Positions 1-64,000 of a DNA stretch of 64,000 nt are shown in pieces. The notes beneath the pieces are model-generated. The model was not told the DNA's origin, did not search any database, and saw only the letters and a program-made list of their open reading frames with translations. Within the stretch, counting starts at the first letter, position 1; each line of letters opens with the position of its first letter. The translations under genes and the position numbers were made by a program. The DNA is taken from assembly GCA_938743325.2 (NCBI GenBank), contig OW568863.1:1054001-1118000 (forward strand), read 5' to 3'. The DNA is from Pycnococcus provasolii (lineage: Eukaryota > Chlorophyta > Pseudoscourfieldiophyceae > Pseudoscourfieldiales > Pycnococcaceae).

Positions 1-305
1 TGGCGGGAAGCGAACGCGTGAAGAAGAGCGGCGCAGAGGGAGACCGGTTGGACGAGGCGAGGGCGATCAACCAGAGCCTGAGCGCGCTCGGCGACGTCGT
101 GAGCGCGTTGACGAAGGGCGAGAAGCACATCCCTTACAGGAACTCGAGGCTGACGAAGCTGATGAGGGACAGCCTCGGTGGGCAGGCGAAGACGCTGATG
201 ATTGTGAACGTGAGCCCGCTTGGCGAGGACAGCTCGGAGACGAAAAACAGCCTGGACTATGCCAGTAGGGTGAAGCTGGTCACGAACGACGTCGTGAAGA
301 AATGA
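1..305 (+). CDS. Kinesin motor domain, C-terminal end (partial)
   Basis: The reading frame is open from the left edge, so only the last ~100 residues of a larger protein are present. The first visible residues are AGSER, the kinesin switch II motif, followed by [25 protein letters not shown] and the [16 protein letters not shown] segment, all diagnostic of a kinesin motor. The protein stops about 25 residues after the MIVNVSP strand, so the motor lies at the C-terminus. That architecture is typical of kinesin-14 (minus-end directed, KCBP/KIFC-like) microtubule motors. The family call is firm. Assignment to kinesin-14 is inferred from motor position and needs the upstream part. Confidence 0.93.
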
Positions 306-324
306 GGGGAGGAGAAGGGTACTA

Positions 325-343
325 TCCCACCTAGCAGGTGGGA
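325..343. other. Perfect hairpin in the kinesin 3' region
   Basis: An 8-bp perfect inverted repeat (TCCCACCT / AGGTGGGA) with a 3-nt loop lies about 20 bp after the kinesin stop codon, between two convergent genes. It could be a 3' UTR structure; no function is shown. Confidence 0.5.
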
Positions 344-501
344 GAAAAAGCTGGCTTGATCTTAGCTGGTACCAACTACAAAGTGCTTGTGTTGTTTGGG
401 TGCGGAGATGATGAGACGAAAACAGAAACAATAGGACTACATAACAGACAGATGTGTAACGTTTGTTGTTGTTTGTTTTACTGAAAATGTCAGACCTTAA
501 G

Positions 502-2085
502 TTACATGTTTGCCGGCGAATACATCGCAAGTACCGTCCGTCCATACCGTCGCTCACGCGCAAGACGCAAGTCTCCATTCACCGCCGATGCGTCTTCATG
601 CGTACTAACGCAAAGCTTCTCTGGGATGGCTCGCGATTCCTCGAGCGGGAATTCGACGAGAACAGTAGAGCGATCGGAGCACAGCGCACCGCTGCTGCCG
701 AGCAGCTCAAGGAGAACCGAGTAGTCAACGAGCTGATACGGCGGTGTCACCGAGATAAATTCGAAAGGTTCTCCGCGCGATTCGCGATGGCGATTCAGAA
801 ATACCTCCACGGTCATAGGGTGCACCACCACATCGCCGGCAGCTCCTCCGTTCTTGCTTGCGACGCCGTGCACGTCGAGCGAACGAAGATTCACGTTGAG
901 AACGCGCTTCAGAACATCTGAGTCGCATTCGACAAAGTGCGCGCCAGCGCATCCGCGACTCACCGCTTCCACACCCACCGCGCCCGTTCCAGAGTACAAG
1001 TCAAGCCACCGGCTTCCAGTGGGGAAACCGCGTGCGGACTTTGCAACACGAGCAACGAGCATGTCCATGGCGGCGCCACGCACACGCTCCATCATAGGAC
1101 GCACGGACGGCGTGTCGGGGCTCAGGATGCGTCGTCCTCCGAGCGCGCCGGACACAATGCGCAGCCTCTTGTGCGTTTTCCACTTGCCCCTTTCCGCACC
1201 GGGGAGAGTGTTCGGGTTGACGTAGGCGTTGTCCAAGAACTCCGTCTTCGTCGTTCGCGCGTCTCCTTTCGCCGTCGCACTCCTTGTTGCCTTACTTTCC
1301 GCCTCAGCTGTCTCCGCGAGCTTATTACTCGCCAGCTTTGCAGCCTTCTGCCGCTGCTCGCGCCGTCGTTCACGTCGCATTTGACGAGCGAGGCGCTGTG
1401 TCGCGACGTCGTCAACATTCTCGAGAATTTTAATCTCTCTTTCAAATTCGGCATCGTCTCTGCTGCTCGCTTTCTCTGTCTGCTTGCGCACTGCTGCTGC
1501 GGCGGTGGCGGCTGCGGCGTCGTCATCTTTTATAAGGTTTTCATTTGCCTGCTTTGCCTGCTTTACCGTGAATTGGATGGAGTCGTCCATGTCGTCCACG
1601 TCGTCGTCGTTTTCGTCACTGTCAAGGAATTCCGGCCACTGCACGCGTGCCACTCCATCGTCGTTACCATCATCGTCAGTCACGACCGACCTCACCTGCC
1701 TACTCTGATTCTGTCGTTTTTTCTCCTCAACAATCATGGGTCCCACAGGTAAGTCGCTGTCTTGTGCGAGTTCCGCCCAGAGAGAGGCGACATCCATGTC
1801 ACCAGCATCACCCAAGCCCTCACCACCATCATCACCCTCACCAATTATGTTGTCCTGAGAGCTGCGAGAAGATGACTTTGAAGCTGCAACTACACAAGAC
1901 AATGACTTTGAAGAGCGAAAACGACAAGAAAAACGAGGAGGACGACAAGCACCAGACGTGTAGCACAAAGACAAGGACAGGTGACCAGGCGGAGGGCAAG
2001 GCTGATGCTGATGCTGATGACACGCAACTGCAACTGCTGCCGAGCCGTTGACGTTCACGGGAACACGCATGTGTAGCGGCCCCAT
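502..2085 (-). CDS. RsmD-like rRNA guanine-N2 methyltransferase, probably plastid
   Basis: 527 residues from an ATG at 2085. The C-terminal ~220 residues match the RsmD family (16S rRNA m2G966 methyltransferase): RIVSGALGGRRI at about residue 308, RPMMERVRGAAMDML, the SAM-binding motif LDLYSGTGAVG near 362, and FISVTPPY near 447. Bacterial enzymes usually have DPPY/DPPF as the catalytic tetrad; here the first position is Thr. The N-terminal ~300 residues are low complexity, start with a Cys/Ser/Arg-rich stretch that could be an organelle transit peptide, and then carry acidic runs and an Arg/Lys-rich probable coiled coil. The likely role is methylation of plastid (or mitochondrial) small-subunit rRNA. 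The gene converges with the kinesin gene and diverges from the channel gene. Confidence 0.85.
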   Translation of the reverse strand: MGPLHMRVPVNVNGSAAVAVACHQHQHQPCPPPGHLSLSLCYTSGACRPPRFSCRFRSSKSLSCVVAASKSSSRSSQDNIIGEGDDGGEGLGDAGDMDVASLWAELAQDSDLPVGPMIVEEKKRQNQSRQVRSVVTDDDGNDDGVARVQWPEFLDSDENDDDVDDMDDSIQFTVKQAKQANENLIKDDDAAAATAAAAVRKQTEKASSRDDAEFEREIKILENVDDVATQRLARQMRRERRREQRQKAAKLASNKLAETAEAESKATRSATAKGDARTTKTEFLDNAYVNPNTLPGAERGKWKTHKRLRIVSGALGGRRILSPDTPSVRPMMERVRGAAMDMLVARVAKSARGFPTGSRWLDLYSGTGAVGVEAVSRGCAGAHFVECDSDVLKRVLNVNLRSLDVHGVASKNGGAAGDVVVHPMTVEVFLNRHRESRGEPFEFISVTPPYQLVDYSVLLELLGSSGALCSDRSTVLVEFPLEESRAIPEKLCVSTHEDASAVNGDLRLARERRYGRTVLAMYSPANM

Positions 2086-2422
2086 AGATTCTTCTTCTTC
2101 GGAGCGAGCGAGGATGGATGGGATGGCGGCGCAGAAACCCCTACCCCTAGGAAGTACTAGGGAAACGTTCCAGGGGGGAAAAAGGTCAAAAACTCCGTGC
2201 TCTTTTTATCCCCTTTTTCCTCTAAGAAGTTATGCCCTAAACTTCACAATTCAGTAGAACTTTTCTCCTTATTTGGGGATACGTCATAGGTCGATCCTCT
2301 GGTCGATCCCCCGTATCTTGTCATTTTTTTCTCAGATCCCCCGGCCGCGGCCGCAAACTCGACCTCCCCCCTGGGCCTGGGCCTGGGGGAGGTTGCCTTC
2401 GAGAATTCTTCCGGAGTCAAAC

Positions 2423-5134
2423 ATGTCGCCACAGCCTCGCTCCAACAGCGTGCACCCGTCGGCGTCGGCAACGGCGTCGGCGTCGTTGGGGGAGTTGGAG
2501 GTGGCCGCGCCGGCGTCAGCCGCGCCGTTACCGTTGCCGGCGTCGCCCGCGCCCTCAGCGGTGTCCGCGCCCTCAGTGGCTGATAACAACAGCGCGCCTC
2601 GTCTGGGGGGTAGCTTGCCGTCGTCACCCAAGCGGCAGAGGAGCGTGCAGTTCGCGGAGCTTGGGATAGGTGGCAAGTTTCCTGCTAACATGCCGCCTCT
2701 GGTCACAGAACATGCACAATCAAGCTCATTACGTCGGTCTCAATCTGCTTTCCCGAGTTCCTCAGACACGAGTATCACGACACTGCAACGAGCGCTGACG
2801 GCGAATAGTTCGAGCCAGTTTTCTGACAAGAGTGACTCGATGCCGACGTCGAGAATCGACAGAGTCCGCACCGCGGAAAGGTCGCAGTCTTTCCCGATGT
2901 CTCTGGCTGAGCGTGTATTCAGCATGCTACGACGTGAAAATGGCACGGGCGGAAGCTTCTCTGCAGCAAAGTTGTCGCGTGAAGGTCGCAGAGGGTACGA
3001 CGTGACGAGCAGCAAAGAAGGCTTCGGCGTTGACCAGGCTGCCGTAAAGTTCCAACTGGAACGCAAGAAATCAGGAGATGACAGTAGCGACAGCAAGGGT
3101 GCCGGTGCGCCCATTCCAATTGCGGCGTTGAATGACGACCAAGGGGATTCGGCGTGGTTCCCGCTCGATCCGCGCTCGAACATCATGGTGAGGTGGACAT
3201 TCGTGACTTCGATGCTGCTCGTGTACACGGCACTCGTCACACCTTACGAGGTTGCCTTCATCACCGAGCCCGCGACCAGCGAAGACGTGTCCACTGCAGA
3301 CCTCGTTTTGTGGTGGATCAACCTCGTGCTCGACTGCTGCTTCATGCTCGACGTTCTGCTGAACTTTATCACGGCTTACTACGACCCGGTCAAAGACGTG
3401 TGGGTCGCACGCTGGGACGCCGTAATTAGCCACTACGTACGCGGTTGGTTCCTCGTCGATATCGTCTCCGGCGTGCCCGTAGGACTCGTCAAGGGACCTC
3501 CTGGCACGGAAGTGCCCGAGGCAATCGCGCAGCTCGGCATTGTCAAACTCGTGAAGTTGCTGCGCCTGGCCAAGCTTTTGCGCATGCTACGCGCTGGCCG
3601 AAACCTGCAGAAGCTGGAGAGTGTGGTGGAAATCAATTACGACATCCTGAGGCTAGCGAAGTTCCTTGTGGGTCTGCTCGTGTACGTGCACTGGGAGACG
3701 TGTCTCTGCCGCTACGTCGTGGGTGAAAGTTGGCAGGCTACGCACAACTGGATCAACAGGCTCCAGGATACGGTCGAGCACGTGCTGACGAATGACGAAA
3801 TATATATCGCGGCTATTCACCTGACTTGGACGGGTAACCTGATTCCAGAAATGGCGGAGGAGAGGTGGGTCGTGATGTTCACCGTCGTGATGCACACGTC
3901 TGTGTTAGCCTTCCTCATCGGCGAGGTGAGCAACATCGTGGAGAACCTCAACGCGGAGTCGAGCAAGTTTAACCGATTCATGCAGACTCTCAACGCGTTC
4001 ATGCGCGAGAAGATGCTGTCAACGGAGCTACGCAGGCGTCTGCGAGAATTCTACAGGTACCACTTTAACACGGAAAATTCCAACTCGTCGTCGGAGAGGC
4101 AGGAATCTCTGCTGAAGGAGCTCAGCCCCACGTTGAGGCACGAGGTGGCTTTCGAGATGAATCAGGAGTGGGTGGGACATGTGCATCTGTTCCGCAACCT
4201 CGAGCAGGACTTCATCGTAGAGCTGACATTGCGCATGATAACAGAGACGTATGCGCCGCAGGAAATCATCTTTAGCGCGACAGACCTTGCGGACAAGATT
4301 TTTGTCGTTCAGCGCGGCGTCGTGTCCGTGCGCGGGAGAATCTGCTGCAAGGGTTCCGTTTTTGGCGAGCGCGCGTTCCTGAGCAACGACCATCCAAGGG
4401 GCTACATGGCAGTGACGCTTACGTACAGCTGCCTCTCCACCGTCAGCGCAGATGTGCTTCACAAATTGCTTAAGCGCTTCCCGAAGTCGGCGAAGAAGCT
4501 GCGCAAGTTCATCATCAAGCAGCTCATATCGAACGTTTTTGTGCAGTACGCGGCAGCCATTAAGCGACGCGAAATCATGGCGAACGATCCTGTGGCGAAG
4601 GACCGGCCATATTTGTCTCGAACATTCACACTTGGTGGAACGCGCAACTCGCAAAGTTTCTTCGACTTCGCCGCCTGGTTGGCGACGACGCAGAATCGGG
4701 ATTACTACGACAAAATGGCAACGCGCATCCAGTCATGCTGGCGGACGCACATTCTACGTAATGCTGGTACAACTAAGCACCCAAAAGGCGAGTTGTATGC
4801 GTCGCTGCTCCGCTCTACGGGAAGCAGTAAAGGCAAGAAGCGCAAATCGCAGACGAGCTCGAACCAGCACTTCCAAAAGGAGCAAGTGCCTAAGGATATG
4901 GCTCGTGCGGTCGATGACGTTACCGTGGATTCGAAGTCGGAGGTGATGGCAAGGTTGGATCGTCTATCGAGTCATGTGGATGAGCAAGGAGAGGCGTTGC
5001 GTCGCATTGAGGCGTACTTGGCTCAACTGTCAGGGTCATCGAAGGTGCATCATCCGACATCTGAGGAGGCGCGTTCTACCGATTCCCCTCCTGGTCCTCC
5101 TGAAGATGAAGGGGATCACAATCAGGCTGAGTGA
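2423..5134 (+). CDS. Cyclic-nucleotide-binding-type voltage-gated cation channel
   Basis: 903 residues from the ATG at 2423; the frame is open further upstream but without a better ATG. The first ~240 residues are Ser/Ala-rich and disordered. Six membrane segments follow: S1 ~253-280, S2 ~294-320, S3 ~341-360, a charged S4 (KLVKLLRLAKLLRMLRAG, ~372-395), S5 ~412-432 and S6 ~483-507. A C-linker leads to a cyclic-nucleotide-binding fold (~585-700) with the phosphate-cassette-like GSVFGERAFL. A calmodulin-type IQ motif (RIQSCWRTHILR) is near 765. The pore segment reads AIHLTWTGNLIPEMAEERW and lacks the GYG potassium filter, so it is probably not a classical K+ channel. It belongs to the HCN/CNG/EAG superfamily and acts in a membrane. 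Ligand and ion are unknown. Confidence 0.88.
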   Translation: MSPQPRSNSVHPSASATASASLGELEVAAPASAAPLPLPASPAPSAVSAPSVADNNSAPRLGGSLPSSPKRQRSVQFAELGIGGKFPANMPPLVTEHAQSSSLRRSQSAFPSSSDTSITTLQRALTANSSSQFSDKSDSMPTSRIDRVRTAERSQSFPMSLAERVFSMLRRENGTGGSFSAAKLSREGRRGYDVTSSKEGFGVDQAAVKFQLERKKSGDDSSDSKGAGAPIPIAALNDDQGDSAWFPLDPRSNIMVRWTFVTSMLLVYTALVTPYEVAFITEPATSEDVSTADLVLWWINLVLDCCFMLDVLLNFITAYYDPVKDVWVARWDAVISHYVRGWFLVDIVSGVPVGLVKGPPGTEVPEAIAQLGIVKLVKLLRLAKLLRMLRAGRNLQKLESVVEINYDILRLAKFLVGLLVYVHWETCLCRYVVGESWQATHNWINRLQDTVEHVLTNDEIYIAAIHLTWTGNLIPEMAEERWVVMFTVVMHTSVLAFLIGEVSNIVENLNAESSKFNRFMQTLNAFMREKMLSTELRRRLREFYRYHFNTENSNSSSERQESLLKELSPTLRHEVAFEMNQEWVGHVHLFRNLEQDFIVELTLRMITETYAPQEIIFSATDLADKIFVVQRGVVSVRGRICCKGSVFGERAFLSNDHPRGYMAVTLTYSCLSTVSADVLHKLLKRFPKSAKKLRKFIIKQLISNVFVQYAAAIKRREIMANDPVAKDRPYLSRTFTLGGTRNSQSFFDFAAWLATTQNRDYYDKMATRIQSCWRTHILRNAGTTKHPKGELYASLLRSTGSSKGKKRKSQTSSNQHFQKEQVPKDMARAVDDVTVDSKSEVMARLDRLSSHVDEQGEALRRIEAYLAQLSGSSKVHHPTSEEARSTDSPPGPPEDEGDHNQAE

Positions 5135-5311
5135 GATCGTCGTGGAAGTCTCGAGCTCGGCCAAAAGCATATAGTAATAATAGACTATGATTAAGAATAT
5201 GTATTGCCTCAAGTGTAACATTTAGAATGACATAGATTAGTAAGGAAAACGGAAAACGGGACTCTACTGTACCACAGCACTGTAAGATAGACCACACGAA
5301 GAAGAAAGTGG

Positions 5312-5340
5312 TTAGTAAAGATACGTTAGTTACTGTACAG
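5312..5340 (-). repeat. Possible divergent copy of the post-stop 3' element
   Basis: Read in the carboxypeptidase direction, the sequence across and after the stop is CAGTAACTAACGTATCTTTA, then CTAACC. It resembles the start of the dispersed 3' element (CAGTAATGGAATGTACTTTA), with the stop codon inside the CAGTAA. The match is weak and could be chance. Confidence 0.3.
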
Positions 5341-7996
5341 TGCGGCGAAGCGAACTCGGACGACGACGCACCGTGCCGTCGTTCGACGCAGCCACGTCGC
5401 CGCCACCGCCGCTGCCGCCGCCGCTGCCGCGCGCGCCTCGACCACCTCGAGCCGAGGCGGCCAGAACCGTGCGCTTCGCCTTGCTCGAGGACTTTTCCTT
5501 ATCCTCCTCGTCGCCCGAGCCGCCGTCCTCGCTCTCGCTGCCGCCCGAGCCCTCGTCGCTGTCTGCATACGACGTGGCACCAACCGCGCTCACGGCGGCG
5601 GGTATTCGCTGCGGGTAGAGCACGTCAATGTCATTCGCGATCGCCGACAACGCAGCCTCAGATGGATCGCAGTAGTCGAGAAGGGAGAGGCAGAATGAGC
5701 GCCCAACCTCGAGCAGGTCATGTGCATCCAAATGCATGCCCGCAAGCTCCCCGACGGTCGATCCGGCGAACGTCGCTTCGAGTGTGTACGAGTTCTGCAC
5801 GCCGAGCTCTTGGTAGCACACGACGCGAGCGGTACTCTCCTTCGAGCTCTGAACCTTGAACTTGCAGCTTGCGAAGCGGAAGCGATCGCCGCACGCGTCA
5901 GACAGAACCTTGGGAAAGACGCGCTCGCGAACTGCTTGGGGGATGCCCACACTCGCGCCGAGCGATGCGCTTCCACCCGAGTTGAGGTCCACCGCCGCAG
6001 ATCCATACGCGCTGCCTCCATTGGTAAGATTTCCGATGCCCGAGTTCGAGCGACCAAGCTCTGAGGCTGCCGCGCCCTTGCGCTCGCACCCGTACACGAA
6101 AACGTCGTGCCTTCGCGAGTGACCGTGGAAGTCGCAGAATAGCGCAATGCCCCGCTCCTCGAGAAGGCGACGCACGGCCTGCTTCGTGTGGTACACCGTT
6201 GGGTGCAGACGCCTGCTTGGCTCGTTCCACGTCCTGTTCAAGTCCGCACCAGCAAGGTTGCATCGATAGTTGCCGTTGATTACGCCGTCTGGGTTGAGCA
6301 TGGGAACAATCTTGAAGCAAAAACTGTCGCGCAGCAATCTTGCATCGAGGCCGGGTCCCGTGAGGAAGTCAAGCACACCCTTCACCACCCAGCTTGCATT
6401 GCTCTCGCCCGGGTGCACTCGGCCGCTCAAGAATACGCCGCGCTTCTTTCTGCCCGGCAGGCTGCCCATCATGCCGTGGTTTGGCAGCGGCACATCCTCG
6501 AGACAGCTTCGCGCCTTACTTTCCTGGTCATTGCCGGGACGCCCTGGGTCGCCAGCAGGTGCGTGGAACGTGGTGATCGTGAGTAAATCGCAAAGGTTGC
6601 CCGCGAGCGTGTGGCAAAGCGTGCGGCGGCGCACTCGCTTGCCACGCACGGGGCACGATTCGAGTCGGTGAAGGTACTGCTGCAGGTCCGTGTACGTGTA
6701 CGGATAGCAGTACGCGACGTGGACCAAGTCGTTGTCGTGGTCAGCCTCGATCGTGAATGTTAGCGTGTAGTAGTACGCGCCATTTCTCCGGCGAATGTTG
6801 TTTTGGTAGTAGCATATGCTGGTTCCCGCGCGCCGCCATCCAACGCCGCGATTTCTGGCCGCCGAACGAGAGTGCACGAGAACGCGCATGCCGTTCTGGA
6901 AAAGACTCTCGCGCTTGACGAGATTGATGATGTTGAGCTTGTACTTCTTTCCAGCGCGTGTATTCGCAATGGAGAAGTAGAACCACTGCGTGTGCCCGCG
7001 CGTGTTGATATCTGGCCTCAGGATGAGGTCGTACTCGTCCGCGTACACCTGTATCGCTCGCCTCAGGTTGCCACTCTCGAATCGCGACTCGAACACCAGC
7101 GTGGTATCGTCATCGTTCGGCGGCTCGTAGAACGCGCGCGGCGGCTCTCCTCGCGCTGCAGCTGCGGCGGCCGCCTCCGCGCCGCCCGCCGCGGGAGCGT
7201 GCAACGGATTTGGGTCGACGCTGTCGTAGATGACCCTGTTGCGCACTTCCTCCGGGTGTGTCATGCGCGCGGCGTCGTGCGCCTGCATGTCGTTCACAGT
7301 CGACGGTGTTGGTGACGCGAGCGGTTCTTTCGGTGAACATGGCGACATGCCGCTGTCCGGCCATGCGGGGTGCAGTTCGCGCTGCTCTGGCACCGCGGCA
7401 CCCATCGGATATCCCGTTCCTGTTTTGATGGGAAGGCCGCCGACGCGCGTGTGACTGAGTCCTTGCACACACAGCGGGTCCTCGTCCAGCGCCCCTCTGG
7501 GCGTAGTCCCTTGTGTGAGCTGCGTGCCTGCGTTGGCTGCACTTGGAATCTCCCCAAAGTCCAGCGGCGGTGGGCTGGATATCGCCCTCCTGCTCGACGA
7601 CGTCGTCGTCGTCGTCGTCTGCGTTGGCGGGGGCGCAGGTGCGGGTGCGGCCGTCGCCTCGAGCGGTGCAGGCGTGGGCGTCTGCCTGCGGAACGAAGCT
7701 GGCTGCTGTTCGAGTGCGCGCGCCGTCGTCGGTGCGCCGTCGTTGTTTGCACTGATGTTGGGTGGTAGAGGGAGTGGTTCGAGCGCGACTGGCGATCGTG
7801 CTATCCTAGCTGCGTGTTGTTCGTGTTGATCTGCGGCTGAACCACCACCACCTGTTGGTAGGTTGGGAAAGCTCGCGGTTGCTCTCAGCGACGTCATTGA
7901 AGTCGTCGTTGAAGTTGACGCCTGGGGCCTTGCATCTGTCACCGATGTAGCTGACTGTAAAATCTTCCCATCTTTCAAAACAGGGGAAGGCCACAT
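5330..7996 (-). CDS. Cytosolic carboxypeptidase (M14, tubulin deglutamylase type)
   Basis: 888 residues from the ATG at 7996; a GTG ten codons further out is less likely. The N-terminal ~290 residues are low complexity (Thr, Ser, Ala, Pro). The CCP/Nna1 N-domain starts near 299 (FESRFESGNLRRA, then FYFSIANTRAGKKYKLNIINL). The zinc peptidase domain shows GRVHPGES (~526, first His and Glu ligands), MLNPDGVINGNYRCNLAGAD, DFHGHS (~622, His ligand) and the catalytic Glu in TLEATFAG (~739). These enzymes remove polyglutamate side chains from tubulin and other proteins, often in cilia or centrioles. The C-terminus is an acidic, Ser/Gly-rich tail. It converges with the channel gene. The stop codon overlaps a possible divergent copy of the 3' element described separately. 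Confidence 0.92.
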   Translation of the reverse strand: MWPSPVLKDGKILQSATSVTDARPQASTSTTTSMTSLRATASFPNLPTGGGGSAADQHEQHAARIARSPVALEPLPLPPNISANNDGAPTTARALEQQPASFRRQTPTPAPLEATAAPAPAPPPTQTTTTTTSSSRRAISSPPPLDFGEIPSAANAGTQLTQGTTPRGALDEDPLCVQGLSHTRVGGLPIKTGTGYPMGAAVPEQRELHPAWPDSGMSPCSPKEPLASPTPSTVNDMQAHDAARMTHPEEVRNRVIYDSVDPNPLHAPAAGGAEAAAAAAARGEPPRAFYEPPNDDDTTLVFESRFESGNLRRAIQVYADEYDLILRPDINTRGHTQWFYFSIANTRAGKKYKLNIINLVKRESLFQNGMRVLVHSRSAARNRGVGWRRAGTSICYYQNNIRRRNGAYYYTLTFTIEADHDNDLVHVAYCYPYTYTDLQQYLHRLESCPVRGKRVRRRTLCHTLAGNLCDLLTITTFHAPAGDPGRPGNDQESKARSCLEDVPLPNHGMMGSLPGRKKRGVFLSGRVHPGESNASWVVKGVLDFLTGPGLDARLLRDSFCFKIVPMLNPDGVINGNYRCNLAGADLNRTWNEPSRRLHPTVYHTKQAVRRLLEERGIALFCDFHGHSRRHDVFVYGCERKGAAASELGRSNSGIGNLTNGGSAYGSAAVDLNSGGSASLGASVGIPQAVRERVFPKVLSDACGDRFRFASCKFKVQSSKESTARVVCYQELGVQNSYTLEATFAGSTVGELAGMHLDAHDLLEVGRSFCLSLLDYCDPSEAALSAIANDIDVLYPQRIPAAVSAVGATSYADSDEGSGGSESEDGGSGDEEDKEKSSSKAKRTVLAASARGGRGARGSGGGSGGGGDVAASNDGTVRRRPSSLRRTVQ

Positions 7997-8015
7997 ATAT
8001 ATATATATATGTATA
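7993..8015. repeat. (TA)n microsatellite at the carboxypeptidase start
   Basis: About 20 bp of alternating A and T immediately upstream of the chosen carboxypeptidase ATG. It is prone to length change and makes the exact start uncertain. Confidence 0.85.
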
Positions 8016-8026
8016 TCACCACACAC

Positions 8027-9124
8027 TTATAACACCACGCGTCTTAAAGGTTTTTGAAAACGTCTTAAAGTAAGGCCTTAAGGTGCGTGTTTCTTGCAGT
8101 GGAATCCAAATACCGAATAGTCCAAATACACCTCTGGAATCCTGTAAAATTTACGGTCTGACTGTGTTGTACCACTATTGTATTGCGAGATTTGCATTGG
8201 CGCGGCCCATTGTTGCAAACCCTTAGGGTAATTAATTTGGAAGGATTTGGTGATAAACTTTACATGTTGGGAATAAGAAAAGGCCATCAGTTCTCGCACA
8301 GGTTCCGTTTGAATTTGCTCGTCCAACCTGCCAACCAAGCTTGAAAAGGCCATGGAACCCAATTCCAATGGATGCGAGACCTCTGACCACCTCTACATAA
8401 CCTTAGGAAGTACCCGAGAAATCGATCGACGCGCGCACTGATCGACACTGGCGCGCACTGGCCAGATAGAAGTAAAGGTAGACGGCAGTGAAATTGTGAA
8501 GGGCACGTGCGAGGTCAAGGTGAACGAGCCCTCTAGAGACGTGAGCGAGACTGACTCTTCAGAGCCAGGCCGCGGCCTCCTCGTGCCCTCCTCCCTAGTC
8601 TAGCTAGACTACTCAACCCATTCCCTCAGGCCTCAGCTTGGCAAGTGAAAGGAGGCAATCAAGAGTGCAAGGGATGCGCCGAGGAACAGCCGAGGAAGGA
8701 GGCTTCATCCCATCCTGATCAAGGCCTTGATTGAAGGAGTGAAGTGAGAGCCCAAAGCCCAACTTGCTTCGAGCTAACCTTAACTTGCTTCGAGCCTCCT
8801 CATCTCCCAAGGTGCTCTCTGCCAGTCTGCAGCTTCTCGAGCGTTCCATTGGGCCTTGGGTCCATCAGCTTGGGAGGAGGAGAGGAGCCTTTGGGAGTTC
8901 CTGTTCGTTCTCCAGTCCAGTGTTGTGTTTGGGAGGGAGAAGGTCGAAGGAAGACCCGCGCCCTTTTCCTTTTCCTGTTCTCGCGCTTTGCTTTTCTTTT
9001 CGAACCAACAGAACAGAACGAACGCCCCATTCCATTATCAGCCATCAGGGGGGGGACCCGCCCGCGCGTGAATTGAATTGTTTCAATCATTTCAAATCCC
9101 GGCCTTAAGCTCGAGAGAAGAGAG
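8027..9124. other. 1.1-kb divergent spacer, carboxypeptidase / NEK kinase
   Basis: This holds the two divergent promoters. The first part (about 8040-8400) is visibly more AT-rich than the flanks and includes an open frame on the minus strand, 8078-8368 (96 codons), that ends in RIPEVYLDYSVFGFHCKK. It is not recognised and may be chance, an unrecognised small gene or a foreign fragment. From 8400 there is GC-rich sequence with a short repeat (GCGCGCACTG twice within 8430-8460). No RNA gene is visible. Confidence 0.5.
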
Positions 9125-10966
9125 ATGGCCCCTCAGCGTTCGTCCATGTCCGACTTCGTGGTAGAAGGCGAGATTGCGAAGGGCTCGTTCGGCGTCGTGA
9201 TGCGGTGCATACGCCTCAGCGACAACCGCCAGTTCGCCATCAAGCAGGTGGAAATGAAAGGCATGAACAAGGCGGAGAGAGAAGAGTGCATCGACGAAGC
9301 GAGAGTCATGAGCACGCTCGACAGCCCGTACGTCGTCAGGTACTTCGACTGCTTCATCGACGGAACCAAACTCTGCATGGTCATGAACTACGCGCCGGGA
9401 GGAACGCTGCACGCCTCGATACGAAAACACCCAGGAGGACTGCCGGAGGAACAGTGCTGGAAAAACGTCATACACGTCGCGCTCGCGCTCAGGCACCTGC
9501 ACGGCAAGAACGTGCTGCACAGAGACATCAAGAGCCTGAACGTATTCCTCGACGAGTTTGGGGACATACAGGTCGGAGACCTCGGCATAGCGAGGCAGAT
9601 GAGCAACAGCACGCTGTTTGCCAAGACGGTTGTCGGAACGCCGTACTACCTCAGCCCCGAGCTGTGCGAGGACAAGCCTTACAACACGAAGAGCGACCTG
9701 TGGGCACTTGGAGTGCTCGCGTACGAAATGGCGGCGGGACGTCACCCGTTCGACGCGCAGAACGAGGGGGCGCTCATACGCAAAATCGTCAAGGGCGTGT
9801 ACGCACCGCTGCCCACAGCACGCTTCTCCAAGGCGTACTGCGATCTCGTCTACGGCCTTCTCGCCAAGGAGCCGCTCAAGCGGCCGAGCGCCGCGGCGCT
9901 CCTCGGATCGCCTGCGGTCAAGGCTGTGGCGGAGCGACTGCGCCAGCCTCTCGACGGATCGCCGCCGCCCGCGCGCGCCGCGGCAATCGCCGCCGCCAGG
10001 CGAGCTGAGGCGGAGGCCGCGATGGCGGAGGCTGCTAGGCGAGACGAGGATCTCGCGGCAGAACTGACGGCAAAACTGCCCCCGCCGTCTGCCGAGGCTG
10101 TACGTGAGAGAACGATGGGAGCGTCGGCGAGGGACGGCGGCTACGGTGCCGCTGCGCTGCCCCAGGCACCGTCCACGCCGCCGCCAGCATCGCCGCCGCC
10201 GCCGCCGCAGCGCCTCGAAGCATACCAGCCGCGTTCCCAGATGTACGAGACCACTCAGCAGCGCGCGCAGGCTGCCATCAACGCCTCTCAACGGCGCGGC
10301 ATCGCCGGCGCGGGAGTTGCCGCATACGACCCGCAAAGTCGAGCGGAGGTGCAGCGCGCCGCCGCGGCGGCCGCCGTGGCTGCCAAGGAGGCGGCGGCGG
10401 TGAATGCCAGGGCTGGACGCCACAGCGACCTTGGCGGAGTGCTTGCCGGCAACTTCTACGGTGCCGGTGCCGGGAATAAGCCGTCGCGGAGCCCAGCTCG
10501 GCTCAAGCCGGAGGAGCAACCCGCGGCTGGGCAGCGCAAGCACTCGGAGCCACTGGGCGGGAACAACAACATGTACGGCGCCGCCGTCGGCCAGTCGCCG
10601 TCGCGAAGCCCGGCTCGAGTGGAGTACCAGCCGGTACCGTCTGGGCATGCGGCACCTTTCGGAGGCGCGCCAGATCCCATGGCTTTGCACCGGGAGGATC
10701 CGGCGGCGGCGGTGGCTCGTAATGCGGTTTACACACCACCCACATTTGGGCGTCGTCGTGCACGCGACATTGCCATCACAGGCCCTAGCATGCGTAATCC
10801 AGGTGGTTCCCAAAACACCGCGGCAAGGCCGGCGAGCGCTGGTCGCATGGCCGGTGGTGGATACGCTGGCGCGAGGATGGCGCCACCGCCGCAGCAGCAC
10901 TGGGCGAATGCGAGCATTGGCACGGCGACAACGACGACGGCGACGACATATTTGATGAGGAGGTGA
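9125..10966 (+). CDS. NEK-family (NIMA-related) Ser/Thr protein kinase
   Basis: 613 residues from the ATG at 9125. The kinase domain fills about residues 9-270: glycine loop GEIAKGSFGVV, catalytic Lys in AIKQVEM, HRDIKSLNVFL near 132, and GDLGIAR near 152. The DLG in place of DFG is common in NEKs. The activation segment TVVGTPYYLSPELCEDKPYN and SDLWALGVLAYEM are also NEK-like. The C-terminal ~340 residues are Ala/Pro/Arg-rich and disordered, with two near-repeats of SPSRSPAR(L/V)E-type sequence that may be phosphorylation or docking sites. NEKs act in mitosis, centrosomes and cilia. With the carboxypeptidase next door this is a microtubule-related pair, although the two genes are divergent and 1.1 kb apart. 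Confidence 0.93.
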   Translation: MAPQRSSMSDFVVEGEIAKGSFGVVMRCIRLSDNRQFAIKQVEMKGMNKAEREECIDEARVMSTLDSPYVVRYFDCFIDGTKLCMVMNYAPGGTLHASIRKHPGGLPEEQCWKNVIHVALALRHLHGKNVLHRDIKSLNVFLDEFGDIQVGDLGIARQMSNSTLFAKTVVGTPYYLSPELCEDKPYNTKSDLWALGVLAYEMAAGRHPFDAQNEGALIRKIVKGVYAPLPTARFSKAYCDLVYGLLAKEPLKRPSAAALLGSPAVKAVAERLRQPLDGSPPPARAAAIAAARRAEAEAAMAEAARRDEDLAAELTAKLPPPSAEAVRERTMGASARDGGYGAAALPQAPSTPPPASPPPPPQRLEAYQPRSQMYETTQQRAQAAINASQRRGIAGAGVAAYDPQSRAEVQRAAAAAAVAAKEAAAVNARAGRHSDLGGVLAGNFYGAGAGNKPSRSPARLKPEEQPAAGQRKHSEPLGGNNNMYGAAVGQSPSRSPARVEYQPVPSGHAAPFGGAPDPMALHREDPAAAVARNAVYTPPTFGRRRARDIAITGPSMRNPGGSQNTAARPASAGRMAGGGYAGARMAPPPQQHWANASIGTATTTTATTYLMRR

Positions 10967-11100
10967 GCTGTGAGCAGAAAAAAAAGAAGACTCATCAGAG
11001 GAGGGGAAAAATTGAGACACTAGTGTGTGTAAAGTTCATTTAGTGCAAGCCTCAACTCCAAGACAGCGGTCCTTTTCCCACAAATTGGATGATTCCCTTG

Positions 11101-11180
11101 ATGAATGTGAATGGTGTGAATGGACGACCGACCGTTGCACATAGTAAAGTACGTTCCATTACTGAATGAATGAATGAGCG
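11101..11180 (-). repeat. Post-stop 3' element, copy 1 (CdsA)
   Basis: Given in the direction of the gene it follows (CdsA, minus strand; stop at 11207-11209), the element starts about 27 nt after the stop with CATTCAGTAATGGAACGTAC, continues TTTACTATGTGCAACGGTCG and ends TCCATTCACACCATTCACAT. The CATT at its start is reiterated. It shares this sequence and orientation with the copies at 14154, 21646, 32761, 36661 and 42771. Confidence 0.85.
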
Positions 11181-11206
11181 ATCTTTGCCTTTCTTATTTT
11201 TCTCTT

Positions 11207-12586
11207 TCATGTCACATAAGGAAACAGGACGGCTGTGCCAGGTGGAAGCAATGCTGACAGCGTGAAGGCGCCTTTGCTCAGCCAGGTATACCAGTACCAG
11301 AAGAAGTAGCAGAGAGCTCCTGTAAAGATGTAGCTGTCAAATCGGTCGAGCAGGCCGCCGTGCCCGGGAAGCACGTCACCGCTATCTTTAATGTTCACCT
11401 CGCGCTTCAGGGTGCTTTCGATGAGATCGCCGATAATTCCGCCGACGAAGCAGATAAGTCCGACGCAAATGCTCGCCCACAGGTGCACGGGTGCACCGAG
11501 AGCGGCTCGCACGCCGACGGCGCAGAGCACGGCACTGATCATGCCGCCGTACGCACCTTCGACCGTCTTCTTGGGGCTCACTGGGCTTAGTGGCGTGGAG
11601 CCAAATAATCGCCCGAACGTGTACGCACCCACGTCAGCGCTGACGACGCACAGCAGGCTTGTGACGGTTGCGGCGAGTCCAGTCGTCCATCCGCCGTCCA
11701 CGACGATTCCTGTGGACGCAAGCCACGACGGCACGTCGTTAGAGAGCGGTATTGAGATGTTTCGAAGCCTTGCCCAGAAGCTGGGGAGGTAACCGCAGTA
11801 CACGAGTCCAAACACGAGGCTTGCGATTTGTGAGAGTCGGGCGAGGTTTCTCTTCGGCTGACCTAGCTTGACTTTTCGTGAGGCTCTGACAATCAGCAGC
11901 TGCGAGAGCAGCCAGAACACGCCCACCTCGAAGATGCCCGACTTGATTCCGATGTGCGTACCTACGACGCAGAAGAGGCACGTGACGAGTAGAGTTTTCT
12001 GCAGGAATGGCGGGTATCCCTTGAATCCTCGTCCTCTTCCTTTCTGTATGACAATCTGGTGGTACTCTCGCGCGCACTGCAGGCTGATGAGTGACACCGT
12101 TGCGCAGAACACGAGTCCTCCCCTGAATGCGCCAAACCCTCCGACGATACCCACGGCGAGTCCAAAGACGATGCGTCTTGCAAGTTCGCCCTTCTTTTTC
12201 TGTTTCTTTTCTCCTTCTTCCACTGCGGCGTCTGCAGGAGGCTCAGGAGAAGGTTGCATCAAAAGGTCTTTCGTTTGCTGCTGCTGCTGCCCATCTTCTT
12301 CTCCTTCATCATCATCATCTTCTTCCTTATTATTATCTGGCGAGGACGGTGATGTAGACGCCGCCGCCGCCGAGTTTGTCGTTGACGAAAGGGGCGAACA
12401 CCACAGACGAGCATGATTGGAATTATAAGGACAAACTCCCGAACGGAGACTACCCTTGAAAGCAGACGACGACAAAGACAACCAAGGTGAAGAGCACCTA
12501 GAAGTCTTCCCGACGTTCTTCGAAGACGAAGAAGGACGAGCACGCGGACGTAAGGACGAGGACGTAATGGAGGACGAGGTCGCCAT
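11207..12586 (-). CDS. cdsA: Phosphatidate cytidylyltransferase (CDP-DAG synthase), probably plastid
   Basis: 459 residues from the ATG at 12586. The C-terminal half is the CdsA fold: several membrane segments, SPKKTVEGAYGG, and the family signature near residues 393-420, seen as LIESTLKREVNIKDSGD followed by LPGHGGLLDRFDS. The enzyme makes CDP-diacylglycerol from phosphatidate and CTP, the precursor of phosphatidylglycerol. The first ~90 residues are Ser/Arg-rich with few acids, as in a plastid transit peptide, then comes an acidic/Gln-rich linker. By analogy with plant CDS4/5 it probably serves thylakoid phosphatidylglycerol synthesis. Telomere-like repeats lie upstream and the 3' element lies just after the stop. 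Confidence 0.92.
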   Translation of the reverse strand: MATSSSITSSSLRPRARPSSSSKNVGKTSRCSSPWLSLSSSAFKGSLRSGVCPYNSNHARLWCSPLSSTTNSAAAASTSPSSPDNNKEEDDDDEGEEDGQQQQQTKDLLMQPSPEPPADAAVEEGEKKQKKKGELARRIVFGLAVGIVGGFGAFRGGLVFCATVSLISLQCAREYHQIVIQKGRGRGFKGYPPFLQKTLLVTCLFCVVGTHIGIKSGIFEVGVFWLLSQLLIVRASRKVKLGQPKRNLARLSQIASLVFGLVYCGYLPSFWARLRNISIPLSNDVPSWLASTGIVVDGGWTTGLAATVTSLLCVVSADVGAYTFGRLFGSTPLSPVSPKKTVEGAYGGMISAVLCAVGVRAALGAPVHLWASICVGLICFVGGIIGDLIESTLKREVNIKDSGDVLPGHGGLLDRFDSYIFTGALCYFFWYWYTWLSKGAFTLSALLPPGTAVLFPYVT

Positions 12587-13184
12587 TACTTACCGTGTTC
12601 CGGAAAGAAACGGCGTGGGAAAGGAGCGAGGGGAGAGACCTGAAAGGGTTCCTCAGTGTTGAAGGGAGGGGGTGACGGGGCAGGCGGATTGATTCGCGAT
12701 AGAGAGAGCTCTGGATGGCAACACCTGATTTTAATCGCAACGGAACTCCACTCGACTCCACTGAAATCGGAATGGCAAGTTGGGTTTGGGCGGGCAATAA
12801 AGATTGCTTCGGGTAAGGGGTTCCGGATGCGTTAGGGTTAGGGTTATCTGTATCTGGGGATCCCCTGGTTTTTACGTTTTCCCTTGTTTAGTTTAGGGTT
12901 AGGGTTACGTGGTTCGGGTTCGTGTCCCTTAACCGGTTGGTTATTAGGCGGTGGTGGCGGCGGCTTGGCTTATTGGCTAGATTTCCTCGTTCCGCCACCA
13001 GAGCTCTCAGTCTCTCTCTCCTTATCATAGTCTATCATTTATCGTCACAGCAGGCCGGCGGTCAGTCAGTGACTTGCTCGCATCCTTTCCTTTCCTTTCC
13101 TTTCCTTTCTGTTTGTTGTCTCTGTGCTCGTTCTGTGTGTTCTATATAGTTTCTTTTTTCCATAATAATACATTTGATAAGCAA
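12587..13184. promoter_or_regulatory. Divergent CdsA / IMP4 promoter with telomere-like boxes
   Basis: 600 bp between two divergent start codons. It contains GTTAGGGTTAGGGTTA at 12831-12846 and TTAGGGTTAGGGTTA at 12893-12907. In plants, AAACCCTA telo-boxes mark promoters of ribosome-biogenesis genes, and IMP4 is one. A TTTCC pentamer repeat lies at about 13085-13109, some 80 bp before the IMP4 ATG. The promoter reading is inference from position. Confidence 0.6.
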
Positions 13185-14120
13185 ATGGACGGCTTTTCGC
13201 GCCGCGCGTCACGTCTGCGTCGCGAGTACCTCTTTCGCAAGTCGCTCGAAGGCTCTGAGCGCGCCGCGTACGAAAAGAAGAGAAAAATTCAACAGGCACT
13301 CGCAGAGGGAAAACCGCTGCCGACGGAACTCAGGACGGAATCCGAAAAACTGCGTGCGGAATCCGCGCTCGAAGACGCAACCACGGAACTGGCCGTCGAC
13401 GACGAGTACGCGACGTACGACGGAAAGCCGAAAATCATCGTCACCACCTCGAGACAACCTTCAAGCCGACTCATGAAGTTCGCCAAAGAAGTGCGCCTGC
13501 TGTTTCCAGGCGCGTCGCGTGCCAACCGCGGCGGACGTGTGCTCGCGGACATCGTCGAGGACGCCAAGGCGGGCGGGCTGACGGACGTCGTCATCGTGCA
13601 CGAGCACCGCGGCGAGCCGGACGGCATGATTGTCAGCCACCTGCCTCACGGACCCACGGCGTACTTCGGACTCAGCAGCACGGTTACGCGCCACGACATT
13701 CGCGCCGCGGCGCAGAGGGCGGCGGCGGAAGGTGGGGGCGCCGGCGACGACGACGACGAGCAGGGTCTTGCTAACGTGTCGGAGGCGGTCCCGCACTTGA
13801 TTTTTGACAACTTTGGTACCAAGCTGGGCTTGCGTGTGAAGAACATCCTGCAGCACCTGTTTCCCTCAGGTGCGAAGAAAGACGGCAAGCGCGTCATGAC
13901 CTTCTCGAACCAGGGTGAGTTTGTGGAGTTTCGGCACCACACGTACACGAAGGGGAAAGGTCGAGGTGACAGCCTTACACTCGCGGAGGCGGGACCTCGA
14001 TTTGCGATGCGTCTGTACAAAATCACGCAGGGCACGGTGGACGAGACGGAGGCGGAGAGCGAGTTTGTGCTGCGTCCTTACTTGAACTCCAAGAAAGCAC
14101 GCCGGGCAACCTTGGGCTGA
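13185..14120 (+). CDS. IMP4: IMP4, U3 snoRNP / SSU processome Brix protein
   Basis: 311 residues from the ATG at 13185. The frame is open upstream but encodes a hydrophobic run unlike the family. The N-terminus (MDGFSRRASRLRREYLF) is a close match to IMP4, and the Brix domain starts near residue 85 with KIIVTTSRQPSSRLMKFAKE, then LLFPGASRANRGG and ADIVEDAK. The C-terminus has the expected EAGPRFAMRLYKITQGTVDE. An acidic insert (GDDDDE) is also present. IMP4 binds the U3 snoRNA in the nucleolus and is needed for 18S pre-rRNA cleavage. Length fits the family (~290-320). The 3' element begins about 34 bp after the stop. Confidence 0.95.
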   Translation: MDGFSRRASRLRREYLFRKSLEGSERAAYEKKRKIQQALAEGKPLPTELRTESEKLRAESALEDATTELAVDDEYATYDGKPKIIVTTSRQPSSRLMKFAKEVRLLFPGASRANRGGRVLADIVEDAKAGGLTDVVIVHEHRGEPDGMIVSHLPHGPTAYFGLSSTVTRHDIRAAAQRAAAEGGGAGDDDDEQGLANVSEAVPHLIFDNFGTKLGLRVKNILQHLFPSGAKKDGKRVMTFSNQGEFVEFRHHTYTKGKGRGDSLTLAEAGPRFAMRLYKITQGTVDETEAESEFVLRPYLNSKKARRATLG

Positions 14121-14153
14121 TGACGACGATTTTTATCCTAAAGCCCGCTCGTG

Positions 14154-14243
14154 CAGTAATGAAGTGTACTTTACTCTTTGTCCAGCGGTCGTCCATTCAC
14201 CAGCGTGTTTTTGTACATGATGGCGCCAGTGGTGATATCGAAG
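14154..14243 (+). repeat. Post-stop 3' element, copy 2 (IMP4)
   Basis: In gene direction it begins CAGTAATGAAGTGTACTTTA, continues CTCTTTGTCCAGCGGTCGTC, CATTCAC, then a distal part TTTTTGTACATGATGGCGCC and GTGGTGATATCGAAGG. The distal part is shared with copies 3 and 4, so this is a medium-length copy that lacks some of the middle. Confidence 0.85.
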
Positions 14244-15225
14244 GTTGTATCACCTCTATATCTAGGCGGCCATGTAACCCTAACCCTAATCCTCCCTTAC
14301 TCTGTATCCCCGAACGCCGCGCGGGCGACGTCTGAATGAGGCGAACCCCTACTTTCTGAGAGTTTGCGCGTGCGAGTCCATGGGCACGGCGGCAAAAAAT
14401 ATCCTGCACCTCTGATGTGTCCGCAAGGCTTGCACGTGACGGCATGCAAGCCTTCCTGCTCATGTGTTTTGTTGCACACACGTATGATAGTCTATGTAGT
14501 ATGTACCATACCGTCGATGCCTTGCAAAGTTGCCAGCGAAGACGGGCAAGGATGCGCATATCATCATGCGAAGAAGGCGTCAAGCGCCAACGCAAATGAG
14601 GCAACGAAGGTGCAAGGAAGGTCATCACTCCCGATATCACAAACACGCCAGAAACCCTACCAAATACCAAAACCCAAACACGCCAGACGGCAACCCCCAA
14701 CGCGAAAAAAAGTAAAAAACTCACGCCAAATGAGAACCAAATGCGGCACAAAACCAGCCCCTTACTTCTCCGTCGCCTTTGGGCTTTGGCCTGCGAGGCT
14801 CATTTTCTTTCGCTGATATCAGGTTTGTCAGGGGAGACGGCAGACGGGAGAGGGGCCGTGAGCCGATGAAAACGGGGTAAGGGAATCCACCCAGCGTGCA
14901 GCACCAACAACGAGTGTGAATGTGAGAGTGTGAGGCTGGCAGAAAAAGAAGGAAAGGAGGGAAACAGGGGTGCCCTGCAGAGAGTCTGGGGCACACTGGT
15001 TTGTTGTTGGGTTGTCCCCCCCCTCGCTCAACCAACACGGGACGGCCGCACCCTGACGTTGACACGAAGCGCTTCGATTGTTAGCCCTTCGTTGCCCTGG
15101 GGAAGACTCCAGTGATCTGAGTCCTCCCGTTCCCGTTCCCGTTCGCGTCTGTCTCCTCTCGTTGGTCCCCCTCCGTCCTTCACATACTTGTCTGCATACT
15201 TGTTGTTTACTACAGTATTCTAGCC
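14244..15225. other. Spacer between IMP4 and aldolase with a telomere-like box and a hairpin
   Basis: About 980 bp. TAACCCTAACCCTAA is at 14275-14289. A perfect 10-bp inverted repeat (AAGGCTTGCA / TGCAAGCCTT, 10-nt loop) is at 14425-14454. No convincing gene is seen. The last ~150 bp before 15226 should hold the aldolase promoter and 5' UTR (a CGTTCCC-rich run at ~15127-15145). Confidence 0.55.
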
Positions 15226-16855
15226 ATGTCCGCCTTCACTGGTACGTGTGTGTGGGTTGGTTGGGTTGGTTGTGTCTTGTGTGGATTGGTTGTGTCTTGT
15301 GTGGGTTGGTTGTGTCTTGTGTGGGTTGGTTGTCTGTGTTCATGGGTTGGTTGGGTTGTCTGTGTTCATGGGTTGGTTGGGTTGGGTTGTTAGATCTACG
15401 TGGTGGTGGTGATGGTGGTGATGTACTTCCTTGTTATATCACGTACTTGGATCTGGGTGATGGTGGGTGTCTTGGTGATGTTCTTCATATGTGTGTGTGT
15501 GCGAGTGTGTGTGTGTCACCCTCCACAAACAAATAAACAAGCACACACAAGCAAGCGTCGCGATGAGTGAGAGATAAACTGTGTCTCCCCCTTTGTTGGT
15601 GTTTTTTTTCGATGGCACACACACGAAAGAGAGAGAGACAAGAAAAAAAAAACTCACAAGAAAAAAAACAAACAAACACACACAACAAAATACTACGTTG
15701 TTAGCTCGTCCCACAGCCAAGATCTCGGCGCCGCGCCGCTCCGTTCGCGCCGTGCGCACGCGCGCCGCGGCGACGGTCGGTGCTGACTTCAAGCCCGGCG
15801 TCATCACCGGCAAGGAGCACCTCGCTCTGCTCGACCACGCGCAGAAGAACGGATACGCCATCCCGGCTGTCAACTGCACCATGTCGCCCATCATCAACTG
15901 CTGCATGGAGGCGGCGAAGAAGGCGAACGCCCCCATGATCATCCAGTTCTCCAACGGAGGTGGCGCTTACATGACGGGCAAGGGAACGGGCGCGGAAGCC
16001 ACCGAGGCTGCCGTGCTCGGCTGCGTCGCCGGCGCGCTGCACGTGCGCACGATCGCCAAGACGTACGGCGTTCCCATCGTGCTGCACACGGACCACTGCG
16101 CGAAGAAGCTGCTCCCGTGGTTCGACGGCCTGCTCGAGGCGAACGAGAAGTACTTCGCGGAGAACGGCGAGCCGCTCTTCACCAGCCACATGCTCGACCT
16201 CAGCGAGGAGCCCATGGAGGAGAACCTCGAGATCTGCGCCAAGTACCTCGAGCGCATGGCGAAGATCAACTGCTTCCTTGAGATTGAGATTGGAATCACG
16301 GGAGGAGAGGAGGATGGCGTCGACAACAGCGACGTCGCGCCGGAGGACCTCTACTCGAAGCCGGAGGAGATCCACCAGGTGTACAAGGCGCTCAACCCCA
16401 TCGCACCGGGAATGTTCAGCGTCGCCGCCGCGTTCGGCAACGTGCACGGAGTGTACAAGCCGGGCAACGTGAAGCTCACGCCGGAGATCCTGAAGAAGGG
16501 ACAGGAATACGTCAAGGCGCAGGAGAACCTTGACTCGGACAAGCCAGTGAAGTTCGTCTTCCACGGTGGCTCGGGATCGAGCACCGAGGAGATCCGCGAG
16601 GCGATTGGCTACGGCGTCGTGAAGATGAACATCGACACGGACACGCAGTGGAGCTTCTGGGATGGCGTGCGTGCCTACGAGTCGGAGAAGAAGGGATACC
16701 TTCAGGGCCAGATTGGAAACCCGGACGGTGAGGAAGTGCCCAACAAGAAGTACTACGACCCGCGTGTGTGGATTCGCTCGGCGGAGAACTACACGGTCGA
16801 TCGCCTCCTGAAGGCGTACGACGACCTTAACGCGATCGGCGCGCTTGGCAAGTAA
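15226..16855 (+). CDS. Class II fructose-1,6-bisphosphate aldolase, plastid; one intron
   Basis: The mature part (from about 15775) is a full class IIA metal-dependent aldolase: YAIPAVNCTMSPIIN, VLHTDHCAKKLLPWFDGLL, EIEIGITGGEEDGVD, FGNVHGVYKPGNVKL, FHGGSGSS and KMNIDTDTQWSFWDG. It cleaves or forms fructose bisphosphate in the Calvin cycle or glycolysis. No ATG at the aldolase frame gives a sensible start, but exon 15226-15241 (ATG, MSAFT) ends at a GTACGT donor. Joining it to 15705 gives MSAFTARPTAKISAPRRSVR, a good plastid transit peptide, in frame and 388 residues long. A second in-frame acceptor (CACAG, exon from 15717) would drop four residues. The splice model is inferred from sequence only. 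Confidence 0.92.
15242..15704 (+). other. Inferred aldolase intron with GT-rich minisatellite
   Basis: GT...AG intron of 463 nt, phase 1. Its 5' half (about 15249-15395) is a tandem array built from GGGTTGGTTGTGTCTTGTGT and variants such as GGTTGTCTGTGTTCATG, about seven units. Its 3' half is A-rich with CA/AAAC runs. Two acceptors 12 nt apart (TTAG at 15704, CACAG at 15716) both keep the frame. Confidence 0.75.
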
Positions 16856-17067
16856 ATAGGGCCATACCTGCAATGCGTGTAAATCTCTTTAGGGGGTGCG
16901 GGTGAACGAAGCAGCCACAAAACCACAATGTAGCTGAAACGTTTTTTACTTTGAAAAGGCACACACGCCATTCCATGCGGCCCGAAGGCGGTGCACGAGG
17001 ACGCCGCAGCGCGTACACCTTTTCCTTCATCAAAAAGAAATCATAGAATAAATGCACAGTTTTACTT
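16856..17067. other. Convergent 3' spacer, aldolase / SAC3-type gene
   Basis: 212 bp between two stop codons. A TGTAAATC about 25 nt after the aldolase stop resembles the green-algal TGTAA polyadenylation signal. No 3' element copy is present here. Confidence 0.4.
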
Positions 17068-17304
17068 CTACTGCTGTAGCAGAGTCGACTTGAGAAAGTC
17101 ATTGCAGCTTAAATTCGCGTCGCCGTGTGCGACGGCTTCGTCGTCGCGTGGCATGAATAACTTCCCGGCACTCTCCTTCGTGAGAAAGGTGGTACCGCTC
17201 TCCACAATTGCGCCATGAGCTTCCAGCCAAGCAACTGTGAGCTGGATTTGGATCGCCTTGTCGTCGTCATTATCACCGCCGCCGCCACCACCCTCCTGCT
17301 CGCC

Positions 17305-17346
<42 letters not shown>

Positions 17347-19392
17347 TGCAAATCCGAGCGCCATGGCGACGCATTCCAAGTCCACGTTTGGCCGATACGC
17401 AGCTGTAATAGCCTGCGCCGCGGTAAACCTCATAGACTCGATCACATCCTTGCGCTCGAGAAGCTTTCTACTTAGGTGAGGTGCAGAGCGCAGCAACCTT
17501 ACGTAACGCACGTAGTCTCCGCTTCGTAGAGCACGTATGCTGTCCATTGCATGCGGAATCTCGACACTCGTAGTCCCGCAACCACGCGTTTCCCTGAGAC
17601 GTGCAACCGCAGTCATGTAGGCGCTGCGCAGCGCAGGAGACATGGCAAAGGAACCACGGTTGCCAACCGTGGCCTCGTACAGCACGCGGCACGCATAAAA
17701 TTCGTCGCGGCAGCTCGTCGATGGCTCCTCTGGTACAGAACGATACAGGTCCATGAGACGCGAAAGGCACTGATTCATGTCCACGACGTCGCCGTACTCC
17801 AGCGCCATTCGTGCGTGGGCCTCGTACACCTCCACGGTAAGCTCCGTCTTCACATGCTGCACGGTGAGATCCTGCCTCATGCCCTTCATCTGATCCTGCA
17901 TGTAGAAGTACGTCGCTTTCCCCTCGCGCCACATAGCAAGAGCGCGGTCAAGCGCCTTACGAAGCACATGTGGCGGACGCACGGTCGCCGGGTCTGGCGC
18001 GGACGTCAGACGGAAGTAGCTCTTCTCCAGATTCTCGCACGTGCCCACGATCGGCTCCGCCGTGTAAAGGTCCTCCTTCGTTATGTTGCCACCGCTGTAC
18101 GTGGTGATGCTCAGCGCCGCCTGGCTGAGAGGCTTGGCAACCGTTCCATCAGCGTTGCCGGCACCAAAGCGACCAGCGCGCTCCGATCGCCGGCGAACCT
18201 CCATGGCATTTACCGCGCCGCTCGCCTGCGCCTGCGCCTGTTCCTTCCCTGCCCCTCTCGCGGCAGCTACCTTCTGCTTCTTTTGAGCCTTCTGCGCAGC
18301 CTTCCTCTCCGCCTTCTCCGCCTTGGCGCGCAGCTTCGCAGCCTTCTTGTTCTGCGCCACCTGCTCCATATCCTCCCACCTCCGTCGCGCTGCACTCGCA
18401 CGTGCGCTCTGGCCTTCGTCCCAACGGCCACCGCGTCGACTGCCGCCGGCGACGACGGCGCCCGAGTCTTCGCTCACGTAAGATGTCATCGGAGCGCTGC
18501 CGCGGCTCCGGCGGTCGTCTACCGCCATTGCAGTTGCGTGTGCCGTTGGCCTCCCCGGAGGTGGCGGCGGAAAGTTGTTTCCGTGTGCCGTTGGCCTCCC
18601 CGGAGGTGGCGGCGGGAAGTTGTTTTGCCGCATCTGCGGTGGCTGATATTGCTGGTGGTGTTGGTGGTGTTGGTGTTGGTGTGGGTTAGTTGCCGACGAC
18701 AGACTCTTCAGCACGGGCTCTTTTTCCCAGTCGTGAGTCCACAGCGTTCCTGCCTGGTTAGCACTGTTGATGAGTTCCTTAAGTTCCGCCTGCGACGCTG
18801 TGCGCAACTCCGGCGTCGTCGCGAGCGTGAAGCACCGTTCGACGAATCGACGCAGCGACTCGGGCCATGCCTGCGTCGACGGCGTCGACGGTGCGGGCTG
18901 GCGTGCTTGTTGTTGTTGGTGCTGCTGCTGCTGCTGCTGCTGGTGTGTTTGAGCGTTAACGCGCACGTACGACGGTTGTTGTTGTTGCTGCTGTAGTTGC
19001 TGCGTCGCCGGCGCTGCTGCTGCTGTTCTCATGTGCGGCGGCATGTACGCCGCCTGCGAGACATGCTGAGCGTGTTGAGCAGCAGCATGAGCGTGCTGCT
19101 GCTGTTGGAGCTGCTGGTGCTGGTGCTGTTGGAGCTGCTGGTGCTGGTGCTGCTGGTTCTGCTGTTGGAGCTGCTGGTGCTGCTGGAGCTGCTGGTGTTG
19201 TTGTTGTTGTTGTTGATGAGGTTGCGTTTGTTGTTGCTGCTGCTGCTGCGCCTGTTGCGCGACGGCGGTTCGCGCGGCGTGCGCTGCAGCGTGCGCTGCT
19301 GTGGTTTGCGTGTATCCCGGCTGCTCGATGTAAAACCTATAATAGTGCTGGTAGTAGTGCTCGGTAACCTGCTGCTGCGACGCCATTGACAT
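17068..19392 (-). CDS. SAC3/GANP-family protein (LENG8/THP3 type), Q-rich
   Basis: 774 residues from the ATG at 19392 (another ATG two codons in). Residues ~20-200 are very Gln/His-rich with repeated LQQHQ units. A 15-residue proline repeat (NNFPPPPPGRPTAHG) occurs twice in tandem. A Lys/Ala coiled stretch follows. The C-terminal third is the SAC3/GANP domain: VGTCENLEKSYFRLTSAPDP, VRPPHVLRKAL, YFYMQDQMKGMRQDLTVQHV, then AHARMALEYGDVVDMNQC. This family (THP3, SAC3C, LENG8) couples transcription to mRNA processing or export. Near the end there is an unbroken Asp run of about 14 residues. The long Gln and Asp tracts are built from imperfect triplet repeats. Confidence 0.88.
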
Positions 19393-19656
19393 ACATAAAA
19401 AAAATCTAAAATCTAAAATCGAAAAATCGGAGTGGTTGTGGAAATGGAACGCTCTTCTTTTGTGGTTGTGCACAGGGTTCCTTCACGCCGACAGATGGAG
19501 GGGTTTTGGACTCTCGGTTTACCGTAGAGGTTTTAGGGTTTTTGGTTAGGGTTTTATTGTCCTGGTTAGGGTTAGGGTTAGGGTTAGGGTTAGGGCTGAC
19601 ACTTGCCCATCTTCGTCTTCATCCTCGGTTTCGTTTGAATTAACTTATTGTTGCCT
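19393..19656. promoter_or_regulatory. Divergent promoter with a telomere-like array
   Basis: 264 bp between two divergent ATGs. GGTTAGGG-type repeats run 19564-19596 (five TTAGGG units in a row), preceded by TTTTAGGGTTTTTGGTTAGG around 19531. It is the longest telomere-like run in the window. Position suggests a telo-box-like promoter element; an old internal telomere insertion is the alternative. Confidence 0.6.
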
Positions 19657-21642
19657 ATGGCGTCCAATGGCGGTGGCGGTGGTGGTGGCGGCGGCTGGTC
19701 ACTTGCGGGTTCACTGAACGAATCCTTGAAGTCGTCGTTGGCGAATATCTCCAATATGGATATCACAACTGTCGTGGACACGATATCGGATTCCGCATCC
19801 TCCTCGCTCAGCCGAGTCACGCGCGACCTCGACAAAACGCTCTCCGAACTTAACCAGTTCGAACCTGCAGCTGCCGCGCCTGTGGCTGTGGAAGTTCCAC
19901 CCGCAGATTCCAACCCCAAAGAAGGAAATGGGAAAGACGCGACGAAAAAAACCTCCAAGAAGTCCGCGACGACGACGACGCAAAGACAAAACACGAACTC
20001 GCAAGGCGAAGGAGCCACCAAGGAGGCGGTGGTGCCTCATGCTGCTGCGGATAAAACGCCGCCGCATTCACCACCACCACCACCAGTGTCAGTGTCAGCA
20101 GAAACTACTGACAACGACGAAGCAAACGACCTCAACGACGCAAACGCACAAACTACCGCGAACAATGCGGTGTCGACGCTCTCGCAGGACGATAGACTCG
20201 CACTGCTCGAGGAGCAGGCTATCCAAGCACTGGGCGACCTCGAGGAAAGTGAGCGCCGACTCGCCGAGTCGAGAGAAGAAGCAAAGGCGCTGAGAGCCTC
20301 GTTGAACGACGTGCGTGGCGAGACTGAAAAAACGAGACTAAGAGCGGAGGAGGCGGAGCGAGAGCTGCGCGAGGCGCGTGCAGATGCGAAGCGAATGGAA
20401 CGTGACTCAGCCGCACTCATCACGTCGCAAACAACCTCGGCGGATAGAAGGCTCAACGATGCCACGGAGTCCGCGCAGCGTGCGGTTGCAGACCTTCGGC
20501 GGAGACACGCCGCGCTCGCGGACTCGGTGAGGTCGCAAATGCAAAATGGGTCCCAGGCACTCGTCGAGTACGTGTCGGGTGAAGTGCGTTCGGTGCTCGC
20601 TTCCACCGCTGGTCGGCACTCCGCAGAGATCTCTAGACTTCGCTTAACCGCCGCGGAGGCTGAGGAAGCACGCAAGAGCGCGCAGGCGGCGGTGGCGGAC
20701 GAGCGCGCGAAAAGTGAGAGGCGCGCCAAGTCATTCCTACAGCAGAAGGAGGCGTGGGCTCAGCGGGAGGCTGAGCTTGGCAAAGTGCCGGTATCCGCTC
20801 CAGATCCAGCTCTTGCAACCATCGTCATCGATGGCATTACGTACGACGCCGACGCCGTCGCATCGCTCGTTTCGCGCCTCGAGCATGCGGAGAAGCTTGC
20901 CGTGACTGCGCAGGAGGCTTCGAGCAACGCGGAGGCGCGTCTTTCCCACGTGTCTGACGAATTCGCCACAGCATCAGCACGCGTCGAGGCGCTCGAGCAG
21001 GCTCGCGAACACGATGCAGGCGTGCGCGCACAGCTGCAGGCGCGCCTTCAATCTGCTCAGGCGAGTCTCGCGGATGCTCGCGCACGCGCCGAGGCTTTTG
21101 AGACGCCCATCCTGTCGACGGCAGCCGGAGGAGCATCTTCGTCGCCTCGATCGGCAGATGCCGGCCCCGGTGCCTCCGCGATGGAGGCTCTGACACAAGC
21201 GCGAAGTGCGCTTGCGAAGGCGGCGGGCAGCGCGCTCGCGCCGTTCGACAAGGCGGACGGCCCGGGAGCGCTCGTGGCTGAGGTGCTCGCGCTCGCGGCA
21301 GCCATAAGCTCGGAGACTGCGCCAACGGCACCTGCCGCGTCACGCGGGCCGCTTGCCGCTGCCCTCGCCAAGGCTGAGGACGACCTGACAACGGTGGCAG
21401 AGCGCGCAGCCAAGGCTGAGGAGTCGAACGCGCAGCTGCGTTCGCAGCTCAACACACTCAAGCTGCGCGAGAAGGAGTTGATGTGGCAGGTTCGCATGGC
21501 GGGTTCGCAGGCGTCCTCCGAGTCGGCATCCGCCTCCGCGAGCGCTGCCGGTGGCACGCAGGGTGGCTCGCAAGGTGGCTGGCTAAGCGACTTGGTGCTT
21601 CGGTGCACGCAGCCCCGCCAACCAAGCGCTAACGTTAGCTAA
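19657..21642 (+). CDS. Long coiled-coil protein, golgin-like
   Basis: 661 residues from the ATG at 19657. A Gly run (nine residues) opens the protein, followed by WSLAGSLNESLKSSL and RVTRDLDKTLSELNQ, then a disordered Lys/Thr/Pro region. From ~180 to ~610 it is almost continuous heptad-type coiled coil rich in Ala, Glu and Arg (for example ALLEEQAIQALGDLEESERR). The tail is Ser/Gly-rich with a final LVLRCTQPRQPS. No catalytic motif, zinc finger or membrane segment is visible. It resembles Golgi tethers in composition, but other coiled-coil proteins would look the same, so the function is unassigned. The 3' element starts four bases after the stop. Confidence 0.75.
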   Translation: MASNGGGGGGGGGWSLAGSLNESLKSSLANISNMDITTVVDTISDSASSSLSRVTRDLDKTLSELNQFEPAAAAPVAVEVPPADSNPKEGNGKDATKKTSKKSATTTTQRQNTNSQGEGATKEAVVPHAAADKTPPHSPPPPPVSVSAETTDNDEANDLNDANAQTTANNAVSTLSQDDRLALLEEQAIQALGDLEESERRLAESREEAKALRASLNDVRGETEKTRLRAEEAERELREARADAKRMERDSAALITSQTTSADRRLNDATESAQRAVADLRRRHAALADSVRSQMQNGSQALVEYVSGEVRSVLASTAGRHSAEISRLRLTAAEAEEARKSAQAAVADERAKSERRAKSFLQQKEAWAQREAELGKVPVSAPDPALATIVIDGITYDADAVASLVSRLEHAEKLAVTAQEASSNAEARLSHVSDEFATASARVEALEQAREHDAGVRAQLQARLQSAQASLADARARAEAFETPILSTAAGGASSSPRSADAGPGASAMEALTQARSALAKAAGSALAPFDKADGPGALVAEVLALAAAISSETAPTAPAASRGPLAAALAKAEDDLTTVAERAAKAEESNAQLRSQLNTLKLREKELMWQVRMAGSQASSESASASASAAGGTQGGSQGGWLSDLVLRCTQPRQPSANVS

Positions 21643-21645
21643 TAT

Positions 21646-21780
21646 CGCTCATTCAGTAAAGTAATAGAGTTTACTTCGTCCAACGGTTGTCCATTCACAT
21701 CACTCACATTCAACGGCCAGCCCATTCAATGGCACCGCTTAGCAACAACCTTTGTACATGGCGCTGGTGATTTCGAGAGT
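21646..21780 (+). repeat. Post-stop 3' element, copy 3 (longest)
   Basis: In gene direction it begins CGCTCATTCAGTAAAGTAAT, then TTTACTTCGTCCAACGGTTG, TCCATTCACATCACTCACAT, an extra internal part, and the distal TTTGTACATGGCGCTGGTGA followed by TTTCGAGAG. About 135 bp, beginning 4 nt after the stop codon of the 19.7 kb gene. Confidence 0.85.
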
Positions 21781-21819
21781 TTTATCAGGGCGCTTGACAT
21801 TAGAACTCAAGGATTCGTC

Positions 21820-22302
21820 TTAATAATAAGTTACGACTTGGTAGTGATGTTGGTGTACACTTTTTTTACAACGATGGATAGGGCGCGCCGTCATCTTCTG
21901 CCTGCGGCTAGGATTCCCGTCTGGTCCCACTTGAGCTAGCACGGCAGCTATGCCGTACGAACTAAAGTCGCGAACAGCATCCGCGAATTCGGTGAAGTGC
22001 GTCTTCTTATGCACAAAGTCGCGCTTATCCTTCGTCACGCCACTCTTCGTGGTTATAGAAATCTTCTCGTATTTTTCCCAACTGATCATCGCGTCGCTGT
22101 GATTTCTTTCAGCATTTTCGCAACTTCTTGAGTTGGCTCCACAAACGACTTTTGTAGCGTTTCGGCGTAAATCGGCGTGGCGCTGATGTCCATCCGCTCG
22201 CCTTGTTTCTTCATTCTCTGGTAGATGGCGCCGCCCATTGCAGTCATGCCGTCGTGATCGTCGTCGGCCTCGCACTCCCCATGCTTCTTGCCGTTCACAC
22301 AA
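21820..22302 (-). other. Decayed coding fragment of unknown origin
   Basis: The minus strand carries two overlapping protein-like stretches in different frames. One includes ERMDISATPIYAETLQKSFV. The other includes KISITTKSGVTKDKRDFVHK and FTEFADAVRDFSSYGIAAVL. Both have natural-looking composition, unlike the Arg/Ala-rich chance frames elsewhere. No family is recognised. It looks like the broken remains of one gene, host or foreign; it is listed as a fossil and not reconstructed. It sits in the spacer upstream of VPS8. Confidence 0.4.
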
Positions 22303-22680
22303 CTTAGTGTTTGAACGACGAGGTCGTCGACTCTTCGCCTGAGCTAGCTGACGGTCTAGACTCTAGAGAAGAAGTATGCTGACAGGTCCGAGTAACTCAT
22401 ATGCGTCGCCACTCGCCGGCGTTGAGGAGGACGATGCTGTTCGGCGGGACAGGCTCCTGCAATACGCGGATCTCTTCTGTGATCGACTTAGAGTGACTTA
22501 GAGTGTCTGTCTGGCTGTAGGCCTGGGAGAGGGGCCCGCGAAAAAAAGGGGGCCCGGCGCGAGGTGGTTTCGAAACACGCACCAACGACGCATCCCCATT
22601 TGCACGTTACTTTTTTACAATTTCTTTTTGCCCTTTTTCTACCAGCAAAGCAGCACCCACATTCATCCACATTGACTTTC
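22303..22680. promoter_or_regulatory. VPS8 upstream region
   Basis: About 380 bp. CCAACGACGCATCCCCAT at 22582-22599, about 82 bp before the VPS8 ATG, matches a motif also found before SRP54 (34988) and MATE (44642, same orientation relative to the gene). Nothing else is recognised. Confidence 0.45.
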
Positions 22681-25600
22681 ATGTCGTCCTTGCGCTCGTC
22701 CATCTCAGGCGACGACGCTCTGGCTGACGTTGACGCTCTGGACGAGGTCGTTGGCGACGACGCGATGGACGTCGAGCACCTGCTGTCGAGGTACGGCGGT
22801 TCGTCGTCGTCGTCGTCGTCGTCGGCAGTGTCGGCAGCGTCGTCGCCTCGCGCTCCGGCGTCGATGGGTGTCGTCGGAGTCCACGGAGTCGACGACCCCT
22901 TGGCTGGACTAGGCTCGACGCTCAACGTCGCGCAGCGCGAAGTTACGCTGTCGGACACGATGAACATGAGGCCAGCAGCGGTGCCAAGGAGCGTGGAGAG
23001 CGTGGACGGCGACGGCATGAGCACGGTTGACCACATCGGAAGCGACGCGGGTGCGAGCACGATATACTCGTACACAACGCACCGCGCGGCGCACGGAAGC
23101 CCGCGCAGCCCGCGCAGCGTTGCCCCCACCGGCTCAATCAGTCCCACGAGTTGCGTCAGCGACACGCCGAGCCTAGCGCCGTCTGTATGGAGCCTCGACG
23201 GCGGAATGCCGCCACCGTGGGGTGGCATCGACAAGGAACGCGAGAGAGCAACAGCAAGCACGAGTAGTGCTGGTGCACTTCAGATGCCGGGGAGCAGCAG
23301 AACGCCCACAGTCTCCGAGCACGGTGAGACTGCGGACGAACGAGCGTCTCTCCCACCACTGGGGCGGCTTGTGGAGCGCGGCACGGAGGAGGAGCAGAAA
23401 GAGACAACTTCGCCACCACAGCTACCGTCGCCGCCGCCGCCGCCCGTCATACCGGATGTCGATACAGCACTTAGACATGTGAATGAGGATCTCGCCACGT
23501 TCGGCGTGGAAGGCAGCCGCGCGCTCACCGTGTCTCCTTTGAGTCACGACCACGCTGGCAGCATCTTGTCCGCGGCGGTACAGCACGTGCCGACGCTCCC
23601 CTCGCTGAGCGAGGTGAGCATCGAGGCTGAGTTGGCAGCTCCACCGCCTCCTCCACCCGGCGCGATGTACTTGGAGGCGATGCAGCGCCGCGAGGCGGAA
23701 GCCGTCGGCGGAGCGAGCGAGCAAGGTGCCAAGCCTGCCGTCGGTCCCGCCGGTGACCAAGATGCCGAAGCGCGTCGTCACCAGCATCGCCATCTCGTCA
23801 GCACATTCGCGCGAGCTGCCGCCGATGGTCAGTCCGCTCGTCAGGCTGCGTTTGCGAGCGGCGGCGCGCAGACGGACTCTCGTGCATGCGGCGGATTTCC
23901 TGCAGTCGCGAGCCGTGTCGGTGCTCTGGCGGTTGCAGCATCGGAAGATTTGCTGTCGAGGCAGACAGCCTCAGCCGTTACCGAGGCGTATGGAGACGCG
24001 ACGTGCACCTGCGCATGTGCTCGCATGGCATTCATCGGGACTGCCAAGGGGTACACTCTCTGCTTCGATACCGCGTTGGCAGGGGGCAGCAATGCCCAAT
24101 CATCAGGTGGTATCAAGCTTGTCTACGCACTTCACGACACGCCGCAGCAACCCGTGGCAGGTGCACTGGGTGCGGTGACGTGCTTGGCAGCAGCTAGGCG
24201 TGGTGGCGATGCAGGCGCCACAACGAGTTCAGAATCCGCCGATGCTGCAATGGTCAGCCTCCACGTGCTGACAGGATACGCGGGCGGCGCGGTGGTGTTC
24301 TGGGAGTTGCCGCAACGAGCCACCAACCAGGGACAGACTGCAGATGGCCAGCAGCAGGGGGCAGGTCAACATCCTCGAAAGCTCAAGGTGCTCGCTGATG
24401 CGCACCCCGCCGCAACGAGATGCTGTCGGTTCGCGGTGGGATCAGGCGCGATGCGTGCATTCACGTGCGACGCCGCGGGCAGCCTACGCGTTTGGAAGCT
24501 CGCACGCGGATCTCTCGGGCTGGGCGGCACGAGTGTCACGTCGCGCGAAATCATTCCCGGAGGAAATGCCGCTGGTGCAATTGCTGATGTTGCCAGCATT
24601 CCTGTGCCTACGGTCGATCCAGTGAGCTCTGCTCCCGCAGGCAATGTCGCAGGCGCGAGTGCGTCGGAGGACAGCGACGAAAGTACGGCGTCACTAGCTA
24701 TCTCGGCTGCTGGCGCGGCCATCGCGCTCGTCGGCGACGCGCTTCTTCGCGCATCGGAGGATCCAACCGAGCTTTGGGCGGTCTTCACCGCGAAAGGTGG
24801 GTCCGTGCTGCGTCACCAGATGTCGAAGCTTGATGTCATGCTGCGATTCAAGCCACCTCCGCGTCTTCCCAGCGACAGACCGGACACGCCTCGGCCGGAG
24901 CCGCGTATCGCGTGGCGCCCTGTCGTTGGCAGCCTGAGCCTCGCTGTGGCGTGGAGCGGAGGTGTGTCAATCTACGTGATTCCCGCCGCCGCCGCACGTC
25001 GCGGTGCTGCTGCGGCGGCACAGCAACCTTCGTCGGGAGGATCTACCGAGCCACAGGCGGCGCCAACTGCGGCGATGGATTCCGAATCCACTCTGGCTTG
25101 CGCGATTGCCCTTCCGGAGGGATCGAGGGCAGTTTCATGCCACTGGCTTAGTCCTGCGGCGCTCGCGGTTGCCGACCAGTCTGGTGGAGTGAGTATCATG
25201 CGCTATTCTCCGCCTGGTGACAACGGCAAGGTTGCGGCAGCTCTCCACTTCATCGAGGCGATCCCTCTCGCGGCGCAAGATGCTTTACCGTCGACCGATG
25301 CACTCGCCGCAGCGAGTTCTTGGGCGGGCGCTGGACCGTGCGTCTTTGCGATCGATCCCAAGATGCATCTTCGCAGAGTGCGATGGCTCACGCTCAGTGC
25401 ACGATCCAAGGCACTCATGGCTTGCTCAGACTGGCCGGGGAGTCTATTTGCGAGCATATGCGCATTCCTTTGCGCAAACGGCCAGTCGTCGCTGCTTCCC
25501 AAATCCGAAAGTGGAGATGGGAGTATCGAGGCAGCCATTCTTGGCGGGGCCCCGCCACGAGCAGCACCCGACGCGCTTGGCGCTCTTGCTTCGGAGCTGG

Positions 25601-28404
25601 CGCGAAGCTTCTGCGAGCACCATCTGACCACCGCGGTTGAGCTTGGGACGGCGCAAAATCAAACGCTCGAGCGTGCTGCGCGCACGGCGATTGGCCTGTG
25701 CTTGCTCTGCGAGCAGCACACGTTCGCGCTCGAGGAGTTGCTTGAGCTCTTCCAGCTGAATGGCTGCGAGAATTTGTACCTGGAGGCATTGGAACCTTTC
25801 ATCGCCAACGGAACTTTGCGCACTTTGCCTCCCGAGGCTGCCAGTCTGCTCGCTCGCTATCTCTGCGACACGCTCAGTCAGCCAGATCGCTTCGAAAGGC
25901 TAGCGCTGAGTCTGGATGTGATGTCAATGGACTTCAACCTATTCTACCAGCTTTGCGTGAGCCACCATCTCACCGCGGCACTTGTCAGACTCGTTTGCTC
26001 GGACGGGCTAGCAGACTACCGCTCAGCGGTGGAGGCACTGTTGACGGCGGTGGAGACGGCGGAAGGCAATGCCGCAATCTCGGCGAGCGCCACGCGGCTT
26101 CTCGTATTTGTCAGCCAGACCATGCGAGGAGAACGCTACCCGCCAGGACGCGGGCGCCTGCAGAATACTGGGGCGGAGGATGATGCCAGGGCGCAGGTGA
26201 TGAGGTGGTTGCTTGATGGCGAGTCTGCAGGCTTGTCTCGCTATCTGGCTGCATGCATGAAGGGATCTGCTTCTGGTGACGCGCTCTCGCAAGTGGCCCA
26301 CGCTGCCTGGCTTCCCTTTCTCGATGCCACGGATGGGTGGGAATGCACGCTCGCCAGCGGTGCGCGCGTGGGACAGGCTCTCTTCGATGCCGGCGCGGCG
26401 ATGCTGCTCATGTCTACCGAAGATGAGACGAGTACATCATCGCTGATGGCACCTGAGATGCGCGAGGCATGCGCCTATGCGTGCGCATTTCTGACGTGCC
26501 GTGGGCGATCGCGAGCGTCAAGCGCTCGCCAGGGGTCCATCTCCACGATCGTTTCTGCGCTCGCGGAGGCAGCAGCACGGCGACGTGAGATGGCTGCAGA
26601 GGTCGAAGCAAATGGCGATCTTGCTGGCGCAATTGCGCAGAACGACGCGGCTGACTTGCTCGATGGAGAGCTATTTCCGCTAGCAGAGTTTGCACTTGCC
26701 GCAAAGCCTCCATCACTCGCACCTGGTGAAGCTTTAAGCCTTGCGCGCACGCACGAGCTTCCGCGACTTGAGGCTGCTGCACTTGAGGCGGAGGGTGACG
26801 CGCTCGGCGCTCTGATGGCTCACTTGCGCATGGTTCCAAGTCAGAATCGCACAGGCACGAAGCCAAGCATTGCTGCGTCCTCTGGAGCAACGCAGCGCGC
26901 GTTCGAGGCAGCGCGCCGCGTGCTTCGTGACGAGCTAAATCTGCCGAAGGGCACCAATGACGCATTGCCCCAACGCCAGCGTAGCCAAGTGCTCGGCGAA
27001 GTGTTCCCTGCGCTGGTGCGCATTGATCGCACGGCTGCGGCGGAGCTGATCGCCACGCACATGCCACCAGAAACGCGCAGGCAGCTGCTCTTCGAAAGCT
27101 TGGCTGCGCCGGAGGCGGAACGTGCGCGATTCGATCTTCTGCATGCTCTTCTGGTGCCACCTGACCCGATCCCGGGAGCGCATCCGCCGCCCATGGAGGA
27201 AGTTGAGCTGTACGTCGACACGCTTTGCCGATTCGCTCCAAATGACGTTGCACCATTCCTGGCGCGGCACGGTGGTGGCAGTGCCGATGCTGGCATGGTG
27301 GGTGGCGTGGGCGCTTCCCCGCTGCTTCGCTACCGCGTGGAAGCTTGCCTTGCCATCGTGCAGCGCCACGGCGTTACTGACGCCGCCGCTCACCTCATGG
27401 AGAGATTGGGTGACGCGAACGGAGCTGCGCGAATTCGTCTGACGAACTTTGAAGAAGCGGTGAACAAGCTTGTGTTTGCAGCGATTCGTGGCGACGCCGG
27501 GACTGGGCTTGAGGCGGCGATCATGAAGATGTCAGCCGCGAGCACGTCCGCAAGTCCGTCGTCCACACCACGCTCAAGACGAGCGAGCTTTGGAGGAGCT
27601 TGGGACGAAGCGGCTTCTTCGGAGAGCACGTGGTCTACGTGCGCACGTGCCCTCGACGCGAGCGCCGAGCTGCTCCTACGAAGCGGACCGGCACTGAGCA
27701 TGCACACGACCCCGCGCCGCGCTTCCACTGTCGATGCGTCGTCGGCTGCAGCCTCGCACTCGGCGTCACCGAAGAATGCCGCGGATGCGCTCTGGCTCGG
27801 TATCCTGCGCGTTCCGTTGGCATCGCTAAGGGCACTGCGCCGACTCGAGGCTGACGTGGACATGCTCGTAGCCGCGACGCGTGGCGGCGACGCGCCGTCG
27901 ACGCCGACATTCGCAGGGCAGATGCAGCCGCCGTCGCTCGCATCAGGTGCCCTCGATCTGTCGGCTCGTCTTGGGCTCCTGCGCGCATCTCTCGCGCAGC
28001 TGTGTGACCGCACTCTGCACAAGATGGCGACGGAAAGTTCTCTGAATTCCGTCGCTCGCCGGCTCGTGGATGCAGCGCAGCCGGACGGTGATGCGGGTAG
28101 CGTGCGCGCTGCACTGCGCGAGGCTCTGTCTAGTTGCCGGCACGAGGTTGAGGCGCTCAGCGCGGTGTCTGCCGCGCTGCGATACGACGCCGCGTCGAGC
28201 ATGTACGCCTTGAGGGGTGTGCGAGCGTCTGCCGCGCGCGGGTGTGCCATTACCTTTCTCTCCGAAGCAATCGACGAAGTGCCCGCGTTCGCGGCGCGCT
28301 CTCCCGCGTCGCGCGACAAGCTTGGGACATTTGCGCCCGCGCCAATGCCACGCACGCCGGGCAGTCTCCCTGACCATCCTGCTCTTGGGAGGAGTATCAT
28401 TTGA
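22681..28404 (+). CDS. VPS8: VPS8, CORVET tethering complex subunit
   Basis: 1907 residues from the ATG at 22681. After a ~400-residue disordered, Ser/Pro-rich N-terminus there is a WD40/beta-propeller: MAFIGTAKGYTLCFDTA, LTGYAGGAVVFWEL, LADAHPAATRCCRF and FTCDAAGSLRVWKL, in the order seen in VPS8. The alpha-solenoid follows, with vacuolar-sorting-type repeats: RLEAAALEAEGDALGALMAH, EVELYVDTLCRFAPNDVAPF, and ACLAIVQRHGVTDAAAHLME. VPS8 is a CORVET subunit that tethers Rab5-positive early endosomes. No RING finger is evident at the C-terminus; the final ~200 residues are Ala/Arg-rich. The length is larger than yeast Vps8 (~1270), mainly from disordered inserts. The family call rests on pattern recognition of the domain order and is good but not proven. 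Confidence 0.8.
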   Translation: MSSLRSSISGDDALADVDALDEVVGDDAMDVEHLLSRYGGSSSSSSSSAVSAASSPRAPASMGVVGVHGVDDPLAGLGSTLNVAQREVTLSDTMNMRPAAVPRSVESVDGDGMSTVDHIGSDAGASTIYSYTTHRAAHGSPRSPRSVAPTGSISPTSCVSDTPSLAPSVWSLDGGMPPPWGGIDKERERATASTSSAGALQMPGSSRTPTVSEHGETADERASLPPLGRLVERGTEEEQKETTSPPQLPSPPPPPVIPDVDTALRHVNEDLATFGVEGSRALTVSPLSHDHAGSILSAAVQHVPTLPSLSEVSIEAELAAPPPPPPGAMYLEAMQRREAEAVGGASEQGAKPAVGPAGDQDAEARRHQHRHLVSTFARAAADGQSARQAAFASGGAQTDSRACGGFPAVASRVGALAVAASEDLLSRQTASAVTEAYGDATCTCACARMAFIGTAKGYTLCFDTALAGGSNAQSSGGIKLVYALHDTPQQPVAGALGAVTCLAAARRGGDAGATTSSESADAAMVSLHVLTGYAGGAVVFWELPQRATNQGQTADGQQQGAGQHPRKLKVLADAHPAATRCCRFAVGSGAMRAFTCDAAGSLRVWKLARGSLGLGGTSVTSREIIPGGNAAGAIADVASIPVPTVDPVSSAPAGNVAGASASEDSDESTASLAISAAGAAIALVGDALLRASEDPTELWAVFTAKGGSVLRHQMSKLDVMLRFKPPPRLPSDRPDTPRPEPRIAWRPVVGSLSLAVAWSGGVSIYVIPAAAARRGAAAAAQQPSSGGSTEPQAAPTAAMDSESTLACAIALPEGSRAVSCHWLSPAALAVADQSGGVSIMRYSPPGDNGKVAAALHFIEAIPLAAQDALPSTDALAAASSWAGAGPCVFAIDPKMHLRRVRWLTLSARSKALMACSDWPGSLFASICAFLCANGQSSLLPKSESGDGSIEAAILGGAPPRAAPDALGALASELARSFCEHHLTTAVELGTAQNQTLERAARTAIGLCLLCEQHTFALEELLELFQLNGCENLYLEALEPFIANGTLRTLPPEAASLLARYLCDTLSQPDRFERLALSLDVMSMDFNLFYQLCVSHHLTAALVRLVCSDGLADYRSAVEALLTAVETAEGNAAISASATRLLVFVSQTMRGERYPPGRGRLQNTGAEDDARAQVMRWLLDGESAGLSRYLAACMKGSASGDALSQVAHAAWLPFLDATDGWECTLASGARVGQALFDAGAAMLLMSTEDETSTSSLMAPEMREACAYACAFLTCRGRSRASSARQGSISTIVSALAEAAARRREMAAEVEANGDLAGAIAQNDAADLLDGELFPLAEFALAAKPPSLAPGEALSLARTHELPRLEAAALEAEGDALGALMAHLRMVPSQNRTGTKPSIAASSGATQRAFEAARRVLRDELNLPKGTNDALPQRQRSQVLGEVFPALVRIDRTAAAELIATHMPPETRRQLLFESLAAPEAERARFDLLHALLVPPDPIPGAHPPPMEEVELYVDTLCRFAPNDVAPFLARHGGGSADAGMVGGVGASPLLRYRVEACLAIVQRHGVTDAAAHLMERLGDANGAARIRLTNFEEAVNKLVFAAIRGDAGTGLEAAIMKMSAASTSASPSSTPRSRRASFGGAWDEAASSESTWSTCARALDASAELLLRSGPALSMHTTPRRASTVDASSAAASHSASPKNAADALWLGILRVPLASLRALRRLEADVDMLVAATRGGDAPSTPTFAGQMQPPSLASGALDLSARLGLLRASLAQLCDRTLHKMATESSLNSVARRLVDAAQPDGDAGSVRAALREALSSCRHEVEALSAVSAALRYDAASSMYALRGVRASAARGCAITFLSEAIDEVPAFAARSPASRDKLGTFAPAPMPRTPGSLPDHPALGRSII

Positions 28405-28476
28405 CATTGTTCTTGTAAACTTACATTGTTCAACAAAGTTCATTCAAAATTTGCATATGTTGTTACTGTTGTGTTG
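28405..28476. other. Convergent 3' spacer, VPS8 / orphan
   Basis: 72 bp between stop codons. CTTGTAAAC about 10 nt after the VPS8 stop could serve polyadenylation (TGTAA-type). There is no copy of the 3' element. Confidence 0.4.
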
Positions 28477-29565
28477 TTATACATGGCGCACGATTGCGTG
28501 GGCGCAGTCAAAGTGCGTCTCTAGACACCACACGAGCTCCTCCTCAGCGTGCGCTCGCCCAGCCTCGAGCCACGGCGGCGCGCATTCCGCCCCCTCGTCG
28601 GTGGCAGCATCCTTCGCAACGTGGAGTGGTTCTGTCATGAGACTGCGACGCGCACCGAGCGACGGCGCCTTGGGAGGTGCCGTGGCCTGAAAGCCTGGAA
28701 ACGAGCCGGAAGATCCCGAGCGCGAGAGCGTCGTAAGTGGGTCTGCCTGACTTGCGCCGTTTCCTGCCGCACCACTGGCGGCGGTACCTTTCACGTCCGG
28801 CGATGGCCACGTTGATAGCAGCGCCTCCTTGAAAAAGGCGGCGAGAGCAGCCGACGCGAGTGCGCGTTGCACAGGCGAAAGGCGAAGTAGCGCTGCGCGG
28901 TCCACCGCGAACGGCGAGCGTGGTGGAACGGCGAACGAGCGCTGCACGAGTTCGTGCACAATGTGCCAGATACGAACCTTTCCCTCACCCCATGCGGCAG
29001 TTGTACGCAGCTCCAGAGGCACGTCGCGTTCGCCGCCAGCGTTCTGCGCGTCCGCGCCGCCTCCAGCGCGCAGCCACACGTACGGCCAGTTGTATCGCGA
29101 GTATCCACCAACCAGGTATACGACGTCGCCGTGGCTTGCCAAACCTACGTCCTTCGCTCCTCCCGGGCTGGGAGGCGCGGCTGCGGCTCGCGCCAGCACT
29201 TCCGGCGCCGCCGCGACCGCCGCAAGGCTGGCCGCGGACGAGCCTCCGAGAGAGTCTCGCGAGCGGAGCAGCGACGTCGACGATGCTTGCCGCGCGTGCA
29301 CGATCACCATGAGCTCCTCCCGCCCTCGCAAGTGGCACGTGAAGTGCGTGAAGTGTCTCAGCGCTCCAAATCGCAGGCACTCCTTGTGGAACGCCTCCAT
29401 CATCGCCTTGCTGGCGGGCTGTGATGCCGGCGTGGGCATCACGCACCACGAGCACGATCCAGCCGACACGCGGGCCAAGTCAGTAAGAATACGGGTGGGT
29501 GAGAGGAGGAGGAGGATGCGCCCAACGCTCACACGCACACGCACACGCACACGCATCGTGCCCAT
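28477..29565 (-). CDS. Uncharacterised protein with possible organelle presequence
   Basis: 362 residues from the ATG at 29565 (alternative ATG 29439). The first ~40 residues are basic and hydrophobic (MGTMRVRVRVRVSVGRILLL...), compatible with a mitochondrial or plastid presequence. Here an (ACACGC)n microsatellite is being translated as Arg-Val repeats. The conserved-looking core is FHKECLRFGALRHFTHFTCH, then LMVIVHARQAS and DVVYLVGGYSRYNWPYVWLR. The rest is Ala/Ser-rich with KVRIWHIVHELVQRSF. No family is recognised. It converges with VPS8 and diverges from the sialidase-like gene. Confidence 0.65.
   Translation of the reverse strand: MGTMRVRVRVRVSVGRILLLLSPTRILTDLARVSAGSCSWCVMPTPASQPASKAMMEAFHKECLRFGALRHFTHFTCHLRGREELMVIVHARQASSTSLLRSRDSLGGSSAASLAAVAAAPEVLARAAAAPPSPGGAKDVGLASHGDVVYLVGGYSRYNWPYVWLRAGGGADAQNAGGERDVPLELRTTAAWGEGKVRIWHIVHELVQRSFAVPPRSPFAVDRAALLRLSPVQRALASAALAAFFKEALLSTWPSPDVKGTAASGAAGNGASQADPLTTLSRSGSSGSFPGFQATAPPKAPSLGARRSLMTEPLHVAKDAATDEGAECAPPWLEAGRAHAEEELVWCLETHFDCAHAIVRHV
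29526..29558. repeat. (CACACG)n microsatellite in the orphan's N-terminus
   Basis: About five tandem ACACGC hexamers, in frame on the minus strand as Arg-Val repeats if the 29565 start is used. If the 29439 start is used it lies in the 5' UTR. Confidence 0.8.
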
Positions 29566-29803
29566 GTGCCATCACGTCTGTTGGTTGTGTGTGTCAACGA
29601 TGTTCAAGAGCAGCGTCAACAGACAACGGCGTCGTCCTGGCGTTCGTGCATACCTTGTCACGACCAGCCCCTCCGTTGCACCTGATGGTACGAATACCGT
29701 CTCACGCGGGCGCAATCCCCGTCGTCCAACACACACACACAAGTGCGCGATGTTCGTGCACATGACGACGCGGCCGCGTCGCGCGTGCGGTCTCGTGACG
29801 GTG

Positions 29804-32572
29804 ATGAGAAGAAATACCTGGTCGTCGTGGGGTGCAATCGTGCTGCTGCTGTGCCACGTTAAGCTCGCCGTCGTGTCCGGTCGAAGACTACAACAAACGC
29901 CCCAGAGAACGACGCACCACCTGCGCGCCGGAGGCATGCAGAAGCTAGACGGTAAGTATGTCTAAGACAAGACACGCGCGTGCAAAGACTTCAGAGCAAC
30001 TTGCTGTATTTGACGCACCTGGCCGTCCAAATAAGCTACTAACAACGAACAACCGCACCGCCACGAAACGAAACGAAACACAAAAGACGAGGGTCATGTG
30101 CCCAGATTCTCGCCGCCGCCTCCGCCACCCGGCCCTGTCCTTCACGGCGACGATCAGGAGTGCGATCTAAAGCGCAAGCAGCTTGAGGCGGAGTTCAAGC
30201 ACTGGATCAACATGCACCCCAGAGCGACGTCGACTGAGGTCTCGCAGCGCAATGCGACGTTCCAAGTGCACGTGTTCCAGAGCACCGTGTCGTGTAAGGA
30301 GGAGTACGAAGCGCGCCGGCGCGATCAGGCTAGACACAGGCACGAGCAGGCTGTGCGCGCCGCGGCTGTTGGCCTGCGCCTCTCACTTGACACTGGTGCA
30401 TCTGAGGTTCTCGTACAGCCGAACAGCCAAAACCCGTACAGCGCAGGTGCGGTGTCCGTGCAGACGAAGACGGACGGCGTCGTGCGGCCGTCGGCGGGCG
30501 AGCCGGTGGACGACGTGCAGGCGTGGGAGGCTGTGATTCCGCGCGTGCTCGACAAGGCGAGGTCGCCGTCGATCGCGTCGCCGAGCCACGGGCGCATCGC
30601 CATCACGTGGGCAGAGAGCTCAGCCTTCAGCGAGGACGAGGCATGGCGCATCTCGCCTTCGGGCGGCGTGCCGGCTATGCAGTCGCGCATCGCCGTTGGC
30701 GTGCTGGATACGCACGGCGCGACGGAGTCCGAGTTTGGCAAGTTCGACGTCAAGCTGCTGGAGGAGCGCACGCAGCTGCATCAGCCTGGCAGCCAGTTCC
30801 AGCGCTACCAGCCCGTGCTTTGGTCGGATCCTCGAGCCGCCGTTCTCCGCGTCTTGTTCGGCGCGGAGGTGGACCCATTCAGCAACGACATGGACGCCGA
30901 GCCGGGGGCGTACGCCTTCACTGCCGCTGCCGGGAAGGCGAAGGCTAAACCGCAGCAGGAACGGCGAACGAAGGTGCTTGGTGCTAACGGCGAAATCGAC
31001 AAGATCAATCGCAAGGGCATGATGGAGGCGCGAAAGATGAGCGTGATGAGCGAAAAGGACAAGCAGGCGCGCGCGTGGAAGATCGCCGTGAAGTCCCGCC
31101 AGGGACGGCCGCTGACGGCGGGGGAGAGCGGGGTGGGAATGGATTCGCCAGACCTCCCAGGCTGGGTCAATTTGCCACCCCCTCTTCCGGAACCTGTGGA
31201 GGAGGTCACCGAGCCGACGCCAACGAAGCGAGAGCTGCACGTGCTCATGAGTCTTGATGCCGGCGAGTCGTGGACAGCTCCAGAATCGCAGATTGCAGCC
31301 AGACGCATTGAGGCACCTCGCGCGTCGCTGTCCAGCTCGCCCGTGGCGGTGCGCACCAATGGTCCAGATTCGCTCTTCATCTCCGAAGGATTGAAGCGAT
31401 CGTACGGCCCTGGCGCGGACTGGCTCTTGCCCATCACGATTCACGAGGATCCGGGTGCCACGGAGGAGGCGGAGGCGCGCAATGTCGCGGACAAAGCTGT
31501 GTGGCCCACGCTCCCAGGCGCTCGTCCGGGAAGCAAGTTCACCCCCCACGCTGGTTTGATTCGCACTTCGGATGACGGCATGACCTACTCACCACCGGAG
31601 GCGATCACTCGTCCTGGCGAGGACCTCGTGTCTCCCTCTCTCGTTTCGACGCCAGATGGTCGTGTGGTTGCATTTTTGGCTGACAAGCGCGGGGGACGAG
31701 GAAGGATTCACCGTTCCGAGAGTGGCGATGTGGGCAAAACGTGGGCAACGCCTACACCGACCAACCTCCCCTCGAACGGAGAGCCGGTGGGTGCATGCCT
31801 TCTGGCGAGCGGCAAGATCGCGATTGTTTTCTCAAATGCGCTCGCTCCTCACTCGGCACCAATGAGTATCGCGCTCTCGCACGACGGTGGCATCACGTTT
31901 GACCACATTCGCGACCTTGAAAGCACATGGGCGAATACCACGGCTCAGGTGAATCAGCTTGGCGGATACGACGATGATGCGCAGCGACCTTACGGTCCGG
32001 GAAGTTGCGTGGGCACGGCCACCGGTCCGGCGGGATCGCCGAGCGAGGGCGTTTCGATGGTGCACGTCGTGTTCGCGCGAAGCACTCCCACCGCGTCACT
32101 TTCCAGTTTGCTTTACAAGACGTTTCCCGAGACGTGGGTTGAGGAGGGAAGTGGCAAGTCCGTGGGACGTCTCGAGGGTCAGCCTGGATATCGCAGGCGG
32201 CCTTCGAAGAGTGTTCAGCAGTCAGGTTCTGTCGTGTGGAAGGATGCATTGCTGACCACGACGTTGACTTCCCCAGAGGAGGGTAAGGAGGAGCCGGTAG
32301 GAACGCCGGTAGGAGAGCCGGGAGAGCCGACACCACCGCCGCCAGATCGGGTGAAAGAGCTTGAGCAGCTGATGGAAGCTGCACGCACGCCACCCCCTCC
32401 TCCTCCTCGACTGGAATTGAAGAAACCAAAGGAGACGGCGTATGATAAATATGCGAAACACATGGGCATCGCCTTGCCACCACCAACACCGGGAGCAGGA
32501 GGCACCTGGTACGATTTTCACGGTGGTAAAAAAGGGAAAAAAGCGAAGAAAGAAAAGAAGAAATCTGGCTGA
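29804..32572 (+). CDS. Secreted sialidase-like (BNR/Asp-box) protein; one intron
   Basis: The main body is open from about 30087 to 32572. It shows repeated Asp-box-type motifs (SLDAGESWT, RTSDDGMTYS, SESGDVGKTWA, SHDGGITFD) and DLVSPSLVSTPDGRVVAF, as in BNR sialidases (GH33-like six-bladed propellers). A preceding exon from the ATG at 29804 encodes MRRNTWSSWGAIVLLLCHVK and LAVVSG, a clear signal peptide, ending at a GTAAGT donor (exon end 29951). The only acceptor keeping the frame is AAAG at 30086, giving 877 residues; the better-looking CCCAG at 30105 is out of frame, so the junction is uncertain. The C-terminus is Pro-rich then Lys-rich (GKKGKKAKKEKKKSG). The likely role is extracellular glycan binding or hydrolysis; catalytic residues were not verified. 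Confidence 0.75.
29952..30086 (+). other. Inferred intron of the sialidase-like gene
   Basis: 135 nt, GTAAGT donor, AAAG acceptor, phase 1. The donor is strong, the acceptor weak. The need for a signal peptide and an uninterrupted frame is the main support. Confidence 0.5.
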
Positions 32573-32760
32573 TGAAGATATGTTTTACCCTTGTAAGTGT
32601 TTCTTGTCGATCTAAAAACAAAATCAAACAAGTATGCACAAGCGCGACTCTTCGGTCATCGTGCTGATGCACGGTAGGTGGCGATGGCGACGACAACAAG
32701 CGCATGTGGAGCTCTTACGCCGGACGCCAATGAAAAAGCGGCCTACAGTATAGTAGCTTC
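32573..32760. other. Convergent 3' spacer, sialidase-like / UbiA
   Basis: 188 bp. CTTGTAAGTG about 20 nt after the stop could be a polyadenylation signal for the sialidase-like gene. Copy 4 of the 3' element begins at 32761 and belongs to the opposite gene. Confidence 0.4.
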
Positions 32761-32877
32761 AAAATCGGCGCCATGTACAAACACGCGAAAGGGCTGAATG
32801 GCGAATGTGAATTGTGTGAATGGACGACCGTTGGACCAAGTAAAGTGCAATCCGTTCCTGAATAAGGGACCTCAGCC
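32761..32877 (-). repeat. Post-stop 3' element, copy 4 (UbiA)
   Basis: In the direction of the UbiA gene (stop 32888-32890) it begins about 10 nt after the stop: TTATTCAGGAACGGATTGCA, CTTTACTTGGTCCAACGGTC, GTCCATTCACACAATTCACA, a middle part, then GTTTGTACATGGCGCCGATT. It is a full-type copy of about 117 bp. Confidence 0.85.
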
Positions 32878-32887
32878 ACAAAAACAA

Positions 32888-34123
32888 TTACAAGAACGAG
32901 CTTGCGTACGCAAGTGCGATGGTACCGGCACCCACGGGACGCATGATGGCGTCGACGGTTAACTGAGCCTTATTCTTCATCTCTTCTTCCGTCGTCCCCA
33001 CACGCGCGCCTCCGCACACACGCGTCAAGCTTCGCGCCATGGTAAGAGCTGAGCCGATGGAATGCGCGGCGAGCGCTCCAACGCCCATTGCGGCAAACCT
33101 TCCCACGAGTCCCTGCGAAGCAAGGACGTGTGGCGCCGCCAAGCTCGCACCCGCGACGAGGATGCATGCGGCACTCAGCAGAAAAGCCTCGACGATTCGA
33201 GCGGCGTTGTGCGTACCAAATCGAACTGGTATGGTACGTACGTTCGCATCGGCATCTTCCTCAACGTCTGTGATGTCCATAACTATCTCTCGTGCAACCA
33301 CACATAGGAACAGGAAGATGGGAGGCAGCTTAGCCACAGCTGCCCAGTTACCCGCTGTCGCCGCGAGGCTTCCTGCGACGGCGGCGGCAGAGATGACGAA
33401 AGCGACGGAGACGTTTTTGATTGCCGTCGCCGGCTTCAGCAGAGGCGTGTACACGACGGTGATGAGCGCGGAGGCGGCGACGACGTGCCTTAGCGGCGGC
33501 GGGTCAAGGAATGCGATGGCTGTGAAGCATGCTAGGTACATGACGAAGCTGAGAAAGAGAGCCTTTTCTGGCGAGACTTTTCCGCTTGGCAGTGGTCCTT
33601 CCTGGTCGACTCCTGCGGCGAAGTCGAAGTACGAGTTGAGCAGGCAGCTTGCGAGCGCGACGAGCGAGCTGAGTGCGATGACGACAAGAAGCGTCGGGTG
33701 AGCTAACGCGTGAATGCCCTGGCTGGACATGCCTCCCACGAGAGCGATGAGCGCCGACGGCAGGTAGTTGTGTATGCGCATGAGCGGGATCATCGGCTCG
33801 AAGTTGTTGACGATGGACGCCGGGCTGAACATGGCGTACGGCGACGTATCCTCTGACGGGTTTCGGATCACCACGGAAGCTCCTCCTCCAACGACGTGAT
33901 TGCCACCACCAGCAGCAGCGATAGCGTCGTCGTCGTCGGGATTGATATGATGATTATTCCCATGGTGCGGTGATGCGACGAAGCAACGCCAAGCATGCCA
34001 ACCACCACCACCACCACCACCACCACCACGCGCCAAACCACCAAACCGTTTGAGAGGAGGATGATGAGGTCGCCCAACCACTTTACCACCAACCCGAACA
34101 CGAGTATTACACGACGGCGGCAT
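32888..34123 (-). CDS. UbiA-family prenyltransferase, probably plastid
   Basis: 411 residues from the ATG at 34123. Both Asp-rich prenyl-diphosphate/Mg motifs are present: LLNSYFDFAAGVDQ (NxxxD type) and DITDVEEDADANVRTIPVRF. They lie among about eight hydrophobic helices. The first ~110 residues are basic, then Gly- and His-rich with an eight-Gly run, compatible with a transit peptide. UbiA enzymes attach prenyl chains to aromatic or glycerol acceptors (plastoquinone, tocopherol, phylloquinone, chlorophyll, ether lipids). The acceptor here cannot be told from motifs alone. The 3' element starts directly after the stop. Confidence 0.87.
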   Translation of the reverse strand: MPPSCNTRVRVGGKVVGRPHHPPLKRFGGLARGGGGGGGGGWHAWRCFVASPHHGNNHHINPDDDDAIAAAGGGNHVVGGGASVVIRNPSEDTSPYAMFSPASIVNNFEPMIPLMRIHNYLPSALIALVGGMSSQGIHALAHPTLLVVIALSSLVALASCLLNSYFDFAAGVDQEGPLPSGKVSPEKALFLSFVMYLACFTAIAFLDPPPLRHVVAASALITVVYTPLLKPATAIKNVSVAFVISAAAVAGSLAATAGNWAAVAKLPPIFLFLCVVAREIVMDITDVEEDADANVRTIPVRFGTHNAARIVEAFLLSAACILVAGASLAAPHVLASQGLVGRFAAMGVGALAAHSIGSALTMARSLTRVCGGARVGTTEEEMKNKAQLTVDAIMRPVGAGTIALAYASSFL

Positions 34124-35130
34124 TTATTTATGGAAGATGAATGAAGGGGAAAGTGACGAAAAATGAAAAGTGCAATGCTGAGGTGGAATGAATTCGTGAA
34201 CGAATATTCGGGTTGGCGCGAGAGGGCCCCCCCAAGTTCGGCTTCTTCGAATCTTCCGGGCCCGCGAAAACGTGGAAGCCGCGGCCTGGTCATGATGATC
34301 AGTGGGTTCGGGGGGGCCAGGGATCCGTTGTTGGGGAATGGTCGCGAGGGCACACGACAAAAAATGTCAGAATCTGCCCTCGACGGTGTGATCGCAGAGT
34401 CCGAAGTATCCCACTACAGACGTCAGTGGCGCCGAGGCGGCAAAGAAGGCGGATGCCGCCTCGGCGCCCACCTCCTTGACGAAGAGCTCCAACATCATCG
34501 CGCGGTTGACGTCACGTGCCACGTGCCCGCGGCCGCGCAGGCGCGCACGGTCATGACGAGTCGCCCGTCATGGCGGAGTCATGCGCGCGCCGTCGCCGTG
34601 CTGATCCTTCACGTGGCGATTGAGGTCGCTACGAGTGGTGAACTCTTGGGCGCAAACTAGGCATTTCAAGTCGGCACTAGAAACGGTGCACTGCTTCCGT
34701 ATCTTGAGCACCTTATGGCTTGCAGATTCGCCACCACCTGCAGATCCAGAGTTCGGGGCCAGGGCTCCAGAGTTCGGGGCCACTCGACGGTGTCGCCGAG
34801 ACCAAGTCGGCGAGCCACGACGTCGTCGACGACCCCAAGCACGTCCGCGACGATGCCCTTGTCCTCGATGTGTCCGCGGAAGCACGCGCACGCGCATGCT
34901 GTAAGCGAGGCTGCGCCTCCACCATGTACTCCGATTGCTCGTTCGTCCGGAGCGGGATCCCGCACGGATTGCTGCACAGTTCATAGACCAACGATGCATC
35001 CCCAATACACTAGGTTCTACGGGGGGAGGGGGGTCCGTGCCCCGGTCCTCCCTCCTCCCTCTGAGAAGAAGAACGAACGTTGAAGGTGTCTCGCCGCCAT
35101 TCCCTTCCCCCCCCCATCCATCGTATCACC
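34124..35130. other. Divergent UbiA / SRP54 spacer with C2H2-type fragment
   Basis: About 1 kb. On the minus strand near 34568-34700 a frame reads LKCLVCAQEFTTRSDLNRHV then KDQH, a clean C2H2 zinc finger (C-x2-C-x12-H-x4-H) close to a stop codon. A different frame at 34700-34900 reads RGHIEDKGIVADVLGVVDDV and also looks natural. This suggests a decayed gene fragment; its origin is unknown and no reconstruction is attempted. CCAACGATGCATCCCCAA at 34988-35005 lies about 127 bp before the SRP54 ATG and repeats the motif seen before VPS8 and MATE. Confidence 0.45.
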
Positions 35131-36648
35131 ATGGTTCTCACGGAGCTCGGCGCGCGTCTCAGTGGCGCGCTCGTGAAGATGTCCAAGTCAAGTAAGGTGG
35201 ACCAGGATGTCGTCGACGCGTGCCTGAAGGAAATATGCACCGCGCTCCTCCAAGCCGACGTGAACGTGCGCCTCGTGAAACAACTCCAAACCAACGTGAA
35301 GATGTCGCTCAATCTCGAGGACCTGCAGTCCGGGTTCAACGCGCAGAGAATCCTTCAAAAGTCGGTGTTCCAGGAACTCACGCGTCTCATGGACGGAGGG
35401 AAGCCATGGGTACCCAAAAAAGGAAAACAGTCCGTCGTCATGTTCGTGGGACTGCAAGGCAACGGGAAGACGACGACGTGCACCAAGTACGCGTACCACT
35501 ACAAGCGGAAGGGATTCAAGGTGGCGATGGTTTGCGCAGACACGTTCCGTGCAGGTGCGTTCGACCAGCTCAAGCAAAACGCGACGAAGGCGCGTGTCCC
35601 GTTCTTCGGAAGCCACACGGAAACTGACCCCGTGAAGATCGCGGAGGAGGGCGTCGAGCGATTTCGCACGGAAAAGGTGGACATCATCATCGTCGACACG
35701 TCGGGAAGGCACAAGCAGGAGAGCGCGCTGTTCGAGGAAATGCGAAACATCAGCGAAGTCGTGCAGCCCAACAACGTCATCTACGTCATGGACGGGGCCA
35801 TGGGACAGGCGGCACACGACCAGGCTCTCGCTTTTAGGGACACGGTGGACGTCGGGAGCATCATCGTCACAAAAATGGATGGGCACGCCAAGGGTGGCGG
35901 AGCGCTCAGCGCGGTCGCCGCGACGCGGTCGCCAGTCTGCTTCATCGGCACGGGCGAACACATGGACGAGTTCGAGCCATTCGAGGCGGAGTCGTTCGTC
36001 AGCCGCCTGCTCGGTCTGGGTGACTTCAAGGGCCTGATGAATAAAATCACGGACGTCATTCCAGAGGAGGCGCAGGAGGAGATGATGGAGAAGCTGTCGC
36101 AGGGTTCGTTCCCTCTGCGTTTCCTGTACGATCAGTTCACGAATATCCAGGAGATGGGGCCGATGTCGCAGGTGATGTCCATGCTCCCTGGCATGGCGAA
36201 CATGATGGGAGGTGGTCGTGACAAGGAGTCTGCGGCGAACATAAAAAAGTACATGACGCTCATGGACAGCATGACCACGAAGGAGCTCGACAACCCTGAC
36301 ACGGAGAAAAACATGAAGATGCTGAGCGAGACGAGCCGCATCAATCGCATCGTGCGAGGTGCGGGACGGCAGTACCGCGACATGTATGAGCTCATCACGC
36401 AGTACAAGATGATGGCGAAGATGGTGGGGAAAATGAAGCAGATGAAGCTGCCGAAAAAAGGCCCGGTGAATGCTCGCGCGATGAACCAAAGTGTTCAGCA
36501 GATGTCTCAGGCGATTCCGCCGCATCTGCTCAAGTCGATTGGAGGCATGGGAGGTTTGCAGACTTTGATGAAGCAACTTGAGGGTGGTGGTGGACCAGGT
36601 GGTATGGGTGCTCTTGGTGATATGATGAAGAGCTTGGGCATGGGTTGA
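35131..36648 (+). CDS. SRP54: SRP54, signal recognition particle GTPase (cytosolic)
   Basis: 505 residues from the ATG at 35131 ([14 protein letters not shown]). The N-domain helical bundle (to ~95) has the [15 protein letters not shown] motif. The G-domain (~100-300) carries [13 protein letters not shown] (G1), [24 protein letters not shown] (G3), [15 protein letters not shown] (G4) and [14 protein letters not shown]. The Met-rich M-domain (~310-500: [32 protein letters not shown]) binds signal peptides and 7S RNA. Ser at the start of the G4-linked loop and overall length match eukaryotic cytosolic SRP54, not the chloroplast form. It targets ribosomes to the ER. The tail ends in a Gly/Met-rich segment. 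Confidence 0.98.
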
Positions 36649-36660
36649 AACCAGAGTTTT

Positions 36661-36692
36661 GCTCATTCAGTAATCGAATGTACTTTATAGGT
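36661..36692 (+). repeat. Post-stop 3' element, copy 5 (SRP54, short)
   Basis: Starts 12 nt after the SRP54 stop: GCTCATTCAGTAATCGAATG then TACTTTATAGG. Only the stop-proximal ~30 nt of the element are present, which suggests this is its conserved core. Confidence 0.75.
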
Positions 36693-36704
36693 TCAAAAAA
36701 AAAT

Positions 36705-39700
36705 TCACATGTTACTAATGGCGCTCTCCACAAGCGAGGCGGCTGCGTGGGCTCCCGCGCTTCGCATCGCTCGAGCGCTGGCCTTCACAAGCGACCAAGG
36801 CACGTACACGCCACCTCTCTCTGCAGCCTTTCGGTCAATCGCAGAGACGCGGTAGCGCGGTTCAAGCACCAGCCTACTTTCAAGAAGTTCCGCAGCCTCG
36901 TCGTAACGCCCGTGCTTCAGAAGAATGCGCACGTAGCCTGGCACATCCGCGCCACGCGCGCCAAATGCACCGACACCTCCCGCAGGATCGTCGTCGGAAC
37001 CGCCGCCGCAACGGTCGTGCAGCCAGCGTGGGAGGCGCATGCGTGGTTCGGCAGACAGCGCGGCATCCGCAACGGCAATGCTCAGCCTGCCAGCGCGACA
37101 TTTCTCCGGCGACTCGTACTGCTCGAGCAAATCACGAAGCTCGTCCCACGGGTCTGGAGATGAGCCAGCGCCGGCCCAGTCCGACGCCACGTCGTCTGGT
37201 TCCGTTCCAAGCGTCTGCGCCACGGCATTCGCGGCGCAAGCCGACAGCACGCGCACGATGAGCGCCTCGTGCTCCCCGCTCGCCGTGGCTGACGAGCCGG
37301 GGGGTGCAAGGCGTTCCACGAGTGCCAGGGCACCCGCATAGTCCTTCGCAGAAGCTCTCGCGAGCACCGCAGCGCGTGCGGCGCCGCGTGCACCCGCACC
37401 GAGAGCAGCCACGTCGCCACCCATGGACGCATGCAGCGCCTCAGCACGCTTCAGCAGCGCATCTACGGTGCCATCTGCCGCCGATCCTAAGCTCGCCTTC
37501 AGGCGAAGCGCGCATGACAGCGCCTCAGATGACGCCACCGCAGCCAGAGCGCGAGCGGACGACGCGTCCACGGCTGCGGGAACCTCGTTCGCCGCCACGT
37601 TCGCAGGATGAAATGTCTCCAAGTCCGCAAGCACCGCGTCTTGAGGATCGTCGCCTAGCGTGCCACCATTGCCATTCTTCTGGCGCTTCAGCGGCGACAT
37701 GATCGCGTCGGATCCAGCTCCCGAGGCCGCGTCCGCGGTCTCGGTGGTCAACGCCGTCGTAGCGCCGCCGCCGCCGCCGGCAAACGAGTGCACTGCGGCG
37801 CCGCTCGAGGCGGCATCGTCGAGGCGCGAGGCGCACAGCGCCAGCGCGTTAGCTCGCTCGCAAAGCAGCCACGTGCGCTTGTCGTCTGCGCCGCCAACCG
37901 ACGGGCCACCTGGTCGCATGCTGGACAGATCTGCCACCGCGCTCGCGCACCGCGCTGCGTAGCGATAAAGGCTTCGTGCGCTGGATACAGCGTCATTTGC
38001 CCCGTCGTACAACCTTTTCAGGAGGAGGTAGGCGTGAGCACATTCGCCCGGCTCGCCGAGGTCGATGGGAACCTTCACCGGTGCATACGATGCAGTGCGC
38101 TCGATGGCGCCCCAAACGTGCTCCTCCACGCTCTCGCAGAAAGCGGGAATGCCAGCATCGGGATTTGACCTGCTCGCAAGAACACCGCGCAGCGCCCTGT
38201 TCTCCAGCGTCTGCCACATCGACGGTGTGGCAGCCACGGTGCGGGCTAGTACCGACAGGTCGTCGCAGGCATGCGAGACAGGCTGCTCGATGGCGTAGTT
38301 CAAAGCCTTCTCGAGCCACCCTGAAGCCTCCATAGCGTCGCTAGCCTCCTCCGCGTGCTTCAGGCTGAGCGAGAAGCATGTCCCAAGCACGCGAGGGAGC
38401 ACGTGCTCCAGCGCCCTCGCCGCCTCCGCTGCCAGTGCTGGAGTGGCACTGTCGCCATCCGCAAGCTTTGACTGAATCTCGCGAGCCTTGCTAAGGGAAG
38501 CCTTCGCAAGCGCAAGCGCGGGACGGCGAAGCCCGGACCTCTCGAACAGGCGCACACCCGTCTCGGTGTACTCGAGCTCGGCGAGGGACAGACCTACGCC
38601 CCCTGCAGCGCCGGCGGGTGACTGCGGCGCGTACGGCTCGAAGTGAATGCCCTGCTGGATCGAACGGAACAGCGCGTGCGCACGCGTCGCACCCAGAGGA
38701 GATGCCACGCCAGCGCAACCTCCCGCTATGATCGCCGCGCGATCTGCAAGATAATCTGGCGCAGCCTCAGAAGAGAGCGTGGACGCTGAGCGACCATCAG
38801 CGCGCGGGGCATCCGTCGACGCGGCAATGCGAGCCACTGCACCGGCAGCCAGGCTTCGGATGAATCGGCACCCTGGTAACTCGGCACCATCGTCCAAGAG
38901 CTCGTCAACGAGCACCAGCAGGTGCTCCATGTCGCGCTCCCCCAGCTGTGGGTACAGCAGTGCACACGCCTCCAGCATGCTGATGTGGAAACGTAAGTCC
39001 GAGGCGTCGTTGGAAGGGACGGTGGCGGCGGCGGCGGAGGTAGAACTGTCGGAGAGGTTGTAGAGAAGCTTGTGAAGTACATGCTCGGGGCTGTGCGCTG
39101 CAACAGCACGCGAGCCAAGTAGCAGGGATGCAAGGCTAGCCCGCCGGCTCCATGTGCGCGTGCCGTCGCCATCGGATGACCCACCGCCGCCGCTGGTCTC
39201 GCACAGCCAGAGTCCCGCGCGCGCTCGCGTGCACGCACGAAGCAGCTTAGGCAGCGTTTCAGCCACGAGTACGGCGCGCGCGCGAGGCGCGAGCGGCACC
39301 AGCGTGGGCGGGAGGCGGCGCACTTCGCAGGAAAGTGCCACCACGGTGGCCGTCGCATTCAGCACGATCGTCAGCCCACGGACAATGGTGCGCATGAACC
39401 CCACCGACTCAAGCTCGGCTTCGTCGCCACGCGACATGTCGCCAGCGTCGCCCGATGTGCTCGCGAGGCTCGCGAGACGCGAGGCTGCCTCAGCCGCGGC
39501 GCCAAGACCACCAGGCTCGGGCAGTGAGTTGAGCGCGCTCGCGGTGCGTACGAGAAACGCGCGGCAGCTTCGGCCAACAGCTGGCGCTGCCGTCGCCGAA
39601 GGACCTTCTGCAAGCAGGCGGGCACAGGCGTCCGTACCCATGCAGTCGGACTTGGCCATGGCAAGCTCAAGCGGCGCCGCGCCGAGAATCGTGATTGCCT

Positions 39701-41591
39701 CAATGGCAAGGCTGAGAACCGTCTCCGCTCCCCGCGCTTGGTCAGGGGGCATGAGGCTACACGCTGCGGCAACCGCGGCAGTGGCAGCGTCACGCGCCGA
39801 GGCGGATGACGCGTCCGCAGCTGCGTCGTCGTGCTCCGCGCCAAACGCGGCGTCGACGCCCTCGCACCCGCACGCCAGGGCGCATGCCGCGGCTCCAAGC
39901 ACCGTCAACGGTGTTTCAGCCGACATGAAGCGCGTCTCGCCCATGCAGCGCAGCACTCCAGGCAGATCCTCGGCGAAGCTGAGCGGGCGGTACAGTCTCG
40001 CCCAAGCCGCCTCGTACGCTAGCACAAGTCGCGCCGCGCTCTCGGCGCCACCAGGCTTGCGCAGCATCTCGGCAACGAGCCGCGATGCCGCCTCCTGCGT
40101 GGCAACGCCACCGCCCGTGGATGCTATCACCGCCGCCGCGAGGCTTTCGCCCAACTCGCTCGCCACGGCGGCAAGAAGAGAGCGCGCACACACGCCCCCG
40201 CCTCCGCGGCGCGCCAGCCGCAATGCGACGAGTCGCGCCACAGACGCAATGTTGCCGGGGGTGTTCGCGAGCGCAGCGCCGATGCCTGCAGCTAGTCCCG
40301 ACACTCCCGCTGCTCCGCCGCCGGCGCCGCCGAGTTGCTCCGCCATCACCACCTCCGTCGCCTGCGTGTTGTGCTGCTGTGCTGCACTTGCGACTTGAGA
40401 GGCGACGGACACCACGCGCACGCGTGCACCGCACGCCAGCGCCGCTAGCAGCACATTGCCACGCACAGCCACGGCGAGAGAGCGTCCCATGCCGAGCTCC
40501 GCCGTCGCGTGTGGAAGGGGAGCCGTGGCGGAGGACGCGTCGTGCCGACCAGCTGGTGAGGTGGCGACGAACCGCATGCGAGCACCGCCCGCGGCGTCGC
40601 TGACGAGTGCAACGGTGCCGCCGCCAGGCGCGCATGCGATAGCGCGTGGCTGCTCTGCATCGCTCGCCACTGAGAGGAACCAGCGTGCAATGATGCGAGG
40701 CTGAGGAGCTGCGGACGTCGACGTCGACGCACTTGGTGGCTCGCAAACTCCCCTCGCATCCCACGTTCGAACGCGCGCATCCGCGTGGAGAGCGTGGAGA
40801 ACTCCCGCTGTGGCATCCACCGCCACGTCGCGCACCGCAGGCTGCGTGGTGGCTGTTGACGCTCCGACAAACGCAGCCGCAGCACCAACTAGCCTTCCTA
40901 CGACGCCACTTCCCGCGTCCGTCAGCACACTAACGGACGTTCGCGCGAATGCGGCGACCGCTAGCATCGTGCCGTCGTTCGTGCCGAGGATTGCGTGCGA
41001 CGGCGTCGCGGCCACGCAAGTAATCCCTCCGTGCACCGCCGCCGCCGCACCGACGTCTACCGCCGAGGCGTTCACCGCACCGTTTTCGCCGGCAAGCACG
41101 AAGACGAGTTCCGTGCTATTCGTCGGCGTTATGACAAGCGCCGCGAATAGCGCGCCGTCGTTCGAGCAGTTGGCAGCGACTCTTCCGACGACGCGTCCTC
41201 TCGTCCTAATGGCGCACCTGTTCCCTCCACCTGCGTTAGTCGTGACTTTCATCCTGGCAACGATCAGCACGTCGTGGTTCGCTGTTCCACCCACCGCTCG
41301 ACATGCAACCCCACCGGCGATGTTCGCCGCGGCCCCGAACGTCGTTGGTGCGGGAGGTAGGTTCGTCTCGTTCAAGGCAACATCGTTTGCTGACGAGTGC
41401 ACGTTCAGGTGCGCCGCCGACGCGTCCGCAAGTATAGGCTGTTTCGCCGGCTCGAGTGCGATCCACGTTGCGAGGTTGCCTTGACTGTCTTCGCCGCCGT
41501 CGTCGTCTTCCGCATGAAAATCACAAGGTTCGAGCAGAGGGGGGGTTGCTGCAGAGATCGAAGCCTCGACGAGAAAGGATGAAGTTGTCAT
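36705..41591 (-). CDS. NUP160: Nucleoporin NUP160-type, nuclear pore outer ring
   Basis: 1628 residues from the ATG at 41591 (MTTSSFLVEASIS); the frame is open upstream but hydrophobic and not family-like. The N-terminal ~500 residues form a probable beta-propeller (HGGITCVAATPSHAILGTND, VRDVAVDATAGVLHALHADA, RVRTWDARGVC). The remainder is an Ala-rich alpha-solenoid. The C-terminus has GYVRILLKHGRYDEAAELLE and VSAIDRKAAERGG, matching the NUP160 C-terminal pattern (Y/L..YGLYDEA..L and aID.L). NUP160 is a Y-complex scaffold subunit needed for mRNA export. High Ala content makes distant homology hard to judge by eye, so the assignment is probable, not certain. Confidence 0.72.
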   Translation of the reverse strand: MTTSSFLVEASISAATPPLLEPCDFHAEDDDGGEDSQGNLATWIALEPAKQPILADASAAHLNVHSSANDVALNETNLPPAPTTFGAAANIAGGVACRAVGGTANHDVLIVARMKVTTNAGGGNRCAIRTRGRVVGRVAANCSNDGALFAALVITPTNSTELVFVLAGENGAVNASAVDVGAAAAVHGGITCVAATPSHAILGTNDGTMLAVAAFARTSVSVLTDAGSGVVGRLVGAAAAFVGASTATTQPAVRDVAVDATAGVLHALHADARVRTWDARGVCEPPSASTSTSAAPQPRIIARWFLSVASDAEQPRAIACAPGGGTVALVSDAAGGARMRFVATSPAGRHDASSATAPLPHATAELGMGRSLAVAVRGNVLLAALACGARVRVVSVASQVASAAQQHNTQATEVVMAEQLGGAGGGAAGVSGLAAGIGAALANTPGNIASVARLVALRLARRGGGGVCARSLLAAVASELGESLAAAVIASTGGGVATQEAASRLVAEMLRKPGGAESAARLVLAYEAAWARLYRPLSFAEDLPGVLRCMGETRFMSAETPLTVLGAAACALACGCEGVDAAFGAEHDDAAADASSASARDAATAAVAAACSLMPPDQARGAETVLSLAIEAITILGAAPLELAMAKSDCMGTDACARLLAEGPSATAAPAVGRSCRAFLVRTASALNSLPEPGGLGAAAEAASRLASLASTSGDAGDMSRGDEAELESVGFMRTIVRGLTIVLNATATVVALSCEVRRLPPTLVPLAPRARAVLVAETLPKLLRACTRARAGLWLCETSGGGGSSDGDGTRTWSRRASLASLLLGSRAVAAHSPEHVLHKLLYNLSDSSTSAAAATVPSNDASDLRFHISMLEACALLYPQLGERDMEHLLVLVDELLDDGAELPGCRFIRSLAAGAVARIAASTDAPRADGRSASTLSSEAAPDYLADRAAIIAGGCAGVASPLGATRAHALFRSIQQGIHFEPYAPQSPAGAAGGVGLSLAELEYTETGVRLFERSGLRRPALALAKASLSKAREIQSKLADGDSATPALAAEAARALEHVLPRVLGTCFSLSLKHAEEASDAMEASGWLEKALNYAIEQPVSHACDDLSVLARTVAATPSMWQTLENRALRGVLASRSNPDAGIPAFCESVEEHVWGAIERTASYAPVKVPIDLGEPGECAHAYLLLKRLYDGANDAVSSARSLYRYAARCASAVADLSSMRPGGPSVGGADDKRTWLLCERANALALCASRLDDAASSGAAVHSFAGGGGGATTALTTETADAASGAGSDAIMSPLKRQKNGNGGTLGDDPQDAVLADLETFHPANVAANEVPAAVDASSARALAAVASSEALSCALRLKASLGSAADGTVDALLKRAEALHASMGGDVAALGAGARGAARAAVLARASAKDYAGALALVERLAPPGSSATASGEHEALIVRVLSACAANAVAQTLGTEPDDVASDWAGAGSSPDPWDELRDLLEQYESPEKCRAGRLSIAVADAALSAEPRMRLPRWLHDRCGGGSDDDPAGGVGAFGARGADVPGYVRILLKHGRYDEAAELLESRLVLEPRYRVSAIDRKAAERGGVYVPWSLVKASARAMRSAGAHAAASLVESAISNM

Positions 41592-42770
41592 TGGCGAACA
41601 AAAACTAAAAATGGTAAAAGGAAACACAAAGGAGAAGGAGAAGCAGGATCCTTCCTTGAAAAGTGCCGCTGCAGACGCCGCCGCCGCCGCCACGCAATGG
41701 GCAGCAAAGGGAAGGTTGGTTTTGTGTTTGCCGGATGCCAATAATGGCGGGACCCAGAGGAGCAAAGCAGCTCCCAAACCTCGGGTCTCGGGCTGTCTCG
41801 GGCCTCGGGAGGGGAGAGTCTGCTTTCGGGGTTTCAGGTAGGGTTTTGTACCCTCCCTTACCTTGTATCGACGCGCTCTGCTCGACGAGTGCTCGTCGCG
41901 ACACCTACCTGACCTTCTTGAAAGAACTACGAGTAGTTACAGGGTGCATGCTCTGCGACCGTGGAATTCTCATCGAACGCGAACATTTCAAGCCGAACAC
42001 ACACGACGACGCCATCGTCGCGACATACCGTCGAGCAATGTCATGGCACAACGCCTCCTCCTGGGCAAAGAAGAGATTGAATGGGGTGTCCTTAGACCTT
42101 AAGGATCCATCCTGTGTTTGTTGTTGTTGTAGGAGACGAGACCTTAAGTGAGAAGTGCTTAATTAGGGTTAGGGTTACCCGTAATAGTTGTTATTCATCG
42201 AACACGGCCTTACGTGTTACGACGCGCGATCTCGGAAGAAGACTCGGATCCGACGATCGTCCGTGACGCCGCATGGCGCGAAGTGATAATGCGTGCCGTC
42301 AATATCCGTCTTCCGTGACATGTAAGGCGTCCACTTCTGTTGTAAATGTGTGCGGGGTGCCATGATGCCATCCTCTTCCACTACCAGCGTAACGTTTTGG
42401 AGGCCCTTGACTTCTTTCTCTTATCCTGCCTGACCATACTTTCATGGCGTTTGGGGTAGGCGAGCTCGGTGCCGGGGGCACACAAGAACAATGTTCAACA
42501 ACAATCACTCCACACACCTCCACCTTTAGCAGGCACAAGCGTGTTCCGTTAGCCATTGAAATAATGATTAATGAATTGCAGGTTCGTGCAAATACCGGCT
42601 TGCCTTCCTTCACTGGGAATGGACCAACGACGAGGTGTCCCGGGCCCACGGGAGGAAATTATAACGGACTTTTCTTGAGGCAACAAAATATGATTACCAG
42701 CATACGACGAATCCCATTATCTCTGCTCTCAGACAAAGTTCCGACAGTTTTTCCGACTGCTTTTTGGGCA
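41592..42770. other. 1.2-kb spacer with decayed coding fragments and telomere-like box
   Basis: Upstream of NUP160 and downstream of MATE. On the plus strand about 41878-42110 a frame reads YLTFLKELRVVTGCMLCDRG and ILIEREHFKPNTHDDAIVAT, with a layout recalling small HNH-type proteins of algal viruses and phages (LK..tGC..C....HF...). On the minus strand about 42200-42650 further natural-looking stretches occur (GPGHLVVGPFPVKEGKPVFA; KWTPYMSRKTDIDGTHYHFA). These look like fossil fragments, broken, possibly foreign, and are left as separate pieces. TTAGGGTTAGGGTTA is at 42163-42177. Confidence 0.4.
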
Positions 42771-42850
42771 AGTGTGAATGTGAATGGTGTGAATGGACGA
42801 CATGTTGGACAAAGTAAAGCACACTCCATTACTGAATGAGAGGATCTCAG
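42771..42850 (-). repeat. Post-stop 3' element, copy 6 (MATE)
   Basis: In gene direction (MATE stop 42862-42864) it starts 11 nt after the stop: CTCATTCAGTAATGGAGTGT, GCTTTACTTTGTCCAACATG, TCGTCCATTCACACCATTCA, CATTCACAC. About 80 bp; the distal GTACATGGCGC part is absent. Confidence 0.87.
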
Positions 42851-42861
42851 TGGGAGACGAT

Positions 42862-44499
42862 CTACTCGTCGTACGACCGCTCGGCGGGAGGAGGAGGCTT
42901 TGCAGGAGCGGGTACGACAACGAGAGCCGTCACCATGATGACGGTGTAAATCGCGTGCATCGCGCTGAACACCATCCAAGCGCTCGCCCAAGAGCTGTCG
43001 TTGGCGAGCACCGCGCGCGTTCCCTTGTAGAAGAAGACGACGTTCCACGCCATTGCCAGGCAAAGAAGGCGAACACGTCCCATCGCAAGCAGACAACCTT
43101 CAGCGGCGAGCAGAAGCGGGAACGAGGAGCTGCTGATTGCGAGAGGCAGCGCGATGGTAGGAATGATCGAGCGAACCGCGGCGTCGGTCGTCAGCTGCCC
43201 AGCCGCGATGGGAAGCAGCACCACAGAGCTGACGGCGACGAGCACGGTCGTCGCAAGTGCGAGCGTAAAAAGGGCCGTGAGAAAGATACTTCTCTGCTCC
43301 GGATGCGCGAGACGCGAGGGCAGAAAGGACTGAGCGCAAAGACTGAGCGGCTCGCCGGTGAGAATCAGGAGCTTCCACACGCTCATCGCCACCTGATGCG
43401 ATGCGAGCGCGAGCGTGCCAAACGCCGCGCCTGTTTGTGTCCATATGAGAACCTTGAACGTCGTCAGCAATTTCATGAGGAAGAATGGAACAGAGAATTG
43501 CAGTAGCTTCAGCGCCTTTCCACTCGGCTGGCGGCGAAATTGCAGGAATGGCTTTCCGCCGATGCGGCGCTGTTGCAGCGCCCTCGCGAGCAGAATGCCC
43601 TGCACAGCCTGGCTTATGCTCGTCGCGAGGCCTGCGCCGAACACGCCGAGACGAAGGCCGGCAACGAAGAACAGGTCGAGAGCGGCGTTGGCAATCGAAG
43701 CTGCGAGCGCGGCGCGAAATGGAGTGACAGAATCGCGAAAGTATCCCACGCTCGCTCCCGTGAGCACCATGGTAAGCATCTGCACGGGCATGGCGCCCGC
43801 TCTTGCGATGATGTACGCGTTTGCGAGGTGCGCGACGCGAACGTCGGTGCCCGACAGGGCCTGCAGAGTGGGCAGCGCAGCGAACGCGAGAATGCCGGCA
43901 AGTACCACGCCGATGGTGACAGCCAGGAACGTGGCATCGGACAGCGTTCTTATCGAGTCCTCGTCGTCACTTGAGGCGGCACACCTTGCCATGGCGTTCG
44001 TCGCCGCCACGGACAGGAAGCAGAAGACGAGCCACACGCTGTCGGCCAAGGCTGTGGCTGGAGAGAGTGCGGCGAGCGACCTCACGCCGTCCTCCGCGAA
44101 CCTGCCGACGAAGAACGCATCCGTCGCTCCGAGCAGAGGTCCCGTTGCGTACGTCGCTAGCGACGGCACGCAGAATGCGACAATGGCACGCATTTGAGGC
44201 ACGAACTTCAAGTCGAGGTTTTCCATGTCCGAGGTGGTGTTGTCGTTCGCCGTCTCATCAGGTGAGTCATCAGAGCTCGAGAGCTGCGTGGACGCCGCCG
44301 CCGCTGACTTTACGTTTGCACGTCGGCGTGGTTGATTTGTTAGACCAACAATGAGTTGTTGTTGCTCCACCAGGTGATGTCCGAGATTGCTGCGGTGTAG
44401 AGGCGAACGTCGCGGTTGAAGTTGGTGATGCCGCGCAGGGCGTCGAATGCGGTGCGCGTGAAGAGATGCGCGCATGTCACTGCTGCTGGCGAGCTGCAT
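42862..44499 (-). CDS. MATE-family transporter, probably plastid
   Basis: 545 residues from the ATG at 44499. About twelve hydrophobic segments in the two-lobe MATE pattern: FCVPSLATYATGPLLGATDA, FFVGRFAEDGVRSLAALSPA, MVLTGASVGYFRDSVTPFRA and LGVFGAGLATSISQ. MATE carriers exchange H+ or Na+ for organic cations, secondary metabolites, citrate or salicylate. The first ~95 residues are His/Arg-rich then Ser/Asp-rich and could include a plastid transit peptide, as in the EDS5/DinF-like plant subgroup; that is inference. Substrate is unknown. The 3' element follows the stop, and the ATGCATCCCCAA motif lies about 143 bp upstream of the ATG. Confidence 0.92.
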   Translation of the reverse strand: MQLASSSDMRASLHAHRIRRPARHHQLQPRRSPLHRSNLGHHLVEQQQLIVGLTNQPRRRANVKSAAAASTQLSSSDDSPDETANDNTTSDMENLDLKFVPQMRAIVAFCVPSLATYATGPLLGATDAFFVGRFAEDGVRSLAALSPATALADSVWLVFCFLSVAATNAMARCAASSDDEDSIRTLSDATFLAVTIGVVLAGILAFAALPTLQALSGTDVRVAHLANAYIIARAGAMPVQMLTMVLTGASVGYFRDSVTPFRAALAASIANAALDLFFVAGLRLGVFGAGLATSISQAVQGILLARALQQRRIGGKPFLQFRRQPSGKALKLLQFSVPFFLMKLLTTFKVLIWTQTGAAFGTLALASHQVAMSVWKLLILTGEPLSLCAQSFLPSRLAHPEQRSIFLTALFTLALATTVLVAVSSVVLLPIAAGQLTTDAAVRSIIPTIALPLAISSSSFPLLLAAEGCLLAMGRVRLLCLAMAWNVVFFYKGTRAVLANDSSWASAWMVFSAMHAIYTVIMVTALVVVPAPAKPPPPAERSYDE

Positions 44500-45510
44500 C
44501 TTTTGTTACTTAAGTTAGCACGAGTTATCCGAACTGGCTTGCACGAAAAAAGTGGCGGAATTGTGCGCGCCTAGACACACGTGGACTGCCTGCCGGGCCG
44601 TCGAACGACGTCCCGGGACTTCGCTTGGAGTTTAGTGGACGATTGGGGATGCATCGTAGAACCTCATCGTAGAACCTGATTTCTAGCCGGGCCCGGAATT
44701 CCGGGCCCACACATAATAAAACCCACGCAGTAATCGCTGAGCGACCATGGCGACTTCGGAGATGGGAAGAGGTGGCACCTCGAGATGCGCGGCACGCCGC
44801 AAGCGAAGAGGAAGCTTGACGAATCGTTAAGCGCCTTCGAGGAGCGGCACAACGTGTACGGGTTACGCGCGGTCGGGTTAACCACGCTCGTCGCGGAGGA
44901 CGAGTGCGAGGCTCAGGGGTGGCACTTCGACTACGGCGACCACGTTAACATCGGGCGCGCCACCGCCCTGCAATGGCCACGTGGCGTGTGAGTTTGGCGA
45001 TAGCCTGCTCACCGCCGGCCGAAGGGTTCCCTCGGGAGCCCGGCGGGTGCGCGAGGAGGGGAGTGTCCCGTGACCGCGGGGAAGTTGAGCTTTGCTACAC
45101 ACATTCCCGTCGTGTTCCGGGGCGGCGGGCGAATGGACTGCCTCGACGAACCGAAAAAGGGTGCAGTGCCTTCCCGCGTGAGCGCGGGTCGGAGGCGTCG
45201 GTGATGGTTATTTTCGCCGACGACGCGGCGCCCCTCCGCCGTCGCGTGCGGAAACCTACGCGCGTTCCATATGACCAGATCTCCTGGCCGGAGGAGACAC
45301 CGTGACCCGCGAACGCGGGCCCGCTTACTTAGGGTTAGGGTTAGGGCCCATGTATTTCTCTACCTGCCCCGTTCGTGCGCGTGGGGTGATGGACTTGGGT
45401 TTTTTTTCTTGCCCGTCCGTCCCTTCACCCTCCCTCATAACCCCCTCCCAACCGGTCAGTCACAGTTCCGTCCACGTCCTAAAATAAAATAAAATAAAAA
45501 TAAAGTAAAA
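44500..45510. other. 1-kb divergent MATE / VEFS spacer
   Basis: Contains ATTGGGGATGCATCGT at 44642-44657 (MATE promoter motif, in gene orientation), a direct repeat of CATCGTAGAACCT (~44652-44677), and a perfect 20-bp palindrome at 44689-44708. A coding-like stretch on the plus strand at 44745-44991 includes RKLDESLSAFEERHNVYGLR and WHFDYGDHVNIGRATAL; it is unrecognised and probably a fragment. TTAGGGTTAGGG is at 45329-45346. An AAAAT-type repeat (45480-45510) runs right up to the VEFS ATG. Confidence 0.5.
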
Positions 45511-47955
45511 ATGTCCGCCGCCGGCGGCACGCGGGCAGCAGAAGAGGAGGAGCACGCGTTCCAGAACTTCTGCACGCCCGTCGCGCTCTACGACCTGCTC
45601 GCGAAGAGGCACGCGCTCAACCCCACGCACCTGCGCCGCAACCTCTCTTATCGACTCGCGGCGTCGCGCACGAGAACGCGCGAACTCGCGCGCGCACACA
45701 GAATCGATAAGAACAACCAGACGGCGACGTCCAAAGATGCTGCGCCGTCAGACTTAAACTCAACGGCTGTCGTGCTCGACACGATCGACGGCGCGGACGC
45801 AGACAAGCACGCGGGAGCACTGACATTCGTGCTTGCCGCTGACATCGTCGATGACGAGAAACGTGCCAAGAGCAGCAACAGCACAAAAATGCGCACGCGC
45901 ATCAGGTGCGCAAAACGAATTTGGCCGTCACCGGACGCGCCGGCGTGCCACCTGCCAAACGAAGGCGGTAAGCCGGGAATCGGGATACTCGTCTGGCGCG
46001 ATGGGCCGCACGCGCAGCCCATCCTAGGCGTCTGCCAGCGCGGGTGCGCACCGCTGCCTCTGCTGAACCCCGCGGTGACTCCCACGCGCGCAAGAGAGGT
46101 GGCGCACGCGGCTATGGACGCGGACGTTGATGACGACGACGACGACAAAACGAAGCATGCAGAGGATGCAACGATGCCACGCCTATGTGGTGTTATCCCG
46201 CACGGCGCTTCTGTTCTGTGGGCGCACGTCAAGGCTCCGAAGCCGGGCCAAGACGTCGCCACCGACGTGTTGCTTCAGCCGTGCACACTGCGCGTGCACA
46301 TGCCCGCTAACGTGACGGACGTGGACGATCCTGGGAACACGGATCCCAGTGACATGGAAGTGGATCTCGCAACAACCTGGCCAGTGATTGAGCTGCTGCG
46401 CGCGGATGGCGATGCCGTGCGCGCGCGCGTGAGACTCTCGCCGTCGAACGGACATATGGGGTCTGACGACACCATGAAAGGCAGTGGGCCGCTTCTCGCT
46501 TGGTGGAGCACGGAGAGGTGCCGGAGGCCTCTTCGCGCGTGCCCATATCCGAGACGTGCGACGAGTTCCAACCTGCTCACCAAGGCGGAACGCTCGTGCC
46601 TTGAGAGCGCTTCGAATGGCGCTGGCCCGAGCGATGCTCCCACCGCACGGGCGTCGCATCACGAAGTGCATCTCGAGGCCAAGACACGGCAGCTCGTCGA
46701 GGGCATAGCTGCGAGGGACGTGCTGTTCCAGTACATTTTCGACAATGGACAGCGACGGCGTACGGAGATGGTTTCCGGCTACCGCTGCCCTTTCTGTGAG
46801 TGCGCGTGTGGAAGCTTCCGTGGCATGCAGCTTCACCTGATGACGAACCACGACCGCTTCTCGTTCGCCTTCAGCGCCGAGCTCGAGCACCAGAGTGCCG
46901 CGGCACTCGTGCATCACGATCAGCAGGCTCACGAGTATCGTCGCGCGATGAAGAAGCTGAAGGAGGTGAAGCGGACGGACAACGACGCGGCGTACGACGC
47001 GCTGATGAACGTTTCCAAGCCACCTTTCCCGTCGCTTTGCCCGAACGTGCCAACCGTCGCCGTCACTGCACGACCGGCACGGCGCAGCACGGAGATTGAC
47101 GTGTCAGAAGAGCTCCTCGGCGCACCGCTCGCGCGCGAGTTTGCGCTCGTCGTGAGCCGTGGGTCCGGCGCGTCGGATGCCGCCGAGTGCTCCGCATCCG
47201 TGCGTCGCTTCGAGGCGGAGGCGGCGGCGCAGGCGGAGGCGGCGGAGCTCGCGAACGAGCTGCTGCCACCACCCAAGTCGAGGCGCAAGACGGCGTCACT
47301 TGCTGTCGATCCGCCGCCTCCGCTGCCGGGACCGGCTATCGGCGACGCCTCCGCGCAGGGACTTACATACCTCCGCGAGACGCGCATCGCCGCATCCGGA
47401 GGCGCCGCGAAGCGCAAGCAGCCCAAGGCATCGAGGGCAACGACTTCTGCTCAGGCGGCGGCCAATGCCATGGCGGCGATGGCGGATCGCGATTACTTCT
47501 ACTCGCGCACTAGCCAGCCCACCACCGCGGAGGATGTCGTGGCTGCGCAGCTTGGCGGTCGTGCCGATACGGATAGCGATGACGACGATGGATTCGGATC
47601 CGAGGGTGAGTACGCGCAGGAGGTGAAAGATGGTCTGGAAGAGTATGAGGATTTACGCGAGGATGACAGGCGCTTCATGATATTGTGGAATAAGCAGTGC
47701 CGCCGGAGGCGCGTGCTGGTGGATGTGCAGATGCCGGTGGCTTGCGAGTGCTTCGCGCTTGATCAGGCAAAGGAACTCAACGCCAGGCCGGGCGTGAAGC
47801 GTGCATTCATGATGCACATGCTAACCCTGCAGGACCATGGCTTCGTGGACGCGCCTTGCATTGACCACTGCCTTTTGCTTCTCGATCGTCAGGCCCGTAT
47901 GGGCAAAGATGGTGAGTCTGCGAAAGGCAAAGATGCGGTGATGACGGCTTCGTGA
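45511..47955 (+). CDS. VEFS-box polycomb protein (SUZ12/EMF2/VRN2 type), PRC2 subunit
   Basis: 814 residues from the ATG at 45511. The N-terminal ALYDLLAKRHALNPTHLRRN then LSYR matches the SUZ12/EMF2 N-terminal helix. A C2H2 finger lies near 425-450 (YRCPFCECACGSFRGMQLHL then MTNHDRFSF). The C-terminal VEFS box (~650-800) starts DYFYSRTSQPTTAEDV and contains LWNKQCRRRRVLVDVQMPVA then CECFALDQAKEL and FMMHMLTLQDHGFVDAPCID. VEFS binds E(z)-type methyltransferases in Polycomb Repressive Complex 2, which trimethylates H3K27. The linker is acidic and low complexity. The family call is firm; which plant paralogue it matches is undefined. Confidence 0.93.
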   Translation: MSAAGGTRAAEEEEHAFQNFCTPVALYDLLAKRHALNPTHLRRNLSYRLAASRTRTRELARAHRIDKNNQTATSKDAAPSDLNSTAVVLDTIDGADADKHAGALTFVLAADIVDDEKRAKSSNSTKMRTRIRCAKRIWPSPDAPACHLPNEGGKPGIGILVWRDGPHAQPILGVCQRGCAPLPLLNPAVTPTRAREVAHAAMDADVDDDDDDKTKHAEDATMPRLCGVIPHGASVLWAHVKAPKPGQDVATDVLLQPCTLRVHMPANVTDVDDPGNTDPSDMEVDLATTWPVIELLRADGDAVRARVRLSPSNGHMGSDDTMKGSGPLLAWWSTERCRRPLRACPYPRRATSSNLLTKAERSCLESASNGAGPSDAPTARASHHEVHLEAKTRQLVEGIAARDVLFQYIFDNGQRRRTEMVSGYRCPFCECACGSFRGMQLHLMTNHDRFSFAFSAELEHQSAAALVHHDQQAHEYRRAMKKLKEVKRTDNDAAYDALMNVSKPPFPSLCPNVPTVAVTARPARRSTEIDVSEELLGAPLAREFALVVSRGSGASDAAECSASVRRFEAEAAAQAEAAELANELLPPPKSRRKTASLAVDPPPPLPGPAIGDASAQGLTYLRETRIAASGGAAKRKQPKASRATTSAQAAANAMAAMADRDYFYSRTSQPTTAEDVVAAQLGGRADTDSDDDDGFGSEGEYAQEVKDGLEEYEDLREDDRRFMILWNKQCRRRRVLVDVQMPVACECFALDQAKELNARPGVKRAFMMHMLTLQDHGFVDAPCIDHCLLLLDRQARMGKDGESAKGKDAVMTAS

Positions 47956-48077
47956 ACGTATGACCCAAAAACCAAAAAAAAAAGTCCTTCACTCGTGTTT
48001 GTGATTTGTGTTGTAAGCGATTGTTTCCTACAAAATAAGAACGTTTTACTTTTGTTTCGTTTTTGCTCTGCTCCGCT
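47956..48077. other. Convergent 3' spacer, VEFS / orphan
   Basis: 122 bp, A-rich after the VEFS stop, with GTTGTAAGCG about 55 nt downstream as a candidate TGTAA-type signal. No element copy. Confidence 0.35.
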
Positions 48078-48746
48078 TCACACAGCTTCAAGGTCAATGT
48101 AGGAGTATCTGTCCTTAAGTAGCTGCACGGTTGGTATGTAGCCGAATCCTTCCACCGCATCAGTGATGAATCGGTCGACGCGTGTGTACGCAAACGCGTA
48201 CTTCTGGTACCTTTCGTCCACGTAACCTCGACCCCAGCAAGTAACCTTAGCGAGCACGCGAGGTGCGTGTAGTGCCTTTGCGCTCGCGGGAAACGCCGCG
48301 TTGACAGCCTGCTGCGGCGTCGGCCACACGAAGCTGCAGCAGTCGAGCGGCGCATATCCGCACGCGCCTCTCGGTGCAAGTCGTATGCGTCCAAGGTGGT
48401 ACTCCGTCGTTCCGTCGAATATGCTTACAAGCTTCGTTCCCACCGCCGCGACCACCTTGTAGAACGTCCTTGGCTCGTGCAGCTGGATGGTGACAAAATT
48501 TCTGGGAATGTGTGCCTGTGACCTAAGCTTACGCACGTGCTGCTCCTCCATGTTGAGCAGCTCCTCGTGCATGCCTCCCTGCAGTTCTCCGAGCGCGGTG
48601 GAGACTAGTTCCAGGTATGCGATACGACGTCGCGTATCCTCCGGCGTCCTGACGGTTCCTACTTGTATCCCCCCTGTCCTATTACTACTAACAGGCGTGT
48701 GCGTTTCATATATGGCGCGGCGCATGCGCACAGATGAAGAGGGCAT
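48078..48746 (-). CDS. Uncharacterised protein
   Basis: 222 residues from the ATG at 48746 (another at 48725). The composition is natural, with segments TRRRIAYLELVSTALGELQG, HIPRNFVTIQLHEPRTFYKV, VSIFDGTTEYHLGRIRLAPR and YVDERYQKYAFAYTRVDRFI. Mixed alpha/beta is likely. No signal peptide, membrane segment or known motif is seen. It is less GC-rich in protein composition (Tyr, Phe, Ile) than its neighbours. No family is recognised. Confidence 0.7.
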   Translation of the reverse strand: MPSSSVRMRRAIYETHTPVSSNRTGGIQVGTVRTPEDTRRRIAYLELVSTALGELQGGMHEELLNMEEQHVRKLRSQAHIPRNFVTIQLHEPRTFYKVVAAVGTKLVSIFDGTTEYHLGRIRLAPRGACGYAPLDCCSFVWPTPQQAVNAAFPASAKALHAPRVLAKVTCWGRGYVDERYQKYAFAYTRVDRFITDAVEGFGYIPTVQLLKDRYSYIDLEAV

Positions 48747-49130
48747 GAGGAAAGCTTGCAAGATTGGAGAATGACAGCTATCTTGCAAGTGCGGTGGTCA
48801 AACAACGAACGCGACGGCCAAGAGGTCAAACGAAGAGCTTCGGCCTTCTGAAGATGCATGGAGGAGATAGATGCATGGCTTGCATACAGGCATGCATGCG
48901 CCCTCTCATCATCATCTCTGGAGGGGAACATCGGGAACAACGTGGTTCATCCCATTCGTCGTTCCCCTCCACGCATCTCCAGTCTCCAGATCCAGGTGAC
49001 CGTTGCCTGTAACTTAGTAGGTTGGTACAGTACTAACCTTACTGGTGCTCACCTCTCACACGTGCACACCCTCTCATCCACGTGGCTGAGACTTATTATG
49101 CTTGGGGCCTCATGTTGCTGTTACATGCTA
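48747..49130. other. Spacer upstream of orphan
   Basis: About 380 bp between the orphan start and the reductase stop. It includes a repeated GATGCATGGAGGAGATAGATGC-like stretch (ATGCATGG and ATGCATGC around 48853-48896). Nothing else is recognised. Confidence 0.4.
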
Positions 49131-50015
49131 TTAGGGTGCGCGATACGCCTCACGAACTGCCGCAAAGTCCTGGTTGCCGAAGCCACGCTGCATGCTCTGC
49201 ACGTACATGTTGTTCGCGGCCGAAGTGATGGGCGTCGGAACCTGAAGCTCGTCGGACAAAGCGACGACGAGGCGCAGGTCCTTCTGCTGCAAGTACACCT
49301 GGAAGTTTGGACTGTAGTCGCGGGCGCTCATGAGCTTCGCCTTCGCGCGTATCAGAGGATTTCCCATAGCGCTTGAGTCAAGCATATCACCCACGGTGTC
49401 GGCATCGATTCCAGCCGCGTCGGCGACCGCCATCGCCTCCCCCAGCGCACCAATCATGTTACCCATCATCACCTGAAGTACGAGCTTCGCGTGCGCGGCT
49501 TTATCAGGCGTGCTCCCGACGAGCCATCGCTTTTCGCCCATAGCCTCCATAGATTCAGTCGCTTGCTCGTACACTTGCTCGTCACCTCCACATATGAAGA
49601 GCAGCTTACCTGCCTTGGCGTCACGCCATCCACCAGAGACGGGCGCCGCAAGAAACGACCCACCCGCCGCCTTGATAGCCGCCATGGTTTCCATAGACGC
49701 TTGCGCGTCCACCGTCGAGCAGTCGACATATGCAGCACCCTTGCGCATGCCTTTATCTATGGAGTTCGTTCCTTGGAACGCAATCGCACGGGACGCCGCA
49801 GGGTCGGCCACCATGCCGAAAGTGAGCGGGCATTCCCTCGCGACGGCCTCGGGGCTGGAGCAGACGACGGCCCCGAGCGCCTGCAGTGCCCGCAGCGATT
49901 CGTTCGAGGATCGGTTCCAGACGTGCACTTTGAATCCCTGCTCGATCAAGGCGGAGGCCATCTGTCGTCCCATGACGCCGAGGCCGCAGAAGCCGACTCT
50001 CCCGGAGGACGCCAT
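49131..50015 (-). CDS. Glyoxylate/succinic semialdehyde reductase (beta-HAD family)
   Basis: 294 residues from the ATG at 50015. The NADP-binding Rossmann start is GRVGFCGLGVMGRQMASALI, followed by VWNRSSNE, consistent with NADPH preference. The substrate loop is FLAAPVSGGWRDAKAGKLLF, and the catalytic-Lys helix is KLVLQVMMGNMIGALGEAMA; the position after Lys usually occupied by Asn is Gln here. The C-terminal end has AKAKLMSARDYSPNFQVYLQ and QKDLRLVV. Plant GLYR1/2 detoxify glyoxylate and succinic semialdehyde. Being head to head with an FAD amino-acid oxidase (202 bp apart) is suggestive of a shared promoter, as the oxidase could generate keto acids or glyoxylate, but that link is inference. 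Confidence 0.9.
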   Translation of the reverse strand: MASSGRVGFCGLGVMGRQMASALIEQGFKVHVWNRSSNESLRALQALGAVVCSSPEAVARECPLTFGMVADPAASRAIAFQGTNSIDKGMRKGAAYVDCSTVDAQASMETMAAIKAAGGSFLAAPVSGGWRDAKAGKLLFICGGDEQVYEQATESMEAMGEKRWLVGSTPDKAAHAKLVLQVMMGNMIGALGEAMAVADAAGIDADTVGDMLDSSAMGNPLIRAKAKLMSARDYSPNFQVYLQQKDLRLVVALSDELQVPTPITSAANNMYVQSMQRGFGNQDFAAVREAYRAP

Positions 50016-50217
50016 GGCCACGGGAAAAAAACTAAAAAAGGGAGGGACCCAGAAATATCTCTTATCCACCTCCAGTGGTGTAAACCGAATTGCATTCGGG
50101 GAGGGAGGGGAGGGACGGAGGAGGGCCTTGTTTGTGGAAAATAAATACGACCCAATATTGTGCTTGTACAACGTGTGCACGCACGCACGCTCGCTCGCGA
50201 ACGAATCATCGACCCGC
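50016..50217. promoter_or_regulatory. Shared bidirectional promoter, reductase / FAD oxidase
   Basis: Only 202 bp separate the two ATGs, so control elements are probably shared. It holds a G/A-rich tract at ~50098-50118 and CGCACGCACGCTCGCTCGCG near the plus-strand start. No specific box is identified. Confidence 0.5.
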
Positions 50218-51657
50218 ATGTCGTCGTCGTCTCACGCCATCGTCGTCGGCGCGGGATTCGTCGGGATCTCGTGCGCGCTACGCATACAGCAAAAACACCC
50301 AGGCGCGTCCGTCACGCTCCTAGACGCCAGCGCGCCCGCGTCCAAACACGCGGCGTCGTTCGGGAATGCGGGGACATTCGCGCCGTACGCGAATGTGCCC
50401 ATCGCAAGACCTGGGCTGTGGCGCGACGCACTCAGGATGATGCTCGTTCCAACAAAGGCGGGGGCCATGCCGCCGCCACTCTCCGTGCTTGCCAACACGC
50501 ACTTACCTGCACTCACGCCGTGGCTCATCCGTCTGCTCAGAAACTGCCACCCCACAAAGGTCAGGAGCACCGCACTGGCGCTCGGGGCGATTCTAGCACG
50601 CGCGGAGACCGCCTACAACTCCATCTTCGACGCCGCGGGCATCGACATCGACGGTTCCATGGGAAGCTTTGCGAGCAACGAGTCCGACTCGAACATGCCG
50701 TTTGCGCTGCGCAACGGATATTTGTTGATGCACAGCGGTGCGTCGTCTATGCAGGGGAGCAAGCGCGCGGCGGCACTTCGTCGAGAAGGACTGGGCAAGG
50801 ACCTGCGCATGGAGCAGGTCGACGTCTCTGGCATCCTTGAGTTGGAGCCTGGACTCAACAGCGACTTCGTACGAGACGGCGGCGCGTGGTTCTTTCCCGA
50901 CGGGTGGTGTCTGAGAGAACCAGGTGCATTGCTGCGCGCGCTATCGTCTGCGATCGAACGCAACGGCGGGGAGTTGAGATCTGATGCGCGTGTTGACGCG
51001 GTAGGTACACACGACAGCGACCATGCGTTCGTACGCCTCGCGAATGGCGAAATGCTCACGGCAGACGTGGTTGTGGTGGCAACTGGAGCTCACTCAGCCG
51101 CGCTTGCTGCCACGGCTGGTGATTACGTTCCTTTGGACACAGAGAGAGGTCACAGCATAACGTTTGCCGAAGGCACGGAGCGTCTTCTGACGCGTGCTGT
51201 GTGTTCCGCGGACGCAGGCTTCATCTTAACACCCATGTCCGGTGGTCTACGCGCCGCGGGACTTGTGGAGCTGGGTGGCTTGCATGCACCCATGACGCGT
51301 GCGCGGTGCGATCAGCTCGAGTCCGTGTCTCGCACAATGATCCGTTCGCAGGACGCCTTGGGCGATCGCGACGAATCAAAAGATTGGCTCGGCTTTCGCC
51401 CAACGCTGCCCGACGCGATACCTGTCATTGGTCCAAGCGTTCGCCATCCACGCATTTTTTACTCGTTTGGCCATCAGCACGTCGGTTGGACGCTCGGCGG
51501 CATAAGTGCTTACATGATTGAGGAGATGGCGCGTCCCCTTTTGTCAACTACCCGTCAGAGTGGCACCGCTCCGGCTCTGCCAGCGTCGACAGCTGATTTG
51601 GTTTCGCACGCGCCAATACCCGTACGTTTTGACGCGTATAGGGTGAACCGGTTCTGA
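50218..51657 (+). CDS. FAD-dependent amino-acid oxidase/dehydrogenase (DadA/DAO type)
   Basis: 479 residues from the ATG at 50218. The N-terminal dinucleotide fold is HAIVVGAGFVGISCALRIQQ, followed by VTLLDASAPASKHAASFGNA, the DadA-like flavin-loop pattern, and GNAGTFAPY. Later come VVVVATGAHSAALA and, at the C-terminus, DWLGFRPTLPDAIPVIGPSV and FGHQHVGWTLGG, a typical DAO second FAD motif. The closest pattern is bacterial D-amino-acid dehydrogenase (DadA), which oxidises D-amino acids to keto acids. No signal peptide is evident. Bacterial origin by transfer is possible but not shown. Confidence 0.9.
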   Translation: MSSSSHAIVVGAGFVGISCALRIQQKHPGASVTLLDASAPASKHAASFGNAGTFAPYANVPIARPGLWRDALRMMLVPTKAGAMPPPLSVLANTHLPALTPWLIRLLRNCHPTKVRSTALALGAILARAETAYNSIFDAAGIDIDGSMGSFASNESDSNMPFALRNGYLLMHSGASSMQGSKRAAALRREGLGKDLRMEQVDVSGILELEPGLNSDFVRDGGAWFFPDGWCLREPGALLRALSSAIERNGGELRSDARVDAVGTHDSDHAFVRLANGEMLTADVVVVATGAHSAALAATAGDYVPLDTERGHSITFAEGTERLLTRAVCSADAGFILTPMSGGLRAAGLVELGGLHAPMTRARCDQLESVSRTMIRSQDALGDRDESKDWLGFRPTLPDAIPVIGPSVRHPRIFYSFGHQHVGWTLGGISAYMIEEMARPLLSTTRQSGTAPALPASTADLVSHAPIPVRFDAYRVNRF

Positions 51658-51773
51658 ATATTCCTGTATTGTACTATATGTGACAATTGTTTTCAAAAAA
51701 AAGTGATGCGCAAACAACAAAAAACAAACCATATCCCATGATTGCGCATATAAGGAATCATCAACTGAAGCCA

Positions 51774-52322
51774 TCAAATGATCGCCATGCAAGCACGTGC
51801 CTGCTGAATGACTGACTTGAAAAAGGCGACATCCGTCTGCTGATCGTTTGTCCACGTGAGTGGCCAGCTCTGCACGATCTCGCGCAGAACGCAAGCGCGA
51901 CCACCACCGCTCACCGCTGTTGTCGTTTGCTCATCGTACGTGACCAAGTCGACGCGCGGGACTACGTTCCACATCGCCCCCATGTCACTGGAAGTCCACC
52001 GAGGACGGTAGTTTAGGTAGTGATTTAGCGTGGAGAACACCGCGCTAAATGGCTGATACACACCGGTTTCCACGATGAAAGCATGGGGGCTGGTGGTATC
52101 GTTTGGTGCCCAATGATGTTTCTTAACGTCGCTGCTGGCGAAGAGCACCATGTCGTTGTCGTTGTTTCCTCGCTGGATGAGGTATACGAAGACCATGGAC
52201 GCGAGTGGGTCATCCGTGTACGTGGTGATCGCCATCGCCACTTTGCGACCACCAAGTCGCGGATTGTTCTTCTCTCGTTCGTCAACAAACTCTGAGATGT
52301 ACCTGATCATATCTTCCGCCAT
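51774..52322 (-). CDS. Uncharacterised protein
   Basis: 182 residues from the ATG at 52322. Segments include MIRYISEFVDEREKNNPRLG, GRKVAMAITTYTDDPLASMV, FVYLIQRGNNDNDMVLFASS and HHWAPNDTTSPHAFIVETGV. It is unusually rich in Asn, Thr, Tyr and Asp for this window, and the DNA is less GC-rich than flanking genes. No known motif. With the orphan at 48078 it brackets the reductase/oxidase pair. Foreign origin or a fast-evolving gene are both possible. Confidence 0.65.
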   Translation of the reverse strand: MAEDMIRYISEFVDEREKNNPRLGGRKVAMAITTYTDDPLASMVFVYLIQRGNNDNDMVLFASSDVKKHHWAPNDTTSPHAFIVETGVYQPFSAVFSTLNHYLNYRPRWTSSDMGAMWNVVPRVDLVTYDEQTTTAVSGGGRACVLREIVQSWPLTWTNDQQTDVAFFKSVIQQARACMAII

Positions 52323-52763
52323 GATTGATGATGATGAAAAGTCACTGGGCCAGCAGTATGAAAAAAATCAGGAAACTGATAGATGGAATGATGGAATGGT
52401 GGAATGAATAAACTACCGTAAGGAAAAAAAACAAAACGCACAGCACGCTCAGCACGCCGGCCCGGTTACATTTTAGTGGTACGGACGGAGGAACGAGCCT
52501 GGGGAGGGAGAGGGAAACCCCGAGGGAGGATTAGGGCATTAGGGCATTACGATAGACTAGGGTTAGCGAGCCTTGCGGAGGGTTAGGGCTCGCCTCTTCC
52601 CTCCCCGCCTGCCTCTCTCCGACATCAGGATCAGGGTGCACCGATCTGTTGACAGCGAAAGCGCGACGCCATACATACCTGAATCTGTCTCTGCATATTC
52701 CTGCACCTCGAGAGTAAGTGAGTGAGTCTTCAAGAAGAGCGTGAAGGCTCTTCAGTTCAAGTC
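52323..52763. promoter_or_regulatory. Divergent orphan / TMF-golgin spacer
   Basis: 440 bp. It contains degenerate telomere-like motifs (TAGGGTTAGCG and GGGTTAGGGCTCG around 52558-52591; TTAGGGCATTAGGGCATTA at 52531-52549), about 180-230 bp before the golgin ATG. No gene or RNA is seen. Confidence 0.45.
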
Positions 52764-54848
52764 ATGCCTCCTCGCGCACTTCAGCCTGGCGAGACCATCA
52801 AAGAGGAGGTTATCATCGGCGAGGACGGGAAGAAGAAAGTGGTCCGGAAAATTGTTAAGAAAGTTGTCAAGAAATCCGCTCCTTCGGCGTCTGCTCCTTC
52901 TGCTGCGTCGTCGGATCCTGCTCCTCCTTCGGCGTCGTCGTCGTCGTCAGCACCAGCACCAGCGTCATCACGTGCCTCCGTGGAGTCTCTACCCGCGGCA
53001 TCCGCACCAGCGCCACAACGGGAAGCAGCGGGAAACTCTTCTGCAGAACCATCATCGTCACCATCATCGAAGCAACTTAAGGAGCTTCAAGATGAACTGG
53101 ACTCACAAAGGAATGTCGCCGGAGCTCTCGCAAAGAAAAACGAGGTGCTCGCAAAGAGAGCACACGAGCTCGAGCAGCGTGTCAAGGAACTCAGCAGCGA
53201 GCCTGGAGGGGCGGCGGAGGCGGAGGCGATGCGCGCGGAGTTCCAGGAGAGACTCGCGGCGGCGGAGAGAAAGGTTTACGCGCTCACCAAGGAGAGGGAC
53301 GTGCTCAAGAGAGAGGCTGATCGACAGGGAACTGCGTCAGACGCCCTCAAGGAGAAGGAGGTGCTTGTCGAACAGGTCATGGCTGAGGGCGCGAAGCTGT
53401 CAAAGACGGTGAGCGACCTGGAGGCGGAGAAACGGCGACTTAAGAGCGCGCTCGCCACCGCCGAGGCGGATAAGGAGAGTCTCGAAAGCAGGCTCGCCGC
53501 GGAGACGGCGAAGTGCGCAGCGCTCGCTGAGGACAAGAAACGAACGGAGGCGGAGCTCACGAAGAGCTCCGAACGCACCGAGGCTGAGCTCGGCAGCCAG
53601 CGCGCGCGCTTCGAGTCGGAGCTCGCGCGAAAGGAGGAGGAGCTGAACCGCCTGCGCGCCTCGAGCGACGAGGCGCAGGAGGCTGAGAAGCAGACCAGGT
53701 TTGCGGAAATGCTCGCGAGGGAGCGAAGCATGCAGGAGGTTGTGCGCGAGCTCAAGGAGGCTGGTGCGAGACGCGACAGCGCCGCGGCACTTCGCGAGGA
53801 TGCCCTTCGCAGAGATCTCGCCGAGGCGGAGGAGCGATGCAGAATGGCGGAGGAGCGCCATTCGCAGCTCGCGGAGCGGCTACCTGAGGCGACGCGGCCT
53901 CTGCTACGGCAGATCGAAGCGATGCAGGCTGAGAGCGCGAGCCGAGCGGAGGCGTGGAAGGTGGCTGAGGAGACGATGAGCAGAAAGCTTGCGGACGCGG
54001 AGGCGTCCCGAGCACTGGCTGAGGAGCGCATGGACATAGCGACCGCAAAGCTCACCGAGGCGAAGACGCACGAGGCTAGCCTTGCCGCGCGGCTCGAAGA
54101 AAGCCGCCGCGAAGGGGCGGCTGTGCGCCACGCGCTCGAGGAGGCACGCGACGAGGCGGCGGAGGCTCGCGCGAAGGCGACCGCGGCGTCCGAGGAGGCT
54201 GCTCGCGACGTTGAAGCTGCGACGTCGCGGGCAAACCAGTACACGAGCGCGAAAGAGGCTATGATAGAGCGCGAGGCGGCGACGCTGCGATCGGAGGTGG
54301 AGATGCTTCGATCTCAGATAGAAAGGCTCAAGGAGGAGCAGAGCCAGCAGGCGGCGTCGGCGGCAGCCACCTTATCTGCGCAAAATGCGGCGAGCGTTGC
54401 CGCGGCGCGCGAGGCGGCAGCTGCGACGGTGAACGGTAACAGCCCCAGCGCCGGCTCGACGCCACGCGTGTGGTCAGGAGGCGGCGCGAAAGGTAGTCAG
54501 GAGTCGCTGGAGGCTCAGCTGCGTGAGAAGGATGGTGAGATGGCGGAATATCGCCGGCAGGTTCAGGCTCTGGAGAAGACACGCGACAGCCTCGCGGAGG
54601 AGCTGCTGGCATCCGTCTCGGCGGGTGAAAAGGCGGGCAAGCTTGAGTTGGAGGCTTCGCATCTGCGGCGTGAGCTTGCGATGATTCAGAGCAAGTTCTA
54701 CAGCGCGCTCGAGCTCATGGGCGAGCGCGATGAGCAGGTGGATGAGCTTAAGGCGGATTTGGAGGAGGCACGCACGAGCTACCGAGAGCAGGTGGACAGG
54801 CTCACCACGGAGCTCGCGACGGCGAAGAGCATGGCGGCAGCTTCGTAA
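52764..54848 (+). CDS. TMF1/golgin GC5-type Golgi coiled-coil protein
   Basis: 694 residues from the ATG at 52764. The N-terminus is MPPRALQPGETIKEEVIIGE then DGKKKVVRKIVKKVVKK, followed by a Ser/Ala/Pro linker. From ~120 to ~580 it is continuous Glu/Ala/Arg coiled coil. The last ~110 residues match the TMF TATA-binding domain: LREKDGEMAEYRRQVQALEK, TRDSLAEELLASVSAGEK, then QSKFYSALELMGERDEQVDE and LKADLEEARTSYREQVDRL. Proteins with this end (TMF/ARA160, plant GC5) bind Rab6 at the Golgi. The domain match is good by pattern; the golgin role is known for the family, not shown here. Confidence 0.83.
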   Translation: MPPRALQPGETIKEEVIIGEDGKKKVVRKIVKKVVKKSAPSASAPSAASSDPAPPSASSSSSAPAPASSRASVESLPAASAPAPQREAAGNSSAEPSSSPSSKQLKELQDELDSQRNVAGALAKKNEVLAKRAHELEQRVKELSSEPGGAAEAEAMRAEFQERLAAAERKVYALTKERDVLKREADRQGTASDALKEKEVLVEQVMAEGAKLSKTVSDLEAEKRRLKSALATAEADKESLESRLAAETAKCAALAEDKKRTEAELTKSSERTEAELGSQRARFESELARKEEELNRLRASSDEAQEAEKQTRFAEMLARERSMQEVVRELKEAGARRDSAAALREDALRRDLAEAEERCRMAEERHSQLAERLPEATRPLLRQIEAMQAESASRAEAWKVAEETMSRKLADAEASRALAEERMDIATAKLTEAKTHEASLAARLEESRREGAAVRHALEEARDEAAEARAKATAASEEAARDVEAATSRANQYTSAKEAMIEREAATLRSEVEMLRSQIERLKEEQSQQAASAAATLSAQNAASVAAAREAAAATVNGNSPSAGSTPRVWSGGGAKGSQESLEAQLREKDGEMAEYRRQVQALEKTRDSLAEELLASVSAGEKAGKLELEASHLRRELAMIQSKFYSALELMGERDEQVDELKADLEEARTSYREQVDRLTTELATAKSMAAAS

Positions 54849-54913
54849 GCACAGAAGAAGACGAAGTAAGAACATTTTTCATAAATTTTATTCGCTACGA
54901 ATGGTTTATTTAC

Positions 54914-55657
54914 TTAATTAATGTCCGTGCCTGGCCTCAACACTCCAACGTACGGGAGTGTGCGAAACCTCTCGTCAAAGTCGAGTCCAAAGCCGATGAC
55001 AAACTCGTCCGGAATCTCGAAAGCAATGCGCAAGTCGACGTCGCTGAGGTCGACGACGCGTCGCGCCTGCTTATTGAGCAGTGACACGACTGTGACGGAG
55101 TTGGCGCCAGCGGCACGGCAGTAGTCGACGAGTTTTCGCAGCGTGGTTCCCGTATCGCATATGTCTTCGACGAGGATGACGGTGCGCCCCTTAACGTCCG
55201 CGGCACCCGCGGTGGTGAGCTGCACGTCACCTGAGGTGGTCGTGGCGGCTCCGTGATAAGACGACGCGCGAATGTAGTCCACCTCAATTCCCACGGGAGC
55301 AGGTTGCATAGCGCGGGTGAGGTCCGTGTGGAATGGCGCCGCCCCTCTGAGCACGCACACGACGAGCGGTTTGGCGTCAGCGAATTCCGCCGCGAGCTGC
55401 TTTCCCATTTCCGCGGTTCGCGCTTGAATGTCCTCAGCATTCACGAGAACTTTTTCAACAAACTGGTGCTCGGATGCCGCGAGCGCCATGGTTGATGATG
55501 ACGAGTCTGATGACGCTTTGGAAGCTTCTGCTGATGACGCGGCTGATGCAAACGAAGGTCGGCTGAAACGAGAACTTCGCAAAGGTTGGCTGAAACGAGA
55601 CGAGAGACGAGATGGGGGAGCAGGACAAGAACGTTGGAACGCGCGAACGGTTGCCAT
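54914..55657 (-). CDS. Hypoxanthine phosphoribosyltransferase, possible dual targeting
   Basis: 247 residues from the ATG at 55657. The PRPP loop is ILVEDICDTGTTLRKLVDYC, preceded by LVVCVLRGAAPFHTDLTRAM and IRASSYHGA. The C-terminal end has RIAFEIPDEFVIGFGLDFDE as in HGPRT. It salvages hypoxanthine (and perhaps guanine) with PRPP. The first ~56 residues (MATVRAFQRSCPAPPSRLSS and RFSQPLRSSRFSRPSFASAA) are Ser/Arg-rich and lack acids, like a plastid or mitochondrial presequence. A second in-frame ATG at 55489 (MALAASEHQ) would give a 191-residue cytosolic form of normal family length. Which start is used is unknown; both could be. Confidence 0.92.
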   Translation of the reverse strand: MATVRAFQRSCPAPPSRLSSRFSQPLRSSRFSRPSFASAASSAEASKASSDSSSSTMALAASEHQFVEKVLVNAEDIQARTAEMGKQLAAEFADAKPLVVCVLRGAAPFHTDLTRAMQPAPVGIEVDYIRASSYHGAATTTSGDVQLTTAGAADVKGRTVILVEDICDTGTTLRKLVDYCRAAGANSVTVVSLLNKQARRVVDLSDVDLRIAFEIPDEFVIGFGLDFDERFRTLPYVGVLRPGTDIN

Positions 55658-55851
55658 AGAAGTTACGATAGTTTGCCCTTCGTCGAAAATGAAAATGAAA
55701 GAGGGCGAAAGGAAAGGGAAACCACTCAAAACTGGTTTCTGGCGGCGTGAAAGAAAGAAATTTGTGGTTTCTGGCGCAACGACGGATCCCCATCATGGAC
55801 TGTGGATTTCCTTGGTTCATCTTCCAGGTTGTTTTGATTTTTACAGTTATG
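55658..55851. promoter_or_regulatory. HGPRT upstream region
   Basis: CGCAACGACGGATCCCCATC at 55775-55794 resembles the ATGCATCCCCAA motif but in the opposite orientation relative to this gene. The rest is unremarkable. Confidence 0.3.
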
Positions 55852-57342
55852 TTACAAGTTCAGCACGCGCACGCCCACGCCTACGTCGCCCATCACCAGC
55901 GCGCCGCGCGCCGTGCACAGACTCGCGCCGACGCGGTGAGACGCCCACTGCTCCTGAGAATCCCAACCGACCGCTGAGCCGCGCCAGAAGGGATGCAACG
56001 TGCCGCCGTGTCGACCGTCGTACGCGCAGACGGAACCACCAGGAAGCGACACCACCAGCGTGGATGACGAATGAACGCAAGCAAGGTCAAAGCTGGGTTG
56101 CCGACCTGTAAGCTCACCGCTTAGGTTGATGGATGCAACTCTGTCCGACGCATCGCGGCATGGCTTGCGTATGTCCACGAGAGTTGCTGTTTTGGGGATG
56201 ATGTCGCCCACCCAAGCTCCGAGGCCATCGGTACGTGCAGCAACGCCACACGTCGCGACGGGACGGCCTTGGACCCCTGGGCATAGCTTGATCGGAGCAG
56301 ACCGCGAACCGGAAGAAACGTGGTAAGCGCTTCCGTTGGACAGGATGACAATCACTTCGTCGTTGCGGCCTGGTAGAGGAGTCACATGATTGATTGGCCT
56401 GGGCCAGGGCGACTTGCTGTGGTTTCCAAAACTAATTCTCGAAGCTGCGTAGCCTTCAGAGCTAATGTTTCTGCTATGTAGCCAATTGGAAGTGTTGCGA
56501 TCTGCGCCGCGACTGCCAATCCAGACTTTTCCACTCTCAGAAATGGCGACCGCACTCGCCTCGCACTCGCATCCAACCCCTCCGAGTCGAAACTGTTCAA
56601 GATCTTGAAAAGTTGGCTCAGACTCCATGTTCTGTATGTCAAAGAGCTGCACAAATGACTTTCGGCCAGGTGCACAGGCGACGTAACAGGCTGCTCCAAA
56701 TGTTCCACTTGACGTACTCTTAAGTGTAAAATCCGCCATGTAAGAATTATACTCATTCTCAAAATTATGCGTCGAACACTTGCAGGGAACTCGAGCACTT
56801 GAGCAACCATCCTCATCCTTCATTGTCACAGGCACAGAGTCACCATGCTTTCCGTGAAGCTGCTGTCGCATGTTACCGTACGCAAATGCAATTTCTGTGT
56901 GTGCTGTTCGTCTCGCTGATGCAACAAAGACTGTATCGTCGCATCTCGTGCAACTTGTTGCGACTGGTTCTACCGAGCCTCGATAGACGTTGCCCTCGTC
57001 GAATGCGCACCAGTTCTCGGCGTCAAACGCGACGCGCATTGCCACGACGTCGTGTCCTCTTGCGCGCGTTTGCACGCCTCCTTCCATGCGGCGCAGCGCG
57101 CGCGGGAACGCCACAGCCGTCACAGATTCTCCGTGGACATGTTTTCGAAGAGCAGCCCCTCGACGTGGCTTTTTGGTTGAGCGTTGAGACCGAGACCGAG
57201 ACCGAGGCGGAGGATTACCACCACCACCACCACCACCACCACCACCACCACCACCGTTATCTAAGACGGAAACGGCGAAGTACCGCTGGCGTGCTTCGTC
57301 CCAGCGGAACCCGGGAAGGGATCGAGGCGGCGGCGGCGCCAT
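55852..57342 (-). CDS. WD40-repeat protein, DCAF4/WDR21-like
   Basis: 496 residues from the ATG at 57342 (MAPPPPRSLPGFRWDEARQR); an upstream ATG-less extension is unlikely. LPGFRWDEARQRYFAV matches the N-terminal motif of DCAF4/WDR21 (PGFYYD...RYFPI). A 13-Gly run follows. The rest shows beta-propeller-like strands: HGESVTAVAFPRAL, CVHSSSTLVVSLPGGSVCAY and VGASLCTARGALVMGDVGVG. DCAF4 proteins are substrate receptors of CUL4-DDB1 ubiquitin ligases. The propeller is divergent, so WD40 is likely but DCAF4 is a tentative name. Confidence 0.65.
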   Translation of the reverse strand: MAPPPPRSLPGFRWDEARQRYFAVSVLDNGGGGGGGGGGGGGNPPPRSRSRSQRSTKKPRRGAALRKHVHGESVTAVAFPRALRRMEGGVQTRARGHDVVAMRVAFDAENWCAFDEGNVYRGSVEPVATSCTRCDDTVFVASARRTAHTEIAFAYGNMRQQLHGKHGDSVPVTMKDEDGCSSARVPCKCSTHNFENEYNSYMADFTLKSTSSGTFGAACYVACAPGRKSFVQLFDIQNMESEPTFQDLEQFRLGGVGCECEASAVAISESGKVWIGSRGADRNTSNWLHSRNISSEGYAASRISFGNHSKSPWPRPINHVTPLPGRNDEVIVILSNGSAYHVSSGSRSAPIKLCPGVQGRPVATCGVAARTDGLGAWVGDIIPKTATLVDIRKPCRDASDRVASINLSGELTGRQPSFDLACVHSSSTLVVSLPGGSVCAYDGRHGGTLHPFWRGSAVGWDSQEQWASHRVGASLCTARGALVMGDVGVGVRVLNL

Positions 57343-57648
57343 GACCCGCGGGGGGGCAGGGGAACGAAGAATTGGTTCCAGCGATACAGTAATAACCCCC
57401 AACCCTCAAGAAGATTTTCAAGATTTTTCCACCGAAATTCCGAAATAACTTGTGGACCATAATAACTTACTGTACCACCGTTGCCTTTTTTCCAATCCCC
57501 GAACACTCAGCAGTCCGCGTCATCATCTCTCGACTCTCATATTACAACAACTTGTCGTCAGTCCGCCACATTCTTCTCAAAGGTACTGAGAATAAAGTAC
57601 ATGTACAGTTACATTATTATATATATCTAATTATACTCATGGCGTTCT
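57343..57648. other. Spacer between DCAF4-like and GGT genes
   Basis: 306 bp upstream of the DCAF4-like gene and downstream of GGT (both minus strand). ATGTACTTTATTCTCAGTAC around 57585-57604, read in the GGT direction, has a loose resemblance to the 3' element core but does not match well. Otherwise nothing recognised. Confidence 0.35.
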
Positions 57649-59784
57649 CTATTCAGCACTTGGAGCGCCGTCTTTGCGCAAGTCGCTCACAGAAACCAAC
57701 TTACCGTGAGACGTCACCTCCACCGCCTGGCAAACGGCGTGGTGGTGCGTGCGCTTCGTCGCGTGGCCGCGCGCTTCCAGCAGCGCAGCGCGCGCATCGT
57801 CCACCGCGAGCAGTACGGACGGAGGCTTAGCACCATCCTCGACTAGGTAGCCTGGGGTGAAGTACTCGCGCTCCGTCACATTCGGAACAAACTGGTTGTG
57901 CCAACGAGGTGCCAGCACGGCACTCGACGCAGTGGCGGATCGTCCCACGATCCAGAAGAGAACTTGGGCAGTCGTTGAGATGATGCGGCTCCCACCCGAA
58001 GCGCCAGCCACCACGCGGAGGCGGCCTCGTGCATCGTCCACTATGCTGGGACTCATGCTGCTCAGTGGCCGCTTAAATGGCCGAATGTAGTTGGTTGCCG
58101 ATGGAGCGAATCCAAAATGGTTCGAAACGCCTGGTGTGGAAAAGTCGTCCATTTCGTCATTCATGAGAATGCCGTTGCTAGCGCACACGAACTTCGCACC
58201 AAACTCCGTATTGATGGTTGACGTGAGCGCGACCGCATTGCCGTCGGCGTCAGCCACGCTGACGTGCGTCGTTCCGTGATCTTCGGGAAGGGACGCATTC
58301 GTCAGAACGCCGTACGCCTCGCGGCGCAGCGCGTAGCCTCCGCCATCGCGCGTGGCCTTGCGCCAGGCTGCCCACGTCGACGGCGATGACATCGACGAGA
58401 CGGCGGCACGTATGCCCTGGAACACGGGCTCGGATTGCCATGCGTACAGCGGAGGATCGGGGCCTGGGTCGCCGAGCTGCATGCGTGCCGCGTATGCGTG
58501 CATCATTGCCTCAACAATAGCAAAGTCCGTCGCACCGCCGTCCGTTCGATTCGACTCAGCCTGGGACATTAGCAGCTGGCCGAGGATGGCGGCGACCGCA
58601 ACACCCCCGGAGCTTGGAGGTGGCATTCCGATGTACGTGCCACCTCCAGGCAACGGCGCGACGACGGGATCGCGCCAGTGCGGTTCTGTCGTCGACAGGT
58701 CGTCCGCGGATATTATGCCACCGTTCGACTGAATGTCACGCGCCCACGCTTGACCTGCTTCCCCTTTGTACAGGGCATCCGTGCCAAGCTCTGCGACGCG
58801 ATCGAGCGTTTCTGCAAACTTTGGGCGCATGCAGCACGTCTCGTTGATCTTCGGCGCACGCAGGCCGCCGCTGCCATCATCAACGCCGAAGGCGCGTTTC
58901 GCAGACTCGTCGAACTCGTGGAATGCATCCCCGAGAGCCTCGTGCAGCAGGCGGGACGTTGGGAAGCCCGTGCGCGCGAGCTGAGCAACTGGCGAAACGA
59001 GGTCTCTCCAGGGCAGCTTGCCAAATCTCCTGTGCATTATTTCCAGACCTTTCAGCTCACCTGGCACGCCACTGCTGAGCCCACCCACCTCGCTCGGCGG
59101 TAGGCTGCCTTTCTTGCGTTTTTTGTGCTCGACGAACATCGTTTCGTTCGCCGCGGCTGGCGCCGCCTCGCGTGCGTCGAGCGCGTAGTGCGAGCCGTTC
59201 GCGAGGCGTATGACAGCGAAGCAGCCACCTCCGACGCCCGACGCGAACGGAGACCTCACGCCCTGGCAGAGTGTGGCCGTGACAGCGGCGTCGACAGCGT
59301 TTCCCCCTTGTTGTAGCGTACGTAGCGCCATGGCTGAGCACTGCGCGTTGTCAGCGGCGACAGCGAATCGCGTTCCCACTGCAAATCTCGGCTTTCCTCG
59401 TTCCGTGTATCTCGCATTCCCCACTCCTCCATTTCCTGGCAGGCTTCTTTCGTCGTGTTCGACGACGGATACGCTGGTTGTTTGCGACGCGCGTCCTAGC
59501 GCCCATCCGATGGCGAAGATTGTGAGAACGGCGAGTGCGCTTATTGCGTACCTGATGGTATCTGCTCTCTTAAAAAAAGCAAACATCTGGCTAAACTTAC
59601 CACCACCCGTGTACGTGCGAGGGAAAGACGAGGGTCTTGAGTCGTCTGGTAGGAATCTGAGGAGTTGTGTATCTGGTGCTGTTGCTGCTGCTGCTCCTGC
59701 TGCTGACTCATCTTCGAACATTGTGACGTTGAACACTGACGCCGACGTCGATGCCGAAGTGGGGTTGATTTCATCCGTGGACAT
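57649..59784 (-). CDS. Gamma-glutamyltranspeptidase, type II membrane protein
   Basis: 711 residues from the ATG at 59784. A ~70-residue cytosolic Ser/Thr/Ala-rich tail precedes one membrane anchor (YAISALAVLTIFAIGWALG, ~80-98). The enzyme domain starts RFAVAADNAQCSAMALRTLQ and QGGNAVDAAVTATLCQGV, with SPFASGVGGGCFAVI (the oxyanion/cofactor loop). The autoprocessing Thr is in DHGTTHVSVADADGNAVALT. Later come RPLSSMSPSIV and VAGASGGSRII. GGT cleaves the gamma-glutamyl bond of glutathione and conjugates at the cell surface or vacuole. The anchor implies the catalytic part faces outside or into the lumen. Length is normal plus the tail. Confidence 0.95.
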   Translation of the reverse strand: MSTDEINPTSASTSASVFNVTMFEDESAAGAAAATAPDTQLLRFLPDDSRPSSFPRTYTGGGKFSQMFAFFKRADTIRYAISALAVLTIFAIGWALGRASQTTSVSVVEHDERSLPGNGGVGNARYTERGKPRFAVGTRFAVAADNAQCSAMALRTLQQGGNAVDAAVTATLCQGVRSPFASGVGGGCFAVIRLANGSHYALDAREAAPAAANETMFVEHKKRKKGSLPPSEVGGLSSGVPGELKGLEIMHRRFGKLPWRDLVSPVAQLARTGFPTSRLLHEALGDAFHEFDESAKRAFGVDDGSGGLRAPKINETCCMRPKFAETLDRVAELGTDALYKGEAGQAWARDIQSNGGIISADDLSTTEPHWRDPVVAPLPGGGTYIGMPPPSSGGVAVAAILGQLLMSQAESNRTDGGATDFAIVEAMMHAYAARMQLGDPGPDPPLYAWQSEPVFQGIRAAVSSMSSPSTWAAWRKATRDGGGYALRREAYGVLTNASLPEDHGTTHVSVADADGNAVALTSTINTEFGAKFVCASNGILMNDEMDDFSTPGVSNHFGFAPSATNYIRPFKRPLSSMSPSIVDDARGRLRVVAGASGGSRIISTTAQVLFWIVGRSATASSAVLAPRWHNQFVPNVTEREYFTPGYLVEDGAKPPSVLLAVDDARAALLEARGHATKRTHHHAVCQAVEVTSHGKLVSVSDLRKDGAPSAE

Positions 59785-60386
59785 GGGCGGATGTTGGGAA
59801 ATGGGGGAGATGGGTTAGAGGACGATGTCAACGCGGCTTTCGGGGCTGTGCGCATACTCTGTGTTGGACCGGACGGTGTCCAGGGAAAACTAGACCGCGT
59901 TTCACTCAAGATCCGCGATTTTAAGTTGCGGCCCGACATCATCTTCAACTTCTTGGCCATCAAGTACGCACTGCACGGCGGTCACCCTGCGCCCACGATC
60001 GCAAGGGTGGAAGCACTGATCGCCTTCCACTCGCGCACTCCCTCCCTCCCTCCCTCCCCCTATTTGTCATGGTCCGTCGAGGTTGTTACTCCATCCATTG
60101 TTTAGACTAACCTTAAATAAAAAGGTAGTTGTGCGGGTTTGAAGTGCCGTTCTCGGAGTGGTCAAACTGGTAACTTGGATCCAGGGCGAGGATCCGGAAG
60201 CTGCTGGCCTGCTTTGCCGGCCTGGCCTGCTTCGTCCCTCGCTCCTTCGCCTTTTCACCTCGGGCCATTCTTCCCTCCACTTCAACGCCTTCGTCGGAGC
60301 TCGTAGGTTCCTGGTGGGTACTGGGGTGTACCGTAACGTGTATGACCTCGCGCTCAAGGTCGTTCGACCCATCACGCCGGCCGCAG
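59785..60386. other. Divergent GGT / TMEM230 spacer with a coding-like relic
   Basis: 600 bp. On the plus strand 59816-59990 a frame reads FGAVRILCVGPDGVQGKLDR and VSLKIRDFKLRPDIIFNFLA, which recalls the DUF6570-type segment next to PIF1-helicase/Helitron proteins (VRxDxIxxAL). It is short and its status is unsure. A CCCT tetramer run (60042-60060) follows. The TMEM230 promoter should lie after ~60130. Confidence 0.35.
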
Positions 60387-60749
60387 ATGAACACCACGAA
60401 CTCCAACCCCGCGTTTCAAGATGACGAACGATTCCAAACGCCGCGCGACTGGGACGCAGCCGTCCTCGGAGAAACGAAAGGGTATGGCCGGTTCCTCGGA
60501 AAGTCAGGATTCCTGTCGCGGAAGGTGATCACAGCCGTCGGCCTGCTCGTGTTTGGTACCTTTTTTGTGACGATGGGAGCGACGCGCATGCTCGGCCTCG
60601 TTCCTGTTATGCAGCCCGGCCAGGCGACGGGCATGCTCGTCGTCGGCTCGCTCACGTTTATTCCCGGTGCTTATTACAGTTATATCGCGTACGCGGCTTT
60701 TGTGGGACGCGCGGGGTACTCGCTCGACAGCATCCCTTTGGTGGAGTAG
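60387..60749 (+). CDS. TMEM230 homologue, two-pass membrane protein
   Basis: 120 residues from the ATG at 60387 (MNTTNSNPAFQDDERFQTPR). Two membrane helices are ITAVGLLVFGTFFVTMGATR and MLVVGSLTFIPGAYYSYIAY, followed by GYSLDSIP, matching the TMEM230/DUF872 end (IGxLxFxPGxYxxRIAYYAxxGxxGYSxDxIP). TMEM230 is a vesicle-trafficking protein of secretory and recycling vesicles. The gene has no predicted intron and lies 297 bp before the next gene on the same strand. Confidence 0.88.
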   Translation: MNTTNSNPAFQDDERFQTPRDWDAAVLGETKGYGRFLGKSGFLSRKVITAVGLLVFGTFFVTMGATRMLGLVPVMQPGQATGMLVVGSLTFIPGAYYSYIAYAAFVGRAGYSLDSIPLVE

Positions 60750-61045
60750 TGAGACCAATTCACTGTAAACGCTTGTAAACACACCACACACACAAGGCAG
60801 CGCCCATCACCCCACCAACGAGGTCGAACTTAAAAACTGTAAAGGTACTTACTGTACCGCATGTTTCCCGGGTATCCATCCTCGTCCGTGGTGAAGGAGT
60901 TCGTGGTGGGGAAGTTGACGTTGATCGTGATGTCAAGCACCATGGGCGATGGCCCGGTGTTTTCTCCTCCCTCTCCTCTCCTTTGCTCGTCGTCCCCTCG
61001 CAGCCTCGCTCTCTCCGGAGCTCCTTCCACCTCTCGCAGTCAGTC
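60750..61045. other. Spacer TMEM230 / coiled-coil orphan
   Basis: 296 bp, same-strand tandem arrangement. CTGTAAACGCTTGTAAAC about 15 nt after the stop offers two TGTAA-type candidates. A Pyr-rich run precedes the next ATG. Confidence 0.4.
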
Positions 61046-61660
61046 ATGGCGTCCACGGAGCTCGCAACGACCACCTCCGCCTCAGGGACTCCTCAGGGAC
61101 CTCCGCCACACTCAGACCCTGTCGAAGAGAGTCAAGTTGTTGCGCGCCTGCTGGAAGAAAACGCGCGACTGCGTCAACAGCTCAACTTCGACAACAAGAC
61201 CACGCCGGAGGAAGTGGAGGAGGCCGTGTCGGACCTGCGCAGCTCAATCCAAGTGCTCGAGGAGGAGAGGCGCGAGTTCGTCAAGGAGTGGTGCGACGTG
61301 CGCGACGCGACGTTCGGGGGAAAAGACATCGACATGGAGTCGATTTCGGCGATGAGTGCGCACGCGGAAAGGCACCTGTCTCGCGCGCAGAGTATGGAGT
61401 TCGACCTGCTCGACATGAACGACGCGTACGAGTGTGCAAAGGCGCGGGCCAGCAAACGCTGCCCGGACAGCACGTACGTTGACGAGCTCGTTGAACACAT
61501 TGAGACTCTGCGCGCATTTCGAGAGTCCGTCGTCGTGGATGGCGGCGCTTCCGCTCGCGACAAGTTGTCAGCGCAAGCTCACCGTGCGGCGGATGCGGCT
61601 TTCTCACTCGGCGTTCTCGCGCTTGGCGACGACAGGAATGAGGAGGATGACTTAATATGA
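61046..61660 (+). CDS. Small coiled-coil protein, uncharacterised
   Basis: 204 residues from the ATG at 61046 (MASTELATT). After a Pro/Ser-rich start there is a coiled region (VARLLEENARLRQQLNFDNK, TTPEEVEEAVSDLRSSIQVL, EEERREFVKEWCDVRDATFG), then DIDMESISAMSAHAERHLSR and FDLLDMNDAYECAKARASKR. The tail is acidic. No family recognised; length and composition would fit a centromere, cilium or tether subunit, but that is not evidence. Confidence 0.7.
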   Translation: MASTELATTTSASGTPQGPPPHSDPVEESQVVARLLEENARLRQQLNFDNKTTPEEVEEAVSDLRSSIQVLEEERREFVKEWCDVRDATFGGKDIDMESISAMSAHAERHLSRAQSMEFDLLDMNDAYECAKARASKRCPDSTYVDELVEHIETLRAFRESVVVDGGASARDKLSAQAHRAADAAFSLGVLALGDDRNEEDDLI

Positions 61661-61838
61661 AGGTGCCTTGAGCACGACGTGCACTACACTTGAGCTCGAT
61701 TCTGTAAAAAAAAAAGAAAATTAAATAATGCTTCGACTTTACAACTGTTCTTTAAATGTATAAGGTCAACAGGAACAAAACCACCGATGAACCAGCGCGT
61801 ATTCGTTCAGTCGTTTCGCCGCGTCAAAGAAAATATCG

Positions 61839-62264
61839 TCAGCTGAACGTGGCCATTCCAATTGTGTTGAGACTTGCGTTCATTTCACCGTAGTCTTCGT
61901 TGGAATAGCAGCACGAGAAGATGCACATGAAGATGAAGAGACAGCCGGCACCAAGCCACATCAGTCCCGTCATGAAACCGCTGATCACACCCTCGTCGTT
62001 GTTCCAGTTTTGGTGCTCGTGCGTCATTTGTCCTCCCCAGTAGAAGGCGAACGTCGCGAGTCCGAGGAACACGACGCCCCATAGCTTCTTCGGCCAGCCT
62101 GCGACGTAGTAGCACCCATCGCGCGCCGCGACGCTATCCCTGTCGCGCGTGAAGAAGGATCGTTTCGGCCCCCTTTCCTCGTCTTCGAGTTCTCCGTCGA
62201 CTTGCGCGGCCACGGTGTCTTCTATGACGCGGTACCGGTTGTAGTTGCGGTGGAAGAAGCGCAT
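61839..62264 (-). CDS. Small two-pass membrane protein, uncharacterised
   Basis: 141 residues from the ATG at 62264 (MRFFHRNYNRYRVIEDTVAA). Two membrane helices: LWGVVFLGLATFAFYWGGQM and SGFMTGLMWLGAGCLFIFMC. The end is CIFSCCYSNEDYGEMNASLN. The Cys pair after helix 2 may be a palmitoylation site. No family recognised. Confidence 0.75.
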   Translation of the reverse strand: MRFFHRNYNRYRVIEDTVAAQVDGELEDEERGPKRSFFTRDRDSVAARDGCYYVAGWPKKLWGVVFLGLATFAFYWGGQMTHEHQNWNNDEGVISGFMTGLMWLGAGCLFIFMCIFSCCYSNEDYGEMNASLNTIGMATFS

Positions 62265-63088
62265 CGTCACGCAGACTGCGCAGACCGCGAGCTGGCTAAG
62301 GTGCCGTGGCTGACGTGGTAACTTCGCCGAGCCTTTGCACGCGACACAAGCCAGGCGAGGCGGTCGTCGCGCGCGGTGATGACCAACCTGTGCACGTGGG
62401 GCCCGCCGGTCAAAATGGACGCATCCGCCCGGGGACCCGTCGTGGAACTAGTTCTGTGAATAGGAAAAAAGGGGATCCCGCTCTTGCCATCTAGATGGTC
62501 GTGCAAAATACAACGGGTGGCCCTTCCGTCTCTCGAGTAACCTTGAGCATAACTTACTTTCCTTACTTATTTCTTGTGCACGTCGCACAGTGTTAAGCAC
62601 ATATGGCGCGTCCTTTCGCGCTTCTCTACGCCTAAGTACTCTTAAAAAACGCCGGAGGAGAACTTCGGCGATAAGCTTCCTCAACATTGGCGAAACGTGG
62701 AACACAGGGAGATGATTAATAACCTTGTTGAACACCATTCAGCATATTAACCTAGGAGACGAAAGGTTATATCGACTTTGCCATTTTCGACGAGGCGCAC
62801 TTCACAGCGGTGAAGTGGACGAACCACACGACAACTCGCCGGGCTGCATCGCACGACTGTTTGGGTCACGATCAAGAACACGGCGTGCTGATTCGTCGCC
62901 GCCTCTTCCAGACCGCAACGCCGCGACTCGCTAGCGTGGGGACGGTGGGAGAGAGGGATGACGACGACGAAAAGCTTTCATATCGTTGGAAGAGGCGCAA
63001 GCGGTGGAACTGAAATACTGGTTCATCGCGAAGTTACATACTGTACACGAGTTAACATTACATCACAATTTACACAAAACAAAAGTCA
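62265..63088. other. 0.8-kb spacer with a fossil SF2 helicase fragment
   Basis: On the plus strand about 62756-63013 lies a fragment of a superfamily 2 helicase: YIDFAIFDEAHFTAV (motif II, DEAH) and, in the same frame, IRRRLFQTATPRLASVGTVG then ERDDDDEKLSY (motif III TATPR region). The spacing and wording fit the Res/type III restriction-like helicases found in algal viruses, phages and linear plasmids. It is incomplete and broken; only a short piece remains. An open minus-strand frame at 62448-62738 has no recognised match. Fossil of probable foreign origin. Confidence 0.5.
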
Positions 63089-64000
63089 TCAGGAAGCGTC
63101 GAACAAGCAAGCCTCCACGATCGCGAAGAAGGTGCAAACCTCCTCACGCGCTAAATAGGGCTCCAAAATGCGACGTTGGTCAGACTCGTCAAAGCCGATG
63201 AGAGGCTGCACAAGGTCACATAAGACCGCACCACCGATATCGGGCAGCGCGTCGTGCTCGGTGCCTCGCTTGAAGTGCGGGGGAACAGCCAGGTACGTGC
63301 CAGCGCGCGCGGCGTTCTCGCATGCTTGAATGCCGCGGCGGAGCAAATCACCGTGATGCGTGTCAAGCACACGCACGATGCGAACGATATCCCCGGATGC
63401 CGTGCCAAATACTGCAGCCGCCTCAACAAGGGGCGCGCACAACGGCGACGGCTGTGACGGCGTGGGAGGAGCGCAGACGGCGAATGGCGCGCCGCTGGTA
63501 TCCAAGGATATGCAGGCACATAGGCCGGCGGAACCAATGCGCAGACTCCACGCTGCGCGGAGCGCGGGTGCGTGCGGCGCCGTCCACGTGTCGTCGTCAT
63601 CGTCATCGTCGCCGCCGTCGCCGCCGCAGAGTACAGCATCTTCGCATGGAGCCGCCCGCGCCCATAGCAGCGATCCCGCCGCTGCTCGGCTCGCTGCGGG
63701 GCTTTCAGGTACAAGCAATGAAAGCACGCCACGACGATCCAGTGCAAGAGCGCGAGGCACGCGGCCAGAGGCATCAGGTATCGGTACAAGTGCCGCTGGT
63801 GGACGCCTCTGCGCATCACCGTAGCAGTGAACAAATGCGAGCGCTTCAGGATCCCATGCACGCATGCGCACTCCGCCCGTGAGCTCCGATGCATATATGG
63901 CAGCAGTCTGCGCGTCAACCGCCACGCGGCAAGCCTCGCCCGAAGTGTACGTCGCGGCGAGCAGCTCCGTAATTAGGGACGGCGGAACCGCTGAGGGCTG
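63089..64000 (-). CDS. CPSF-A/DDB1-like protein, C-terminal part (partial)
   Basis: The frame is open to the right edge, so the N-terminus lies outside. About 304 residues are visible. Beta-propeller-type strands include LAATYTSGEACRVAVDAQTA and GLCACISLDTSGAPF. The end, VFGTASGDIVRI, HFKRGTEHDALPDIGGAVLC and DLVQPLIGFDESDQRRILEP, follows the CPSF-A C-terminal pattern (GTvdGsIG..., RF..., IDGdL...f..L...eQ..i) seen in DDB1, SF3B3 and CPSF160. A divergent plant CPSF-A-like protein is the best guess. An acidic run (GDDDDDDD) is present. The family is inferred by pattern; the member is undefined. Confidence 0.5.
   Translation of the reverse strand, partial: QPSAVPPSLITELLAATYTSGEACRVAVDAQTAAIYASELTGGVRMRAWDPEALAFVHCYGDAQRRPPAALVPIPDASGRVPRALALDRRGVLSLLVPESPAASRAAAGSLLWARAAPCEDAVLCGGDGGDDDDDDDTWTAPHAPALRAAWSLRIGSAGLCACISLDTSGAPFAVCAPPTPSQPSPLCAPLVEAAAVFGTASGDIVRIVRVLDTHHGDLLRRGIQACENAARAGTYLAVPPHFKRGTEHDALPDIGGAVLCDLVQPLIGFDESDQRRILEPYLAREEVCTFFAIVEACLFDAS

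Follow-up and report, generated by a model that had tools for sequence, protein, structure and literature searches.

A MITE-like DNA transposon family in one orientation behind stop codons of Pycnococcus provasolii and its possible role as a ready-made gene end

In Pycnococcus provasolii, a DNA module that recurs in one orientation, mostly just behind stop codons, is the 5′ end of a DNA transposon of ~1 kb that ends in inverted repeats and is flanked by 8-bp target duplications. On balance, this MITE-like element is probably retained as a ready-made 3′ end for genes and loses its distal part, in which case the bias in its position and orientation would be mostly the product of survivorship.

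Six copies of the module occur in a window of 64 kb, the whole stretch of DNA that was analyzed (positions 1054001-1118000 of its contig). These copies were recovered with R1, a sequence-only model built from 44 copies, with which the window was scanned on both strands with filters off. R1 returns six matches, from 75 to 21.3 bits, and no seventh up to E 1 on either strand. Because R1 was trained on five of the six window copies, the scores of these five are in part built in; the sixth (36658-36687) was outside the training set. The copies and their host genes are as follows.

11049..11187, minus strand: copy 1, 3′ of CdsA; R1 match 11100-11173, 69.7 bits; outer end read from the sequence
11049-11087, minus strand: distal piece of copy 1, beyond an internal gap, by blastn
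11207..12586, minus strand: host gene CdsA (CTP transferase family); PF01148, E 6e-54; stop TGA at 11207-11209
14138..14259, plus strand: copy 2, 3′ of IMP4; R1 match 14142-14200, 54.1 bits; distal piece by blastn
13074..14120, plus strand: host gene IMP4 (Brix domain); PF04427, E 5e-26; Imp4 chains in PDB, E 8.5e-77
21639..21787, plus strand: copy 3; R1 match 21640-21714, 69.9 bits; opens with CTAATATC, host stop at +1
19648..21642, plus strand: host open reading frame (ORF) of copy 3; no Pfam match
32640..32876, minus strand: copy 4, 3′ of UbiA; R1 match 32798-32874, 74.4 bits; the longest in the window
32888..34123, minus strand: host gene UbiA prenyltransferase; PF01040, E 9.5e-30
36653..36687, plus strand: copy 5, 3′ of SRP54; R1 match 36658-36687, 21.3 bits, E 9.7e-6; the shortest
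35080..36648, plus strand: host gene SRP54; PF00448, E 5.7e-76
42765..42850, minus strand: copy 6, 3′ of MATE; R1 match 42772-42843, 75 bits; blastn 42850-42765; opens with CTGAGATCC
42862..44499, minus strand: host gene MATE transporter; PF01554, E 7.8e-11

The sequence-only reading of this DNA had placed six copies at these sites, in the same orientation behind six genes, three per strand, and both points are borne out. Pfam matches back its names for CdsA, IMP4/Brix, UbiA, SRP54, and MATE, but the host at 19648-21642 has no such match. Its statement that every copy starts after a stop fails for copy 3 at 21639, where the TAA at 21640-21642 lies inside the first nucleotides of the copy. The lengths it gave were too short, as the UbiA copy reaches ~32640 and the CdsA copy continues past its gap. 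The UbiA copy is 69.6% identical to another genomic copy (L015) over 270 aligned positions by blastn, and copy 5 is squeezed between two convergent stops. A spread of the module together with genes, which had also been suggested, finds no support, since no common family unites the hosts that could be identified in the window. Among the 120 relatives listed, SRP54 has 100% and 85% identity to two proteins, followed by at most 64% to proteins of green algae and land plants. IMP4 has 99% and 72% identity to two proteins and otherwise at most 58% among the matches listed.

The module seen at first is the stop-proximal part of a much longer element. Intact copies of ~1.0 kb are bounded by inverted repeats, CTGAGATCCCTCATTCA... 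at the 5′ end and ...TGAATGAGCGATCCTAG at the 3′ end. The inverted repeat starts with CTNAG. At the 5′ end, its second nucleotide opens a TGA, TAA, or TAG triplet, and TGTAC is present ~27 nt in from the end in many copies. A pattern for the distal end, with up to three mismatches, matches six places in the genome, and the elements at all six are 965-1023 nt long. Ends of the CTGAGATCCCTCATTCA type at 5′ and the TGAATGAGCGATCCTAG type at 3′ are found at five of these places, while the sixth (L063) has lost its outermost 3′ nucleotides and has no target duplication. Exact 8-bp target duplications flank four of the six (AAAAAAAC, CTTGGCGT, CTTTTTGG, and GTTTAGAT), and a fifth has a duplication matching at 7 of 8 positions. 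In a looser search with offsets, covering 63 rows, exact matches occurred solely at copies reaching the 3′ end, and the chance of an exact duplication was 5 in 1,925 random draws. One further copy, in L073, also extends to the 3′ end. The earlier proposal of a mobile element is therefore upheld by the inverted repeats and the 8-bp target duplications of intact copies.

No ORF of at least 250 codons was found inside the element in four 10-kb stretches. With its inverted repeats, its duplication of fixed length, its high copy number, and no long gene, the element is MITE-like and has the anatomy of a DNA transposon of the cut-and-paste type. No longer partner with the same ends was found at the six distal-end places, where all elements are 965-1023 nt long. 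A search for KDZ transposase, the sole transposase family searched, gave no match, but its 14 controls were also silent. In 20 copies reaching mid-element, the reverse-strand frames share a short acidic stretch that is open for 28 to 156 codons upstream, and these frames hold no recognizable gene. Carriage by viruses or phages is rejected, because a 21-mer has no exact match in viral contigs and none was found in phages. Full-length copies are 80-87% identical to a reference copy (L083), thus none is fresh.

The family is abundant. Across the 32,333,900 bases and 46 contigs of the genome, an exact 20-mer occurs at 25 places, a 42-mer with up to three mismatches at 60, a 23-mer gives 321 matches, and a 28-mer at the 5′ end of the element gives 322. 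The reversed control was zero in each case, which excludes the possibility that the matches are no commoner than chance. When R1 was run over 216,625 bases of 70 fetched loci, some of them overlapping, 75 matches were obtained at E ≤0.01. Nine of these come on top of the copies by which the loci had been fetched (in L061, L057, L055, L031, L066, L013, L073, L008, and L050), and the one in L050 is a 27-nt fragment. By scaling, eight extra copies in 216,625 bases correspond to ~1,200 per genome. The window contains six copies in 64 kb, and a separate stretch of 20 kb contains none. Very roughly, then, the family numbers about a thousand copies, which is an order-of-magnitude estimate and not a count. 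Given ~1,200 copies and the 24 gene ends present in the 64-kb window, perhaps a tenth of genes would have had their 3′ ends rewritten if the element acts as a directed terminator.

The relation of the element to genes was assessed at places picked by element sequence and not by gene context. Of 80 genomic places, one with less than 400 nt upstream was dropped, leaving 79. For each place, the best coding ORF was taken, using a codon-usage score trained on the window with a threshold of at least 15, and its stop was sought near the element start. A same-strand coding stop lies within [-60,+24] of the element start at 67 of 79 places, compared with 75 of 4,952 random places. The stop is up to 60 nt upstream of the element at 47 places and inside it at 20, including 12 where it begins at +1, the second nucleotide of the inverted repeat. 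At four places the stop is 61-130 nt upstream, and eight have no scoring upstream ORF within reach, one of these being an older copy behind a younger one in L073. A gene on the opposite strand ends at the element start at one place of the 79. A first count, now superseded, gave 51 of 63 at an ORF score of at least 20, with a control of 14 of 3,143 and one opposite-strand case; there, copies had been collapsed by sequence, and three partial internal matches and one copy with a short upstream region had been dropped. Random orientation and position, raised beforehand as the outcome that would speak against the pattern, are not what these 79 places display.

In a set of 135 called genes, the 200 nt around the stop contain a copy in sense for 65 genes and a reverse copy alone for 18. 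The latter are taken to be copies of convergent neighbors, as in L008, L013, L031, and L084. Base preference over the 8-bp insertion target is weak (A/T in 84% at position -7 and G in 50% at position -1, in 44 copies). The strict target-site choice suggested earlier stands as a pattern, but not as a strong sequence preference, and the pattern does not separate targeting from the survival of useful insertions. The same interval has also been used repeatedly. In L073, a younger copy has entered the gap separating the stop from an older copy, with both copies oriented alike, and the younger copy of L050 is probably placed likewise. This nesting shows repeated use of one interval and fits both targeting and survival.

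The few tens of nucleotides behind the stop that the element occupies are the same that hold a candidate poly(A) signal. In most chlorophytes, according to PMC1868727, UGUAA serves as the poly(A) signal and lies ~17 nt ahead of the site of cleavage, with a peak near -17 in all but one of the chlorophytes studied. In the first 60 nt after the stop of 52 copy-free genes of P. provasolii, the counts are 20 for TGTAA and 11 for TGTAC, each the highest among the permutations of its letters (30 and 60, respectively), and both fall to four at 60-120 nt. When the region 90-200 nt after the stop serves as background, AAAAA is the sole pentamer to rank above TGTAA; a cruder first test over 120 nt had ranked it 13th (18 of 45 genes, 9.9 expected). 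TGTAA/TGTAC is therefore likely the poly(A) signal of copy-free genes, and this enrichment, together with the use of UGUAA in chlorophytes, suggests that many 3′ UTRs probably span no more than some tens of nucleotides.

Genes with a copy differ from those without one in which form of the motif they have. Of the 65 genes with a copy, 32 have TGTAC within 60 nt of the stop, compared with 6 of the 52 copy-free genes (p 1e-5); for TGTAA, the corresponding numbers are 6 of 65 and 18 of 52 (p 0.001). Neither form is present within 150 nt of the stop in 28 of the 52 copy-free genes and in 20 of the 65 genes with a copy, and in many copies, especially those of the younger type, TTGCAC or TGCAC stands in the place of TGTAC. 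These motif data lend indirect support to the role in 3′-end formation that the sequence-only reading had offered for the module. Where the stop is up to 130 nt upstream, TGTA[AC] lies between stop and element at 7 of 51 places, so insertions behind the native signal do exist, and in the same orientation. At L075, one of the seven and the same place as L049, three such motifs precede the element.

Rejoining the empty sites of six copies gives a view of the gene ends before insertion. A possible native signal, TGTAA, lies past the insertion point at +14 in L060 and +23 in L083, and at L058, whose host frame is weak, the motif is at +135. The empty sites of L061 and L062 have no motif within 200 nt, and at that of L073 the older copy of the element comes next. 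The stop itself is altered in L060, where the frame reads GGC GTA TGA on the rejoined site vs. GGC GTC TAG with the element. In L061, the reading frame has been shortened by the insertion, and the old stop is 43 nt further on.

Loss of sequence from the element is one-sided. A mid-element pattern gave 25 matches, and in 20 of 20 loci fetched the 5′ end is kept to within 15 nt, while the distal ends are scattered from 431 to 1030. The distal-end pattern matches at six places vs. 321-322 for the proximal patterns, a rough comparison because the patterns differ in length. At the breaks of truncated copies, target duplications are no commoner than expected by chance, which argues that the loss occurred after insertion or through another process. 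The one-sidedness may most simply follow from geometry, as the 5′ end adjoins coding sequence and deletions across it would be costly. A comparison of 18 sequence-distinct young copies gives no hint that purifying selection acts on the stop-proximal sequence, since mean divergence is higher over the first 50 nt than over positions 50-270. This higher divergence may in part reflect replaced outer ends.

The preferred reading, that of a ready-made gene end, starts from the sense orientation of most copies just past the stop, within the interval of the probable UGUAA/UGUAC signal of copy-free genes. The reading frames demonstrate that a gene can take a new stop from an insertion, and TGTAC could likewise provide it with a substitute poly(A) signal. 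Such insertions would be tolerated and later needed, since the native signal would have been pushed up to 1 kb away, leaving the gene locked in to the element. The distal part would then be free to be lost, whereas 5′ deletions would usually damage either the new gene end or the coding region ahead of it, and their cost may explain the one-sided truncation without target duplications. The bias in orientation and position would thus be mostly survivorship, perhaps assisted by a transposase preference for the AT-richer DNA behind genes. Several observations count against this account. Pure survivorship should make neutral insertions beyond the native signal common, which the 7 of 51 places do not bear out, and the divergence of the first 50 nt gives no sign of constraint on the stop-proximal end. 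The genes that lack TGTA[AC], the copies with TTGCAC or TGCAC in its place, the eight places with no scoring ORF, and the 18 genes with a reverse copy alone also weigh on this side.

The scarcity of insertions behind TGTA[AC] speaks for targeted integration, in which the transposase would be steered in fixed polarity to the interval between stop and poly(A) site and the bias would be made at insertion, for example through the 3′-end processing machinery, RNA polymerase II pausing, or gene-end chromatin. This alternative is possible but rather doubtful. The five copies that are full-length and whose 3′ inverted repeat is intact all belong to the 67 sense places, and the younger copies lying between stop and older copy in L073, and probably in L050, also agree with it. 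However, the target duplication is weak in base preference in the 44 copies, no host partner and no transposase was found, KDZ being the family searched, and with full-length identities to L083 of 80-87%, there are no very young copies to separate insertion from selection. A fuller version, equally doubtful, is that of a transposon directed in fixed polarity to the stop-poly(A) interval whose end would act as a portable terminator, with a stop in the inverted repeat and a poly(A) signal ~27 nt further.

Alternatively, the element could be an ordinary MITE that is merely tolerated behind genes and usefully supplies neither stop nor poly(A) signal. Many MITE families are located near genes, and both this and the lack of extra sequence conservation at the stop-proximal end agree with such an origin. 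A tolerated MITE is nevertheless expected in both orientations and spread through intergenic DNA, whereas the other orientation was seen once in 79 places and the host stop lies inside the element at 20, making this explanation improbable.

A conserved 3′-UTR RNA element acting in mRNA stability or translation and spread by another route would agree with the hundreds of genomic pattern matches for the stop-proximal part and with its location behind stops at 67 of 79 places, but it is very unlikely, and a structured RNA is rejected, given that folds are no better than shuffles (z 0.38 and 0.61), the 44 aligned copies have no consensus pairs, the window has no Rfam match, and the proximal sequence is not especially conserved; the conserved structure for which a check had been proposed was thus not found. 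Equally slight is the probability of a LINE/SINE-like retroelement inserted antisense by target-primed reverse transcription, with its 3′ end at the stop and 5′ truncation distally, which has in its favor one fixed and one variable end, as in LINE copies, and, in a few copies, a run of A or T where the element meets the stop side, but was dropped on account of the inverted repeats and fixed 8-bp duplications of intact copies and the lack of duplications beyond chance at the breaks of truncated ones.

Among known elements, duplications of 8 bp occur in MITEs of superfamilies such as hAT, P, KDZ/Zisupton, and Novosib. Like these, the element has inverted repeats, a high copy number, and no transposase of its own; its repeat starts with CTNAG, and no autonomous partner was found at the six distal-end places. 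Transposon-derived poly(A) sites are described in PMC7878741, where sense-oriented AluYRa1 provides a setting for polyadenylation at macaque gene ends, as mobile DNA in sense orientation may do here. AluYRa1 is a retroelement, whereas the present element is a DNA transposon that stands at the stop in one orientation at 67 of 79 places and also supplies stops. A minority of AluYRa1 insertions lie at gene ends. In Coxiella, the MITE QMITE2 at the 3′ end of enhC alters where translation stops; the passage in PMC5896051 concerns a single such gene in a bacterium and, unlike the case described here, no genome-wide stop-linked pattern. In the open-licence literature, no report was found of a transposon family at stop codons in one orientation, which is no proof of absence.

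The family offers a natural series of many 3′-end replacements in one genome, in which it can be tested how a gene copes when its stop and its poly(A) site are both new, and whether a transposase can sense gene 3′ ends. It also serves as a warning against treating the 3′ UTRs of such genomes as native sequence during annotation.

A close parallel is with introners, described by Gozashti et al. (2022; PMC9860276) as DNA transposons of MITE-like type by which introns arise in Micromonas, Aureococcus, and other organisms. Introners are likewise non-autonomous DNA elements that are found in many genes and bring along a signal thanks to which the host gene withstands the insertion, and some of their families share inverted repeats and short target duplications with the present element (PMC9860276). 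The present element differs in being found at gene ends, where introner splice sites have their counterpart in a stop and probable poly(A) signals. In that paper, "UTR" does not occur and "stop codon" occurs once, in the methods. The element does not appear to lie in introns, since reading frames end up to 60 nt before it or up to 24 nt inside it at 67 of 79 places. It is no introner, yet it works like one, with gene ends taking the place of introns. A directed portable terminator, if true, would be the gene-end counterpart of introners. Introners have made introns genome-wide, and this family suggests a parallel route by which transposons make gene ends.

At the junction between SRP54 and the convergent 1690-codon open reading frame, the two stop codons lie only 57 nt apart (window 36648-36705), and copy 5, the shortest element copy in the window, is placed between them. 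The 3' ends of these two genes probably overlap. Among 52 copy-free genes drawn from the window and the fetched loci, both TGTAA and TGTAC are enriched in the 3' flanks within 60 nt behind the stop codon. Judged from sequence, UGUAC may serve as a second poly(A) signal in Pycnococcus provasolii, and many genes of this alga may carry very short 3' UTRs.

Behind the stop codon at 502 lies CTTAAGGTCTGACATTTTCAGTAAAAC (475-501, minus strand), which to the eye looks like a highly degraded form of the element's inverted repeat; a scan of the window with R1, the profile built from 44 element copies, reported no match at 475-501. Within the element itself, a short, acidic reading frame is common to most of the 20 mid-element copies (L064-L083). 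It runs on the reverse strand about 370-470 nt from the element 5' end (...ESEAETDVFHARVINAWGEDADEDFFENIS) and is either what remains of a coding region since lost or a product of chance.

Simple repeats also occur in the window, as follows:

12826-12918, 19540-19580, 42157-42188 and 45323-45343: TTAGGG-type repeats, in short chromosome-internal runs
15251-15350: tandem repeat with the 20-nt unit TGTGTCTTGTGTGGGTTGGT

Some element copies are adjoined by CCCTAA-type runs (loci L004 and L021).

Inward-facing pairs of element copies are found in loci L008, L013, and L031, as well as in L084 (961-1252; contig C20, 705.66-705.95 kb), where each gene of a convergent pair has a copy at its 3' end. 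Since the two L084 copies are mutually inverted and 94.7% identical across 75 nt, their sequences suggest gene conversion or a local inverted duplication.
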